Shown here: positions 1 to 64,000 of the stretch, piece after piece
Position numbering within the stretch: the stretch's first letter is position 1
Layout: each line of letters begins with the position of its first letter
Assembly: GCA_009746045.1 (NCBI GenBank)
Contig: RPFO01000213.1
Coordinates: 536,564-600,563, forward strand
Reading direction: 5' to 3'
Source of the DNA: Mesostigma viride
Lineage: Eukaryota > Streptophyta > Mesostigmatophyceae > Mesostigmatales > Mesostigmataceae
Length of the DNA stretch: 64,000 bases
Notes under the pieces: generated by a model
The model's database searches: none
Told to the model about the DNA's origin: nothing
What the model saw: the letters and a program-made list of their open reading frames with translations, nothing else
Position numbers and translations under genes: made by a program

Positions 1-1420
1 ACCCAGTAGCTGAGCCTGGAATTGTTTAAAAGGCGAAGCTACGCACCTTGTTTGCTCTCTCAGTACCTCACACCTCACACACTCCTGTGGTGGAACTAGC
101 AGCCGGCCAGCTGCCGACTGAGACTTATTTTTATCTGAGTGAAATAAAGTAAAACTTTGTGGCAAACATTGTTTTCTCACTCCTAACAGTACCCCCGAAA
201 AATTCGAAGTCCAAATCGCGTATTCTAAAATAAATACGCGTATAATACGCGGAGGCCTTCAGTGTACGTTTTCCCGTATTTTTGCGGCTCCGTACGGCGT
301 ACTGACCAACCCGGAATTCTTCTAATTTGAACTAAAGATGCTCAGACATACTGTTCTGAACTTCTTTGAACTTGAATGCCGAAATCTAATGCGACCCAAC
401 GGGAGCACGAGTTTAATTAAATATGCGACCCAACTTAAGTCGTGAACACAACTTAAACCAACCCAACTTAAGGCATGAATGACTGTACATACTTTATTAT
501 TAGGGTGAAGAGACATGCTGTTTGCTTTCAATTGGTGGTAGTTAGCCTCTAGTCGTGGACATAGGCTAAGTACCAGATAGCAATGTGCTATCTGGGGTTT
601 CGCACGTGTAGGCTCGGTCAGAAGTCCCGGCTATATGTGATTCGGCAGGCTAGACTATTAGATAGCCGAGTCCTGGTGACGGACACCAGTACCCAAGCAG
701 GATTGGCGGTACGGCGTCGCCAGTACCCACTCGGGACTGGCATTGAGGTGTCGGATGTTGGACGAGGGTCCTGAGAGTCTAGCAGTGGCGTTGCGCCACT
801 CAGGCTGCACCACAGAGCCCAACGGCCACTGTCGGCTGCTCCAGACGTGGCAGCCGGGCAGGGCGTTGCTTGTCGAGAATGCTAAAATTAATGCCCTTGT
901 GCACGTTGTGTGCAGCCGGGGCTGATTTTAATATTAGAATTTTTTTGGTTTATTAAATTTTGACCAGGGATGCAGCTAGACCTTGTTTGGATGCTCAGAT
1001 ACTGTGTATATAGTCGCTAGAACTACACGATCACTCCTCTCTTACCCTCTCAAGCCTTATCCCCCCAGTTCGGCTAACGCCCGTTGCCCCATGCATGCAT
1101 CGCGTGTGTGCGTAACAGGTCGAGCAGTGACGGTGACAGCCGTCCATCATGGCGCACAGCCTCTTTCAAGGAATTCAAGTTCACTGAATGCATGGCCGGG
1201 GGAGGTGTGCTTAGCCAACGTGCAAGACCGGGTCATGTGCTAGACAAGTGCTGTGATAAGTATCTAGATTTCCTTATACAAGCCAGAGGGCACATCGAAC
1301 AACTATCTGAAAATACCATGGACACCATCGACATGCGGAGGTCATGCTGCTTGGCAGCTAGCATGGGACCATTGGACAAGTTTATTAGGTAGCGTAATAC
1401 ATATGCCCAGTGTTTATTAT
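1..1420. other. No gene; short repeat end at ~390-418
   Basis: I find no supportable coding region. Short open frames at 583-925 and 983-1392 have no recognisable domain, and their codons look random. Around 390-418 a segment reads CCCAACGGGAGCACGAGT followed by a TTTAATTAAAT tail. It matches the plus-strand segment at 63733-63778, so it is probably the 3' end of a short retroposed element. The rest is unremarkable. Confidence 0.6.
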
Positions 1421-1816
1421 AAGTTAGTACAAACTAGTACAACGCTGAAAGAACTACTATCGGCCAATAAATGATAGTACAACAACCAAAGATGTGTAGT
1501 GGCCAACCAGATACTAAGGATCCGAACTGTATATATTATCCTTGGTAGTATCTACGCTTGTGGCGCGGCACCATGAGGTTGAGTGCCGGACAGGCATGAT
1601 GCGGAAGCAAGGTCCTGTGTGCATCAAGTACCCGCAGTGCTGAGTGGTTGGTTGCTGCAATGAGCTTCTAGAAGGGTCCATAGTACAGATGTTTTTTCGG
1701 GGAAATGGGTATATTTTATTAGCCAATTATGGACCAAAGAGGTGAGAGGGGAAAAGAGTATCAGCGAATCCTAATGAAGGTGGGCACACACACGTGTGGC
1801 GGTGACAGGTGAAAGG

Positions 1817-2635
1817 CTAATAGGGCGCGTTATTAGACCAGGGAAGCCATTGGACCTGAGTAATGTCGCCATGAGGCATACTGGTGAATACCTGATTACG
1901 GCCCAGTAGATCATGAAAAAGCTGGAGCGGGCTGGGCTTGTCGTTATTGGGCCCTGGGTCCCACACCCTGTGTTGTTCCTGAGCTAACAGCCAGTAGCGG
2001 CGCATAGCCGCATTCCATAGGTATATAAAGCGCCGGACTACGCCGCCGCGGGTATACTCCTCGCGGACCTTAAAGACTGTCTCGTTGCGTATGGTCCAGA
2101 TCGCGTATAGCATAGTAGTGCGTAGCCATATCCATTCTGCTTGGGAAACTGAAAGCTCGGTCCCTGGTGTGCCAGCAATACCGAAAATGATGGTACGCAC
2201 GCTAATTGGGAGAGTGGGTGGCGATGCCGTCCATGCGGCCCAGATGTTAATGAGCCACGTCCAAACCCCAGGGAGATTACAGTAAAGAAACCTGTGCTCA
2301 ATGGTTTCACTAGGGTGCGTGCACAGGCATGATGCATCATGACCAAAACGCTCGTGGAGCGTAGCGCAGACCCCTATCGCCCTATGCATCAAAAGATGTT
2401 GTACATCAGTGGCCCTGCGGTCCACGAGAGGGTGGTCTACCGCCAGGGTAATCATCTTAACCCAAGTGTAGCCCGGCCAATGTATTCCCCAGCGGGCTCG
2501 GCCCGGATGGGGCTGATGGTACGTATGCAACAAGATATCATAACCCCAATCTGCGGTGTACTCAAAGATACATTTGCTGGTTCTGATCATGTCCCCCTTG
2601 GTGTCCAAAAACCAAATGTCCTCATTTGAGGACAT
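1817..2635 (-). pseudogene. L-A LINE C-terminal zinc-binding domain
   Basis: A 272-codon frame continuing the L-A coding sequence beyond the insertion. Residues about 85-130 match the zf-RVT domain of plant-type L1 elements: a histidine-rich lead (LLMHRAIGVCATLHERFGH), then the C-x-C ... H-x4-C pattern in CLCTHPSETIEHRFLYC, then WTWL. The remaining C-terminus is Trp/Arg-rich with no named domain. The apparent start lies within the palindromic duplication at the insertion boundary, so it is not a genuine initiation site. It is separated from its reverse transcriptase half and out of frame with it. Confidence 0.75.
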
Positions 2636-4332
2636 AGTCCTCGTTTGAGACGGGGGGGGTCAGGGGGGCGGTTTTGGCGCCAAAGTTGGTCCTGAGGATC
2701 CCTGGTGGGTTTTGGCGCGAAACTGGGATAGGTACTGAGCGCGCCAAGCCCCCGGCGTCGACAGGGGCCGACCGTACCTGGAAAATATGAGGCGAGGAAA
2801 AGTACCTACTACAGCAAGAACATCGCAATGCAATCGAGTGTTTTGTCGAGTGACGGCTATGGGGTCGTTCCAGTTCTGAGGCTTGCCTGAACGTTATAGG
2901 CCATTATTTTGCCCCGAATGAAGACAGAACTTTAGATCATCATCTAGTCATTTCGAAGATGCTGCTTTTGACGTGCAGGTGCTTTGTATATGTCGAAAAT
3001 ATTGTTCATGAACGGATTTTGGCACCGTTGAAGAAAATCTGGAAGCTACGTAGATGGCATGATAGGTCAGTATGCAGTTCGGTTTTACAATTTCTTTTTC
3101 CGCCCAGTAGCTGCGGATATCGCGAGTATGGGTTATGGTACGCTTCTGGGTTAATGGGCGACCCGGGCAACAGAGGGACCTGGGCAGTTAGATGGGTCAA
3201 AGAGTCTCCATTTTTTCGTCGTGATATCGCAGTCACGCCTGGCGAAAACCACGGCGAGCGCGAGCCATATTTTACTTTTGCCGCAAGGCTGGGTGCTTCC
3301 CGGGCGTCACCGTCCTTTAATATATATTTCTTGAGCTGTCCCGCGCAGCTGGCGGCCTGGGCGCACGTGAAGAACAAGGTTCCGGATGTCATCCGCAACC
3401 GCATCGTTCTAAATAAGCGTGTCAAGAGTATCGTAGCTTATAACCCCCGCAGACTTAATGATTCCGGTTCTTTTCAATGCCCAACGTCGTGGTTGTGATT
3501 ACGCCTATGTCCGGGGAACTTAAAGGAAGTTTGCTGGGTAATGCTTTCTTTTCCCGTGGTGTCACTGAAAAGGTAAACGGCCTTGCGTCGTCAAAACAGC
3601 AGCAAGTAGAAGTCACTGTGCTTAGTTGCAATGTGGTAGTTTGATTTAACACATATACTGCCTTGTTGCTGAAAACTTTTTCAAGGCTTGCTGGGATGTT
3701 GCCCATATGTTTCTAACGCTTAACCTCATGTCCAAGTGAGCTAGACTGGCTTGGAAACTTGAGCTTGTCATGCTTACATTGTGCTTGTATTGCTATTTGT
3801 GCCTCTTTGCAGTATCTGCTTCATATATGATTGAAGGCTTCAGCATCATTGTCGAGCACCGTGGTGGCAGCCAAGCCTCCAATAACGATCACGGACCTAA
3901 CCTTGGCAAGTATTTGCTTCTTATTTCATTCTTTGGACTGAGCTAGCTTTGAGCTAGCTTTACACCTGCTATTTGGCCTGCACCATGGTCCCTGGCTGCC
4001 AGTTACATTTTGTGCCCCCCCCCGGCAGGCTGCAGGATCTAGGATAGCGAGGGTGTAATGTAGACATGTTGTGGGCACCTTGGGTGCATTTTCAGGACCA
4101 GCCATGACCTGGCCCTGCCTTCTTTCTGGGCATATTGTTGACTTGAGTGCTTGTTGGTCACTCGCGTAGCGACCCCCCTGCATTCATAAATCGTAAACCA
4201 TCATACCATGAGCATATTTCATGGATGTTAAGCATTGCTACTCTTGAACATATCATAAATGAACATGGTTCCATACCGTACCCATGGATGTGTTGAAATG
4301 TGTGAGTTATTACAAATGGTATCCATGCTTAA
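2636..4332. mobile_element. 1.7 kb insertion in L-A, class unknown
   Basis: This block splits the LINE coding sequence and is absent from its logic on both sides. It is flanked by two near-identical 22-bp segments (2614-2635 and 4333-4354, one mismatch), each itself a palindrome around TCCTCAT(T/A)TGAGGA. They can be read as a long target duplication of a palindromic site or as paired inverted termini. Just inside the left end is a partial third copy (TCCTCGTTTGAG), which favours terminal repeats. No transposase is visible. One 179-codon plus-strand frame lies within (2959-3498). Confidence 0.55.
2959..3498 (+). CDS. Hypothetical ORF in the L-A insertion
   Basis: A 179-codon frame with no domain I recognise. 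The first third is hydrophobic/basic (start MLLLTCRCFVYVENIV), the middle is Gly/Arg-rich and the end is basic. It is the only sizeable open frame in the 1.7 kb insertion. Overlapping frames of 139 codons exist on the other strand, so it could be chance. I include it only because the insertion otherwise has no coding candidate. Confidence 0.2.
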   Translation: MLLLTCRCFVYVENIVHERILAPLKKIWKLRRWHDRSVCSSVLQFLFPPSSCGYREYGLWYASGLMGDPGNRGTWAVRWVKESPFFRRDIAVTPGENHGEREPYFTFAARLGASRASPSFNIYFLSCPAQLAAWAHVKNKVPDVIRNRIVLNKRVKSIVAYNPRRLNDSGSFQCPTSWL

Positions 4333-4365
4333 AAATGTCCTCATATGAGGACATTTTCTTGGTGA

Positions 4366-6510
4366 TTAGACATTGGTTAAGACCCATCCAAATTCAACCT
4401 GGTCCAGATGTAGTAGATCGAGCCGTGTGTTGCCCACGTGTAGCCATGTAATGCTCTCAACCGGGGATAATGGGTCCGGCTGGATCATGCAAGATCTTGG
4501 CACAGACCATGGGACTACGCGTATGCGGTGACACTGGGAAGCTGGCGTGTACGCATATAAGGTGGATAGTTGATACAGACACCCATTGTGGCCAGAAATA
4601 GCTTCCAGCAGTTGTAGTTGGAGCCCCTCATGTGGCAGAACCGTCACGACTAAACCCTTGCACACGGGCGTGACTCCGTCGGCGTAGAAGCTAACCCAGT
4701 CGCCGGTTATAATTGGCTTGCGTGGGGCAGTCATCAATGCATGCCACGCAGCTGGTATCGCACTTCTAAGAGTTTGCCACGCTTGCAGGGAGGGCATGTG
4801 GGAGACCCAAGTGCTGACCTCGTCGTAGCTGAGCCGTCGATACGTAGCGCCGTGCCCCAGGTAGAGGTCCAGCACCCTGACAATCGGCGGTGACGCGCGC
4901 AGAAAGCCATCGTACGGGTTGTGTCCGTGGAGAGTGCCGAGGGGCTTGTTAGTAGCGTCTGTGATTAAGTCATTAAAAAAGAGTGGCTGCCGTGCCACCT
5001 CCTCTCGAGTAGTAGGAAAGACTAGGCGACCCGGCTTGAGCTTATTGTAACCTGTCCATATGCGCTGCCAGTACCATGGGAGTCCTTTGTACGAAATAAG
5101 GGTGCTGCCCAGTATGCCCGCCCCCAGTTGCCACGAGGTGCCACTAGCATGGGTGGAAAGAGAGGCTAGCGTTTCACGTGCAAGCATGCAGCCAGGGTGT
5201 GTGTTAACTCCCATAAAAACGGATATCACTTGTTTAGCATACAGCGACCACAGACGCCATTGTATGTTGTGGAGCCCGAGGCCCCCGTGCACCCATGACA
5301 TGAAGGACATCTCTCTGTTGATCCAGCCGTGGACCGTGTGGGAGATTAAGCCTTTCTGTTTCCAGACAAAATTGCTGCCAAGGCGTTGGATGAGCTGTGT
5401 GGTGGCATCATTGGGTGGGTGTGCTTGGCAATAATACAAGACCTTAGAGAACAACAGTTGGTTGACGATCAGGGTTCGCCCTCGTAGGCTCATGCGGTGG
5501 ACTGCCCCCCAGCGCCCTGCGGTAAGGAGAACGCCTGCAAGCTTGCCCACGTGGTTGGTTTCATCATACATGAAAGAACGTTGTTCAGCCAAGCGTCCCT
5601 CGGGTGTGCAGCCGATGGGACAATTGTGCAAAAGGTGGTGATCCCCCGGCTTGACCCAGGTCACAGCCAGGTTGGGGAGGGCGTAGCGTAGGGTGTTGGT
5701 TTTGCCGATATGCAGTCCCGTAGTGGACTTGAGCACATTGCATCGTTGTTGTGTGGCAACAGAATAGGTAGTGATATTATCCATGACAGCATGCACTTCA
5801 GGCAGAGAGATACAAACATTTGTTGTGTCATCCACATAAGCCGTTTGGAATATACCTTTACCGTTACCTGTCGGGAAGCCCCGAATGCGAGGATCGTTCT
5901 GGTGTAGCCAGTAGAGTCCTGCGTGGGCCAGGAGAAATAGAATAGGGGACATGCAATCTCCTTGTGGTAGCGATCGTGAGCTAGCACCGGTCGCTGACTT
6001 GTGTCCGTCTATTAGTAAATACCAAGCCAGGGATTTGATCATACCCATAATGACGGTCATGAGTTGTGGGCCAAATCCTAGTGCGGTTAGAATGTGTTCT
6101 AGGTATTCCCAGCACATACGGTCAAAGGCTTTTTCAAAATCCCAGAACAATATGAAACCCGAGCCCTCTATATCGTCGCGCCAGGCTTTTTCCACAATGT
6201 CCATGATGAGGGTAATGCTGTCGTTGATGTGGAGATTGGCCCTAAAGCCCACTTGCTCCGGACCAATGAGGAAGTCTAGGACGGTGTATAAGCGTCGTTG
6301 GACTATTTTACTGATGATTTTGTACGCTACCGTAAGGAGACGATAGTACAGATGTTTGACGTGGATCCGACGTACTGGATTTGTTGACGCAAATGGTTGC
6401 TGACTTGCGTTGACGGACGGAAAGTGGATGCGAAAAGAATTACTGCGCAAGGCAGTGATTTGAGTCCATCGGATGAATTGGACCGACAAGGTTGTTGACC
6501 TCATGGTCAA
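4366..6510 (-). pseudogene. L-A reverse transcriptase region (L1-like)
   Basis: A 714-codon frame with L1-type reverse transcriptase blocks. These are the LLTVAYKIISKI block near residue 58, a GPEQVGFR block, the catalytic aspartate in WDFEKAFD (about residue 124), LPQGDCMSP (about 185) and the palm motif AYVDD (about 225). A long connection/thumb region follows. In the family this enzyme copies the element RNA into a nicked chromosomal target. The usual upstream endonuclease and the first finger motif (NxRPI) are missing. The frame stops at 4366, close to the insertion at 2636-4332, and the rest of the protein lies beyond it (1817-2635) in another frame. I read it as a relic with both catalytic motifs still visible. 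Confidence 0.8.
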
Positions 6511-6625
6511 CGCAACCTAAGAGCCAGTATTATTGTTGTCCATGAATAAAGACAATCATGATGAATTATGAACCCAATGGTCGCATCAGAAAGCTGAGCA
6601 CACGCAAGTGTGTCCAGCTTAACTT

Positions 6626-9600
6626 GTATTGGGAAGGTTCGTTGCAACCTTCAGTGATGAAGAGCTGATGTGAACATGGAAGGCGATTAAATTTTCTGGA
6701 GTCGGTCTGGTCGCCTTGACGAATTCTATGCAAGAAGTCCGTCAGTGGTTAGCCGTAGCTCACTTGATGATAATTGGGTATCGGCCAGCCATGGTTTGGG
6801 CAAGCCAAGAAATTTTCGGTTAGCTCTTGTGACGGGCTGAAAGCTACATAGCGCTGTGACGCAAAATTTCCGCAGCGGCTTAGCTCTTCATCGAGGCGTG
6901 TGGTTAAGGCCAGCGCCGCATCATGGTGTAAAACACCGGAATGGATCCGAGAGCTACTGTGCGAAAGTAAACGCTTGAAGTCGTGCAAGTTGGAATTTAC
7001 AAGCTTTGTTTGCAAGGCGGATCATCAAGGTGGTCACGGACTGCGGTGTACATCCGTCATGGTCTTCTTTTCTTTCCCGGGACAGCACAGGCGGTATAAC
7101 TGCGCTGGTTTGTGCACGGTTTGTATTCGACTGATGCGTGTAAGTGCCCTGCATGTTTTCTTTTCAAGATTTCGTGAGTTCGGTGAGATGGTTGTTATAG
7201 CTGTCTCGACCAAGAGGAAATCCTGCAAGGTGGCGGATTTTCTATACGAATAAAAGCGTCAGCTCTTGAGACGTCTATTCCTCGTTAGCTAGGCTGTTTT
7301 AAAGCGCCTGCTGAATTTTGCAATCAGCCTTTGCGTTGATTGATGTGCTTGTGTTTTCAACAGCGGCTTTTGAAGCCAGAAAGCTTTACGTTTGGCTTAA
7401 GGGCACAGTATATTCTGCATGCTTGAATGAAAGATTTTCTTTCCTCTTTGCCTTGATGCTGTGGTGCGTCAAGAAGTCTTCCAGTGTATGGTTATTTGCT
7501 GGTTGATTCCAAAACTTTCCTGGGAAGTCTGGTTGTGTAGCCCAGATGCTTTGTTGCTATTTTCTTTTCCTTTGTTGTCTATCATGCAAAAGTGCGTGTG
7601 GTTTGTGCGCAGGCATGGTGAGAATCCTCGTTGGTGTCCAGCTGGATGACAGTGCCTAATGATTGTGCATTTTCCAGCTGATGGCGTCTATACAACCATG
7701 GGCATGATTTATTGAAGTCCATGAAGCCATGTGAATGCATGCCTAAGGAGATTTTAGGCATATGGCTCATGCAACACGTGAAGATAGATTAATTGCCTGC
7801 CAGCCTATGTGTGGTTGTGCCCCATGCTAAGGGCTTGGGCAGAAGACTGAATTTTCCAGGGTTAGGTGTGATCAATCCTGAAGGGGAACCACGTAAGATG
7901 GAGCCCATATAGTACAGCCTGTATACCCTGATCATTTCAGGCAATGGTTTTTGTGGGAATGGTGATGGGTTTTTTTTCAGCCCACATGGAATGATGGCCC
8001 AGTACCTGTGACAGGGGTCATTGACAGCCGGTGCTGCAACGGCTGATGGTATCATAAGATTCTGCCTGAATGATTGCTGGTACAAGAAATCCAGCCATGA
8101 CAGTTATTCGGCTGATGATTGATGTCATGAGAAATCCAGCCATGACATTTATTTGGCTGATGGTTGATGTCTCAATAAAGCCAGCCATGACAGTTTTTTT
8201 GGCTGATGTTATTTGGTGGTTGCATGTCTACACTGGCCAAATTTTGAACATAAGTTGTGGCCATGTTCATGAATAATTCTGCCACACGTCATACGTGGTG
8301 GGATGTTGGTCGCAAAGAGAAATCCTGTAATGGCTAAGTGTGGATGTGTGTGTGATACGTATACAGATCACCTTGAACCTCCTTATATCCATGGGATGAG
8401 GTTTATGTGTACCTTTTTCCTTGGATGATGGAGAAGCCTGTGAATTATATTGCATGGGTGGTCTGGCCGGTTACAAGCTGGTGCTTGGGGCACGTTCTTT
8501 GTTGGTAGCTATATTGACCAACATGTGATTGGGCTATCTTGGAGGTCAGAAGCTTGCCTGAACCGTCAAGAGCCCTATAATTTTGAGTACCAGATAGTTT
8601 TGGGCCCCAGCATACAAAGATTAATAAAACCACTATGAGAAGGAGCAGGATAGTATTTATATTCTAAGCTGCTGTCTTGAAACCCCCTACAAATGTCAGG
8701 GGTGATGTGACGATAACAGGTATACCATGAGTCGAAGGGCCTGAGATAGGCTCTGCCTACTTTGAGTTCAGTGCAGCCTCGGAATGGCATGTGCTTCATG
8801 AGCTGCATTTAATGAAAGAGCAAATGCAAAAGATACATGTGTTGAAAGGGTCGGGCTGACTAGGCCTATAAGGAGGGCGGCCTCCTTCAGTATTTGGGAG
8901 GGGGTATGAGATATCCTACATCAAGGACATCTGAAAGTAGGCCACAAAACTACTGATGTGGAGCGTGGTAGGCCATGTAAAAGCGGTCAATCACGTATCT
9001 TGGCACAGGATCAAACCAACTTGCCAGGCAGTGGTGGGCGCCCAAAGGAATGGAATGCTGACCTGGTCACCTGGGCAAACGTATACTGGTCGTCCCATCA
9101 GTACGTCAAGAGATGGACCAAGCGAAGCCAAGCCAAACCCAACTCGGCGGTCTGCTACCCACATGGCAAGAGGCAATGCAGGGGGGACCATCTGAATCTG
9201 ATCTGACTGGTGCGCAACAGGATGACGAACAGATGAGGGTTGCTTTGTCCTGCCCTATGACTGCATCTCATGGAGGGAGTTTTGTAGAGTCGGGGTGTGG
9301 CATTGCACTCCCTGCGGGGGCCACGGTAGGTGAAGAGGCGAGGCTGAGTGAGGCTCATTTTCTTAAGAGGCGGGCTATGGGTTCAGTCGCCTGTTGTCCA
9401 CAGCTGGCTAAGAACATTCAGCCAATTGTGAATGCCCTGTGACAGCTTCCTCCTTGTTGTCAACAGGAAGGGGTCATCAATGGATCTGCCCCAAAATCAT
9501 GACCCAATGGATGGACTGCAGCCGTCCATGTGGCAGGGAAATCTTTCTCTGTCTGACGCACTTACTAAATAAAAATTTGCAGCGTACCCTCAGGTGGCAT

Positions 9601-11071
9601 TGGCCCCTATAAGGAAGGGTTTCCTTACTCATGTCTGCTGAATTTGCATTGGATATTTGCAGAAATATCCTCTAGTAAAATTCTCAGACGAATGAGAAGA
9701 TGAATAAGCATTTAACAAAAAAAAAAAAATCAAGCATTGGTATTCGGTACGTGATGATGGCCCGAAGGCTTGATGAGCCGGGCAAGACTTGATAGCATAT
9801 CCATGTCCCTACTAGAAGAAGGAAAAGGGATGTGAAGGGCCAATTGTAATTGGTCAGCTTTTTCCATACTATGGATTATCAGCAAGCAAGCACTCAGTTT
9901 GCGTAAAGCAAAACCCAACCATGTCTCCAGGGATGACATTCCCCTGGCTGATGGTTGTGGGTACTGTACGTGCCCAGGTGTGCTGGGTGCATGACAAGAC
10001 GTTGCATGGGAACTGGATGAAATTCCAGTAAATGCCATGGCTCAGAATAAGCTGTGATGAACAAAGGGAGAATAAGCTGTTGCATAACAGCTGCACAACA
10101 TCATTATTACACCCTTTGTTGGTGCAGGTTTTGAATTGGTTTAACAAAGATAACCCATGCAGTATGATAAGATCCCTCCAAGGAATAATTAATGCTTCAG
10201 CCTGCTGAGCCAATGATGTTCCATAAGTGGGTGATTCAAACAGTGAATGCCAAGCCAGCTCCGCAAGGGATGACAGCCTGATGATTACAAGTCTACTATA
10301 TTTTCTGGAGGAAGACATTGGAGTTGTCCCTGAAAACGGACTGAAACTTGTAAGCTGTGTTTGGTGATAGCCCAGAAGAATGGATCTTGGTGCCGAAAGG
10401 GAATGATTGATATAACCTCAGCCAAAAGAATTCCATGCATGTAGTGGCTGGCATGTCAAAACATGGATGGTAATATACTCCCTCGTGAAGTGGCATGGAC
10501 CCTGATCGGGAAGAATAAACCCCGGTCTGCATACATGTCATCAGATAAATTTCTTGCCAAATATTTCTTCTGGAAACTAATCTGGCCGATGACCAGATTG
10601 CCGGGCTGGATGTACAATGCCCGAGGATCATGTCAGTCATGTACTGCCCAAAGTCTAAACTGGGGTTGACTGATACGATGGCTGCCCTTAGTACTGTGAT
10701 TACAATGAAAGGGGCAACCGTGCATGTCAGATTTGTAATAGCCGGCTGTGGGCCTCGCCTAATGCCCCTTGGGTAGGTTTTTTGGTCCCTGTTTACCATA
10801 AGGGTTTTTTCCTACCAACAGTCTGGTTATAACAATCTGACCATTGAGTAGATATCGGCCAAGTAATTTTTCTCCTCTCTGGTCTAGGTTTTGCAAATTG
10901 AAGCGTGCCTGGCCAGCTGCAGGAAAGCAGCTCCACTATGTGAAATAAGCCCGTCATCCCGGATGCGGCCGAAAAACGGGGGTTTAAACACCTCCCAATA
11001 CATCACTGATGCCGGTCTTATTTCGCACTTGAAATGTGGGCTGGAGTTGAGCCGGGTGGCTCAGGATGGCC
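6626..11071. other. 4.4 kb without a gene; small tandem repeat
   Basis: This is T-rich sequence between the two L-A copies. Open frames are short and mutually overlapping, with no domain. An imperfect tandem repeat of about 50 bp (units containing CCAGCCATGACA and GGCTGATG) lies at about 8090-8205. An A run lies at about 9716-9728. It could be intron or intergenic host DNA. I see no promoter, RNA gene or element ends. Confidence 0.5.
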
Positions 11072-11749
11072 AAGTTAGTACAAACTAGTACAACGCTGAA
11101 AGAACTACTATCGGCCAATAAATGATAGTACAACAACCAAAGATGTGTAGTGGCCAACCAGATACTAAGGATCCGAACTGTATATATTATCCTTGGTAGT
11201 ATCTACGCTTGTGGCGCGGCACCATGAGGTTGAGTGCCGGACAGGCATGATGCGGAAGCAAGGTCCTGTGTGCATCAAGTACCCGCAGTGCTGAGTGGTT
11301 GGTTGCTGCAATGAGCTTCTAGAAGCCGGGTCCATAGTACAGATGTTTGACGTGGATCCGACGTACTGGATTTGTTGACGCAAATGGTTGCTGACTTGCG
11401 TTGACGGACGGAAAGTGGATGCGAAAAGCATTATATGGAATTACTGCGCAAGGCAGTGGTATCTATCTGATTTGAGTCCATCGGATGAATTGGACCGACA
11501 AGGTTGTTGACCTCATGGTCAACGCAACCTAAATAATTAATTAATTAGGAACATAACTCCGTTGGGAGTATATGTAGCACATAGCCCTGAGAAGGGGCAT
11601 ATGAGCCTATAATACATTCTAAGCTACTTCCTGCAAGGGTGGGAATGTAAACAACACTTGCTCTAGGTGCACCAGGGCACCCGCACCCTCATGGTCTATC
11701 ACGCTATGCCCGGGTAAGGGGGGAGCATGCCTGTGAGGGGGAAGATCAT

Positions 11750-11986
11750 CATCAAAGAGACAACCAGCGCAGGCCAGAAATCGGGAGAATCCGGACCATG
11801 GTAGCTCGAGCCTGCCGTTATCTTTTCCGCGTTTTCGAGTCGTTCAGGATGATGAAGATGAATGGTGATGGAAATGTGTATCCTTGTGCATTGAAATTAT
11901 GGCTGGCTTACGTGTGGAGCGACTAGATGACCTAGACGGTGGGGCCGGAAACAGCATGCTTGATCAGGGCGTGTGTTTGCATGTTT
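11750..11986 (-). mobile_element. R1: SINE-like repeat, copy 1 (237 bp)
   Basis: Inserted in the L-C 3' region with a 6-bp target duplication GATCAT (11744-11749 and 11987-11992). The empty site is seen in the second L-C copy near 62735-62745. About 200 bp match 58206-58408. Its plus-strand left end (CAAAGAGACAACCAG, CAAGG in other copies) is the fixed end shared by all copies, so the retroposon sense is probably minus with that as the 3' end. It has no coding capacity. A stretch GGTCCGGATTC on the minus strand loosely resembles a polymerase III B box. The source of its mobility is unknown. Confidence 0.7.
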
Positions 11987-12209
11987 GATCATGGCTATAC
12001 AAGAGCTATGGCATGGCTTCTCAGCAGAGAGTGACTCCCTGCATGGGCACAACATTACTAAATAAGGCTAGGCATCGTCTGGAGTGTGGCACATCATAGG
12101 CACACATGTACATGACTAAAAAGGCTAGGCCTCAGCTGGTATAGTGCCTGTAGTAGGCGGGCATGTACAAGGCCACTGTCTAACTATTCTACACTACTGC
12201 TGTATTCCC

Positions 12210-12577
12210 CTAGGCTGGGGCTGGAGTTGCTGGGGCCGCGGTGGTCGAGGGGGTCGCTTGCCAGGGCTTGTGGCCGACGTAGATGGCCGCCCCCTTCCAG
12301 TACACCGGCTGGCCCGCCTTGGTCTGCCGGAGCTGGAGGTAGGCCGGCCATAGCTCCCGTCGTCGTTGTTGCTGTGCCAGGGTCAAGTCGTCGTCAAGGG
12401 TGAAGAGAGTCTTCTCGAGCCGCTTGCGGCGTCTGAGAAAAGAAATCTTGTCCGCCGGGGTCTTAAAGGTGAGAAGGAGCGGGGGCGGCCCGGCCTTACG
12501 CCGCGCGCGGGGAAGGCGGTGGGCGGCCAGCTCGATCTCACCAGTAAGGCCCATGCGATCAAGGATTTCTCTCTCAA
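12210..12577 (-). CDS. L-C ORF1 RNA-binding protein, C-terminal part
   Basis: The L-C coding sequence enters at the truncation point 12577 and ends at 12210. Sequence upstream of 12577 belongs to the host element and should not be counted. It resembles the C-terminal half of L1-type ORF1 proteins: PPPLLLTFKTPADKISFLRR, then a DDDLTLAQQQRRRELWPAY block, then a basic stretch and GAAIYVGHKPW. In that family the region binds single-stranded nucleic acid and acts as a chaperone. A low-complexity Ala/Pro/Thr tail ends the protein. It is truncated at the N-terminus by incomplete reverse transcription. Confidence 0.65.
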
Positions 12578-12825
12578 AACGCAACCTAAGAGCCAGTATT
12601 ATTGTTGTCCATGAATAAAGACAATCATGATGAATTATGAACCCAATGGTCCGACGCATCAGAAAGCTGAGCACACGCAAGTGTGTCCAGCTTAACTTTA
12701 TATAATGCCCATGATACACGTCAAGAAGACAATTACCATACATGGTGGTGCCATCCCACATACATTTCACAATGCAACTGTCATGCTCCTGTCACAATAA
12801 ACAACTAGACCGGTAGGACTGTTTG

Positions 12826-13029
12826 CATCCATCCATCCATCCATCCATCCATCCATCCATCCATCTATCTATCCATCCATCCATCCATCCATCCATCCAT
12901 CCATCCATCCATCCATCCATCCATCCATCCATCCATCCATCCATCCATCCATCCATCCATCCATCCATCCATCCATCCATCCATCCATCCATCCATCCAT
13001 CCATCCATCCATCCATTCATCCATCCATC
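12826..13029. repeat. (ATCC)n microsatellite, ~200 bp
   Basis: About 50 units of ATCC with rare substitutions (TCTATCTA near 12863, ATTC near 13015). Flanks are CTGTTTGCA on the left and ATCGGGGTTAA on the right. The same flanks surround a four-unit ATCC tract at 63693-63711, so the microsatellite is part of a dispersed repeat and has expanded here. The long WMDG/HPSI open frames are artefacts of the repeat. Confidence 0.95.
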
Positions 13030-14145
13030 GGGGTTAAATTTAGCGACGCCGGCCAGGCAGCTGCTGTGAGCTCCTGGTCCTTGTCGCAACTGTTAGGACC
13101 TAGGTCGCGTAGCTTGCAACCTTTGCTCCTCGCCCCAGGTAACGCTCTCGCTGGCTTGCTCACTCCAAGTGACAACCACGGTGCGTCGGCAAAGAACTGC
13201 CTTGACCTGCCTCAGGCCATAGCTTTATGTTACCTCATTTCCATCGTGCCCTAAGGCATCTCCCGTCGGCCTCGCACAGTGCACCGCTACCTTGCCAGAG
13301 CTCGGCTTACCGCTACCTTGCATCCTCGCTGCAGGCAGCGTTAAGGACCTCTGACATCCTGTGACTAGGTATCACCAGTACTTCCTGTCACAGCTCTGCA
13401 CGGATGCGTATCCTTGCAGAGCCCGCGACTGGCCTACTGGTCTCTACTTAGCCACAGGACCGTTGCGTCCTCAGCCTCCGTGGACCTTAGTCACGTGATG
13501 GTCCAGGCTAAGCCTGTGCAGGCCCTGCCTGCCACGTGTCCTGTCCACGGCGACCTCGGTGTGCACTGCCGCCGCCGCCGGTCGGCAGTACTTCGGGGCC
13601 TGATAACTCTCACGTCCCTTGTCTGTTTCAGGCGGTCAGTACGGCGTTAGAAAGGTCTCCTCATCCTGCATCCAACTAGCACATTGGCGTCCCAATATGC
13701 TAACTCCAACCCTTTCTTGTTTTGGAGGCTGGACCAGCCTGAGATTCCAATCAGCCATGCTCACTCATGCCACAGACTCCTGACCTCTCCCAGTTAGATA
13801 TAGATGTACGTCGGAGACATTGGGGGACTCAGTGTGAGAATGATGGATGCAGCAACGCCAGGGATCGGGCGTTCCTTGTCATTATTCACTCCATATGTGG
13901 GCACACATTATATATGTCGTGGGCACATCACTCACACGAGTTCCCTAGGACAACTGGACTACGCTCAATTGTCAGCCACGTGTCCAGGTTCTAGAGGCTT
14001 CTAGACCTGGAGCAACGTTACTACGCACAACGTCCACTAGACTAGTTGCTAGCTACGTAACTTGCGTACACGTGTGTGCGTCGCGCCACAACCGGCGCTC
14101 GGCACCGTTATTCAGTCTCCGCCAGAATAACTCCGGTCACATTAT
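13030..14145. other. No gene; flank of the gypsy element
   Basis: C-rich sequence with no frame above 80 codons and no domain. The gypsy element inserted at its right edge: the duplicated site ATGTT is at 14146-14150, and its partner is at 54993-54997. The pre-insertion locus therefore continues at 54998. Confidence 0.5.
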
Positions 14146-14150
14146 ATGTT

Positions 14151-14744
14151 TGTTGCATCCCAAGGCAACAATACTGTAGCAGGATAAAGTGATCAACGTG
14201 TGACAGTCCGCCGCTGGAAGCGGACAAAATGGACAAGTATTTTTAGAGTTAGCTTGTGCCGATCGGAGGGGACCGGCCCGGTCACTGTCCGTTTGGTGTG
14301 GTAGAAGTATAGTCGTGGCACACTATTTTGTACACTTCTGAGTCGACCAAGAGTCGTCAGATATTTTGTGTGTGTGCCAAACGACCCGAAGTGTGTGATC
14401 TATGTTTGTTCAGGGCCGGTTGGCCCGGTGTCTGTTCGTGTGGTCAAGAGACAAGTTGTAGCGCGTGGCGGCGACGCACGCCACGCGGTTGTCAAAGTAT
14501 ATGGATGGGGAAGGTGGCCCAACCTTCCCACGCGTTCATGCTTCCTGAGCCTGCGTCATCCATTTAGTTCTTCCCCCTCTTGTCCCGATTATAGTTGGCC
14601 CCGGACCCGTTTATTATTAATGAAATAACGACGTTGGCACGCGAGATTTCCAAGTTGCAACCCATTGTCCAACGGGTTAAAGATTCTTTCCTGATACCTT
14701 GATCAGAACCCGGCCCGGGTCTGATCACAGGTCCGGACGTAACA
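14151..14744 (+). repeat. Gypsy 5' LTR
   Basis: A 594-bp direct repeat of 54399-54992. It has canonical TG...CA ends and is preceded by ATGTT. The short open frames inside (14328-14628) recur in the 3' LTR and are not genes. It should hold the promoter and polyadenylation signals. I see no unambiguous TATA box. Confidence 0.95.
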
Positions 14745-14745
14745 T

Positions 14746-14763
14746 TGGACTCGGAGGAGCGCC
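14746..14763 (+). promoter_or_regulatory. Candidate tRNA primer-binding site
   Basis: Immediately after the 5' LTR the sequence reads TGGACTCGGAGGAGCGC. It begins with the TGG expected to pair with a tRNA CCA end, one base past the LTR. I cannot assign the tRNA. Confidence 0.4.
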
Positions 14764-15052
14764 CGTGCTGGACTGCACAGGGCTGCAACGGCCAAACGCG
14801 CCGCATTGAAGTCATTAATTTCATTATTCAATATTCGGTCGTCAGCCGAACTGCCGAAGTCAACGAATCGGGCAAGCTACAAGGTACGCCTAGCCCACTG
14901 AGTTAGATCCCAAGTGCTGCTTCCTAGAGAGGATTCCTAGAGAGGACACCGGATACTCAGTAAAATTTGGCAGATCGAAGCCTTGCAAGCTTTTGATTTT
15001 ACTTAGTGCTAACGTAGTAAATCGAAATCAGATCGCCCCGTTTTTGGAATCT

Positions 15053-15190
15053 TGACGAACCTTTTTGCAGTCTTTTCACGAACCTTTTTGCAGTCTTTTG
15101 ACGAACCTTTTTGCAGTCTTTTGACGAACCTTTTTGCAGTCTTTTGACGAACCTTTTTGCAAGTCTTTTACCGAATCTTTGTAGACTCTT
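15053..15190 (+). repeat. 24-bp tandem repeat in the gypsy leader
   Basis: Five to six copies of a unit containing ACGAACCTTTTTGCAGTC lie in the untranslated leader between the LTR and the first ORF, the last two degenerate. Such leaders can fold for packaging or translation. No function can be read here. The remaining leader (15190-15990) has no gene. Confidence 0.85.
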
Positions 15191-15992
15191 TTGCCCTGTA
15201 AAGGCGCAGCATCTGGACCGGACTTGGCAAATTCTAGTGAAAAATTGGTCGTATCACCTCGGTAGCATTACGGTTAATGGAAGGGCAGGCCCTGCCCGAA
15301 ATTAGACGATTTCTTTAGGTTTTAATCGCCCTTTCCTTTCGAAAACGAATTAGCAAGTAGGGGAGACCCTTCCCTTGCTTGGCCGTAGTTGGAATCGCTC
15401 AAATTGGTGGAATATTGCTTGTTTTTGACCCAGTAAAGCGGAGAGACTTGAGTCGTCAAATTAGAACCACATTGTGTGAACTGGATTGAATTCACACATT
15501 GCTAGTGTCCCTACTGCGAGTCTAGTGCTTAGGAATATTGTAGGAATGATGTCTTGCCCTGGCATGCGCAGTTAGGACCTGTTTGTGTGATTTTGTCTCC
15601 ATTTTCACACGAGACGGCTACGAGCCAGGACGCCAAGGGTCGCCAGCATTGTTTTCTGTTTTTCGTCCATTGGTGAAGGGCCCAAGTGGTGAAGGGCCCA
15701 AGACGGCGACGACCCAGCCACGGCTTCAAGGAGGCCAGCATTCCCCCACTGTACAGGGGAAATGCTGCCGAAATTTCACTAAAAACAGGTGGTAATTGTG
15801 CTGTGGGTTACGGGTTAGTATCACCCCGTTAACCGAGTGGTGTGCATGCTTGCGCTGCTTGTTTGAAACAGGCCTTTGCTACTACCCCCTGAGAAAAACC
15901 TACCCACCCTGCACACGGTCCCCCTCTGGCCCTTTCAGTTACCAAGGTATGTGCTTATGAGTAGTAGCTGTCATTAGTAATATGGTATCATA

Positions 15993-16421
15993 ATGCGTGT
16001 GCCCCAATCTGCTAGCTCTTCCCAATCCTCTGCATCCAATAGTAAGAAACGAGTACCCCGTGATCTTAGTTCCATTTGGCGTCCCAGCGGTACAGGTAGT
16101 AACTACCCCTTCTATGCTGTAATCACCCCTACGTTTGCAGGCATAGTACTTAGTTGGGTTACAGCCAGTAACTTAACCTCAGGGATCCCACAGTGTGAAT
16201 ACCCAGGTTTCCACTCATTGGATGCAGCATATGAATACCTTATAGATAACTTGCGTGCCCCAGAAGGACTCCATAGACGTGGGCACCCGGTCACCAACCC
16301 TACTCGCCGCGCTCGATGTACCCCTGTCATTCCGTCTCCTGAACCGTGTCCCTCTCCTGCCTTGTCACAAGTCACTAGACAAGTAGGACAATCGTCCCAG
16401 CCGTTTACGACATCTAGTTAG
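15993..16421 (+). CDS. Gypsy 5' ORF-a, hybrid-binding-like fold
   Basis: A 142-codon frame in the leader, upstream of gag. Residues about 37-90 resemble the N-terminal RNA/DNA hybrid-binding domain of RNase H1, also found in caulimovirus viroplasmin: PFYAVITPTFAGIVLSW, then a spacer, then a YPGFHSLDAAYEYLID block (family pattern FYAVxxGxxPGIYxSW ... GxxYKSFxxxxEAxxYL). The N-terminus is Ser/Lys-rich and the C-terminus Pro/Ser-rich. If real, it would bind RNA or RNA/DNA hybrids during replication. Gypsy elements do not normally carry it as a separate 5' ORF. The resemblance is from memory of the family pattern, and the key glycine after the first strand is not conserved. Confidence 0.5.
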   Translation: MRVPQSASSSQSSASNSKKRVPRDLSSIWRPSGTGSNYPFYAVITPTFAGIVLSWVTASNLTSGIPQCEYPGFHSLDAAYEYLIDNLRAPEGLHRRGHPVTNPTRRARCTPVIPSPEPCPSPALSQVTRQVGQSSQPFTTSS

Positions 16422-16685
16422 GGAGTACAAGGGTGACGCGTGCCAGTAGTCACCCCCGCCTCGTATTGGGTGGTTAGCAGTACTGATAGAGGGAAAATAA
16501 ACAGGCCATGATAAGGATACAGGCGGTAGACCCGAGTAGTGTTGCTTAATTAAATCATGTTTTATTGTTTCTAATTTGTTTTGGCCTACTTCTTTCTTAG
16601 AGGCCTAAAATCATCAAGTCACTGACCCCAGTGGGCTTGATTTTTATTTCGTGTCGCTATTGTACCCCCAAAATGGTACCCCAGC

Positions 16686-17192
16686 ATGGGGGTCCCCTTT
16701 CCTCGTAAGGGATTATCCCCAAAGGAAATCGACATTCTAACACTGGAAAACGCCTACCCTGGCGAGAAAGCTCGCGAGTTAACGGCCCGGTACCGCGCGG
16801 CTGTCAAGCTCATCCGCAAACGAGTGCACGGCTACGGCGAGTCGTATCATCAGACCGCCCACGCCCATCTAGTTTACCGCGCACTGTTCTCCCACGAGGA
16901 CGACGCAAGTCTTCCTCCATTTGTGGAACCCGCGGCCCCTAACGTCCTCGCGTCACTCGTACTCCCAAAGTCACGCCCGGCCGGCCCGCGGCCTCGGCGT
17001 ACGGCCATCCGCACAATTGGCGGCGGGTACCTCCTCCGTAGTATCTGGGTCATTGAAGCCATCGCGCGCGCCGCACGCCTGGAGCCTGCCCCTACTAGTG
17101 ACTTTACGGTTTCGGCGGCGAGAGTACGTGCACCGTACCTCAGACGGTCCCATGACGGACCCCGTAAATATCGAGGGCTAGAAACGTCTTGA
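16686..17192 (+). CDS. Gypsy 5' ORF-b, unknown
   Basis: A 168-codon frame between ORF-a and gag. The N-terminal half is helical and basic (SPKEIDILTLENAYPGEKAR, RYRAAVKLIRKRVHGYGE). The C-terminal half is Arg/Pro-rich and ends basic. I recognise no domain. It stops about 90 bp before the gag start. The KxxR-rich helix suggests nucleic-acid contact, which is inference only. A 114-codon antisense frame overlaps it and is treated as a shadow. Confidence 0.4.
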   Translation: MGVPFPRKGLSPKEIDILTLENAYPGEKARELTARYRAAVKLIRKRVHGYGESYHQTAHAHLVYRALFSHEDDASLPPFVEPAAPNVLASLVLPKSRPAGPRPRRTAIRTIGGGYLLRSIWVIEAIARAARLEPAPTSDFTVSAARVRAPYLRRSHDGPRKYRGLETS

Positions 17193-17282
17193 CCGTTCTT
17201 CCTTCTATATAGCGGCACTAGTGAGACCCCTTGTGTTTAATTCAATAACTATTAGTAATTAAATTCTTGCGTGCATAAACAA

Positions 17283-19115
17283 ATGGCCGATCATAGTCAA
17301 CATCCGCCTAGGCAGGCAGGAGTAGACAATGCAGACGCTGTGAGTCAGCGTACCCGGTCCCATCAGGCCGGCCAACCCCAGGCACGGCCCCCTCAGCCTG
17401 TCCCTGCACCGGCTGCTAGTGTAGTCCCACCCGAGACCGCTCCTATTAATGACAGGACAGCAAACCAATCCCCTGCGGCTACCGAGCCCACTCTACACCT
17501 TACCCCTGATCAGCCCCAGGTAGCTATCCCTCGCACCTCTCCGGTTGGTCGCGGGCGTGGTGGTGGCAGTGCTAGCCCACAAACCCAGTTACATGTTGGG
17601 CGAATTGTCGGCCAATATCCTGTCGCATCAGTAGCCCCTCGTGCTAGCCTGCGCCCGGGATTGCGTGCTCACCCACCGTCATCTGTGCGTCTGTCCGCCC
17701 CCATCGGTGGTCGGGTAGCACGTCCCGCTATTCCTCGTACAGAGGCCATTTCTGAGCTGGCCAATGGGCCCTATTCCATGGCCCACACTCACACTCGCGT
17801 AGCCGACATTGAGGCTAACGCTGATTTCAGTACCATGCATCCCTCAGATCCCTTGTACGACCATCAATTCTATTATGAGACACACTCTGCTCGCCCTCGG
17901 TCACGCATGGCTACCCGAGGCGCCCGTTCTGCGCCTGGTGTTCCTGCCCGTGCTCCGATCCCGTCCTACGACCCGGTCGACGACGTACCGGACTTGTGTC
18001 CCAGCGACAATGGTGAGGAACCCGCCGACGACAACGCGGGTGATGATTCGCTCCCTCCGTGGGCTCGATATGTTGAGGTGAGTGGTCCCCGCCGTCCTGG
18101 TGGTAAAGACCGCAAACCTCCCGCTTTGCCCACGCTTTCTGTCACTAGACTGACGCTCGATTGTACAGCCCAACAGATTCTTGATTGGAAACACTCATTG
18201 TATCAGGAATTTTCTCTGTGGGAGGAATACCACGATTGGCGTCTGTCTGACTCTGTTAAGATAGGCCTCATTCGCACCCGTGCTCTTGACCGTGCTGTCG
18301 CCTCTCTCCTGGGATGTGAAGAAGTAGCCTCCCATACGTACCCTGGTTCGGTTGCTGAGCTGATGGCGCGCATAGAGCGTCGTTGTATTCCCCCTGACGC
18401 CGACCGCCGCGAGCGGTTGGAATTCGGTCGCCTCCGTCAAGGCCAGCGCCATGTTTCGGCGTATATGACCGACTTTGACCTGCGCCTGGCTCGCCTTAAG
18501 GACGTCTCAGGTGCCGAGGCCCGCGCCCGCTTTCTTGAAGGTTTACACCCAGCACTCCTCGCTGAGGTCTTCCGCCACTTTTCTGAAAGCCGATGGCAGG
18601 ACCTGCAGCTGCGGCAGATTCGCCCCTATCTCCTTCGAGTCGCGGACCTCATCATGCCACAACAACGCACGGCCCGCGCGAGCGTGAATCAGTTAGGCGT
18701 GATTAATGACCCCGACCAGGACGAGTTTGTAGATGAGCTTCAGATCCCCTTGCGTGTGGCCGAGTTGGCTGTGATGGATGCCTCGCGCATCCGCTGCTAT
18801 CACTGTCAGGAAATTGGGCATATCAAGCGTGCTTGCCCTCGTTTCCTTGCCGGCGCCCCGGCTACCGCTCCTACCATGCCGCAGCGCTCTCCGGCTCCGA
18901 CCGGCCGCCCCGTTCCTTTTCAGCGCCCGACCAATACCCTACCAACGGCTGGTCCGACTCAGCGTGCGCAGCGCCCGCTGAATGAGGTGGATGTTCAACC
19001 GCAGGACCCCGCTGGCAGCCTACCAGCCGACGAGCCGCCTTCCGGTCTACTCGGTGGTAAGGCGGTGTTCGACTCTTTCTCCCGTGACCCGCCTTTGGGG
19101 GAGGGGGAAGAGTAG
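17283..19115 (+). CDS. Gypsy Gag polyprotein
   Basis: I place the start at the ATG at 17283, giving 610 codons; an earlier GTG at 17271 is not needed. The first 280 residues are low-complexity (Pro, Arg, Ala). Residues about 285-440 match the Retrotrans_gag capsid pattern, with the characteristic RLRQGQRHVSAYMTDFDLRL block followed by FLEGLHPALLAEV. A single CCHC zinc knuckle follows near residue 505 (CYHCQEIGHIKRAC), then a Pro-rich tail. Gag forms the particle that packages element RNA. The stop at 19113-19115 overlaps the open pol frame by 28 nt in the -1 frame. Confidence 0.9.
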   Translation: MADHSQHPPRQAGVDNADAVSQRTRSHQAGQPQARPPQPVPAPAASVVPPETAPINDRTANQSPAATEPTLHLTPDQPQVAIPRTSPVGRGRGGGSASPQTQLHVGRIVGQYPVASVAPRASLRPGLRAHPPSSVRLSAPIGGRVARPAIPRTEAISELANGPYSMAHTHTRVADIEANADFSTMHPSDPLYDHQFYYETHSARPRSRMATRGARSAPGVPARAPIPSYDPVDDVPDLCPSDNGEEPADDNAGDDSLPPWARYVEVSGPRRPGGKDRKPPALPTLSVTRLTLDCTAQQILDWKHSLYQEFSLWEEYHDWRLSDSVKIGLIRTRALDRAVASLLGCEEVASHTYPGSVAELMARIERRCIPPDADRRERLEFGRLRQGQRHVSAYMTDFDLRLARLKDVSGAEARARFLEGLHPALLAEVFRHFSESRWQDLQLRQIRPYLLRVADLIMPQQRTARASVNQLGVINDPDQDEFVDELQIPLRVAELAVMDASRIRCYHCQEIGHIKRACPRFLAGAPATAPTMPQRSPAPTGRPVPFQRPTNTLPTAGPTQRAQRPLNEVDVQPQDPAGSLPADEPPSGLLGGKAVFDSFSRDPPLGEGEE

Positions 19116-21520
19116 ACCGCCAAGACGGGGGCACCTTGCGGTCAGACCCCGCCCCAGTATTTTTGCCAGTATATACCACGCGACTGGGCGAAGCGACCCC
19201 ACCCTCACCTCCTCGCGTGCGCCCCTTGCTTCTTTTTACAGCAGGACTCCCAGTGCCTGCGACCGTCACCGACCCAACCCTCGCCACCACCGAGGTTATG
19301 ACGGTAAAGCTATTAGTAGATAACGGTGCTGCCTGCACCTTCGTGAGTGATGCCCTTGTACAGCGCCTAGGATTAACTCCAGTCCCACATGATGTTCCTG
19401 TTGCCATCCACTATGCGGATGGGCGAACGAGTGTCTCCACAGGAACTGTGAAGCTGCGACCTGTTGTGAACGGGACCCCAATTGATGTCCTTGCCACTGT
19501 CGGCCCGATTACAGCAGCCGATATATTGCTAGGATTAGACTGGCTGCAAGACAACAAGGTACAGATTAACCATGACACCATGATTGTCTGGTTCCCCGAC
19601 GGCACCCACTGGCTCCCCGACAGGTACTATGATGTTACCCAGGCCACTGTGGTGGACGTTACGCAAGCTGTTGATCCTTGTCATATTCGCTCCCTGGACG
19701 AAGTCCTCATGACCCGTGAGGAACTTCGTGAGCTGGTCAAACAGGAAGGAGAGCTTCAGTGTTTTGTATTGCAGCTTATGGCTGACCCGGCATGCATCGA
19801 TCCCCTCGTCGCTGCTCTGAACGAGATGGGCATAGGATTCACAACAGAGGAACAGGCCCGCTTTGATAAGATCATCGATTCCTCCAAGACGTTTGAGGAG
19901 CGAACACCTGCTTATCCCCCGGCCCGCGCTGTGCTCCATCGCATTCATCTCAAACCAGGTGCGGCACCCACACACTCACCAATGTATAGAATGGGCCCAA
20001 GCGAGCTCAAGGAGCTCAAGCAAATCCTCATTTCCCTGCTAGACTCTGGTCTTATAGAACCCAGTAATAGTCCCTTCTCTGCAGGTGTCCTTCTGGTCCC
20101 CAAGCCCAACGGCAAGTGGCGACTAGTTACGGACTACCGAAAGCTGAATGATATTACCATCAAGTCAAAATACCCCCTTCCTAGGATAGATGACATTTTC
20201 AACAAAGTCCAAGGTGCAACGTGCTTTACTGTCCTAGATTGTGCAGATGGCTTTTGGCAGTTGCGTATCGCTCCCGAAGATTGCGCAAAAACGGCCTTCG
20301 CCACCCCATTCGGCCACTATCAATTCAGAGTAGCAGCCATGGGTCTCTGTAATTCTCCTGCCAGCTTTCAGATGTTGATGAATGAAGTTCTACGTCCTGT
20401 CATGGGCACGTCTCTACTGCCCCAAGTGCCTCAGGACCTCAAAGACCCAGATCCAACTGCTGCTCCTGTCCCCATTGCACCTCACAAACGACAATGCGCT
20501 GTACCATATATGGACGACATCCTCATTTATTCTCGAACCTTTGATGATCATTGTGAGGATGTACAAGCTGTTCTCGACATTATGGAAGCCAACCATTTGT
20601 GGGCCCGCCGAGCCAAGGTTCGTGCTGGCCGAAGTGTACCATTTCTCGGCCACATCCTGTCCGATAAGGGTGTCGCCACAGATCCTGAGAAAATCGCATC
20701 TGTACAAGAATGGCCTGTCCCAACGGACGTCAAGAGCATTCGTAGCTTCCTAGGAATGGCATCCTACTATAGGCGATTTATCCCCCGCTTTGCAACCATT
20801 GCCGCTCCGATTAATCACCTCTTGAAGAAGGACGTGCCCTTTGATTGGACGCCGGAGTGCCAGCAAGCCTTTGACCTTCTCAAGTCCCGTCTGACCACAG
20901 CCCCGGTGCTGATCTTGCCTGACCCCAGCAAACATTTTGTGGTGGCGTGCGATGCCAGCAAGGTGGCCATCGGCGGTGTGCTACTCCAGGACCATGGAAA
21001 CGGCCTACAACCGATAGAGTACATCTCACGCACTATGATTCCTGCAGAGCGCAACTACCCCGTACATCAACAAGAGCTCTTGGCTCTCGTTTACTGCTGT
21101 CATACGTGGAAACACCATCTGCTGGGCGCGCAATTTGATGTGGCCTTGAGTGAGACCAATGAGGCAGACCCGTATCGCCTGATAATTCATACGGACCACC
21201 GCCCTTTAACACACGTGCTGACACAACCCAATCTGGTGCCCCGCATGGCCCGTTGGCTGGAATTTCTAGCCCAGTTTGCCCCTTTTAAAATCCAATATGT
21301 AAAGGGGGCTGAAAACATTGTCCCAGACGCGCTATCCCGGCGCTCTGACTATTTCTTTTACTCTGACATGGACGTGCTGAATACCACAGTGGTCCCCTCT
21401 CCTATCCCAATTGTACCATCCTATGGTGCTACCCCGGACACCGAGGAATATCATGACTTATTTCATGTCCCCATGGCCCTGCCCGACTTGCAGTCCTACT
21501 GTCCTCTTAATTGCGTCTGA
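19088..21520 (+). CDS. Gypsy Pol: protease, reverse transcriptase, RNase H
   Basis: Open from 19088 and probably entered by -1 frameshifting from gag. A retropepsin has its catalytic aspartate in LLVDNGAACTF (D near 19319) and its partner motif ILLGLDWL near 19530. Reverse transcriptase follows (LVPKPNGKWRLVTDYRKLN, VLDCADGFWQL) with the YMDD palm motif at about 20507. RNase H has its first acidic residue in ACDASKVAIGG (about 20951) and DHRPLTH further on. About 30 extra Pro-rich residues sit between the NEVL helix and YMDD, and about 12 extra precede DHRPL. Both are unusual for chromoviruses. The frame ends at 21520, just where integrase opens in another frame. Confidence 0.9.
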   Translation, partial: PAFGGGGRVDRQDGGTLRSDPAPVFLPVYTTRLGEATPPSPPRVRPLLLFTAGLPVPATVTDPTLATTEVMTVKLLVDNGAACTFVSDALVQRLGLTPVPHDVPVAIHYADGRTSVSTGTVKLRPVVNGTPIDVLATVGPITAADILLGLDWLQDNKVQINHDTMIVWFPDGTHWLPDRYYDVTQATVVDVTQAVDPCHIRSLDEVLMTREELRELVKQEGELQCFVLQLMADPACIDPLVAALNEMGIGFTTEEQARFDKIIDSSKTFEERTPAYPPARAVLHRIHLKPGAAPTHSPMYRMGPSELKELKQILISLLDSGLIEPSNSPFSAGVLLVPKPNGKWRLVTDYRKLNDITIKSKYPLPRIDDIFNKVQGATCFTVLDCADGFWQLRIAPEDCAKTAFATPFGHYQFRVAAMGLCNSPASFQMLMNEVLRPVMGTSLLPQVPQDLKDPDPTAAPVPIAPHKRQCAVPYMDDILIYSRTFDDHCEDVQAVLDIMEANHLWARRAKVRAGRSVPFLGHILSDKGVATDPEKIASVQEWPVPTDVKSIRSFLGMASYYRRFIPRFATIAAPINHLLKKDVPFDWTPECQQAFDLLKSRLTTAPVLILPDPSKHFVVACDASKVAIGGVLLQDHGNGLQPIEYISRTMIPAERNYPVHQQELLALVYCCHTWKHHLLGAQFDVALSETNEADPYRLIIHTDHRPLTHVLTQPNLVPRMARWLEFLAQFAPFKIQYVKGAENIVPDALSRRSDYFFYSDMDVLNTTVVPSPIPIVPSYGATPDTEEYHDLFHVPMALPDLQSYCPLNCV

Positions 21521-22824
21521 GGGCAGGTCTATACCTCCGGTAGGGGGGGAGGGATCTGACCCAGAGATTCAAAAACTTTTGCGCGTCCCTCTGTGTCATG
21601 TGGCCAAACAGGTTTATAAACCTTTAGAACCTGTGGGGGAGCCCCTATTATTCGGTAAGGCTGCGGCTGACGTTTTCAAGCCAAAAGCCGACACCGACGT
21701 CGCCATGCCTGACTCTGACCTTGAGCGGCTGATTAGTCGTTTCACGGTAACCGAGCCAGAGGCACAAGCCGCTGTAGCTGCTCACCCCCAACGGATGGGA
21801 GACTATCCTTGTCGGTTCGAGGGAGGTTTTCTGTACGTCCAGCTCCCGTCTGAAGCGTGGAAATTGTACGTTCCAGCCTTATGTCGCCCATCCCTTCTTT
21901 ACGAGCTCCATGACGCTGCTCTGGGCGGTCACAAGGGCTCCCAGCGCCTGGTGGAGATCCTCCGCCGGTCGTACTACTGGCCACATATGCGTCGCGACGC
22001 CGAGGAATACGTTCGTACGTGCCAGTCTTGTCAGATTATGAAGCCCCGTAATACCGGGTCCCAAGCGGAGCCCCAAGAGATCCCTGACCCATTGCGCCCG
22101 TGGGACAGCATTATGATGGACTTCGTAGGCCCATTTAAGAAGTCCCCTAAGGGCAATGCTCAGATCCTTGTTTTTGTGGATCGCCTTACTAGGCGCTGCC
22201 ACTTGGTGCCATGTCCCTTGACCCTCACCTCCCGTGACTGTGCCCTATTATACCTGCAGAACGTTTTCAGATATCATGGTCTTAGCAGGCAGTTCATTGC
22301 TGATCGTGATAAGCTGTTCACTGCCTCTTTCTGGCAAGAGTTCTTCGCAGCCTTGGGCACCAAAGTAAACCTTGGCACCGCCTATTACAGTTCGTCCTCC
22401 CATCTGGTTGAGCGTCTTAACCGTGTGGTTGAGGAGGCCCTCAAGCATTACGTGAGTAGTGATGGTGGTGATTGGGAGGATTACTTACCCCTCATAGAGT
22501 TCTCCCTCAACAACTCTCCACATTCTGCTCATGGGATGACCCCCTTTCTGCTCGATACTGGACAGCACCCGTTGACTCCCACGGATTTGCTGACTAGTCC
22601 CCTTCTTACCCAGGACACACTCAAGCGCAGCACCATTCAAGGAGTGAATGAGCTGTTGAGTAAGATGGTTAAGTCCCATGAGAGCGCAGTGATCGGCTAT
22701 CGTGCCGCTCGACAGAAGTACATGGCCCGCATCCGCGCCTCCCTTGACCGTCGCACTCCGCCTATTCAGGTAGGCGATCTTGTCCTGGTAGAAGGGGGTG
22801 GTTTTACCGGATTAGGATACATTT

Positions 22825-24050
22825 GCACGGCTTCAAATGTATCCTAAATGCACCATTGGCAAACATGGTTTCTGGACATGGTCAATATCATTCATATGTT
22901 TGGCAAGCATGATATGATCATGCTTGCCAAAGATGTCGTCTCTTTTCATATTTCACACATATATTATCGGCCTCGGCGTGCCATGCTTCCACGTTTGTTG
23001 TCTCTTTTCATATATTGTGAATATGATCAATAAAATTCCAAACATGACCATGTTGGAGACTTCAAGTGGAGCATCATGATTACTGTTTTCACTATTACGT
23101 AACCCATGGTTCATGTTAACATGGCATAATGAGCAATCCTATTGACCCCATGACTAATGGTGAAGTTAATAAAGTTACATCGTGGCACGTCACTATAGCA
23201 TCAAGTTGCATCATTGTGCATAAAGTAGTTTAGCACTGAGTTGGCATGCCAACACCAGGTACACTAAATAAATTAAAACCAGAATTGATAAACAACCCAG
23301 TATCCAAATACAGTATCCATATATATGCAGGTCGTACTACAGGTACAGCCACGGCTGCCACGCGGCTTCTGCAGCGATCACGCTCTTTCTCCTAGACAAT
23401 TGCTCTACTGGTCCCTACAGGTCGGTCGACTTGGACCATGATGCGTCAAGAACAGTTAATTGACCGACTTAAACAAGATGTTTGTCTACATGCAGCTGTC
23501 TGCACCTAACTAACGCGAAACCGCGTGCTACGAAATATAGGGGCAAATGCATGAGTAACACATGTCAACGCACAACCGGTGGAAATCACGCGATACCAAC
23601 CGCGGCAACAGTGGTGTGAACATAGCGGGCACTGACATGCAAAAAAGCACCAGCAGCGGCATCAGTAGCAAATTGTAGTAGCGGAACAATAGCCACTACA
23701 TCAATGCAACAACACATCAGCCCAGCAACACAGCAGCAGCATGACCGTAGCACAGCAGCAGCACAACTGTAGCACATCAACACGGCCGCATAGCAGGAGC
23801 ACAAGTCAGCGCAGCAGCAACTTAGTATGCCGATTCCTGAATTTCCTATCAGTGGACTATAGTCCATTGATAGGAAATTCACTAATAGGCAGTACTAGCT
23901 CAGCAGCACGGCAGCAATGCAGCAGTGCATCAACACAGCAGCACGACAGCAATACATCAGCGGCACGGCAGCAATGCAGCAACACATCAGCACAATAGCA
24001 CAGCAGCAGCACGGCAGCAATGCAGCAGCAATAGCATGGCAGCACAGCAG
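22825..24050. other. DNA transposon left interior: palindrome and CAG-rich tract
   Basis: There is no gene. AT-rich sequence to about 23600 is followed by a CAG/GCA-rich tract (23700-24060) that produces spurious Cys- or Ser-rich frames. At 23839-23880 lies a 42-bp near-perfect palindrome (arms GAATTTCCTATCA(G/A)TGGACTA, one mismatch). Confidence 0.7.
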
Positions 24051-24122
24051 CAGCAGCAGCACATGAGCAGCTCAATGACAACAACGCTGCTTGCGCTACA
24101 GCAGTCGTCGTCGTCGTCATCG

Positions 24123-24610
24123 TCATCGGCAAGGATGAGCGCTCGCTTCCGACGCCGGGAGGCGCCTGCGTTGTTGTTCTCCGCCACAACGTCGCTGGGT
24201 GGAACCATCTCGCGCAATCGAGCCTCGGCCAGGGTGATATCCGGCGCTTGCAACGCAGGGACGACCACACCGGGGCACCCGCAGATCTGTGCCTCCAGCT
24301 CGTGGAGAGGCACGCAAGAAACCGCGTCCTCCTCCCAACGGGCACCCCAGTACATGGCTACCATGTCGTTTTGCGTGTCGACAACAGCGACACGACCATG
24401 GTACCTGCCGTCCTGGCTTTCGGTGCGACCGTCCGCGGATGTCACACGCTCCGACGCCCAATGACACACGACTTGCCCTACGAGGTTGCGGCTGCCACTC
24501 TTGACCTGCAGCGTTACGCCTTCCCAGCATGCCTTCGCCATGCCGACGATGCCCTTCGAGCATTCAGCATCTTGCCACTTCACGACCGGGTGTTCCGCGT
24601 CATAGGGCAC
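24123..24610 (-). CDS. Hypothetical protein, Tudor/BAH-like region
   Basis: A minus-strand frame of about 160 residues before it enters a poly-Asp tract and repeat-derived Cys run. The part GRYHGRVAVVDTQNDMVAMY ... VPLHELEAQICG looks like a small beta-barrel of the Tudor/agenet/BAH kind (Gly-x-Val, Asp, aromatic, then a conserved V-x-L-x-x-LE). This is pattern impression only. A basic patch (SRRRKRALI) and eight Asp encoded by GTC/ATC repeats follow. It lies in the DNA transposon in the same orientation as the frame at 25351-26460. A competing plus-strand frame (24248-24730) exists. Confidence 0.3.
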
Positions 24611-24777
24611 CTCCCATTACAATTCGTTCAAGTGGCCCGCCGGAGCGGCTGTACAATTTTTCCCAGTGAGCGCGCTGCCAAGTGTACTTGTGGGCAAATT
24701 TTTAGGTGCCCCGTCACTTCGAGGTACTAAAAATTAGGCTACGGTACGAATTCAGCGAATTTCAGCGAATTTTCAGT

Positions 24778-25285
24778 CGAACCAAAGGAAGTGACGCCAA
24801 CTACCAAAAAGTTTCCGTTACGAATTTTCAGCCCAACACTCGCGCAAAATGAAGTGACGGCAACTACCAAAAAGTTTCCGTTACGAATTTTCACTCCCAC
24901 ACGTTTGCACAAAAGGAAGTGACGGCAACTACCAAAAAGTTTCCGTTACGAATTTTCAGTCCCACACTTCGCGCAAATTTTAGTAGGGCTGCACGCGAGC
25001 TACCTTTCAAAATTTTGCGCTAGTATGGAACGCATTTCATTCGTCTGGAGGAACGCTGCCCGCCAACTACCCCCGTTCAGAAAGTTCCGCCGAAATTTAC
25101 CCGAGATTTGGAAATCTGAACGTCCGCGCAAATTTTAGTAGGGCTGCACGCAAGCTACCTTTCAAAATTTTGCGCAAGTATGGAACGCAATTCATTCGTC
25201 CGGAGGAATGCTGCTCGTCAACTGCCCCCGTTCAGAAAGTTGCGCCGAACTTTACTTGAGATTTGGAAATCTGAACGTGCGGTTG
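24778..25285. repeat. Two tandem repeat blocks (67 bp x3, ~157 bp x2)
   Basis: From 24778 to 24972 three copies of a roughly 67-bp unit share AACTACCAAAAAGTTTCCG. From about 24972 to 25285 a roughly 157-bp unit occurs twice, each starting GCGCAAATTTTAGTAGGGC and ending in a GAAATCTGAACGT segment. They are probably subterminal or promoter-proximal repeats of the DNA transposon. Confidence 0.85.
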
Positions 25286-25350
25286 GAGTTTCGCGGGGAA
25301 ACCCAAGTTCCCAAGTAATTCACCAATGACGCGCTTCGAACACTTGTCCG

Positions 25351-26460
25351 CTAAAACCTAAGCAGCCGCTCCGGCTGGCCACTTAAACGAAACTTGATGT
25401 TCAGCGCCTTGAGGCACTCCTTGGTGAGCTTTTTGTTCGCACCCAAGGAGACTCCATGGGGTGGCTGACCTCGCTTGCCCACCACTTGTGTCAAGACGAG
25501 GTCTGAGGCGGTGATGATCACCGTGTGCGCCGCAGTGGTTGGTGGATGGGGCCATTGCGCAATGTCTGTATTCCACGGGTGCCACGTGTCATGCAAATGC
25601 TTAGCGCGGTATACAAAGAGCTCAATAGAAGGTTGGCCGCCATCCTCCTTCGCAACCACCTCCTTGATGATGCCAACGAGGACTGGAGTCCACGTGAGCT
25701 TCGAGTTGCAGAGAATACCAGCTGAAGGGTGCCAGTATAGAACAGCGGAGCCTTTCTCAACGCCTTGCATGCGCTTCAAGTAAGCGACCTTGGCTGCCAT
25801 GGCCCTGTCTTCTGCCGCCCATTCCTGCTGTGTGTGGCCATCATGACGAACTCGGTCTACCAGCGGGGTGACGCGCACCGCCTCTGCGTCAACCAACGCC
25901 ATGAAGTGCTCTTCTTGCGTCGGTGGTGGTTCAGGCGCTGCATCGTGCTCACGCAGGCCGGAGATGTCCGCGCGAGATGGCCACGGCAAAGGGCGCCACT
26001 CCTCAGGCACCTCCTCAGGGGCATGTGGGACTTGACTTGCGAAAAAAGGCCTTGTTTGGCTTGATGGTGTCGGGCGGAAAGTACCACTGCCAGATGCCAT
26101 GGGGCAACTTCTCGACCCTTGTTTTGATCGACTCCAGCTCCTTCCCCAGAAACTCCATGTTCAATGGTGCGAAGGCTGGGGTGTCCTGCAACATCGGAAT
26201 GCGGTCTGGATCCACAAGTCGGACGCCAAACAGCGGCCGCCCCTCCGCATCAAACCTGTATGGCTGTGTCATCGCCTTCCCCCACCGTGGCGCGCCTTCC
26301 TGTCGAGTCCCCGCGGGCTGCCACGGCGTCTTTTGGGACTCCGTGGGCCGGTAGGACAACCAGGTCTCTGTGTTGCCCTGTACCTGGAAGAAGACGGCGT
26401 GGTGCACCTTCATTGAGCGACCGCGTTTTTCAGGCACCGGCTGTGCCGCTCCGCCGCTCC
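25351..26460 (-). pseudogene. DNA transposon gene 1, unknown function
   Basis: Two overlapping minus-strand frames make one protein-like sequence. The first (about 26460-26015) contains VHHAVFFQVQGNTETWLSYR and GRPLFGVRLVDPDRIPML. The second (26100-25351) continues from FFASQVPHAPEEVPEEWRPL to the stop. The switch is at a T6 run near 26045, so a 1-nt indel broke the gene. The C-terminal half includes VLYWHPSAGILCNSKLTWTP and ELFVYRAKHLHDTWHPW, a barrel-like segment, and ends in PERLLRF. No catalytic motif or transposase signature is visible. Upstream it runs into a GC-rich minisatellite, so the true N-terminus is unknown. Confidence 0.45.
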
Positions 26461-27425
26461 GCCGCTCCGCCGCCCGCCGGCTGCGCCGCCGGCCCGCCGC
26501 GCGCCGGCTGCCCCGCCCCGTAGCCCGTCGACAGGCTGCCCCGCCCCGCCGCATGCCAGCTGCGCCGGCCCGCCGCCCACGCGCGCCGGCAGCGCCGTTG
26601 GCCCCCCGCGCGCCGACGGCCCTGCCCCGCCGCCCGTTGACAGCCCCGCCCCACCGCATGCCAGCTGCGCCGGCCCGCCGCCCATGCGCGCCGGCAGCGC
26701 CGCTGGCCCCCCGCGCGCCGACGGCCCTGCCCCGCCGCCCGTCGACTGCCCCGCCCCGCCGCCCGTCGACAGCCCTGCCCCGCCGCATGCAGGCTGCGCC
26801 GCCGCTGCCACCTCGCTGCGCGCTGGCTGCGCCACCTCGCCGCCCGCCGACGGCGCCGCCCCGCCGCCCACCGGCTGCCCCGCCCCGCCGCCCGTCGACT
26901 GCCCCGCCCCGCCGCATGCCAGCTGCGCCGGCCCGCCGCCCACGCGCGCCGGCAGCGCCGCTGGCCCCCCGCGCGCTGACGGCCCTGCCCCGCCGCCCGT
27001 CGACTGCCCCGCCCCGCCGCCCGTCGACAGCCCCGACCCACCGCATGCCAGGTGCGCCGGCCCGCCGCCCGCGCGCGCCGGCAGCGCCGCTGGCCCCCGC
27101 GCGCCGACGGCCCTGCCCCGCCGCCCGTCGACAGCCCTGCCCCGCCGCCCGTCGACAGCCCCGCCCCGCCGCATGCCAGCTGCGCCGGCCCGCTGCCCAC
27201 GCGCGCCGGCAGCGCCGCTGGCCCTGCCCCGCCGCCCGTCGACTGCCCCGCCCCGCCGCCCGTCGACAGCCCTGCCCCGCCGCATGCCAGGTGCGCCGGC
27301 CCGCCGCCCGCGCGCACCGGCAGCGCCGCTGGCCCCCCGCGCGCCGACGGCCCTGCCCCGCCGCCCGTCGACAGCCCCGCCCCGCCGCATGCCAGCTGCG
27401 CCGGCCGGCCGCCCATGCGCGCCAT
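26440..27425. repeat. GC-rich minisatellite, ~1 kb
   Basis: Tandem units of roughly 100-125 bp contain the motifs CCGCCGCATGCCAGCTGCGC and CCGCCCGTCGACAGCCCCGC, with internal sub-repeats. Unit lengths keep several frames open on both strands (up to 396 codons on plus), encoding Arg/Pro/Ala or Arg/Gly/Ala repeats. I regard these frames as repeat artefacts. Confidence 0.85.
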
Positions 27426-27910
27426 GCGCTTCGCAGGTCCATTGGGATCATGAGGCCTGCGCAAAATCTCACCTCGGAGGCCCGTGCTACTTCTAGTAAG
27501 ATGCTTGCATTTTCAATGCGTCACCTATATGCAGGCATAGAGGGTGGTACATGGCGCTAGACTCATCAAGGGATAGGAGCCATGCCCTCAGCAATTACTC
27601 ACCTCCTGGCCCTTGCTGTTGCGGTCTCGGATTAAGATGATGGTCTACACGCCGCCGCATGCAAACAAGGAATGAGAGACAAAGCCGTGCGAGGCCAATA
27701 TGGGCACAGTGAGAGAAACAAGTCGACGCGAACCTACATCACGAGTGTCAGCGAAGGGGACCCATGGGAGAAGTCTCCCTCCCATGGTATCATTCACGGA
27801 CACACGCAGCGGCCATGGGAACAGCCAAAACAGCAGGTTCACACACGCAAGGGCAACGACCTGCAGTGCCTGACCAGCATGTCGGTCAGTTGTGATTGGC
27901 AAGGCAGAGC
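27426..27910. other. No gene; DNA transposon interior
   Basis: Sequence between the GC-rich minisatellite and Copia element B. There is no domain-bearing frame. It ends with CACAC (27911-27915), the target site of element B. Confidence 0.5.
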
Positions 27911-27915
27911 CACAC

Positions 27916-28191
27916 AGTTGTACTGTGTAGTTCTACTCAGTACCCTAAATCCTAGTGTGGACGCCGCGCCGTCAGCATCTTTGCTGCGACGGAATCTTGT
28001 GAACGGCATCTAGCGTCGCGCCGAGGAATCTCGGACTATGTTAAGCAAGTCCAATGCACGATGATAAGTTAATGAGAAATAAATGCAACGTGACGGCGGA
28101 CGAGGTAGCGGCCTGCGTGTTCCTCTGCGTAGCACCAAAGCACTTGCCTCTCGACGAAGAGCGTTGGTATCCAAAACACATTATTGCAACT
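27916..28191 (+). repeat. Element B 5' LTR
   Basis: A 276-bp LTR starting AGTTGTACTG and ending TTGCAACT. The gag-frame sequence before 28219 within it is not thought to be translated. Confidence 0.92.
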
Positions 28192-28218
28192 TGTACTCAA
28201 GAAAGAACATTTTCAAAA

Positions 28219-29445
28219 ATGTTCCGGACGGGCCTGACAACGCCGTCGTCGAAAATCAAACACAAAATCAAGCTGCCGAATCTCGGAGCCCTGGGCTCGA
28301 AGGGCGTGGGCACACTTCGCAAGCCCACCGCGAGCGAGATTCAGAGGAATCTGAACGAAGAATTTGCCAAGCAGGATAGCCCCGCAGTGGTGGACACTGC
28401 GGCGGAGGAAACTGCACCTGCAGCTGCCCGTGCAGCGGAGCTGCCAAGTGGATCACAGGCGGCTGGGCTGCGCACTGCAAGCCTAGACCGTGCTGCCCGC
28501 ATCCTCTGGATGAAGGAGCAAAAGGTGATCGAGGAGCGAATTCCTGCGCCGATTCCAGCGGCTCCTGAGCCATCAGAGAAGGTGAAAGAACAGTTTATTT
28601 TGAACCTGCGCAAGTGGCACAGTGATGTCCAAGACATGGTAGCCAAGCCTATCGAATTGCTGAGGCGCAATCGGCTGGCCACCGAGGGTTACAAGGTCGT
28701 ATCCGACCTGATCGAGATAGCCTACAAGGAGGACCGGAGCTGGGAAGAATTCATGGCTAGCCTTGAGAAGAATCTCCTGAAGACGGGGCTAATGCGCCTC
28801 GTCGCAGATGCAGTGAGTATTCTAAAGTTTGATCTGAATCGGAAGGTAGACATCAGCCAGGCAACGCTCGACTACGAGCAGAAACTGGCGTTGTCGTCCT
28901 GCTCGCCAGGTGACGCCTTCTCGGTGGTAATGTTTCTGGCAAAGGGCATCATGTCTGGTAGCCTGTCTGAGTCCGCCCTCCAGGGCATGTCGGGAACACT
29001 GACTGTCGACAAGCTAGCAAATAGGGCAGAGGCTTTCCAGATTATTCGCAATTCTGTTGCTGTGCCGGCTGCCGCCAAGGCATTGGTGGCAGCGGGCATT
29101 TCTGACCCTCTTTCCTCTGCTGCAGCGCCCATTGCAAGAATTCATGGTGCAGGTGAAGAGAAGTGTGGCCGATGCCAGGGCACCGGGCATGTGTGGTCGG
29201 ATTGCCCAGCCAACACGAAGGCTGGTCCGAATGTGCGGCTGTGTGGCGCCTGCCACCAGCCAGGGCACTTCGCCAAGGACTGCAAGCACACACGCGGTCC
29301 GCAGGGCAAGAAGCGCCCGCCCAAGCCGGCTGGCAACATGCGGCCCAAGAAGGCCAAGTGGAACAAATGGCAGAGGCAGGGGAACACCCAGGCCACACCT
29401 GCTAACACTCATGTGCCTGTCCCTGCTCCCTCTGCAGCAAACTAG
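28219..29445 (+). CDS. Element B Gag
   Basis: I place the start at the first ATG after the LTR (28219), giving 408 codons. The same frame is open back to 28054, but that part lies in the LTR and recurs in the 3' LTR (33663). A basic N-terminus (SSKIKHKIKLPNLG) is followed by a mostly helical capsid-like region with no named match. Two CCHC zinc knuckles follow near residues 313-355 (CGRCQGTGHVWSDC and CGACHQPGHFAKDC), then a Lys/Pro-rich tail. Knuckles of this kind bind genomic RNA. The stop (29443-29445) overlaps the open pol frame (from 29406) by about 40 nt in the -1 frame. Confidence 0.88.
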   Translation: MFRTGLTTPSSKIKHKIKLPNLGALGSKGVGTLRKPTASEIQRNLNEEFAKQDSPAVVDTAAEETAPAAARAAELPSGSQAAGLRTASLDRAARILWMKEQKVIEERIPAPIPAAPEPSEKVKEQFILNLRKWHSDVQDMVAKPIELLRRNRLATEGYKVVSDLIEIAYKEDRSWEEFMASLEKNLLKTGLMRLVADAVSILKFDLNRKVDISQATLDYEQKLALSSCSPGDAFSVVMFLAKGIMSGSLSESALQGMSGTLTVDKLANRAEAFQIIRNSVAVPAAAKALVAAGISDPLSSAAAPIARIHGAGEEKCGRCQGTGHVWSDCPANTKAGPNVRLCGACHQPGHFAKDCKHTRGPQGKKRPPKPAGNMRPKKAKWNKWQRQGNTQATPANTHVPVPAPSAAN

Positions 29446-32400
29446 ATAGCCCATGTTGGGACGATGATGTGTTTACCACTAATCTAGCTGCATGTGATGA
29501 GCTGGGTAGTTGTGTAGACAACAATTCTGCTGCGTGCATTGCTGCTGTGTTGCGTAGCGGCTTGTGCACAGACATTGTTACGCCTGCGGCAACGCGGGAC
29601 CATGAACCCCCACCGACCAGTAATGCTGGTACTATGCAAGCTGGACTCATGCACGTCGACCGTGACGATGGGGGGTCACTGGCCACACCAGGTGAAGTCC
29701 TTTCCTTGACTGCTGTTGCTGCACGCTTGCATCATGTGTTAGGCCATGGGACCCACGCTATCCGTTTTGCACGGGCACTGGCACCGGGGACTAAGTTGGC
29801 TAGCACGGTGCAGTCCATGTACAGTGGTTGTCACCAGTGTCAGTCCACTGCGCCTAAGCGTGCACGTAGGCATGTCAAACACCCACCCCTTGAGCGTGGT
29901 CACTTGGTGTGTGACATTTTGTTCCAGGACCAGGCTGTCTACTTGCTGGGAATAGACAGATTTTCCCATTTTGTTTCAGTTGTCCCACTCAAGTCACAGC
30001 ATGTTGGGGACCTCCTTGAGGGGATAGACCTGTTGGACTCCATGTTTAGCATGGTTACAGGGATGCAGTTTGATCAGCAATTCAAGTGGGCTGCCAAGGA
30101 ACCTGGATATGAGTTTGTGGGAACAGTGGGGCGTGAGGACCACGAGTCACAAGGGATAGCGGAGAGAGCGGTACAGGAGTTTAAGCTGCTTGCTACCCGA
30201 CGTGGGGACCACATGCCACACAGTGAATTCTCTAGTCGGCTCTTGTGGGCACTTGCCGTGTGTCGAAGTTTGAACAACCGTGTGCTGATGTCGACACAGG
30301 ATGGGGTGTTGGTGACTGCCGAGGGTTTGCAGTTTGGCCAATATCACGATGTGGTGGTGGATGTGTACAAAGACCACCTAGCATCCCGTTTTCAGCGCCT
30401 TGTCCAGTTGGATAGGCGACGTGGGGCTTATGAGCCCAGTGTGGGGCATGATGTTTGGCTGCACAAGGAAGGTGCCCTGGGTAAGCGTGGCAGGTGGCTT
30501 GGTCCAGCCAAGGTAATTTCTTGTGATGCTGCTATGCGTAAATGCGTGGTGGACTATGAGGGCACTGAGGTCACTATGGCTTGGAATAGGGTGAAGCCCT
30601 ACATGCGTGATGTGGAGGCTTGGTCTAGAGTGTTGGAGTTGTACTCCGACCCTAGCAGGCTCTCTAGCACTGTGACTCCTCCTTCCTCTTCGGCTCCTGT
30701 ATGTGACAATGCAGGGGACAGTGGTACTAGCGCGCCTAGTGGGGAAGCTGAGTTGGAGTTGCAGAGTGGGGACTATGATGATGATGTTGCTGTGGTAGCA
30801 CACCACTTACACACCCTAGGGGTAGAACAGGCAGAGAGCTTGCGCGACAGCTTGCCTAACCTCCCCCCTTCTGGCGTTGGTCGGGAGGATCCCTGCGTTG
30901 GTAGGGATAGTACTCAGGGCAGTTCCTGTCTTGAGCGCCCAAGCCGTAAGGGCTTTCTCACCCTTGCTGTAGAAAGGTTGATGCGTAAACCTCCTACAGA
31001 CGCTTTGCAAAATCCCGTCAAGGCAGCGATGGTATCCGCATTTGGTACCCTGGGTGATCAGCATGGTATGAGGATGTTGGTAGATACGCAGGCGAGAACC
31101 TCCATTGTCTCATCCCTGCACTACAATCCTGTGAGACCCTCAGTGCACTGGGAGTGTGTGACTGATTTTGCTGGCTCAACGAAGTTCCCTGTCCTTGGTG
31201 TCATTGATGTCAATGTGATGGGGGTGCTAGTTGAGTTTTGCGTGGTGGAAGGGTATAGTGGTCCACCAATCCTTGGTCAGAACTTCCTTGTACGGGAGGA
31301 TGTCTGGGTCAACTCCACCTGCTTGCGGCGGGAGGGGCATGCTGATCTGCCTCTTGAGGACTATGCTGTCATGTCTGACTGCCAACTTGTTGCTGTCATA
31401 GGCAACATTCGGCACGTGAACTATGCCCGTGAGAGTGATGTGCCGTTGGTAACTCAGTTGTTGCTTCCTAAACGTCCTAGCTTGGCTAGTCTCGGCATTG
31501 GACGTCATGATGTTGCTACCCAAAGCCCTATCTCTTACCATGATGCTGACGTGGAGTGTCAAACGGAGGAGGGGCTAGATGGGTGGACTAAGGCCATTAT
31601 TGCGTCAGGTGAAAGGTGGCTTGCATACCGTGCTGTTGAACCGGTTGATGAAGTGCCCAGTGGTGCTCGCCTTTTGCGCCACAAGTGGACTTTGGAGCGT
31701 AAGTTGGTGCCTGACACAACAACTAGGGTGCCTTTTGTTCGCCCGGTGGTCCTAGAATTTTCAGGTACTAGTGATCTTCCGGACAATGCCATCTCAGCAC
31801 CTGGGTTGATCAAGGATAATTGGCGCATGGTCCTGTCCTTCTACCTAGGCCAGCTCAACAAGGGACTTCCGTATGAGTCAGCCCTCATGGATTTCAGCAA
31901 AGCTTTTTTGAATGGTGATCCCAAGCTCGCTGAGAATGTGTGGGCTGGCACGACCCGCTTGTATGTGCGCTGTCCTCCCTTGTGGCAGCCTATCATGGGC
32001 AAGAAGTTTCTCCGTCTCTTGAAGGGTGTTGACGGTACTGTGACAGGTCCTCGGATTTGGCGCCTTTGCCTCGAGCGTCTTTTGCTTGATGTGATGCACA
32101 TGTACTATCATGACCTGGACCCCTCTCTGTTTGTTGGCTCATGGGAGGGGCAGCCAGTTTTTGTGTTCATTCATGTCGATGATGTGGACTGCATGGGCCC
32201 CACACCGTGGCTAGACTGGTTTTGTGCCACTGTTGCTCAGCACTTCCCGGTCGGCAAGGTCATTCGCCGCGTCTTGGACAAGTATGTCAAGTTCTGTGGC
32301 GTCGACACTATGCTCACCAAGGATGCCTCTGGCAGATATGTGATGAAGCTGCGTGCAGCGGGGGACTATGTTCAGGAGCTCATCACTCAGCTTTCATCCC

Positions 32401-33107
32401 TTACTAGTCAGTATATTCAGCCTGCTGAGTGTGGTTCTCTGCGGGGTAAGCTGAACTGGCTGGTCTCTACCGTCTCCCCTGACTTGGCGGTGCTTGCTCG
32501 GTTGCCAGATGACTTGATGTGCTCTCTTTCCCGCAATGTCATGTGTAAGTACATTTCTGCCTCCCCTGGGTTGGTCTTACATGGGGTGGACTATGAGCGG
32601 CCTATTCACTTGTCCGCGTATTGTGATAGCAGTTTGGATAGTGCTAATATCTCTAAGCTCCGTGGGCGCTGTGCCGCTGTGGTGCTTTTGAGTAATTCTG
32701 CCACTGTCCATGTCCCTGAATCTTCCCCTTCACCCTTTGCGTGGTTTTCTCGCTTACATCGGCGGGTGTATGTGGGTAGTGACACTGCAGAGGCTCGTGC
32801 CTTCTGCGAGACTGCTGAGGAGTTGATGTATTTCCGTGCGGTTCTTCGGTGGTGTTTGAAGTTTTGCCGTGTCATTCCACAGGTTGATACCACCATCTTC
32901 ACGGATTCGCAGTCGCTGATTGACTTTTTGGCTGATCCTTATGCGCGCACGCGCAAGCTCGACTTCCTTCGTGCCAAAGAATATAGTGACGCTGTTTCGC
33001 TGTACCATGTTCGCGACAATGATAACATTTCAGATGCTTTGACCAAGCTGTATGCCAAGGCTAGGCCTCAGTATGACAAGCTTCGTCTAGTTCAGGCGAC
33101 ACTTTAA
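29406..33107 (+). CDS. Element B Pol: integrase, retropepsin-like, RT, RNase H
   Basis: Residues are counted from codon 29469 (1212 codons). The zinc part has LHHVLGHGTH with CHQC near 120. The catalytic core has D149 (CDILF), D202 (QFDQQF) and E232 (GIAERAV), i.e. D-29-E. A retropepsin-like domain follows: LVDTQARTSIV (D539) and PILGQNFL (about 601). Copia-type reverse transcriptase comes next, with RHKWTLERKL, ALMDFSKAFLNGD, and HVDD at 902-905 in place of YVDD. RNase H runs from AYCDSSLDSA (about 1052) through FTDSQSLIDF to ISDALTKLYAK. In Pseudoviridae the protease precedes integrase; here it follows. The Gly of DTG is Gln. Expression is probably by -1 frameshifting from gag, though no canonical slippery heptamer is evident. 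Confidence 0.9.
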   Translation, partial: HSCACPCSLCSKLDSPCWDDDVFTTNLAACDELGSCVDNNSAACIAAVLRSGLCTDIVTPAATRDHEPPPTSNAGTMQAGLMHVDRDDGGSLATPGEVLSLTAVAARLHHVLGHGTHAIRFARALAPGTKLASTVQSMYSGCHQCQSTAPKRARRHVKHPPLERGHLVCDILFQDQAVYLLGIDRFSHFVSVVPLKSQHVGDLLEGIDLLDSMFSMVTGMQFDQQFKWAAKEPGYEFVGTVGREDHESQGIAERAVQEFKLLATRRGDHMPHSEFSSRLLWALAVCRSLNNRVLMSTQDGVLVTAEGLQFGQYHDVVVDVYKDHLASRFQRLVQLDRRRGAYEPSVGHDVWLHKEGALGKRGRWLGPAKVISCDAAMRKCVVDYEGTEVTMAWNRVKPYMRDVEAWSRVLELYSDPSRLSSTVTPPSSSAPVCDNAGDSGTSAPSGEAELELQSGDYDDDVAVVAHHLHTLGVEQAESLRDSLPNLPPSGVGREDPCVGRDSTQGSSCLERPSRKGFLTLAVERLMRKPPTDALQNPVKAAMVSAFGTLGDQHGMRMLVDTQARTSIVSSLHYNPVRPSVHWECVTDFAGSTKFPVLGVIDVNVMGVLVEFCVVEGYSGPPILGQNFLVREDVWVNSTCLRREGHADLPLEDYAVMSDCQLVAVIGNIRHVNYARESDVPLVTQLLLPKRPSLASLGIGRHDVATQSPISYHDADVECQTEEGLDGWTKAIIASGERWLAYRAVEPVDEVPSGARLLRHKWTLERKLVPDTTTRVPFVRPVVLEFSGTSDLPDNAISAPGLIKDNWRMVLSFYLGQLNKGLPYESALMDFSKAFLNGDPKLAENVWAGTTRLYVRCPPLWQPIMGKKFLRLLKGVDGTVTGPRIWRLCLERLLLDVMHMYYHDLDPSLFVGSWEGQPVFVFIHVDDVDCMGPTPWLDWFCATVAQHFPVGKVIRRVLDKYVKFCGVDTMLTKDASGRYVMKLRAAGDYVQELITQLSSLTSQYIQPAECGSLRGKLNWLVSTVSPDLAVLARLPDDLMCSLSRNVMCKYISASPGLVLHGVDYERPIHLSAYCDSSLDSANISKLRGRCAAVVLLSNSATVHVPESSPSPFAWFSRLHRRVYVGSDTAEARAFCETAEELMYFRAVLRWCLKFCRVIPQVDTTIFTDSQSLIDFLADPYARTRKLDFLRAKEYSDAVSLYHVRDNDNISDALTKLYAKARPQYDKLRLVQATL

Positions 33108-33524
33108 ATTGTCCCTGTCTGATTTCAGGGTTACATCTTGCCCTGGCTGATGTGTGTTTTCACTCTTTTCTGAATTTCCTATTTAAAATTGGCATTGACC
33201 ATGGCCTTGATGCTTCTCTCTGCGGGAGAGTTGCATACTATGTAATGGGCTCTTGTCTGGGTTTTCACCCGTTGATGCTTGGCGGTGGCCGGCATACTAT
33301 GTTTCCGGGTTTCCCCAGTGTGGTACGATGAATAAATGACTTGCCATAATGATGTGTGTCTTGCACATGCATCCAAGTTCATGCGACCGCTATGCTTGTT
33401 GGTGTTGTTTCCCAACAAGACTTTGCCACTACTAGGATTGTGAAGTCGGTGACTGGGATGCGGCCGTACCGATCATCTTGAGTACATCCCTGTCCGTACC
33501 GACTCACAAAGAAAAAGAAGTCGG

Positions 33525-33800
33525 AGTTGTACTGTGTAGTTCTACTCAGTACCCTAAATCCTAGTGTGGACGCCGCGCCGTCAGCATCTTTGCTGCGACG
33601 GAATCTTGTGAACGGCATCTAGCGTCGCGCCGAGGAATCTCGGACTATGTTAAGCAAGTCCAATGCACGATGATAAGTTAATGAGAAATAAATGCAACGT
33701 GACGGCGGACGAGGTAGCGGCCTGCGTGTTCCTCTGCGTAGCACCAAAGCACTTGCCTCTCGACGAAGAGCGTTGGTATCCAAAACACATTATTGCAACT
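33525..33800 (+). repeat. Element B 3' LTR
   Basis: Same length and sequence as 27916-28191. It is followed by the target duplication CACAC. The stretch 33108-33524 before it is 3' untranslated sequence ending in a purine tract. Confidence 0.92.
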
Positions 33801-33805
33801 CACAC

Positions 33806-34790
33806 ACACCAGGTACACGCTGCATGGGCAGGGAAGACGCTCTTACATGAGAAAAAGCGAGGAAACGTGCGCGAGAAGGATATTAAGAGCGATCCGCGCT
33901 AGAAGGATGCTACAATAGCATCATATATTCAAGAATTAGCAAAGAAAGATGTAGAAAAGAGACAAAAGAAAGAAATAGGAGAGAAAGCAAAGACAGGGAG
34001 CTGCCAAACCGGGCAGACAAAAGGTTACGAGCGGCAAGAGTTGTGAACGCTGCACTTGATTGCTTTCTCTGACTTGTCAACTGCGAAGAGTGACTGATAT
34101 CTCTGGAAATGGTATGCTCAGCATCCCATGGTAATGAAATGGTGAGCTATGCTGTCAGACATGCCTATATAACATAGCTACCCTAGGGTCCTAATACAAA
34201 ACTAGAAATCAAACCATACCGTGAGTTTCCCGGCTCGCACGGCCTCCTCCCTTTGTGCCAACGCCTGCAAACACAACGGGCCGTGGAGGAGGGTGGAAAG
34301 GTGGGCAAGTGTGGAGGAATTTGGGGGGACCGGGTTGAGCAGCGGTGGGGGAAAGATGTGCCGGTCATGATGTTGTCAACTACAGCTGTTGTATCGTGAT
34401 TCACCTTCAATAAGTCTACTGTTCTACATCCGGTGGTGGATGGACACAAGCAATAAAGGCCCCGCCCACAACTCAGATTTCTTTAGAAAATCTACTGATC
34501 TACATTCGATGGCGCCTTCACAGAAGCAGGAAACTCCGCCCACCGGTCAAATGTGACGCCCAACAAAGCCCCAACTTATTTCTTCAAGAAGTATACTGTT
34601 TTACATCCGGTAGTGCTTGGACAGAAGCAATATGTAAAGCCCGCCCACAAATCGGATTTCTTTACGAAAAACCTGTTTTACATTCGATGGGGTCTTGACA
34701 GATTCAAGCAGCAATACTCGTTTCTACCTGCGTGCGACTGCAGCGGCCGAGTGCTGCAACTTGCCTTCACGTCCCAGTCTTCACGTGACA
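33806..34790. other. DNA transposon interior with an ~85-bp imperfect repeat
   Basis: There is no gene. From about 34420 to 34700, imperfect copies of a unit contain TCTACTGTTCTACATCCGGT, an acagaagcaa segment and CCGCCCAC. The CCGCCCAC core occurs three times. This may be regulatory or simply decayed repeat. Confidence 0.5.
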
Positions 34791-34794
34791 GTCC

Positions 34795-35790
34795 TGGTCT
34801 TCACGTCTTCACGTCTTCACGTCTTCACGTCTTCACGTCTTCACGTCTTCACGTCTTCACGACTCACCTGAACTTGCGGCGTATCGTATCTTTGATACCT
34901 TGCATGCACGTCTTCACGTCTTCACGTCTTCACCGCGTCTTCACCTGTCTTCACCACGTCTTCACGTCTTCGCGTCTTCACGTCTTCACGGCTTCACCTG
35001 AACACCTGAACTTCACCTGAACTTGCCGTATCGTGTCTTCACGTCTTCACGTCTTCACGTCTTCACGTCTTCACGTCTTCACCGCGTCTTCACCTGTCTT
35101 CACCACGTCTTCACGGCTTCACGGCTTCACGTCTTCACGGCTTCACCTGAACACCTGAACTTCACCTGAACTTGCCGTATCGTGTCTTCACGTCTTCACG
35201 TCTTCACGTCTTCACGTCTTCACGTCTTCACGTCTTCACCGCGTCTTCACCTGTCTTCACCACGTCTTCACGGCTTCACGGCTTCACGTCTTCACGGCTT
35301 CACCTGAACACCTGAACTTCACCTGAACTTGCCGTATCGTGTCTTCACGTCTTCACGTCTTCACCGCGTCTTCACCTGTCTTCACCACGTCTTCACGGCT
35401 TCACGTCTTCACGTCTTCACGGCTTCACCTGAACACCTGAACTTCACCTGAACTTGCCGTATCGTGTCTTCACGTCTTCACGTCTTCACGTCTTCACGTC
35501 TTCACGTCTTCACCGCGTCTTCACCTGTCTTCACCACGTCTTCACGGCTTCACGGCTTCACGTCTTCACGTCTTCACCTGAACACCTGAACACCTGAACT
35601 TCACCTGAACTTGCCGTATCGTGTCTTCACGTCTTCACGTCTTCACGTCTTCACGTCTTCACGTCTTCACGTCTTCACCGCGTCTTCACCTGTCTTCACC
35701 ACGTCTTCACGGCTTCACGGCTTCACGTCTTCACCGCGTCTTCACCTGTCTTCACCACGTCTTCACGGCTTCACCTGAACACCTGAACTT
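34795..35790. repeat. TTCACGTC octamer minisatellite with higher-order repeat
   Basis: About 1 kb built from the 8-bp unit TTCACGTC and variants (TTCACGGC, TTCACCTG). It is arranged in roughly 160-190-bp higher-order units, each starting GCCGTATCGTG and ending CACCTGAACACCTGAAC. Open frames through it are artefacts. Confidence 0.95.
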
Positions 35791-36303
35791 TGCGTATCGT
35801 ATCTTTCATACATTGCATCATTTGCATGCCTTGGAGCTGCACGTCTTCAAGCAGTGTCACCCAGTTCCCGCTTGATTCAAATGCACTTCGCGCTTGAATT
35901 CGTGACTTCGCCCCGCTCAAGGTGGAAAGAATGATGGGCACTAGCCACGGGAACTATGCCCGATGCTGACAGCCGAAGCGATGACATGGACGAATTGATT
36001 GATTTGTGTTATGCCGGGGACGATTGTAGAAAATGGGTGCTAGGAAAGAAATCTGGTGCCATGAAAGTAGATTTTTTGGCCGGTGCAAACCACCAATGCG
36101 CCGGCCGATGTGGCAAGGTCCTGCACGGCAGCCAGAGCGCACCCAGCCAGAGCGTACCCAGCCGCTGCCGCCGCCGACCCCCGTACTGGTGGGCGTGGAA
36201 CAGACGATGAGAGAGATGCAACGAGCTATGGAGAACCAAAGCAAGAAGGTTGAAGAGCTTGGTTTGCAGCTGCGTCAAGAGGTGCAGAAACAAGTGGTCC
36301 AGC

Positions 36304-36306
<3 letters not shown>

Positions 36307-36348
<42 letters not shown>

Positions 36349-36400
36349 TGCAGCAGCAGCAACTGCAGCAGCAACTGCAGCAGCAACTGCAGCAACAACT

Positions 36401-36448
<48 letters not shown>
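36307..36448 (+). repeat. CAG microsatellite
   Basis: About 45 CAG units with CAACTG interruptions sit inside the coiled-coil frame, encoding poly-Gln. The flanking protein-like frames differ by one base, so tract-length change has probably shifted the frame. Confidence 0.95.
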
Positions 36449-36609
36449 CTTCAGTTCCCGCAGGCAGCGTCGGCAATGTCGCAGTTTCCACAGGCATTGT
36501 CGGCACTGCAGCAGTTTTCGCAGGGACCGTCGGCAGCAGAGCAGTTCCCGCAGGGATCATCGGTGGTGCAGCAGTTCTTTGTGAGTCATTCGTGTAGTGT
36601 TGAGTGGGT

Positions 36610-37640
36610 GGGGGTGGGGGGGGGGGGGGGGGGGGGGGGGTTTGACTGTGTGACTGCGTGGCTGCTTGGCTGGAAAGGAGGGTGCGTGGCTGTGTGGCTG
36701 CGTGGCTGCGCTGCTGCGTGGCTGCGTGGCTGCGTGGCTGCGTGGCTGCTTGGCTGGAAAGGAGGGTGCGTGGCTGTGTGGCTGCGTGGCTGCGCTGCTG
36801 CGTGGCTGCGTGGCTGCGCTGCTGCGTGGCTGCGTGGCTGCGTGGCTGCGTGGCTGCGTGGCTGCGTGGCTGCGTGGCTGCGTGGCTGCGTGGCTGCGTG
36901 GCTGGAAAGGAGGGTGCGTGGCTGTGTGGCTGCGTGGCTGCGCTGCTGCGTGGCTGCGTGGCTGCGTGGCTGCTTGGCTGGAAAGGAGGGTGCGTAGCTG
37001 TGTGGCTGCGTGGCTGCGCTGCTGCGTGGCTGCGTGGCTGCGTGGCTGCGTGGCTGCGTGGCTGCGTGGCTGCGTGGCTGGAAAGGAGGGTGCGTGGCTG
37101 TGTGGCTGCGTGGCTGCGCTGCTGCGTGGCTGCGTGGCTGCGCTGCTGCGTGGCTGCGTGGCTGCGTGGCTGTGTGGCTGCGTGGCTGCGCTGCTGCGTG
37201 GCTGCGTGGCTGCGTGGCTGCTTGGCTGGAAAGGAGGGTGCGTGGCTGTGTGGCTGCGTGGCTGCGTGGCTGCGTGGCTGCGTGGCTGCGTGGCTGGAAA
37301 GGAGGGTGCGTGGCTGTGTGGCTGCGTGGCTGCGCTGCTGCGTGGCTGCGTGGCTGCGTGGCTGCGTGGCTGCTTGGCTGGAAAGGAGGGTGCGTGGCTG
37401 TGTGGCTGCGTAGCTGCGCTGCTGCGTGGCTGCGTGGCTGCGTGGCTGCGTGGCTGCGTGGCTGCGTGGCTGCGTGGCTGCGTGGCTGCGTGGCTGCGTG
37501 GCTGCGTGGCTGCGTGGCTGGAAAGGAGGGTGCGTGGCTGTGTGGCTGCGTGGCTGCGCTGCTGCGTGGCTGCGTGGCTGCGTGGCTGCGTGGCTGGCTG
37601 GGGGGGGGGGGTGCCGGGTGCGTGGATGCGTGGATGTGTG
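36610..37640. repeat. GTGGCTGC octamer minisatellite and G tract
   Basis: A poly-G run (about 36617-36641) is followed by about 1 kb of 8-bp units (GTGGCTGC, with GCTGCTGC and TTGGCTGG variants). They form higher-order units separated by the spacer GGAAAGGAGGGTGCG. A second short G run is at about 37600. It fills the intron of the gene at 35956-37911. WLRGCVAA-type frames are artefacts. Confidence 0.95.
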
Positions 37641-37911
37641 GCTGGGTGGGTGCGTCACTGCGTGGCTGGCTGGCTCTGTGGCTGCGTGGGCGGCTGGATG
37701 GCCGGGTCAGCGTGGCTTCGTGTTCAATGGGATGCTAATATGTTGTTGCCTTTGGATGCCACAGTTCATGGATTCTTTTGTTCACATGCAGGTGCTGCCG
37801 TCTTCCCCATCGACGTCGTCAAGACCGATGTCGCCAAGAAGGATGATGCAATCACTCTCGGCCATGTTTAACTCATGTGGGCCTTCATGGCCATACGGGA
37901 AATATTATTGA

Positions 37912-38387
37912 ATCATTTCTTTGACACTGAGTTGGCACTACGCAACACCTTTGATGCACATGAGTGCAGGGCGCATGTGTTGAAACCATGCAACCATGGC
38001 GATCCCTCAAAAAGTTTGGTTATGTAATAAGTGACACAATTATTCCGGACGTATGATGGCCCAACGTCCTGTAAGGTTGAGTTGTCTTGGAGGAGGAGCG
38101 TGATGACCGCGGAAGCCGCGTGGGTGTCTGTAGTGCTATATCTTGAAGATGTACGGTCTTGGAAGAGTTATGGTCTTGGAATCATATAATAATGAGCTTG
38201 GAATAAAGTTGCGGGCAGCCTTCAATTGGCATATGTTGTCTCATTGCGTTAATGGGTCAATTGTCTTAGTTTATATAATGTATATCTTGGGAAACTCATT
38301 GCTTCAATAAAATGCATGCTAGGCGCAATCAACCCCCACAAACACATCTGAAAACTGCACAGTGCATCAAATGTATCCTAGACAAAA
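37912..38387. other. DNA transposon right subterminal region
   Basis: AT-rich, non-coding. It contains a second AAATGTATCCTA copy (about 38370) next to the terminal inverted repeat. Confidence 0.6.
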
Positions 38388-38977
38388 AAATGTATCCTAA
38401 TCCGGTAAAACCACCCAGGTCCCCAGCTCGGCCGTTTTGCTCACAAGGTCGAAGCTGATCTCAAGGTAAAACTGCGCCCTCACTTCCTTGGACCCTATAA
38501 GGTAGTGGAGCAGCGCGGTGATGTCACCTTTCGCGTAGCTGTCCCTGAAACATGGGGCACCTCCGGTGTTTTCCACCGCAATCAACTCAAGCTCTACCAC
38601 CAGAGTTCGTTTCAGGGACGGGAGACCCCTCCGGCGCCCTTGGAACACAATCCGGAGACGGGAGACGTGGAGGATGAAGTGGCTGCAATCATTGGCCACC
38701 GCGACGTCAAGAAGGGTCGCGGAAACCTCCGCCAATACCGCGTCAAATGGATGTATTCCAGGACAGATGTAGAGAACAGTTGGTTCTCCGAGAAAGAGTT
38801 GGAAGGGTGTGCCCGTCTGTTGTCTGAATACAAGGCCTCTCTCAAAAACAAGTAAGCTTACAGAAGTTCCTGGATTGTTGTGCGTTCGGTTGGTTGTCCC
38901 CTCCCATGTCAACAGATGTCACCACGCGGCAAAGAACCGCAGAGGAACCCCAGCCCGCCACGCAATCCGGGCGGAAG

Positions 38978-39674
38978 AGTTAACGCCAAGCGCATTGGCG
39001 TGATCCTGATTCGACATATCTCTGCGATTCCAGCGGCACCGGAACGAGTTCATTCCGACAAGTATCAAGAAAGTTATGGCGTTCCGACTTCCCGGTCGCG
39101 CGCGAGCGCGAGCCGGCTGTTCTTCTAAGTCGGACGTGAATATTTGCCGACGACATATGGGGTCGACAGTAATTCCTGGGCTGACAGGAATTAGATGCTG
39201 TACCTACGACGGTATTGGATTAATACGTCGTACGCAGGAAATAGGAACCTTAACCTGTGGTCTGTTAGTACCGCAGGCTTAGTCCTGGACTTCTAGGTGC
39301 AGATGCAATAGTCACTGTGGACTGTGCTCTGTGGTCACTGTGCCTGTATGGCAGACCTACTGTATAGGAGTTGGGCGCTGTACAGGTAGTGAATACTGTA
39401 CCGGGGGTGTTATTACTGAGCAGGCCTCCTCGGCTGCTCAGGACTAGCAAGCACAGTGCACAAGTATATAAACAATAGGCCAGTGCCAAATGGGCATCTC
39501 TTGCGAGCCCGCCTCACGTGTTGTGCCTTGACTTGGCAAGCGCGTGTACAAGCCTCAAGTGTGTGAGCGCTGTAACATTATCCAATTTTAACAAAGCTCC
39601 GTTTCCAACCATATTCACACATTGCTGCATTGCAACCATATCCTTCACATTGCGTGTGCTAAGAACGTTTAACT
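38978..39674 (+). repeat. Element A-I 5' LTR
   Basis: 697 bp. It starts AGTTAACGCCAAGCG, with a small hairpin ACGCCAA...TTGGCGT right at the edge, and ends CGTTTAACT. A TATATAAA box lies at about 39465. Confidence 0.93.
39463..39472 (+). promoter_or_regulatory. TATA-like box in the element A LTR
   Basis: The string AGTATATAAAC occurs at the same LTR position in all four LTR copies, about 205 bp before the LTR end. It suits a core promoter for the element RNA. Confidence 0.45.
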
Positions 39675-39767
39675 CAAATTACAACCAGTCTCAGCGGAAC
39701 GGCCAGGAGGGTCGTTGCCGGTTGCGGTGTGCAGCGTTGACGACGCGAGGAGCTCGTCCGGTGGTGA

Positions 39768-41087
39768 ATGGTGCAGGAGGAACAACGGCAGCAGGATTTC
39801 CGGTTTCGGCAGTCTGCTGGGGGTTCGATTTCTCCTGAATTACGCCGTGTTGTTCGGGATCTATCTTTATTGCTTGCAGATCGTCCGCCTGTCAATCGCA
39901 GCTTCGTGCAATTTGTCGACGACCAGGTCGAAGATTGGGAGCGAATTCTGCGGCACGTACAAACCATCGTCATTCCGGAGCACCGGAGCATCGACGACCT
40001 CGAGCAGGAGCTTCACGGGTTGGTCGGCATCCAGACGGTGATTACAGCAGTAGCTGAGCGAGTGCGGACGGAGTTGGCGGCAAGGCGAGGCGAGGTTGCG
40101 GAGGCAGCTGGCGCAGGGCGACACGAGTTTGTACCGACAGCAGCGGGCGCGGGAGTACCACGTACTTTCGCAGGCGTCATCGGCGACGAGGGTGTTGCAG
40201 CGGGGCCAGTTAGGCGTGAACGACGCGGAGCGGAGCACTACAGGCGGCTTGCAGAGGTCGGGGCGACAGCGGAATCGAGCCCTCAGGGTGACCCTGGCCC
40301 GGCCCCTGGGGTACCTTCACATACGGTGGTTGGGCAAGCAGGCGGACAGGCTGCACCTCCGGAACGGCCCGACACCAGGCCTAGGGGTGTGCGTCTATCA
40401 GATATTGTACAGGCTTTGCAAAGAGCCAAGAAGGAGCCTAAGGTGTCCAAGCTTGTCCAGTTGGATGAACCTGAGGTAGCTGCCATGGAGATAGATACCA
40501 ATGCACAGGTTTCTGTCATGGGACCTCAGCATACAGGAGAACTGCTGGTCGGAGAACCAAGTTGCCCCTGGGTGTCTGATTTCAGTGGTAGGACGCATCT
40601 AAGGGTGTTGGGAGAGGTTACTGCCCCTGTCATGGGTGTGGATGTGACCTTCCTTGTCCTAGAGGACTATGATGGCCCTGTGATTTTGGGTCAGAATTTT
40701 CTGGGCAATCCTGGGATTTCTATCAGAGCTACAGCTCTGAGAAGAGATGGCTGGGGGATGATTCCCCTAGAAAATTTCAGGACAACATTTCCAGTCAGGT
40801 GCAGGGCCAAGCCGGTCAAGGGTGTAAAATGGGATGAAGGGGAGGTGCCCCCAGCGGCCAGTTTGGTGATTCCAGCTGTGTTGCACCCCAGCAGTATTGG
40901 CATAACTCACAGGAGCCTTGCTGCACACTCTCCTTTGACATATGACCAGCTGGTCCAAGAGATGAGCTCGCCTACTTTGTTTGAGGCTTGGAAGCTCGCC
41001 TTCTCCAAGGCATTGGAGGAGTGGTTGCAGTTTGAGTGTGCTGCACCAACAGACAGACGTCCCCAGCATCAAGGAAGCTTGCTTTGA
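39768..41087 (+). pseudogene. A-I fused 5' ORF plus retropepsin-like/RT start
   Basis: A 439-codon frame. The first ~169 residues equal the 5' ORF of A-II (QEEQRQQDFRFRQSAGG, helical and acidic/basic). After GATAE it joins pol directly (SSPQGDPGPAPG). The retropepsin-like domain follows: MEIDTNAQVSVM, then PVILGQNFL. The frame ends early at 41087 because a run of five C in A-II (49786-49790 region) is four C here. RT and RNase H continue in another frame from about 41073. The fusion lacks gag knuckles and integrase. Confidence 0.85.
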
Positions 41088-42487
41088 GATTTGTGCTGAA
41101 GAGGAAGGTTGTGGATGAGGTATCAGTGCCCCATGTCAGGCCTGTCCTGAATGAGTATCACGGCACGGGGAGTCTGCCAGGAGAGGAGCTATACACGCCA
41201 GGGATGCTACACGACACATGGAGAATTTTGCTATGTCTCTACGTGGGGTTGCTGAACAGGGGAGCAGCTATGTCATCAGTGCTGCTGGACTTCAAGAGGG
41301 CATTTTTAAAATCTGATCCAGAAGTGGCCAGGAGGGTATGGAAGCAGGATGAGCCTTACTGTGTTGAGGTGCCTGCCATCTGGAAGCTGGAGCTGCATCA
41401 ACAATTCCTGGTTATTCTGAAGGGCCTGGAAGGACTCAGGTCGAGCCCAATCATCTGGAGGCTCACGCTGCAGGAAGCTCTGATCAGTGAGTGTGGCTTG
41501 AGAGTGTCTTCAGTTGATCCCTGTTTGCTGCTGACCCAATGGGAGGGTCTGCCAGTGTATGCTAGTTTGCATGGAGATGATCTGCATTTGCTAGCCCCCA
41601 CGACCTGGCTGAAGAAGTTTATTCCTGTCATCAGTGGCAAGTTTTCACTGGGCAAGGAGCTGTGGCAGGAGCCCAACAAGCCTGTAGTGTTCTGTGGAAT
41701 GCAGGCTACCCTGTTCAGGAGGGACGGGGAGTGGAGTATCAGGCTTCAGGCTGGAGGAGATTATAAACAGACCATTGTGAAGGCCTTGCCAGAGAAGATC
41801 ACCCAGGCTGCAGGACCTGAGTTGAGAGGCATGTGGGCCTGGTTTGCCAGCATCTGTGGTCCGTCTCTGATGGTCCATAGCAGAATGCCTGATGAGGTGC
41901 TTGAGGATGAGAAGCCTCGAGTCATAGCCCGGTTGGTGGAGAGTACCCCTGATCTGATTTTGTCTGGGATTGACTTTGCCCAGCCTATCACCTTGGAGAT
42001 CTTTGTTGACAGTTCCATGGATGCTCGCCAGGTTACCAAGGTCAGGGGGAGATCTGCTGCTCTGTTTGCTTTTTATCAGAGCAGGGCAAGTTTGTTCAGC
42101 TGGTACAGCAGACTGCAGAAGAGGGTCTGTATCAGTTCAGATGTGGCAGAATGCAGGGCCATATGCGAGGGGATCCAGTCCAGCTTGTACATAAAAGAGT
42201 TAATGCTGGAGCTGGCTTCAGTTACCCCTTGGACCTTGCAGATGGAGACGTTGTTGCTAACAGACAGCATGGGTATGGTCCAGTTTGTTCACAAGCAGCT
42301 GGCCAGAAGCCGGGACCTGGATTATTTGTTGCTGAAGGAGTTGGCCAGTTTGGTTGACTTGAAGCATATCCCTGGCGAGGAGAACCCTGCTGATGCATTG
42401 ACAAAGCTGCCGCACAAGGCCCCAGCCCAGTACAATGTACTGAGGAAGCTCATGAATGCTGACTGTCAAGTCGGTCTATCTGTCTAA
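41073..42487 (+). pseudogene. A-I reverse transcriptase and RNase H
   Basis: Continuation after the 1-nt deletion. It is open from 41036, with true homology to A-II from about 41073. It contains VLLDFKRAFLKSD, LKGLEGLRSSPIIWR, the HGDD palm motif (about 41575), and RNase H with FVDSSMDARQ, SSDVAECRAI and ADALTKLPHK. It differs from A-II by a few substitutions. Severed from an initiator, it could be expressed only by frameshifting. Confidence 0.85.
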
Positions 42488-43233
42488 AAGCTGAGAGCTG
42501 GGTGCTTAAGTCTCTGGATATCAGGCTGGGAGCTTGATTGTACATAATCCTGAGCACACCTTGAGGGGTGAGACATGTCTCTGGTGTGGGAATGTCTGAC
42601 ATTGTCTCTGATGGAGAGATGTCTATCTGGGGTTTTCATCTCAGTCTGAGGTTTCCCCAGATCTGTGGTTTGTGGGCGGGGTTCGATTCCCTGGTGCCGT
42701 CTTAAGGCGGAGTTTCACGGACTGGCTGACCCACCCACCGTGCTGGTGAGGTGGCGACAGGTCCCCTGATTTTCCACGGTTGGAACGAGTATGGGAGCTT
42801 GTGTTTGCATGTGCTTCGCGTAGATGTTGTGTCTGGTTCGATAAGGGGCAGCAGACCGGCGCCGACTCCCGTCTGGGGGTCAGCAATGTTTTCTGATGAG
42901 CTGTTGTGGGTGATCTGTGGGGTTTCGCCTAAGGTCCTGAAGGTTGTACATACTTCTCAAGTTCTTAGCTGAACACCTATGGGCTGCCACAGTTGGCCAA
43001 CCTCTTGTACATGGGTAACACAACGAGCCTCCCGTGAAGGGATAGGGACTCATTGTAATTTGTTTGTGCTCCTGAGCCAGTATGGGTGCTATGTACATAT
43101 AATAAGGAATCCAAGCTGACTGTCATGCCCAGTGGGTTGTGACTTGTAGTCGGGGAGGATGTCCAGTACCCATTGTGTGTGTTTGTATGTAGACTTGTGT
43201 GAGCTGCTACAGCTCAAGAAAAGAAAGGATTGG
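42488..43233 (+). other. A-I 3' untranslated region and polypurine tract
   Basis: There is no gene. It ends in AAGAAAAGAAAGGATTGG just before the 3' LTR, a plausible polypurine tract. The same region lies at 51214-51960 in A-II. Confidence 0.7.
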
Positions 43234-43930
43234 AGTTAACGCCAAGCGCATTGGCGTGATCCTGATTCGACATATCTCTGCGATTCCAGCGGCACCGGAA
43301 CGAGTTCATTCCGACAAGTATCAAGAAAGTTATGGCGTTCCGACTTCCCGGTCGCGCGCGAGCGCGAGCCGGCTGTTCTTCTAAGTCGGACGTGAATATT
43401 TGCCGACGACATATGGGGTCGACAGTAATTCCTGGGCTGACAGGAATTAGATGCTGTACCTACGACGGTATTGGATTAATACGTCGTACGCAGGAAATAG
43501 GAACCTTAACCTGTGGTCTGTTAGTACCGCAGGCTTAGTCCTGGACTTCTAGGTGCAGATGCAATAGTCACTGTGGACTGTGCTCTGTGGTCACTGTGCC
43601 TGTATGGCAGACCTACTGTATAGGAGTTGGGCGCTGTACAGGTAGTGAATACTGTACCGGGGGTGTTATTACTGAGCAGGCCTCCTCGGCTGCTCAGGAC
43701 TAGCAAGCACAGTGCACAAGTATATAAACAATAGGCCAGTGCCAAATGGGCATCTCTTGCGAGCCCGCCTCACGTGTTGTGCCTTGACTTGGCAAGCGCG
43801 TGTACAAGCCTCAAGTGTGTGAGCGCTGTAACATTATCCGATTTTAACAAAGCTCCGTTTCCAACCATATTCACACATTGCTGCATTGCAACCATATCCT
43901 TCACATTGCGTGTGCTAAGAACGTTTAACT
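43234..43930 (+). repeat. Element A-I 3' LTR
   Basis: 697 bp, same ends as the 5' LTR. I noticed one difference from the 5' LTR (TATCCGATT versus TATCCAATT). Followed by GGAAG. Confidence 0.93.
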
Positions 43931-44625
43931 GGAAGCGTCCCCGTGAAAGTACCGATTGAGGAAGAATCGGGCTCTGAACCGGAGGAGCATTATGAGGAGG
44001 AGCATTATGAGGAGGAGCATTATGAGGAGGAGGATTATGAGGAGGAACAGTATGAAGAGGGCCAGTTCGAAGAGGAGTATGAGGAGAACCCTGAGTTCAC
44101 GCATGCTGAGTCTTACCCGGTTGAGGCCGACCCGACCTCCCACGAGCAGGCGTACCAACCTGAGCAACCATGTCCAAATGGTCCAGGTGTTCTCCCTCTC
44201 CCGAGCATGGAGCCCTCCCCGTGGATACAAGCGCAGCCCGGCCCGTCACAGCCAGTCGGGTATGTGTTGGCGCCGCCATGGACTCCGCAGGCTTCACCGT
44301 ATGGTGGTTATGGAATGGTGCCCGCTGGTTATCCTGTCTACCACCCGTCACCAGATCCATCCGGTTATGCTATGCCTGCACTCGCGAGCCCAAGCGACTT
44401 GGCCGATCATGATAACAAGCGGATCGACCGGTTGTGCTCTACTATGGAGCAAATGCTTAAGCTTATGACCCAATCGGCTGTAGCCCCTGGCGCCGCCAAT
44501 CCCACGGCTGGCAACGGCTCCATCGCTGGCGTAGCAGTAAGCGCCTCACCCCTGCCTGTGGTCCCGGTACCAACAGTGGCCCCTGAGTCTGCTGTGGCCC
44601 CTGAGTCTGTTGTGGCCCCTGAGTC

Positions 44626-45320
44626 AGTTAACGCCAAGCGCATTGGCGTGATCCTGATTCGACATATCTCTGCGATTCCAGCGGCACCGGAACGAGTTCA
44701 TTCCGACAAGTATCAAGAAAGTTATGGCGTTCCGACTTCCTGGTCGCGCGCGAGCGCGAGCCGGTTGTTCTTCTAAGTCGGACGTGAATATTTGCCGACG
44801 ACATATGGGGTCGACAGTAATTCCTGGGCTGACAGGAATTAGATGCTGTACCTACGACGGTATTGGATTAATACGTCGTACGCAGGAAATAGGAACCTTA
44901 ACCTGTGGTCTGTTAGTACCGCAGGCTTAGTCCTGGACTTCTAGGTGCAGATGCAATAGTCACTGTGGACTGTGCTCTGTGGTCACTGTGCCTGTATGGC
45001 AGACCTACTGTATAGGAGTGGGCGCTGTACAGGTAGTGAATACTGTACCGGGGTGTTATTACTGAGCAGGCCTCCTAGGCTGCTCAGGACTAGCAAGCAC
45101 AGTGCACAAGTATATAAACAATAGGCCAGTGCCAAATGGGCATCTCTTGCGAGCCCGCCTCACGTGTTGTGCCTTGACTTGGCAAGCGCGTGTACAAGCC
45201 TCAAGTGTGTGAGCGCTGTAAACATTATCCGATTTTAACAAAGCTCCGTTTCCAACCATATTCACACATTGCTGCATTGCAACCATATCCTTCACATTGC
45301 GTGTGCTAAGAACGTTAACT
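44626..45320 (+). repeat. Element A-II 5' LTR
   Basis: 695 bp. It has single-base indels and substitutions relative to 51961-52657, and one T is missing from the terminal GTTTAACT. Confidence 0.92.
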
Positions 45321-45413
45321 CAAATTACAACCAGTCTCAGCGGAACGGCCAGGAGGGTCGTTGCCGGTTGCGGTGTGCAGCGTTGACGACGAGAGGAGCT
45401 CGTCCGGTGGTGA

Positions 45414-46333
45414 ATGGTGCAGGAGGAACAACGGCAGCAGGATTTCCGGTTTCGGCAGTCTGCTGGGGGTTCGATTTCTCCTGAATTACGCCGTGTCGTT
45501 CGGGATCTATCTTTATTGCTTGCAGATCGTCCGCCTGTAAATCGCAGCTTCGTGCAATTCGTCGACGACCAGGTCGAAGATTGGGAGCGAATTCTGCGAC
45601 ACGTACAAACCATCGTCATTCCGGAGCACCGGAGCATCGACGACCTTGAGCAGGAGCTTCACGGGTTGGTCGGCATCCAGACGGTGATTACTGCAGTAGC
45701 AGAGCGAGTGCGGACGGAGTTGGCAGCAAGGCGAGGCGAGGTTGCGGAGGCAGCTGGCGCAGGGCGACACGAGTTTGTGCCGACAGTAGCGGGCGCGGGA
45801 GTACCACGTGCTTTCGCAGGCGGCATCGGCGACGAGGGTGTTGCAGCGGGGCCAGTTAGGCGTGAACGACGCGGAGCGGAGCATCACAGGCGGCTTGCAG
45901 AGGTCGGGGCGACAGCGGAAGCCATCGCCGGAGGACAGCGCGCGACAAGAGTCGGCAGGTTTCCAGAGCGAGTAAGAGTTCCTTTTCAGGAACTGCCCCC
46001 GCCCCTTCGCGTTCGTGTGACGCGTTGGGAGAGTTTGCACCTCTTGGGTACGATAGTGACCTTGAGGTAGGAGCAGGGGGTGTCGCTGGGCTAGGCGACG
46101 AGACACTTGGCGACCACGAGGTGCCAACGTACAATCCGCGAGGTGCCAACGACGGGTTGTCACCTGTCTACTTTACCAACGGTGACGATTCAGTCATCGC
46201 GGGCCGACAGCGGGTCGACGACGGCGCAGCAGGTAGCAGGGTACCAGAGCTGATTGTGGTGAGCGACAGCGACGACGACAGCGACAAGGAGAACCAGGAC
46301 GCGCCTGGGGCCAGCCGTGGTGGTCTTGCCTGA
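45414..46333 (+). pseudogene. Element A 5' ORF, unknown, frameshifted
   Basis: An ORF upstream of gag, present in A-I and A-II. The first ~165 residues (from about 45414) are helical: SPELRRVVRDLSLLLADRPP, then IDDLEQELHGLVGIQTVI. Near 45.9 kb the protein-like signal moves to another frame, giving Ser/Arg-rich then acidic sequence. That part ends with ELIVVSDSDDDSDKENQD before the stop at 46333. The V-V-S-D-S-D-D-D string looks like a SUMO-interaction motif with an acidic extension, which is inference. Copia elements normally have nothing here. No domain is recognised. Confidence 0.5.
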
Positions 46334-46435
46334 GTGGTAACACTTGGCACTTTCCTTTCTTGTTCAGTAGCTTATATTGCTTTAATTGCTGCTTGGCCAC
46401 TTGGCTGGCTGTAGCAGATCTGAACAGAGGCCATC

Positions 46436-47622
46436 ATGGAGGATGGAGCTATCAACCAACAAGCGGGCTTTATGGGCTTCGCGCGGCGCGGCGCTGGGCT
46501 GGATGGACGAGATGGACGCGATGGACGCGGTGGACGCGATGGACGCGGGGACGGCCAGGCGCTGGGAGACCAGGCTGAGGTGCCAGATAATCAGAGCCAA
46601 GGATCGCAGGGCGGGCAGCACGCGCCAGCCGCAGATCAAGCGGCGCCTAAGCGACCAACCGTTGCTGAGGGGTACGCGGTGCTAGGCCAGTTTCAGTCCA
46701 TCAAGGACAATTGGCAGCCCCGGGATGCTGAGAGGATGTTAGAGGACATGAACTTGTACACGGAGATATACAACGGTGACAAGCTTCGCATCCTGGCGTC
46801 TAGTGCCTACATACGGCAGTCGGCGAGGCGGCTGTTCAAGTTTGTTCGGGAGCGACACGCGGCGGGGGACACCTGGGCGGCGTTTATGACGCGACTCAGG
46901 TCGTTCCTGAGTGACAAGAGGACCATAGATGGGTCCCACCTGAAGCAAGAATACCTGGACTACAAGCCCATCAAGGGGCAGCTAGTGGTCCACGCCTTTG
47001 AAGACTTCGTCAAGCTGAGGGAGGACGCCATGGCCAAGGGCTTCTTCGTCGCAGATCGGATGGCCATGGGCGACTTTCTCAAGTCGCTGCAGCTGGATCC
47101 GGTCACCATGGATAATGTGACCATCCACATGCGACAGGTCCATGGCTGGGCAGCCATGACGGACCAGTTGTATGAGTGTTTCAGCGGCAAGTACGTGGGT
47201 GGTAAGCGCCCTCGTCAGGGTGATGAGGAGGCCACTGAACCCACGGTTAAGTCCATGAGGGGATCGGGCCACGGGGGCCCAGCGCCTCGAGAGGGCCTGA
47301 GACCTCTTCAAGGGGTCGAGGAAGGTCCAGGAGGGGGCGTGACAGAAGGGCTGGACGGGGGACCCCGCCGAAGTCGGGACATCCACAGTCCCAGTTTGAC
47401 TTCAAGAGGGTGGGTGGTCCTCCCAAGGCTGGGCCCAGCAGTGGGACCTCACGGGACATCAGTCAGGTGGAATGTTATTTCTGCCAGGGGAAGGGTCACT
47501 TCAGGAATGAGTGTCCCTCGTACCTGAGGCAGGAAGGTCAGAGCAAGCCAGCTCAGGGTGGCAGCAAGGACAAGGCTGGTCCATCCCAGGACAAGGGCAA
47601 GGGCAAGGCTGCTGATCATTGA
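46436..47622 (+). pseudogene. Element A-II Gag, one frameshift
   Basis: It starts at the ATG at 46436 (MEDGAINQQAG). A Gly/Arg/Asp-rich lead is followed by a helical capsid-like region (about 46670-47190) containing DNWQPRDAERMLEDMNLYTE and AAFMTRLRSFLSDK. After GSGHGGP (near 47275, in a G5-C3 run) the plausible continuation is one frame over: an Arg/Gly-rich segment and a CCHC knuckle (CYFCQGKGHFRNEC, about 47475), ending at TGA 47620-47622. The original frame runs uselessly to 47527. A 1-nt indel in the G run is the simplest cause. Confidence 0.75.
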
Positions 47623-50600
47623 CTTGAGCCTGCACACATCCCTGAACCCTGGAGGGTGCCCCCAGGGGTGTGTAATGAAGCTGCTAGTGACAGCAGTGAG
47701 GGGCAGCCCCATGCTCTAGTGAAAGAGCCTATTGGACACGATGGGGCAAGCTTGGTTACCACAGAGAGTATGCCAGCTGTAGCTGCAGTGGTTACTCGCC
47801 AACGTGCCCGCCATGGCGGTGCTGAGCCTGAGGTAGGACCTGGTGATGTGGACCCAGGTGGATCTCAGAAGCATTCTGACCGTGCAGGACTGGCACAGGA
47901 TGGTCAGGATGAGGATAGGGCTGGAGACAGTCTGACAGGCACGACCCTGGTGCCTCCTGTACATAAGGGATCTGTACATACCTTGAGTGCTAATAATGAC
48001 AATAAAAGGTTTTCTCTCTTGTATGACATTGCCTCAAGGTTGCATACCATGTTTGGCCATGCAGCTCAGTCTTTGCAAGTTGCTAGACGGCTGGGAGGAA
48101 GTGAGTTGTACTCCATCTGCCAACAGGTTGCTCAAGCTTGCAAGTGCAGGCTAGTTGCTAGAAAGCCCAAGCAGTCTCATGCCAGGACTCCTATTTTGCA
48201 GCCAGGCCATGTGCAGGTAGATATTCAGAGAATCAGGGGTTTGAAGCTGCTGGTGGCAGTGGACAGATATACCAAGTACAAGACCCTAGAGATCCTGCCT
48301 GACATGGAGAAGCCTACATTGATTGCTGCTCTGAAGTTGACAAGGAGCAGGTACCCTGGGTTGGAGTTGTTGCAGTGTGACATTCAGTTTGAGTGCTGTG
48401 AGAACCTGCCAGAGTTTCCAGAGTTGCTGATTACACCCAGGGAGAGCCACGGCCAGCAAGGGGTGGTGGAGAGAGCCATCCAAGAGATCAAGACTGTGCT
48501 GCTGGTGGAGAGGATTCCAAGGACGTCATCTGCCATTGTGACATCTGCATGGCTACGTTCTGTGGAGGACAGGCTGAACCTGAGGACTCCCATGTTCTTT
48601 GGTGACATTGCCATCAATCCTCTTATGCTGCATACCAGGATGCTGCCAGCTGATGCTGAGCAGGCATGGAAGGAGAAGCTAGAGGCCAAGTTCCTCAAGC
48701 TGAGGCAGAAAGACAAGGGCTGGAGTGTCCTAGAACCTAACGTTGGACAACAGGTTGTTGTGTGGAAGGAACCAAGCTTTCCAGGGAAACGTGGCAGCTG
48801 GCATGATGGGGTGGTGACCCGAGTAGAAGCCGCTGGCCATAAGTGCTGGGTGGCCATTGATGGCTCCCAAGCAGTGCACCGTCTGTCCTGGTCAAAGATC
48901 CGTCCCCGGGGAGGTAATCAAGGAGACCTCTTCCAGGTGCCCGCTGGTGTACAAGGCGGGGGTGACGTGGAGCTTCCTGATCAGGGTGCTACAGCTGTAT
49001 CGAGCCCTCAGGGTGACCCTGGCCCGGCCCCTGGGGTACCTTCACATACGGTGGTTGGGCAAGCAGGCGGACAGGCTGCACCTCCGGAACGGCCCGACAC
49101 CAGGCCTAGGGGTGTGCGTCTATCAGATATTGTACAGGCTTTGCAAAGAGCCAAGAAGGAGCCTAAGGTGTCCAAGCTTGTCCAGTTGGATGAACCTGAG
49201 GTAGCTGCCATGGAGATAGATACCAATGCACAGGTTTCTGTCATGGGACCTCAGCATACAGGAGAACTGCTGGTCGGAGAACCAAGTTGCCCCTGGGTGT
49301 CTGATTTCAGTGGTAGGACGCATCTAAGGGTGTTGGGAGAGGTTACTGCCCCTGTCATGGGTGTGGATGTGACCTTCCTTGTCCTAGAGGACTATGATGG
49401 CCCTGTGATTTTGGGTCAGAATTTTCTGGGCAATCCTGGGATTTCTATCAGAGCTACAGCTCTGAGAAGAGATGGCTGGGGGATGATTCCCCTAGAAAAT
49501 TTCAGGACAACATTTCCAGTCAGGTGCAGGGCCAAGCCGGTCAAGGGTGTAAAATGGGATGAAGGGGAGGTGCCCCCAGCGGCCAGTTTGGTGATTCCAG
49601 CTGTGTTGCACCCCAGCAGTATTGGCATAACTCACAGGAGCCTTGCTGCACACTCTCCTTTGACATATGACCAGCTGGTCCAAGAGATGAGCTCGCCTAC
49701 TTTGTTTGAGGCTTGGAAGCTCGCCTTCTCCAAGGCATTGGAGGAGTGGTTGCAGTTTGAGTGTGCTGCACCAACAGACAGACGTCCCCCAGCATCAAGG
49801 AAGCTTGCTTTGAGATTTGTGCTGAAGAGGAAGGTTGTGGATGAGGTATCAGTGCCCCATGTCAGGCCTGTCCTGAATGAGTATCACGGCACGGGGAGTC
49901 TGCCAGGAGAGGAGCTATACACGCCAGGGATGCTACACGACACATGGAGAATTTTGCTATGTCTCTACGTGGGGTTGCTGAACAGGGGAGCAGCTATGTC
50001 ATCAGTGCTGCTGGACTTCAAGAGGGCATTTTTAAAATCTGATCCAGAAGTGGCCAGGAGGGTGTGGAAGCAGGATGAGCCTTACTGTGTTGAGGTGCCT
50101 GCCATCTGGAAGCTGGAGCTGCATCAACAATTCCTGGTTATTCTGAAGGGCCTGGAAGGACTCAGGTCGAGCCCAATCATCTGGAGACTCACGCTGCAGG
50201 AAGCTCTGATCAGTGAGTGTGGCTTGAGAGTGTCTTCAGTTGATCCCTGTTTGCTGCTGGCCCAATGGGAGGGTCTGCCAGTGTATGCTAGTTTGCATGG
50301 AGATGATCTGCATTTGCTAGCCCCCACGACCTGGCTGAAGAAGTTTATTCCTGTCATCAGTGGCAAGTTTTCACTGGGCAAGGAGCTGTGGCAGGAGCCC
50401 AACAAGCCTGTAGTGTTCTGTGGAATGCAGGCTACCCTGTTCAGGAGGGACGGGGAGTGGAGTATCAGGCTTCAGGCTGGAGGAGATTATAAACAGACCA
50501 TTGTGAAGGCCTTGCCAGAGAAGATCACCCAGGCTGCAGGACCTGAGTTGAGAGGCATGTGGGCCTGGTTTGCCAGCATCTGTGGTCCGTCTTTGATGGT

Positions 50601-51213
50601 CCATAGCAGAATGCCTGATGAGGTGCTTGAGGATGAGAAGCCTCGAGTCATAGCCCGGTTGGTGGAGAGTACCCCTGATCTGATTTTGTCTGGGATTGAC
50701 TTTACCCAGCCTATCACCTTGGAGATCTTTGTTGACAGTTCCATGGATGCTCGCCAGGTTACCAAGGTCAGGGGGAGATCTGCTGCTCTGTTTGCTTTTT
50801 ATCAGAGCAGGGCAAGTTTGTTCAGCTGGTACAGCAGACTGCAGAAGAGGGTCTGTATCAGTTCAGATGTGGCAGAATGCAGGGCCATATGCGAGGGGAT
50901 CCAGTCCAGCCTGTACATAAAGGAGTTAATGCTGGAGCTGGCTTCAGTTACCCCTTGGACCTTGCAGATGGAGACGTTGTTGCTAACAGACAGCATGGGT
51001 ATGGTCCAGTTTGTTCACAAGCAGCTGGCCAGGAGCCGGGACCTGGATTATTTGTTGCTGAAGGAGTTGGCCAGTTTGGTTGACTTGAAGCATATCCCTG
51101 GCGAGGAGAACCCTGCTGATGCATTGACAAAGCTGCCACACAAGGCCCCAGCCCAGTACAATGTACTGAGGAAGCTCATGAATGCTGACTGTCAAGTCGG
51201 TCTATCTGTCTAA
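47623..51213 (+). CDS. Element A-II Pol: integrase, retropepsin-like, RT, RNase H
   Basis: The frame is open directly after the gag TGA, in the same frame as the zinc knuckle, so readthrough is possible. Residues are counted from 47656 (1185 codons). The zinc region has LHTMFGH. The integrase core has D189 (VQVDIQ), D242 (QCDIQFE) and E272 (GVVERAI), i.e. D-29-E as in element B. The retropepsin-like domain has MEIDTNAQ (D522) and VILGQNFL. Copia-type RT has LLDFKRAFL and the palm motif HGDD (883-884 Asp-Asp). RNase H has FVDSSMDARQ, then ADALTKLPHK near the end. The order differs from standard Copia, and the protease glycine is Asn. Confidence 0.9.
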   Translation, partial: LEPAHIPEPWRVPPGVCNEAASDSSEGQPHALVKEPIGHDGASLVTTESMPAVAAVVTRQRARHGGAEPEVGPGDVDPGGSQKHSDRAGLAQDGQDEDRAGDSLTGTTLVPPVHKGSVHTLSANNDNKRFSLLYDIASRLHTMFGHAAQSLQVARRLGGSELYSICQQVAQACKCRLVARKPKQSHARTPILQPGHVQVDIQRIRGLKLLVAVDRYTKYKTLEILPDMEKPTLIAALKLTRSRYPGLELLQCDIQFECCENLPEFPELLITPRESHGQQGVVERAIQEIKTVLLVERIPRTSSAIVTSAWLRSVEDRLNLRTPMFFGDIAINPLMLHTRMLPADAEQAWKEKLEAKFLKLRQKDKGWSVLEPNVGQQVVVWKEPSFPGKRGSWHDGVVTRVEAAGHKCWVAIDGSQAVHRLSWSKIRPRGGNQGDLFQVPAGVQGGGDVELPDQGATAVSSPQGDPGPAPGVPSHTVVGQAGGQAAPPERPDTRPRGVRLSDIVQALQRAKKEPKVSKLVQLDEPEVAAMEIDTNAQVSVMGPQHTGELLVGEPSCPWVSDFSGRTHLRVLGEVTAPVMGVDVTFLVLEDYDGPVILGQNFLGNPGISIRATALRRDGWGMIPLENFRTTFPVRCRAKPVKGVKWDEGEVPPAASLVIPAVLHPSSIGITHRSLAAHSPLTYDQLVQEMSSPTLFEAWKLAFSKALEEWLQFECAAPTDRRPPASRKLALRFVLKRKVVDEVSVPHVRPVLNEYHGTGSLPGEELYTPGMLHDTWRILLCLYVGLLNRGAAMSSVLLDFKRAFLKSDPEVARRVWKQDEPYCVEVPAIWKLELHQQFLVILKGLEGLRSSPIIWRLTLQEALISECGLRVSSVDPCLLLAQWEGLPVYASLHGDDLHLLAPTTWLKKFIPVISGKFSLGKELWQEPNKPVVFCGMQATLFRRDGEWSIRLQAGGDYKQTIVKALPEKITQAAGPELRGMWAWFASICGPSLMVHSRMPDEVLEDEKPRVIARLVESTPDLILSGIDFTQPITLEIFVDSSMDARQVTKVRGRSAALFAFYQSRASLFSWYSRLQKRVCISSDVAECRAICEGIQSSLYIKELMLELASVTPWTLQMETLLLTDSMGMVQFVHKQLARSRDLDYLLLKELASLVDLKHIPGEENPADALTKLPHKAPAQYNVLRKLMNADCQVGLSV

Positions 51214-51960
51214 AAGCTGAGAGCTGGGTGCTTAAGTCTCTGGATATCAGGCTGGGAGCTTGATTGTACATAATCCTGAGCACACCTTGAGGGGTGAGAC
51301 ATGTCTCTGGTGTGGGAATGTCTGACATTGTCTCTGATGGAGAGATGTCTATCTGGGGTTTTCATCTCAGTCTGAGGTTTCCCCAGATCTGTGGTTTGTG
51401 GGCGGGGTTCGATTCCCTGGTGCCGTCTTAAGGCGGAGTTTCACGGACTGGCTGACCCATCCACCATGCTGGTGAGGTGGCGACAGGTCCCCTGATTTTC
51501 CACGGTTGGAACGAGTATGGAGCTTGTGTTTTGCATGTGCTTCGCGTAGATGTTGTGTCTGGTTCGATAAGGGGCAGCAGACCGGCGCCGACTCCCGTCT
51601 GGGGGTCAGCAATGTTTTCTGATGAGCTGTTGTGGGTGATCTGTGGGGTTTCGCCTAAGGTCCTGAAGGTTGTACATACTTCTCAAGTTCTTAGCTGAAC
51701 ACCTATGGGCTGCCACAGTTGGCCAACCTCTTGTACATGGGTAACACAACGAGCCTCCCGTGAAGGGATAGGGACTCATTGTAATTTGTTTGTGCTCCTG
51801 AGCCAGTATGGGTGCTATGTACATATAATAAGGAATCCAAGCTGACTGTCATGCCCAGCGGGTTGTGACTTGTAGTCTGGGGAGGATATCCAGTACCCAT
51901 TGTGTGTGTTTGTATGTAGACTTGTGTGAGCTGCTACAGCTCAAGAAAAGAAAGGATTGG

Positions 51961-52657
51961 AGTTAACGCCAAGCGCATTGGCGTGATCCTGATTCGGCAT
52001 ATCTCTGCGATTCCAGCGGCACCGGAACGAGTTCATTCCGACAAGTATCAAGAAAGTTATGGCGTTCCGACTTCCCGGTCGCGCGCGAGCGCGAGCCGGC
52101 TGTTCTTCTAAGTCGGACGTGAATATTTGCCGACGACATATGGGGTCGACAGTAATTCCTGGGCTGACAGGAATTAGGTGCTGTACCTACGACGGTATTG
52201 GATTAATACGTCGTACGCAGGAAATAGGAACCTTAACCTGTGGTCTGTTGGTACCGCAGGCTTAGTCCTGGACTTCTAGGTGCAGATGCAATAGTCACTG
52301 TGGACTGTGCTCTGTGGTCACTGTGCCTGTATGGCAGACCTACTGTATAGGAGTTGGGCGCTGTACAGGTAGTGAATACTGTACCGGGGGTGTTATTACT
52401 GAGCAGGCCTCCTCGGCTGCTCAGGACTAGCAAGCACAGTGCACAAGTATATAAACAATAGGCCAGTGCCAAATGGGCATCTCTTGCGAGCCCGCCTCAC
52501 GTGTTGTGCCTTGACTTGGCAAACGCGTGTACAAGCCTCAAGTGTGTGAGCGCTGTAACATTATCCGATTTTAACAAAGCTCCGTTTCCAACCATATTCA
52601 CACATTGCTGCATTGCAACCATATCCTTCACATTGCGTGTGCTAAGAACGTTTAACT
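51961..52657 (+). repeat. Element A-II 3' LTR
   Basis: 697 bp, AGTTAA...TTAACT. Followed by GAGTC. Confidence 0.93.
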
Positions 52658-54383
52658 GAGTCTGCTGTGGCCCCTGCGCAGTGCAAGAATCCCCCGTCAA
52701 CCCCGATGCCGAAAGCTGAGCCTGCTTCTTCGGGAAATCCCGTGTCGGCCACCCCAGCCGCGTCCTCAGCATCGTCGATGCAGTCGCCCACCGCGACCTC
52801 CATCCGGAAGACTTCGGAGCTCCCTGGCGCTTCCATTGGCCCAAGTAGCGGGTTCGCTTCGCGTCCTGTGGGCCGTGGAGGTGGTAGGGGTATGGCTTTT
52901 CAGCGGCCTATGGCATCTTCCATGTTTGTGCCCCGCTCTGTTGCCCTCAACGCCGGGCGCACTAGGCGAGGGGGATTCGCCTCGGCAGCCCCACGGCCAG
53001 TGAAGGAGGCTCCCGATACTTCCTACACGGGGGGAGGTCCCGCGTCAACTCCAGCGACCGGCGCGGAATCTGTGCAACCACCAACAGGTTTGACATCCCC
53101 CACGACCTTGGCCCTAGCCATGGCAGGATTGTACAATCTGCCCGAGCCGCTTGGTCAGATTCATATACCCATGCTTCCCAGTGATGAGCATTTCGGTCCG
53201 CCGCCCCGAGTTGCCGCGCCCGCGGCCCCTGAGGATGCGACTCTGCCACAAGACGTCCCGCCGCCCCCTTGGGGCCTAGTGCCGTTTTATCGGCCGGCAG
53301 CAATGTCTATGCATCATGTGATAAGGGTCAGGTACCAGTTTCAGCGGGCTTGGACGGATCCCATCGTCCAGACGGGACAATTCGCCTATCCGGACGATGT
53401 GACAGTCGACGCTGTTCAAGGCGTGTACTTTTACCGTCAAGTGCCGGGTCTGGAGCACCCTGCACACCTGGAGATAATCACCCAGCTGGAGCCGCTGCGA
53501 CCTGCCCCTGTCCGACCCTTGGTCACGAACGACGACCCAGACGTGCGCGTGACACCTGACCTCCCGCACCTGGAGGATTTCACTCGACTCCCTCGGATCA
53601 TGTGGGTCTACACCGAGAACGGCAATCGACATCGCGTCAGAGACTTCAGATACATGCCACGTTCCGGAGAGCAATTGTTCGAGGTACTGTACCCACCTGA
53701 GATGGTGCGTGGTCTGACGATGAGTGACGTTAATACGATGCGCCTCGCAATCGTCCGTGCTGTGCGACCCTTCCTGCAAAGGTTTCAGTGTGGATTCATT
53801 GATTGGGCACGCTTGCACGTGGTGATTACCCGCCACCAGTATCTTTGGGCCTTTCTGGGCCTGCTGCCTGAGAACGTCTGGGAGGACGTCTATCTCCGCA
53901 GCGAGCGCCCTCCCCTGGGTGTCCGTGGTGACGTGCAACGTGACTATACTCGCGCCGTGCTCAACGCCCGAGGAATGTTTCAAGGTGATCCGGAGTAGAT
54001 AGAAGGCCTTACGCCGCCCGGGATGACCCTGTACTCGTGTAGGGGTCCCGGTAGATAGTCAGCATGGAGGACTGGAAGGATGGAAACCATGGGAATGACT
54101 CTGTAGAGAGAATTGAGCAGCCAGCAGGCAAGGTAGCGTTCCCGCCCGCACCTTGGCCGAAGGAGGCCCGGCACCGTCTGTGTCGGGACAGTCCCCGCCG
54201 CCTCATGCGATCTCTAGTCAGGTGGGCCGGCCCCCGCCCCTGACGCCCAAGTTACACGAGACGCGTGGTTCTGGCGACTGCTTGATCCTACGGAGAACCT
54301 CTTGTGGTCGAAGTCTAGAAGCTCCAACATGCGATAGGAATTTGTTCGTCCCGTCGGCTCTTACGCCATAACTCCCGCCTTGT

Positions 54384-54398
54384 GACGAGGGGGAGGTG
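54384..54398 (+). promoter_or_regulatory. Gypsy polypurine tract
   Basis: The sequence GACGAGGGGGAGGTG directly before the 3' LTR is the expected plus-strand primer. The 3' untranslated part 53999-54383 has no gene. Confidence 0.7.
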
Positions 54399-54992
54399 TG
54401 TTGCATCCCAAGGCAACAATACTGTAGCAGGATAAAGTGATCAACGTGTGACAGTCCGCCGCTGGAAGCGGACAAAATGGACAAGTATTTTTAGAGTTAG
54501 CTTGTGCCGATCGGAGGGGACCGGCCCGGTCACTGTCCGTTTGGTGTGGTAGAAGTATAGTCGTGGCACACTATTTTGTACACTTCTGAGTCGACCAAGA
54601 GTCGTCAGATATTTTGTGTGTGTGCCAAACGACCCGAAGTGTGTGATCTATGTTTGTTCAGGGCCGGTTGGCCCGGTGTCTGTTCGTGTGGTCAAGAGAC
54701 AAGTTGTAGCGCGTGGCGGCGACGCACGCCACGCGGTTGTCAAAGTATATGGATGGGGAAGGTGGCCCAACCTTCCCACGCGTTCATGCTTCCTGAGCCT
54801 GCGTCATCCATTTAGTTCTTCCCCCTCTTGTCCCGATTATAGTTGGCCCCGGACCCGTTTATTATTAATGAAATAACGACGTTGGCACGCGAGATTTCCA
54901 AGTTGCAACCCATTGTCCAACGGGTTAAAGATTCTTTCCTGATACCTTGATCAGAACCCGGCCCGGGTCTGATCACAGGTCCGGACGTAACA
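54399..54992 (+). repeat. Gypsy 3' LTR
   Basis: 594 bp, no difference from 14151-14744 noticed on reading. Followed by ATGTT, the second copy of the target site. Confidence 0.95.
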
Positions 54993-54997
54993 ATGTT

Positions 54998-57740
54998 CCC
55001 CTGTGTGGCTCCGGCCACAAGTCAGCCTCGAGGTATCTCAGCTAACTCCCATTATGTTTTCTTTCAGATTGGAACATGCTCCAAGTCTGACCAACCAACC
55101 GTTGCAAGGCAACCAGAGCCCATACAGTCACAACTGGATTAGAAAAGGGCCCCAGAAACGGACTATACTGATGCTGACTGCTGATTTAACCCTGCCAAGC
55201 ACTACGGGGGTTCCTCCCCCTCAATAGTGGGGAAAACATAAATGAGGTACTGCGGCCATTCGTCACACAGGACGTCATATGAGTCACATGTCACATCATA
55301 TAAGGAGTGCCCAGTTTCCATCTTTGAAGGAGCGAACTGTCGCCATTTCCCTGGCATCTGTCACTGCAGATGGTAGAAAAAGGGGGGCTTGATTGCCACT
55401 TGTGGATGGAACCCCATGCAACATCCACTTCCCAAAAACCAATGGGATGACAGTTAGTAAATGAAGACACCGACTATGTATAATGCTTGAGGACACTGTG
55501 TGCTGAGAGCAATGAATTGCTTGGTTCATTAGAAAATAGGTTTACCCTTAAATATCAACGTTCCTCTCACTGGCTGCGCCGCCAGTGACCGTTGGGTGCA
55601 GACCGTTGGCCCGAGGCCGCACGATGACAGGTAGCAGTCTAGTCACTGCATCGTGCGATCACAGATCAATGCACAATGCAGTACGGTCCCTATCTAGGAT
55701 ACTCTAGTACCGCCCAATGACAGGACACTACGTATACTGGGTAGTGACATCTGTCACGTACCCCAGTACCCAAAGTATACCTATCTAGGGAAACGTATGC
55801 GACTCGACTAGCATTCCTATCTGCATAGCCCACGTGGTATTTATATTCACATACCAACGTAGGTTTACAAGGCTTATTCATACGTTGTATTCACAATGCC
55901 TTTGAGACTTAGTCTACAGCAAAGCATGGAGACTAACTCCAGTATTGTTTTATTATTTATTTCTTATGCAGGTCTGCACCCCCAACATTAGTGTTATTGT
56001 TTTTAAGTTGATTAGGGGTACAAAAAAGACATGGCTGGTTGAGCCAGGTTGGTTACAGCTGGCTGTTCTGGCCAGGTGTTAAATTGCACATTAAGGGGAG
56101 GTGGCACCCCAAAAACCTTAAAAATTGAAGTATGTACACTTGAAATTCATTTGCACAATGCTGAAATATGATTGCGGGCACTAAATAACATCTCTTGTGA
56201 GTTGTCCATGCACTTGTTGGGGGTACTACCCCCAAGTATACGCCAATATTGCGCTATAAATAGAAAAAGACGCTAATTAGGGCTGGGTATGCCCCAGCCA
56301 ATGCACACATTTGTTGGCAACCAAAAATCAACCATTTGTAGTTCCCTGAGTGTGTAGCTTGCTGAGCTATTTACATCATGGAAATGGCAAAACCTTGAAC
56401 AGTTATTAATTTTCCCGCAAAACAGGTCTTTTTTTACCGGACATTGGGAATAAACATATCATCAACACTTCAGATAAGGCCACAAAATCAAGCGAAAATC
56501 CGGCTAACAGGGGGACAGCAGTGGTCCAAGTCCCAGGTCATTCCGACAAGTCTAGCTCAAGTTATAAGGTTTTGCGTGCTAAAACCTGAACATACGCTAA
56601 ATGAGGTTTTTCTGTGTATAAGGCCACCTAGACATCATGTTTTCCATCCAAGAAGCCAAAAAACATGCCCAACTCGATCACACAACATAAGAAAAGGCTA
56701 GGCACCTCATCTGCCCTCCCCTGCCCTCAGCATGGCCAGCCTTGCCAGCGTGCACATAGCAACACTATCGCTAGGCATACACGCACCAAGAGAGCATACA
56801 CTAAGCTCAGCCCAAGGTTACCATGTAAATTTATGCCAAGAACTCAGCAAGTATACGTGTAAAAACCTTAGAAAGAATGCCCAAGCAATAGAGGCAACTG
56901 CAGGCTGCAAACTTGGCAGCAAATCATACATGTTGTCTGCCAAGCATTCACATCCTATCCAGCTTGCCTTGCTGCACACATAGCAGGGAAGTCTGAATGG
57001 TTATAGCTCAAGGAAAGCAATGGAAACACCTATCTAATGCAATGCCACTCATGCAGTATGGCCAGCAAAAGAACCAGTGACTCTCACCTTCCTTTCCAAT
57101 AGGGCAATTTGCTAAGAAGCTGATGCCAGCTTGTTAGCCTCTAGGCAGATGCCGGATGTCGTTACTAAAACAGGCGTGTCAGATCCGGCACATAACAAAG
57201 CGTCTGAGCAAGCTCACGTCCAAAGGATTATGGAAAACAAATGTCAACACATTACCAACAACTTGACCTCGGCGCATTTAGCATGCCAGCCACAAACTAC
57301 ACGAAATTGTACGAAATAGCTAGGAATCTGACGATGCAACCGAAAGAAATGGAGCGCTTCCTGCAGGGAAACTGCCCGAAAAAAAGGCGAAAGGCCGACG
57401 TTAATGCACCTGCCTGCGTGGAAATGTTTCATGCATAAACTGGCACGCAAGCTCGAACAATAAAAGACATCATCCATTGATCAGGCGAACAAGGAAGGTG
57501 CGCCTTCCGTGAATACGTCGAAGGCGACATGCGCAGGCCTGCGTAGGTTCTTACCTTGAATGCCGGAAATGTAAAAGAAACCGGGAAGCTTCGGCACAAA
57601 CTCGACAACACCATTAAGTTAGCTTCATAATCGCTCTTTAGAGCCTACGCTGCCTCACAATAGCTGCCGTAAACCTGCATTAAATTTCATGATCCGCAAG
57701 AGAAATCATATCCTGGACCCCCGCGCCCGTAGCCGTTCGA
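54998..57740. other. Probable host sequence, no supported gene
   Basis: AT-rich with many short frames and no domain. A small intron-like stretch occurs at 55032-55069 (GTATCTCAGC ... TTTTCTTTCAG). Poly-T and AT-rich blocks occur near 55940-56000. Frames at 56444-56983 and 57131-57438 are under 90 codons and unsupported. Confidence 0.45.
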
Positions 57741-57744
57741 GAAA

Positions 57745-58107
57745 TTAGCGATATTGCAAACCGTAAACTTTCCGCCATGAAATGAGGTCATCGACTAATC
57801 TTCTGCGAAATTCAAGCATTTTTTCTAGCTGTTTACGTGCCATATCGATTAATATTGCATAAAGGCATGCCGCCATGGCCACTTCCCCGAGGGTGGAGCG
57901 GTCCGGGCACACATTATACACCGTACGGACGGTACCGCGAATTTTTTGGCGCGGAAAATATTCGGCGCGCCACGTCCCCTTAAAGAAGGTGTACACAGCT
58001 GGCTGGTTTGGCCAGTTATTGGAGCACACATTACACCGTCGAGTGAAGTTGCGGCCTCGCCAAAGAATTGGTTTCCGAGTCGCCAAAGCATGGATTGCGG
58101 TCGCCAA
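57745..58107 (-). CDS. Hypothetical ORF, helical C-terminus
   Basis: A 120-codon minus-strand frame. The central part has two cysteine clusters (RRCNVCSNNW and YNVCPDRSTLG), and the end is strongly helical (AMAACLYAILIDMARKQLEK). The start overlaps a small tandem repeat (GTCGCCAAAG(C/G)ATGGATTGCG, 58079-58125). I recognise no family. Overlapping plus-strand frames weaken the case. It would diverge from the gene at 58571. Confidence 0.2.
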   Translation of the reverse strand: MATAIHALATRKPILWRGRNFTRRCNVCSNNWPNQPAVYTFFKGTWRAEYFPRQKIRGTVRTVYNVCPDRSTLGEVAMAACLYAILIDMARKQLEKMLEFRRRLVDDLISWRKVYGLQYR

Positions 58108-58205
58108 AGGATGGATTGCGGTCGCCAGAAGTTAGTTTGTGGTGCTGGGCGGAGGGTTACAGCACAAAAACATTAGTTTCCTGCACCTTGGCGATGGAGT
58201 TTTAT

Positions 58206-58408
58206 CAAGGAGACAACCAGCGCAGGCCAGAAATCGGGAGAATCCGGACCATGGTAGCTCGAGCCTGCCGTTATCTTGTCCACGTGTTCGAGTCGTTCAG
58301 GATGATGAAGATGAATGGTGATGGAAATGTGTAGCCTTGTGCATTGAAATTATGGCTGGCTTACGTGTAGAGCGACTAGATGACCTAGACGGTGGGGCCG
58401 GAAACAGC
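58206..58408 (-). mobile_element. R1 repeat, copy 2
   Basis: About 200 bp nearly identical to 11750-11955, beginning on the plus strand with CAAGGAGACAACCAG. The upstream end after 58408 differs from copy 1. I find no convincing target duplication. Confidence 0.75.
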
Positions 58409-58570
58409 CTGCGTTGGGCGACGCCAGCTGCTGTGCGATCATGACCGTGCGATCATAAGCATCCATTTTTCACGGAACGTATAATGCAACGGTGCTCTGA
58501 CTTGTTTCGTTAATTTGGTCGCTGCTCTCTGCGTCTTCTAACAGATTCCCATTCCCCTCTCAACTCCACG

Positions 58571-60219
58571 ATGTCGACGCCAACACGCTGGAGGAGGGCC
58601 TCGGCGGAGTTGCCAGATCCCTCCACACCGAAGAAACAAAGCAAGAAAAGAGGATCGGGGAATTCGGCGGCCTCTCCGATATGCTTGGATTTCTCGCCTC
58701 AGCGCTCTTCCCCCGCGAGCAAGCCGCGGCTTGTGAGGACCCTGCCTCCTCTTCAGGCGGATCGAGCAAGTGCGAGTCTGCGCCTGTATTCTTAATGTCG
58801 GTAGCATTTTTTGGAAAGCATCGTCTAACATAACGACATTGTTTTGCGTGGCATTCGTACTTCAGGGAGAATTCGAAGGGCCTTTGAGGGATCGCACTGG
58901 TGTGTTAAGGAAGAGCGTGGTCCGCCGGTGTCCCGAGCGACGTCTACCGAGCTGCCAGCTGTGATGGTATTGTGGTGACTTACTGGCGGTTAACTGTGCT
59001 TGTCTTTGTAGGCCTTTTCTGCAATTGGGTTTACTTTGCATCAGCCATTTACACATGCATTGCTAAATGTTACATGGGGTTGATTGGCCAGCCTTTGTAA
59101 GAGATGACCATCACTTTTTTTTTGAAGGCATTGCTCTTCTGCCTGTTTCAATAATAGGTTGCCCATCATTCGCACCTACAGTCCATCTCAACTACATCGT
59201 TCATTTTTTCTGTGTGTGATGGCAAGTTTGCATTTTACCATACCAATAATGCTCGCATCGCTTGCTAAGGAGTATGGTTCGCGGGTATTTTCACTCTGCA
59301 TTATGAATGTAGGGGGGCACTGAGAGCATGTAAAGTGAGCAGGTATGCATCAAGGCTGAGTCGATGAGTTTTCCCAAAGTGGGTGTGCCCATGCCGCACC
59401 ATGGTTTACACCCCACCTTCATCTGTTGGAAACTTGCGGGTTTTTTGTTCTGTTTACATGTTTACAGACACTTGGCGAAGTTTCTCAGAGATGTCTATTG
59501 GGTGTGGGGCAATTTGGTTTGCATTGCTGTGATGTCACATGGGACTGTGGTAATGATGAGTCACTTGGAGGGGGAAGCAAGTGTGCACACCTGCCATGGG
59601 TCGGTAGCGCCAGTATTGGATTCCTCTTCGTTATGGGGAGACATTCTTGTTACATGTCAGTCTAGTTTCATAATGGTGTTGTTCTTTGTGACAAATTGGC
59701 TACTTTCTCGCGTGCCCCACACCCGTCTTGTCCATCGCTTGACTTGCGCCCTTGCTTGTGCACAATGATGCCACTTGCATTGCCATTCCTCCACCCCTCC
59801 TTATTTCGCCATGCAGGCATTAGCTGCCGCCCTCTTTTATTTCCTCTCTCATTTCCTTTAAATGCTTAGGGCTTGATTTAGGATTCAGTCGTGTACAAGA
59901 ACATCAGTGTCTAAATTTGATTGTGTCATGATTGCGTTTGCTGTTGCAGGTGGGTGGCTGGACGAATGCGAAGATGGACAGCAGAAAGAGGGTTTGCGGC
60001 GGCAAGGGCGTGAACGCTAGTCACCATTGTCAGGTGAAACTTGAGAATGGGTACACATACCTTGCAATTGATTGCAGTACCTGGGTAAAGATTAATGATA
60101 AGCTGTCAAAAAGAAACCCAGGTCCGTTTTTTTTTTTCAGCTCGGCATGTGCAAAGAATCCTGAGATGAGCCTGCACTTGCCGGATGGTAAGGCCGTGCC
60201 TGCCTACTCCGGTTTATAA
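58571..60219 (+). CDS. Candidate spliced host gene, three exons, unknown
   Basis: The proposed exons are 58571-58769, 58866-58966 and 59950-60219, giving about 189 codons. Introns are 96 and 983 nt, both GT-AG with pyrimidine-rich ends (GTACTTCAG, TTTGCTGTTGCAG). Phases agree (1, then 0) and no stop interrupts the joined frame. The protein starts MSTPTRWRRASAELPDPSTP, with a basic stretch (KKQSKKRGSG) typical of nuclear proteins. It continues through RRIRRAFEGSHWCVKEERG and ends with a Cys/His-containing part (VCGGKGVNASHHCQVKLENG, AIDCSTW). I recognise no family. An alternative first donor at 58733 hits a stop in exon 2. A 134-codon frame lies in intron 2 (59364-59768) without a domain. Confidence 0.35.
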
Positions 60220-60863
60220 ATGCCGCAATTTTGTTTTAGCGACCTTTGGGTCATTTGCATTTTGGGGCACAAGTTTACATGGTATGGTATTTGATGATGC
60301 CAACTGGGATGTACCCTGAATAGGGCTGTATGCTCGTATGTACAACATAGAGTGGACACTCACTTCCATATTCCTCAACGACTCTAGAATTGTGGACAAG
60401 ATAACGGCAGGTTTGAGCTACCATGGTCCGAATTCTTCCGCTGGTTGTATCTATAGTGATGGACTTTACAATGAATCTATTTTAACAAAATCGTTGCATG
60501 AGCCGTTAATGAATATCCATTATCAAGTAATAGTTGTCAAGATCACTCAAAATTAAGTGGGACAAGTCTACTTCAAGGTCTTGCACTTAATAAGTACGTA
60601 AGTACTTGCGTGTCATTAATTAGCGAATTAATTAATTAATTAATAGACACGTGACTGCGTCACGTGAGGATAAGTCCTCAGTGGGAGGGGAACATATGGG
60701 ATGGAATGGATGGCCGGTGGAATTAGCTATCTACGTCCTAGTTACAGGGTTGTGAGCACCGCGGCCCGAATCGCTATGAACGCCATACGCGGTCACACGC
60801 GGAGCCCCCACAGACTTGGGGGTGGTCTCCTTCATCACTACTTGCCATCTATCCTTGCGTACC
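60220..60863. other. No gene; degenerate R1 copy and TTAA repeats
   Basis: An R1 fragment in the opposite orientation lies at about 60372-60448 (GACAAGATAACGGCAGG and TACCATGGTCCG recognisable). A short hairpin with TTAA repeats (GTGTC...AGACAC) lies at about 60610-60658. Nothing else is supportable. Confidence 0.55.
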
Positions 60864-60875
60864 ATCTGCCTCCAT

Positions 60876-61142
60876 TAAAAATTAAATTAAATTATAACAT
60901 GCCGCCGTGGGGAGATCATGTAGCACATATTCCATGAGGGATGGGGTGGAGGAAGCCGCGTGATCGAACTATCCTAACTCTAAGCTATCTAGAAAATCCT
61001 AACTACACTACTCATCAAAACGCCTCCTCCGCTTGGGGGAGGGGGCTTGCCCACAGGGTCGGGCGTGTGCGCCTTGACAATCTTCCTCCACCGCGTCTTG
61101 TCCTGCATGGCAGTCCAAAGACGGGAGAGAGAGTATCCCCAT
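60876..61142 (-). mobile_element. L-B: RTE-like LINE, 5'-truncated copy 1
   Basis: A 267-bp insertion with the 12-bp target duplication ATCTGCCTCCAT (60864-60875, 61143-61154). The minus-strand sense reads the end of the RT protein (SLSRLWTAMQDKTRW ... KAHTPDPVGKPPPP), a short 3' untranslated region and an AATTTAATTT-type tail. One C is missing relative to copy 2, so its C-terminus is frameshifted. It is inverted with respect to copy 2. Confidence 0.85.
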
Positions 61143-61384
61143 ATCTGCCTCCATATTACAGACAAACCAGGAGGCTGCCCGGGTGTGAGCCCGTCACGTC
61201 TAGTGTAGCACATGTCCATGCCGAGTCTATCACGAAAAGTCCACGGGTGGCGGCCCTGCCGCGCGCAGCTTGGGGCACGTCAGGTGAGGACATATCGCCC
61301 AGGCTGGGCGGGCTTGGTGCCAGCTAGTCTATCTGATGTGTCTACCTGATCTGTGCGGGCCAGGCCGGTGCCCGGCTAGGCCCA

Positions 61385-62376
61385 GGCGCCTGTGCCTAAT
61401 AATGTGGGAGACATAGGGCACATTCAGACCTGGCTGGACTGCCTGGGCCTGGAGGCGCGGGCGGTGGGGCTGGAGATAAGTGTCAAAACTGAGGCGATGG
61501 TGATAGGAGCATCCAGTAAACCACCGCTGCCGCGCCTGCTCGACGGGACGGAGGTCCCGTTCCGCGACCGCTTCAAGCTGTTGGGGAGCTGGCTTCCTGA
61601 CACCGCCGACGACGTGGACACCCGCATCGGCCTTGCCTGGGCCAAGCTCCGCTCGCTCACACCCTACTGGCGCTCGAAGGGCCTGAACGGGCACCGCAAT
61701 CGCATGCTCTTCAAGGTCCTCGTCCTCACGGTGCTCACGTATGGCGCCGAGGCGTGGACCCTCCCCCCCAAACTGGCAGCTCGGCTCGACGGCACAGTTT
61801 ACAGGATGCTCCGGCAGGTCCTTAATGTAGGTTTTTCCGAGCGTCCGTCATCAGAGTCTCTGTATCATGGCATGCCTCGTGTTTCGGACGAGATTAGACA
61901 GCGTAGGATAGCATTTGTAGGACACCTTGCCCGCACCAGCCAGGTCGACACCACCCTTGGTCTGGCCGGCCCCCAGCGGCTTGGACAGCCAGGGCGGCAC
62001 ATTCTGACCTGGCCTGGCCCCAAGGACATTCCCAAAAGGGTAGGGAAACCTGTCACCAACTATGTTCAGATGCCGATGGACGACCTAGTGGTCCCAGCCC
62101 AGTTTGAGCACCGCATCCACTCTCTCTCCCGTCTTTGGACTGCCATGCAGGACAAGACGCGGTGGAAGAAGATTGTCAAGGCGCACACGCCCGACCCTGT
62201 GGGCAAGCCACCTCCCCCCAAGCGGAGGAGGCGTTTTGATGAGTAGTGCAGTTAGGATTTCCTAGATAGAGTTAGGATAGTTCGATCACGCGGCTTCCTC
62301 CACCCCATCCATCATGAAATATGTGCTACATGACCTCCCCACGGAGGCATGTTATAATTTAATTTAATTTTTTAAT
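61385..62376 (+). mobile_element. L-B: RTE-like LINE, 5'-truncated copy 2
   Basis: Plus-strand copy containing the C-terminal third of the RT protein and the complete 3' end. The 5' limit is about 61385, after an in-frame TAG, and no duplication is located there. The 3' end is GGCATGTTATAATTTAATTT plus a short tail, near 62376. The 3' stem-loop (CTCCCCACGGAGG) resembles that of L-C. Confidence 0.75.
61392..62246 (+). pseudogene. L-B reverse transcriptase, C-terminal part
   Basis: About 284 codons. It begins just after where the palm motif would lie: WLDCLGLEARAVGLEISVKT then EAMVIG, the standard GLxxxxxKTExM block. The thumb/connection follows with RDRFKLLGSWLPDTADDVDT, LTVLTYGAEAWTL and LDGTVYRMLRQVLNV, then RRIAFVGHLAR. 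The C-terminus is basic (GKPPPPKRRRRFDE). This composition is typical of RTE/craniofacial-type LINE reverse transcriptases. The catalytic core and endonuclease are absent, lost by 5' truncation. Confidence 0.8.
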
Positions 62377-62460
62377 AGGGAAAATCAGCGTACAAATCCT
62401 CATTGCTAATGTGCAAACCAAAGGGGATGTTATGTGCATGGGCATGCCACGGACTACTAT

Positions 62461-62475
62461 CAAGGAGACAACCAG
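62461..62475 (-). repeat. 15-bp R1 micro-insertion
   Basis: CAAGGAGACAACCAG is flanked by the exact 7-bp duplication CTACTAT (62454-62460, 62476-62482). It equals the fixed end of R1. Confidence 0.7.
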
Positions 62476-62513
62476 CTACTATATGCTAATCTCATTAGAA
62501 AATAATTACACCA

Positions 62514-63080
62514 CTTGAATTGAATTGAATTGAATTGTAACATAACTCCGTTGGGAGTATATGTAGCACATAGCCCTTGAGAGGGGGGCATATGGCCTAT
62601 CATACATCCTAAGCTACTTCCTGCAAGGGTGGGGATGTAAAGGACCCTCGCTCTAGGTGCACCAAGGCACTTGCATCCCCATGATCTTCAAGCTATGCCC
62701 AGCGAAGGGGGAGCCTGTCATGGGGGGGAAGATCAGCATAGCTATACAAAAAAGCTAGGGCATGGCTGCTCAGCAGGGAGTTACTCCCTGCATGGGCACT
62801 GCATAATTAAATAAAGCTAGGCATCATCTGGAGTGTGGCTCAGCGTAGGCACACATGTACATGACTAAAAAGGCTAGGCCTCAGCTGGTATAGTGCCTGT
62901 AGTAGGCGGGCATGTACAAGGCCACTGTCTAACTATTCTACACTACTGCTGTATTCCCCTAGGCTGGGGCTGGAGTTGCTGGGGCCGCGGTGGTCGAGGG
63001 GGTCGCTTGCCAGGGCTTGTGGCCGACGTAGATGGCCGCCCCCTTCCAGTACACCGGCTGGCCCGCCTTGGTCTGCCCAC
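62514..63080 (-). mobile_element. L-C: ORF1-only LINE-like element, copy 2
   Basis: A minus-strand copy of the 3' part of L-C. It encodes only the last ~35 residues of ORF1 (about 63080-62977), then the same 3' untranslated region as copy 1. It lacks the R1 insertion, so it shows the empty site. It ends in a tail of (CAATT)n units (62514-62533 on plus). The target duplication is approximately ACACCA(C/A)TT (about 62505-62513, 63085-63093). Confidence 0.75.
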
Positions 63081-63188
63081 AGTACACCAATTAAAGTTAC
63101 AAATATCGTCTGCATCATGCCCCAACCATGCACTTAATACCAACCATGCACTTAATACGTTAATATGATGTATGCCGTGATTTCATGT

Positions 63189-63228
63189 CAAGGAGACAAC
63201 CAGCGCATGCCAGAAATCGGGAGAATCG
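63189..63228 (-). repeat. 40-bp R1 micro-insertion
   Basis: Begins CAAGGAGACAACCAGCGC and ends GGGAGAATCG. It is flanked by CATGT on both sides (63184-63188, 63229-63233). Confidence 0.65.
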
Positions 63229-63466
63229 CATGTATTTCGTGCGGGTCAGGCCCAACTGAATATTAATTAGTCATTTAATTACTTAATGATGCGGCGAGAG
63301 CGCTCTGTGGCCTGCCCACTCATGGCAGCATGAGAGGTCTAGGCTAGTGCATGCTAGTCAGGGGCGCCCGCTCCCTCCTTGTAATGTATGGGGGTTGGAG
63401 GTTCCTTTGTTGGCACCGGCCCATGTGACGCACTGGCGTGCCTAATAATCAATGACTGAGGATTAT

Positions 63467-63506
63467 CAAGGAGACAACCAGCGCAGGCCAGAAATCGGGA
63501 GAAATA
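63467..63506 (-). repeat. 40-bp R1 micro-insertion with 12-bp duplication
   Basis: Begins CAAGGAGACAACCAGCGC. It is flanked by an exact 12-bp duplication ACTGAGGATTAT (63455-63466, 63507-63518). Confidence 0.8.
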
Positions 63507-63692
63507 ACTGAGGATTATTCTAATTTCTGATTTGGCACGCCGCAAAGGTAAAAGCCATTTGCGTTCAGTGCCGGTCCGCGGAAAACGCGATCTGCAAATG
63601 AATCCAGGCCGGAATCGAACTGGGGACCTCTCGCACCAACTTTTGCTGACTATAGGACGGACGTCTCATGATCCTAAGGCATCGCTGTTTGC

Positions 63693-63778
63693 ACCCATCC
63701 ATCCATCTATCGGGGTTAATGCTCCGTGACTCCCCAACGGGAGCACGAGTCTAATTAATTAATTAATTAATTAATTAA
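63693..63778 (+). repeat. Short ATCC tract, stem-loop and TTAA tail
   Basis: Four ATCC units with the same flanks as the microsatellite at 12826-13029 (GTTTGCA before, ATCGGGGTTAA after). Then come a stem-loop CTCCCCAACGGGAG (about 63729-63742) and about seven TTAA units. It is probably the 3' end of a retroposed element like that at 390-418. Confidence 0.6.
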
Positions 63779-64000
63779 GGCATCGCCAACTGACACCTAC
63801 AGTCCAACTGCAAAAGTTCTCCTTTCCGGGTTATTATGCTCATACATGTGACGCAGCCGACGTGTATTTATCAGTAATTAATTAAGTTGTCAGAAACTGT
63901 TATCCTCAAGAAAGGAAGCAAATGGACTAAATGCTGCCAACGGCCTGTACGCGAAAATATGCGAGAACTCACGGTAGCCAGAAAAATCAGGGTTCGAACT
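63779..64000. other. No feature recognised
   Basis: AT-rich sequence to the window edge. The last bases (CAGGGTTCGAACT) resemble a tRNA T-loop/B box but are cut off. Confidence 0.4.

Follow-up and report, generated by a model that had tools for sequence, protein, structure and literature searches.

Organization of the elements

The window analysed here is a 64,000-nucleotide stretch of DNA of the streptophyte alga Mesostigma viride (GCA_009746045.1, RPFO01000213.1, positions 536,564–600,563, forward strand), with several elements and numerous repeats crowded together in it. The LTR elements B, A-I and A-II (Table 1) represent two of four related families with an unusual order of pol domains in this genome; the other two are C and D. 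The LTRs have the ends AGTT...AACT (AGTTG..CAACT in C and D), and B, A-I and A-II are bounded by AG..CT, not TG..CA, and flanked by 5-bp duplications. The two LTRs of A-II are 98.4% identical over 698 columns.

Table 1. Features of elements B, A-I and A-II in the window
Feature	Positions	Strand	Remarks
B target-site duplication (TSD)	27911-27915 and 33801-33805		CACAC
B 5' LTR	27916..28191	+	276 bp, AGTTG...CAACT; identical to 33525-33800
B primer-binding position TGTACTCAAGA	28192..28202	+	Complementary to 33476-33486; 11/11 bases pair from +1 after LTR
B gag	28219..29445	+	Two CCHC knuckles, no protease motif
B pol open frame	29406..33107	+	-1 relative to gag; overlap 29406-29445
B integrase	29688..30620	+	HHCC, DD29E, C-terminal GKRGxW..GP region
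B predicted retropepsin domain	31044..31379	+	LVDTQA catalytic, ILGQNFL C-terminal motif
B Copia-type RT	31473..32360	+	HVDD palm; RVT_2 E 0.00056, under curated cut-off
B tract containing Copia-type RNase H	32403..33104	+	Four-family alignment profile match 1.5e-13
B 3' UTR site	33476..33486	+	Pairs with primer-binding position; 38 bases before 3' LTR
B 3' LTR	33525..33800	+	Purine-rich tract just before
A-I element	38978..43930	+	Internally deleted copy; LTRs 38978-39674, 43234-43930; TSD GGAAG
A-I pairing	39675-39684 with 43053-43062
A-II element	44626..52657	+	LTRs 44626-45320, 51961-52657; TSD GAGTC
A-II gag open frame	46436..47527	+	Broken in this copy
A-II pol open frame	47623..51213	+
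A-II integrase	47995..48942	+	DD29E
A-II predicted retropepsin domain	49186..49500	+	IDTNA ... VILGQNFL; predicted fold
A-II Copia-type RT and RNase H	49585..51210	+	HGDD
A-II 3' UTR site TTGTAATTTG	51779..51788	+	Complementary to primer-binding position 45321-45330

The gag frame of B is open from position 28054, its first ATG outside the LTR being that at 28219. In family A, gag is open in another copy (L006), with CCHC at its end, and a single TGA stands directly before pol in all eight A copies examined. Gag-Pol would be made by read-through of this one UGA in A and by -1 frameshifting in B, C and D.

Order of the Pol domains

The initial annotation had described the order INT-PR-RT-RH in the pol frames of B and A-II. 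Both frames are open as described, and in each an integrase (INT; HHCC, D-D-E) is followed by a predicted retropepsin fold (PR), a Copia-type reverse transcriptase (RT) and RNase H (RH); the palm motifs given there, HGDD in A and HVDD in B, are likewise correct, and that of C and D is HADD. The B and A-II proteins align co-linearly over 1138 aa with 30% identity, and the same order is found in all four families. The two other Copia families of the genome that were examined, and only these two, have the standard PR-INT-RT-RH order.

A genome search yielded many near-identical copies each of A, B and C, which points to recent amplification of these families and bears out the earlier view that no single rearrangement accounts for the order. 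This view is strengthened further by the sharing of the order among four families, set against the standard order of the two other Copia families. The pol of A-II was 100% identical at 39/39 scored genome places. INT-PR-RT-RH elements occur in tens of copies on different contigs; the only host species found for them is Mesostigma viride. The crowding of the window with several elements and many repeats would favour an artefact of assembly or rearrangement, or two nested elements taken for one, but we give such explanations next to no credence and have rejected both: the frames are single and uninterrupted, target-site duplications are present, the tens of copies on other contigs contradict an artefact, and the order is common to four families.

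A scan of the four elements in six frames with a protease profile found one protease in each, always between INT and RT (of four extra rows, two were read as partial neighbouring copies and two scored negatively). D[ST]G was absent from the gag of A, B, C and D and occurred in their pol only once, within the low-complexity INT-PR linker of B. Thus a second protease in gag was rejected, and the active protease N-terminal to the integrase that would have argued against the annotated order was found in neither gag nor pol of any family.

The domain between integrase and RT

Sequence profile and fold both predict that the middle domain is a retropepsin; for B the assignment is based on the profile and on the predicted fold of the homologue in A. 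The best of five AlphaFold2 models of the A-II domain had pLDDT 80.1 and pTM 0.71 (pLDDT range 43 to 80), an earlier, longer construct having reached a pLDDT of only 39.6. With this model Foldseek returned 50/50 retropepsin-like structures among the matches listed, none at E <0.001, and the VIA Z scores were below 8, a range that carries the tool's own warning about arrangements arising by chance. The matches of the domain profile to PDB sequences were also retropepsin-like (11/11). Structure prediction thus agrees with the annotated retropepsin, and another type of beta-barrel was considered and rejected. No significant match was seen between the PR of A-D and a small set of four Copia proteases (hhalign).

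The catalytic triplet is DTQ in B, C and D (DTQA in B) and DTN in A (DTNA), not D[ST]G, and the absence of the glycine makes protease activity uncertain. HIV protease tolerates little change at the corresponding glycine 27, and a retropepsin fold with a purely structural or dimerisation role, the precursor being cut by a host protease or used uncut, would suit the loss of this residue. We regard this as unlikely, because the catalytic Asp, Thr and Ala and the LGQ[NP]FL motif are kept in 4/4 families; the PR of B, C and D is 38-42% identical to that of A. Moreover, the catalytic site reads DSAA in two canonical Copia families of this genome and DTMA in P0011, so that the A-D lineage is not alone in having a residue other than glycine in third place; the DSAA families also led us to abandon the notion that DT(Q/N) is by itself proof of an inactive enzyme. 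We favour a retropepsin that would dimerise in the precursor and cut it despite DT(Q/N). Its most likely history would be the loss of an ancestral protease before INT and the presence in the INT-RT linker of a retroviral/ASPRV1-like retropepsin; alternatively, the original protease may have moved into this linker.

Affiliation of the lineage

Profile-profile comparison (hhalign, five Copia proteins) matched the RT of the four-family alignment to Copia RT (4e-16) and the RNase H to Copia RH (1.5e-13), with no match between A-D and the single Gypsy RT of the window (0.13). The integrase of A-D matched canonical Copia INT at E 4.5e-5 (probability 69%, 180 columns), its second D and its E being aligned with their counterparts. 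The spacing is DD29E in 4/4 families vs 35 in 5/5 reference Copia integrases; the HHCC finger is present in all four, that of A being one residue shorter between the cysteines.

On the other side, all Pfam matches of A-D lie under the curated cut-offs, including weak RVT_2 matches (none for A); the PR and INT pieces of C and D matched no Pfam family, and a PDB search with the INT and RT-RH profiles gave no hits. The RT of A-D is 18-25% identical to that of other Copia elements, hardly above the 17-19% seen with Gypsy. In a tree of 12 RT sequences A-D form one clade (99) on a long branch, and the other seven Copia sequences group together with a support of only 63.

Complementarity between primer-binding position and 3' UTR

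In 4/4 families, the 10-11 bases that directly follow the 5' LTR are an exact complement of a stretch within the 3' UTR of the same element, as judged against controls and from one copy each (A-I, B, C and D). The pairing starts exactly at +1 after the LTR in every family, and the 3' UTR site lies 35-38 bases before the 3' LTR in B, C and D. The primer-binding sequences differ between families, both sides changing in pairs with complementarity kept. Within families, the 3' UTR site was found in all eight A copies examined and the primer-binding sequence of C is the same in 7/8 copies listed, the remaining one (L028) being one A shorter in a run of A. A second 3' UTR site of A, at 43135, pairs nearly as well (10/12 plus one G-T). 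In the LTR, the longest exact complement from +1 was only 3 (B), 5 (A-I), 4 (C) and 3 (D) bases, the 3' LTR having been used for C and D.

TGG, the complement of the CCA end of tRNA, starts the primer-binding position in none of the four families, and priming by a complete tRNA 3' end was rejected on this ground. From sequence, the complementarity suggests either self-priming from the 3' UTR or cyclisation of the RNA. Ty1 RNA is known to undergo end-to-end cyclisation; pairing of this kind would join both RNA ends, and the site in B, C and D is placed 35-38 bases before the 3' LTR, as noted. Cyclisation would leave priming to a tRNA fragment, and a large plant survey describes priming by half-tRNAs in lineages of Copia (PMC6317226). 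This combination is a serious competitor to which we assign somewhat less than even odds: a start exactly at +1 in 4/4 families fits a primer and is needless for cyclisation, and sequences that vary by family and lack the TGG start are unlike tRNA. The minus-strand primer is probably an RNA containing the element's own 3' UTR site, not a tRNA 3' end, and the 3' end of this proposed primer would fall exactly at +1. In the literature searched, tRNA-independent priming from the 3' UTR was not found described for LTR elements.

Taken together, A-D appear to form a deep lineage of autonomous LTR retrotransposons related to Copia, with Pol in the order INT-PR-RT-RH, a retropepsin in the INT-RT linker and a probable 3' UTR-derived primer (probability about 0.8). 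A more specific version, in which they are a deep sister lineage of known Copia that re-acquired its protease between INT and RT and whose own 3' UTR primer is cut where the 10-11 bp duplex ends, is offered as a tentative proposal with the odds against it.

Novelty and significance

No title or abstract start among the literature listed, a search that left Repbase and GyDB outside, named a clade with the INT-PR-RT-RH order, and labels such as INT-PR-RT or GAG-INT-PR were absent among the matches listed. The suggestion of an undescribed lineage is therefore supported, not proven. The order might belong to an already named, rarely cited clade or library entry, given that large public repeat libraries, GyDB and most subscription-journal papers were outside the search and that the plant survey filtered out, as probable mispredictions, elements whose domains came in an unexpected order (PMC6317226), so that elements of this kind may exist unnamed. 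The silence of the listed titles and abstract starts makes this improbable.

The order of pol domains is a criterion that defines families of LTR retroelements. An amplified INT-PR-RT-RH lineage indicates greater plasticity of this order than has been assumed, and shows that order filters can drop real lineages. The DT(Q/N) triplet raises the question of whether the retropepsin glycine is dispensable, and the pairing of primer-binding position and 3' UTR, kept through two-sided changes, makes tRNA-free priming directly accessible to experiment here.

Comparison with known systems

Self-priming in Tf1/Sushi, Tcn1 and TAR resembles that proposed for A-D in that about 10 bases of the primer-binding position are complementary to the element's own RNA. 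In contrast to the Tf1 type, A-D have no complement in the LTR, and their site is a 3' UTR sequence that precedes the purine tract; the plant survey looked for the self-primer in the 5' LTR (PMC6317226). The A-D domain resembles the retropepsins ASPRV1, Ddi1 and the retroviral proteases in its predicted fold, D-T-x-A and LGxxFL, whereas these have G as the third residue of the catalytic loop where A-D have Q or N, and the A-D domain sits between INT and RT.

With Pseudoviridae (Ty1/Copia, for example the Osser, GalEa and CoDi groups) A-D share a CCHC Gag, INT upstream of RT (4/4 families), HHCC in INT, an RVT_2-type RT followed by RNase H, and the 5-bp target-site duplication. Pseudoviridae, however, have PR before INT and DD35E, as in CoRex1, for which the GalEa paper gives PR (DTGC) - INT (HHCC, DD35E) - RT/RH (PMC3587641), whereas in A-D PR follows INT, the spacing is DD29E, the LTRs end in AG..CT and the PR triplet is DT(Q/N). 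Nor do A-D fit Metaviridae (Ty3/Gypsy), as INT comes first and the RT does not match the one Gypsy RT of the window. The Gmr1-type Metaviridae, described in PMC2774666 as a Gypsy lineage with a Copia-like INT position, are like A-D a lineage with a changed pol order, but in A-D it is the protease that is displaced and the RT is of Copia type.

Domain order and protease of the families A–D

The initial annotation had reported an integrase (INT) followed by a protease (PR)-like domain, Copia-type reverse transcriptase (RT) and RNase H (RH) in the pol frames of the LTR retrotransposon families A and B. This order was borne out in both and is not a one-off, as it recurs in the related families C (P0006; L021–L031) and D (L041), i.e. 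in 4/4 families, and in many copies in the genome. The pol products of A and B align co-linearly with 30% identity across 1138 aa; D is ~75–78% identical to C, and an interruption within INT meant that the domains of the D copy had to be read from two separate segments. In all four families INT carries HHCC and D-D-E residues, the latter spaced by 52 and 29 residues, whereas the last D-E gap is 35 in five reference Copia integrases. Profile–profile comparison with canonical Copia INT covered 180 aligned columns (E 4.5e-5, probability 69%) and aligned the second D and the E with their canonical counterparts. The ~100 residues after INT, which contain [EL][IV]DT[QN]A[QR] and LGQ[NP]FL, are predicted to adopt a retropepsin fold.

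A search for a genuine protease N-terminal to INT found none in gag or pol of A–D. D[ST]G is absent from the gag of all four families, and pol contains it just once, within a low-complexity linker of B. Scanning all six frames with a protease profile gave one protease per element; of the extra matches, two fall, on our reading, in neighbouring partial copies within the fetched stretches and two others have negative scores. By sequence profile, this protease resembles the ASPRV1/retroviral types; neither four Copia proteases nor those of two canonical Copia elements of the host (L043 and L044) matched it significantly. This likeness, together with the missing Copia match, tentatively favours replacement of the protease over a simple move, weakly so because the Copia protease set is small.

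Table. Features of the window
Feature	Position	Strand	Description
Element B	27916–33800		Two identical LTRs, 276 bp each; target duplication CACAC
Element A-I (family A)	38978–43930		Lacks most of interior; target duplication GGAAG
Element A-II (family A)	44626–52657		Target duplication GAGTC
Pairing in B	28192–28202 with 33476–33486		Homologous pairs in 4/4 families
Ty3/Gypsy element	17271–22847		Standard order, in contrast to A and B (translations read by eye): gag with CCHC; PR with DNGA, RT, RNase H; INT
594-bp copies	14151–14744, 54399–54992		100% identity, TG..CA termini, 40 kb between; probably LTRs of another family
LINE-type frame	4366–6510	minus	Open frame resembling LINE-type reverse transcriptase (AYVDD)
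Long arrays	36549–37900, 34902–35756, 26457–27547		Unit period 8 or 24 bases; open frames on both strands in 26457–27547

Element anatomy and abundance

The LTR termini of all four families are AGTT...AACT, not TG..CA, and a purine-rich tract lies upstream of the 3' LTR. B, C and D have two CCHC knuckles in gag, which overlaps pol in the -1 frame. A single TGA stands immediately 5' of pol in 8/8 fetched copies of family A, with a CCHC knuckle at the end of the frame preceding it; gag is open over 461 codons in one fetched copy (L006) and out of frame in A-II. Gag-Pol would be made by frameshift or read-through and cleaved by the putative protease. The EukProt protein P0005, whose label jgi/Mesvir1 we take to denote the streptophyte alga Mesostigma viride, matches a portion of element B with 100% identity, and P0006, from the same set, is a relative.

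Searches of the 440-Mb assembly containing the window found family A pol with 100% identity at 39/39 scored places and full-length, uninterrupted matches for 26/40 (B) and 10/45 (C); these counts include the window's own A and B copies and, as scoring was limited to the best candidates, are minimum values. RVT_2 matched above the cut-off at 150/150 scored places. The two of these that were fetched, L043 and L044, represent two families (RT 79% identical), and in both, above-cut-off matches to Pol_BBD, rve and RVT_2 follow one another in this order and the domains read PR-INT-RT-RH; gag is also present upstream in L044. Standard and altered orders therefore coexist in this genome. Both proteases have DSAA in place of DSGA, so that the glycine loss is not confined to the A–D lineage.

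Pairing of the primer-binding position with the 3' UTR

At the level of sequence, the primer-binding position is an exact complement of the element's own 3' UTR, starting at the first base past the 5' LTR and extending over 11 bases in B and 10 in A-I, A-II, C and D. The 3' UTR site ends 38 (B), 171 (A-I), 35 (C) and 37 (D) bases from the 3' LTR. Equally long complements occur elsewhere in the same element at 3/4904 (B), 1/2802 (A-I), 0/4512 (C) and 2/4896 (D) positions, and 0, 2, 0 and 1 per 2000 shuffled 3' UTRs, respectively, contained the site; within the LTR, complementarity from base +1 runs for at most 3 to 5 bases. The pairings of B, C and D are not independent, since these families are related, but pairing is kept among them through changes on both sides: T:A in B vs C:G in C and D at base 1, A:T in B and C vs T:A in D at bases 8–9, and G:C in B vs A:T in C and D at base 10. 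The family A site is unrelated in sequence, yet still pairs.

The primer of a retroelement is copied into the primer-binding position every cycle, so that self-priming would be expected to yield an exact complement beginning at base +1, and reverse transcription of A–D may be self-primed. As a rival reading, the complementarity may serve RNA cyclisation rather than priming. The pairing, present in 4/4 families, may merit separate study.

Relationship to known elements

An RT tree of 12 sequences places A–D in a single clade (support 99) subtended by a long branch; the other seven Copia sequences, including the two from Mesostigma, cluster together with weak support (63). RT identity of A–D to other Copia (18–25%) is hardly higher than to Gypsy (17–19%); profile comparison clearly favours Copia. 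We therefore call A–D a deep Copia-related lineage rather than a placed clade, the reference sequences being so few. The part of PMC2836005 consulted has nothing on the INT-PR-RT-RH order. Among known systems, PMC2774666 gives Gmr1 as an exception in domain order and a chromodomain in CoDi-A, and PMC3587641 describes the domain order of CoRex1 and its protease motif, DTGC.
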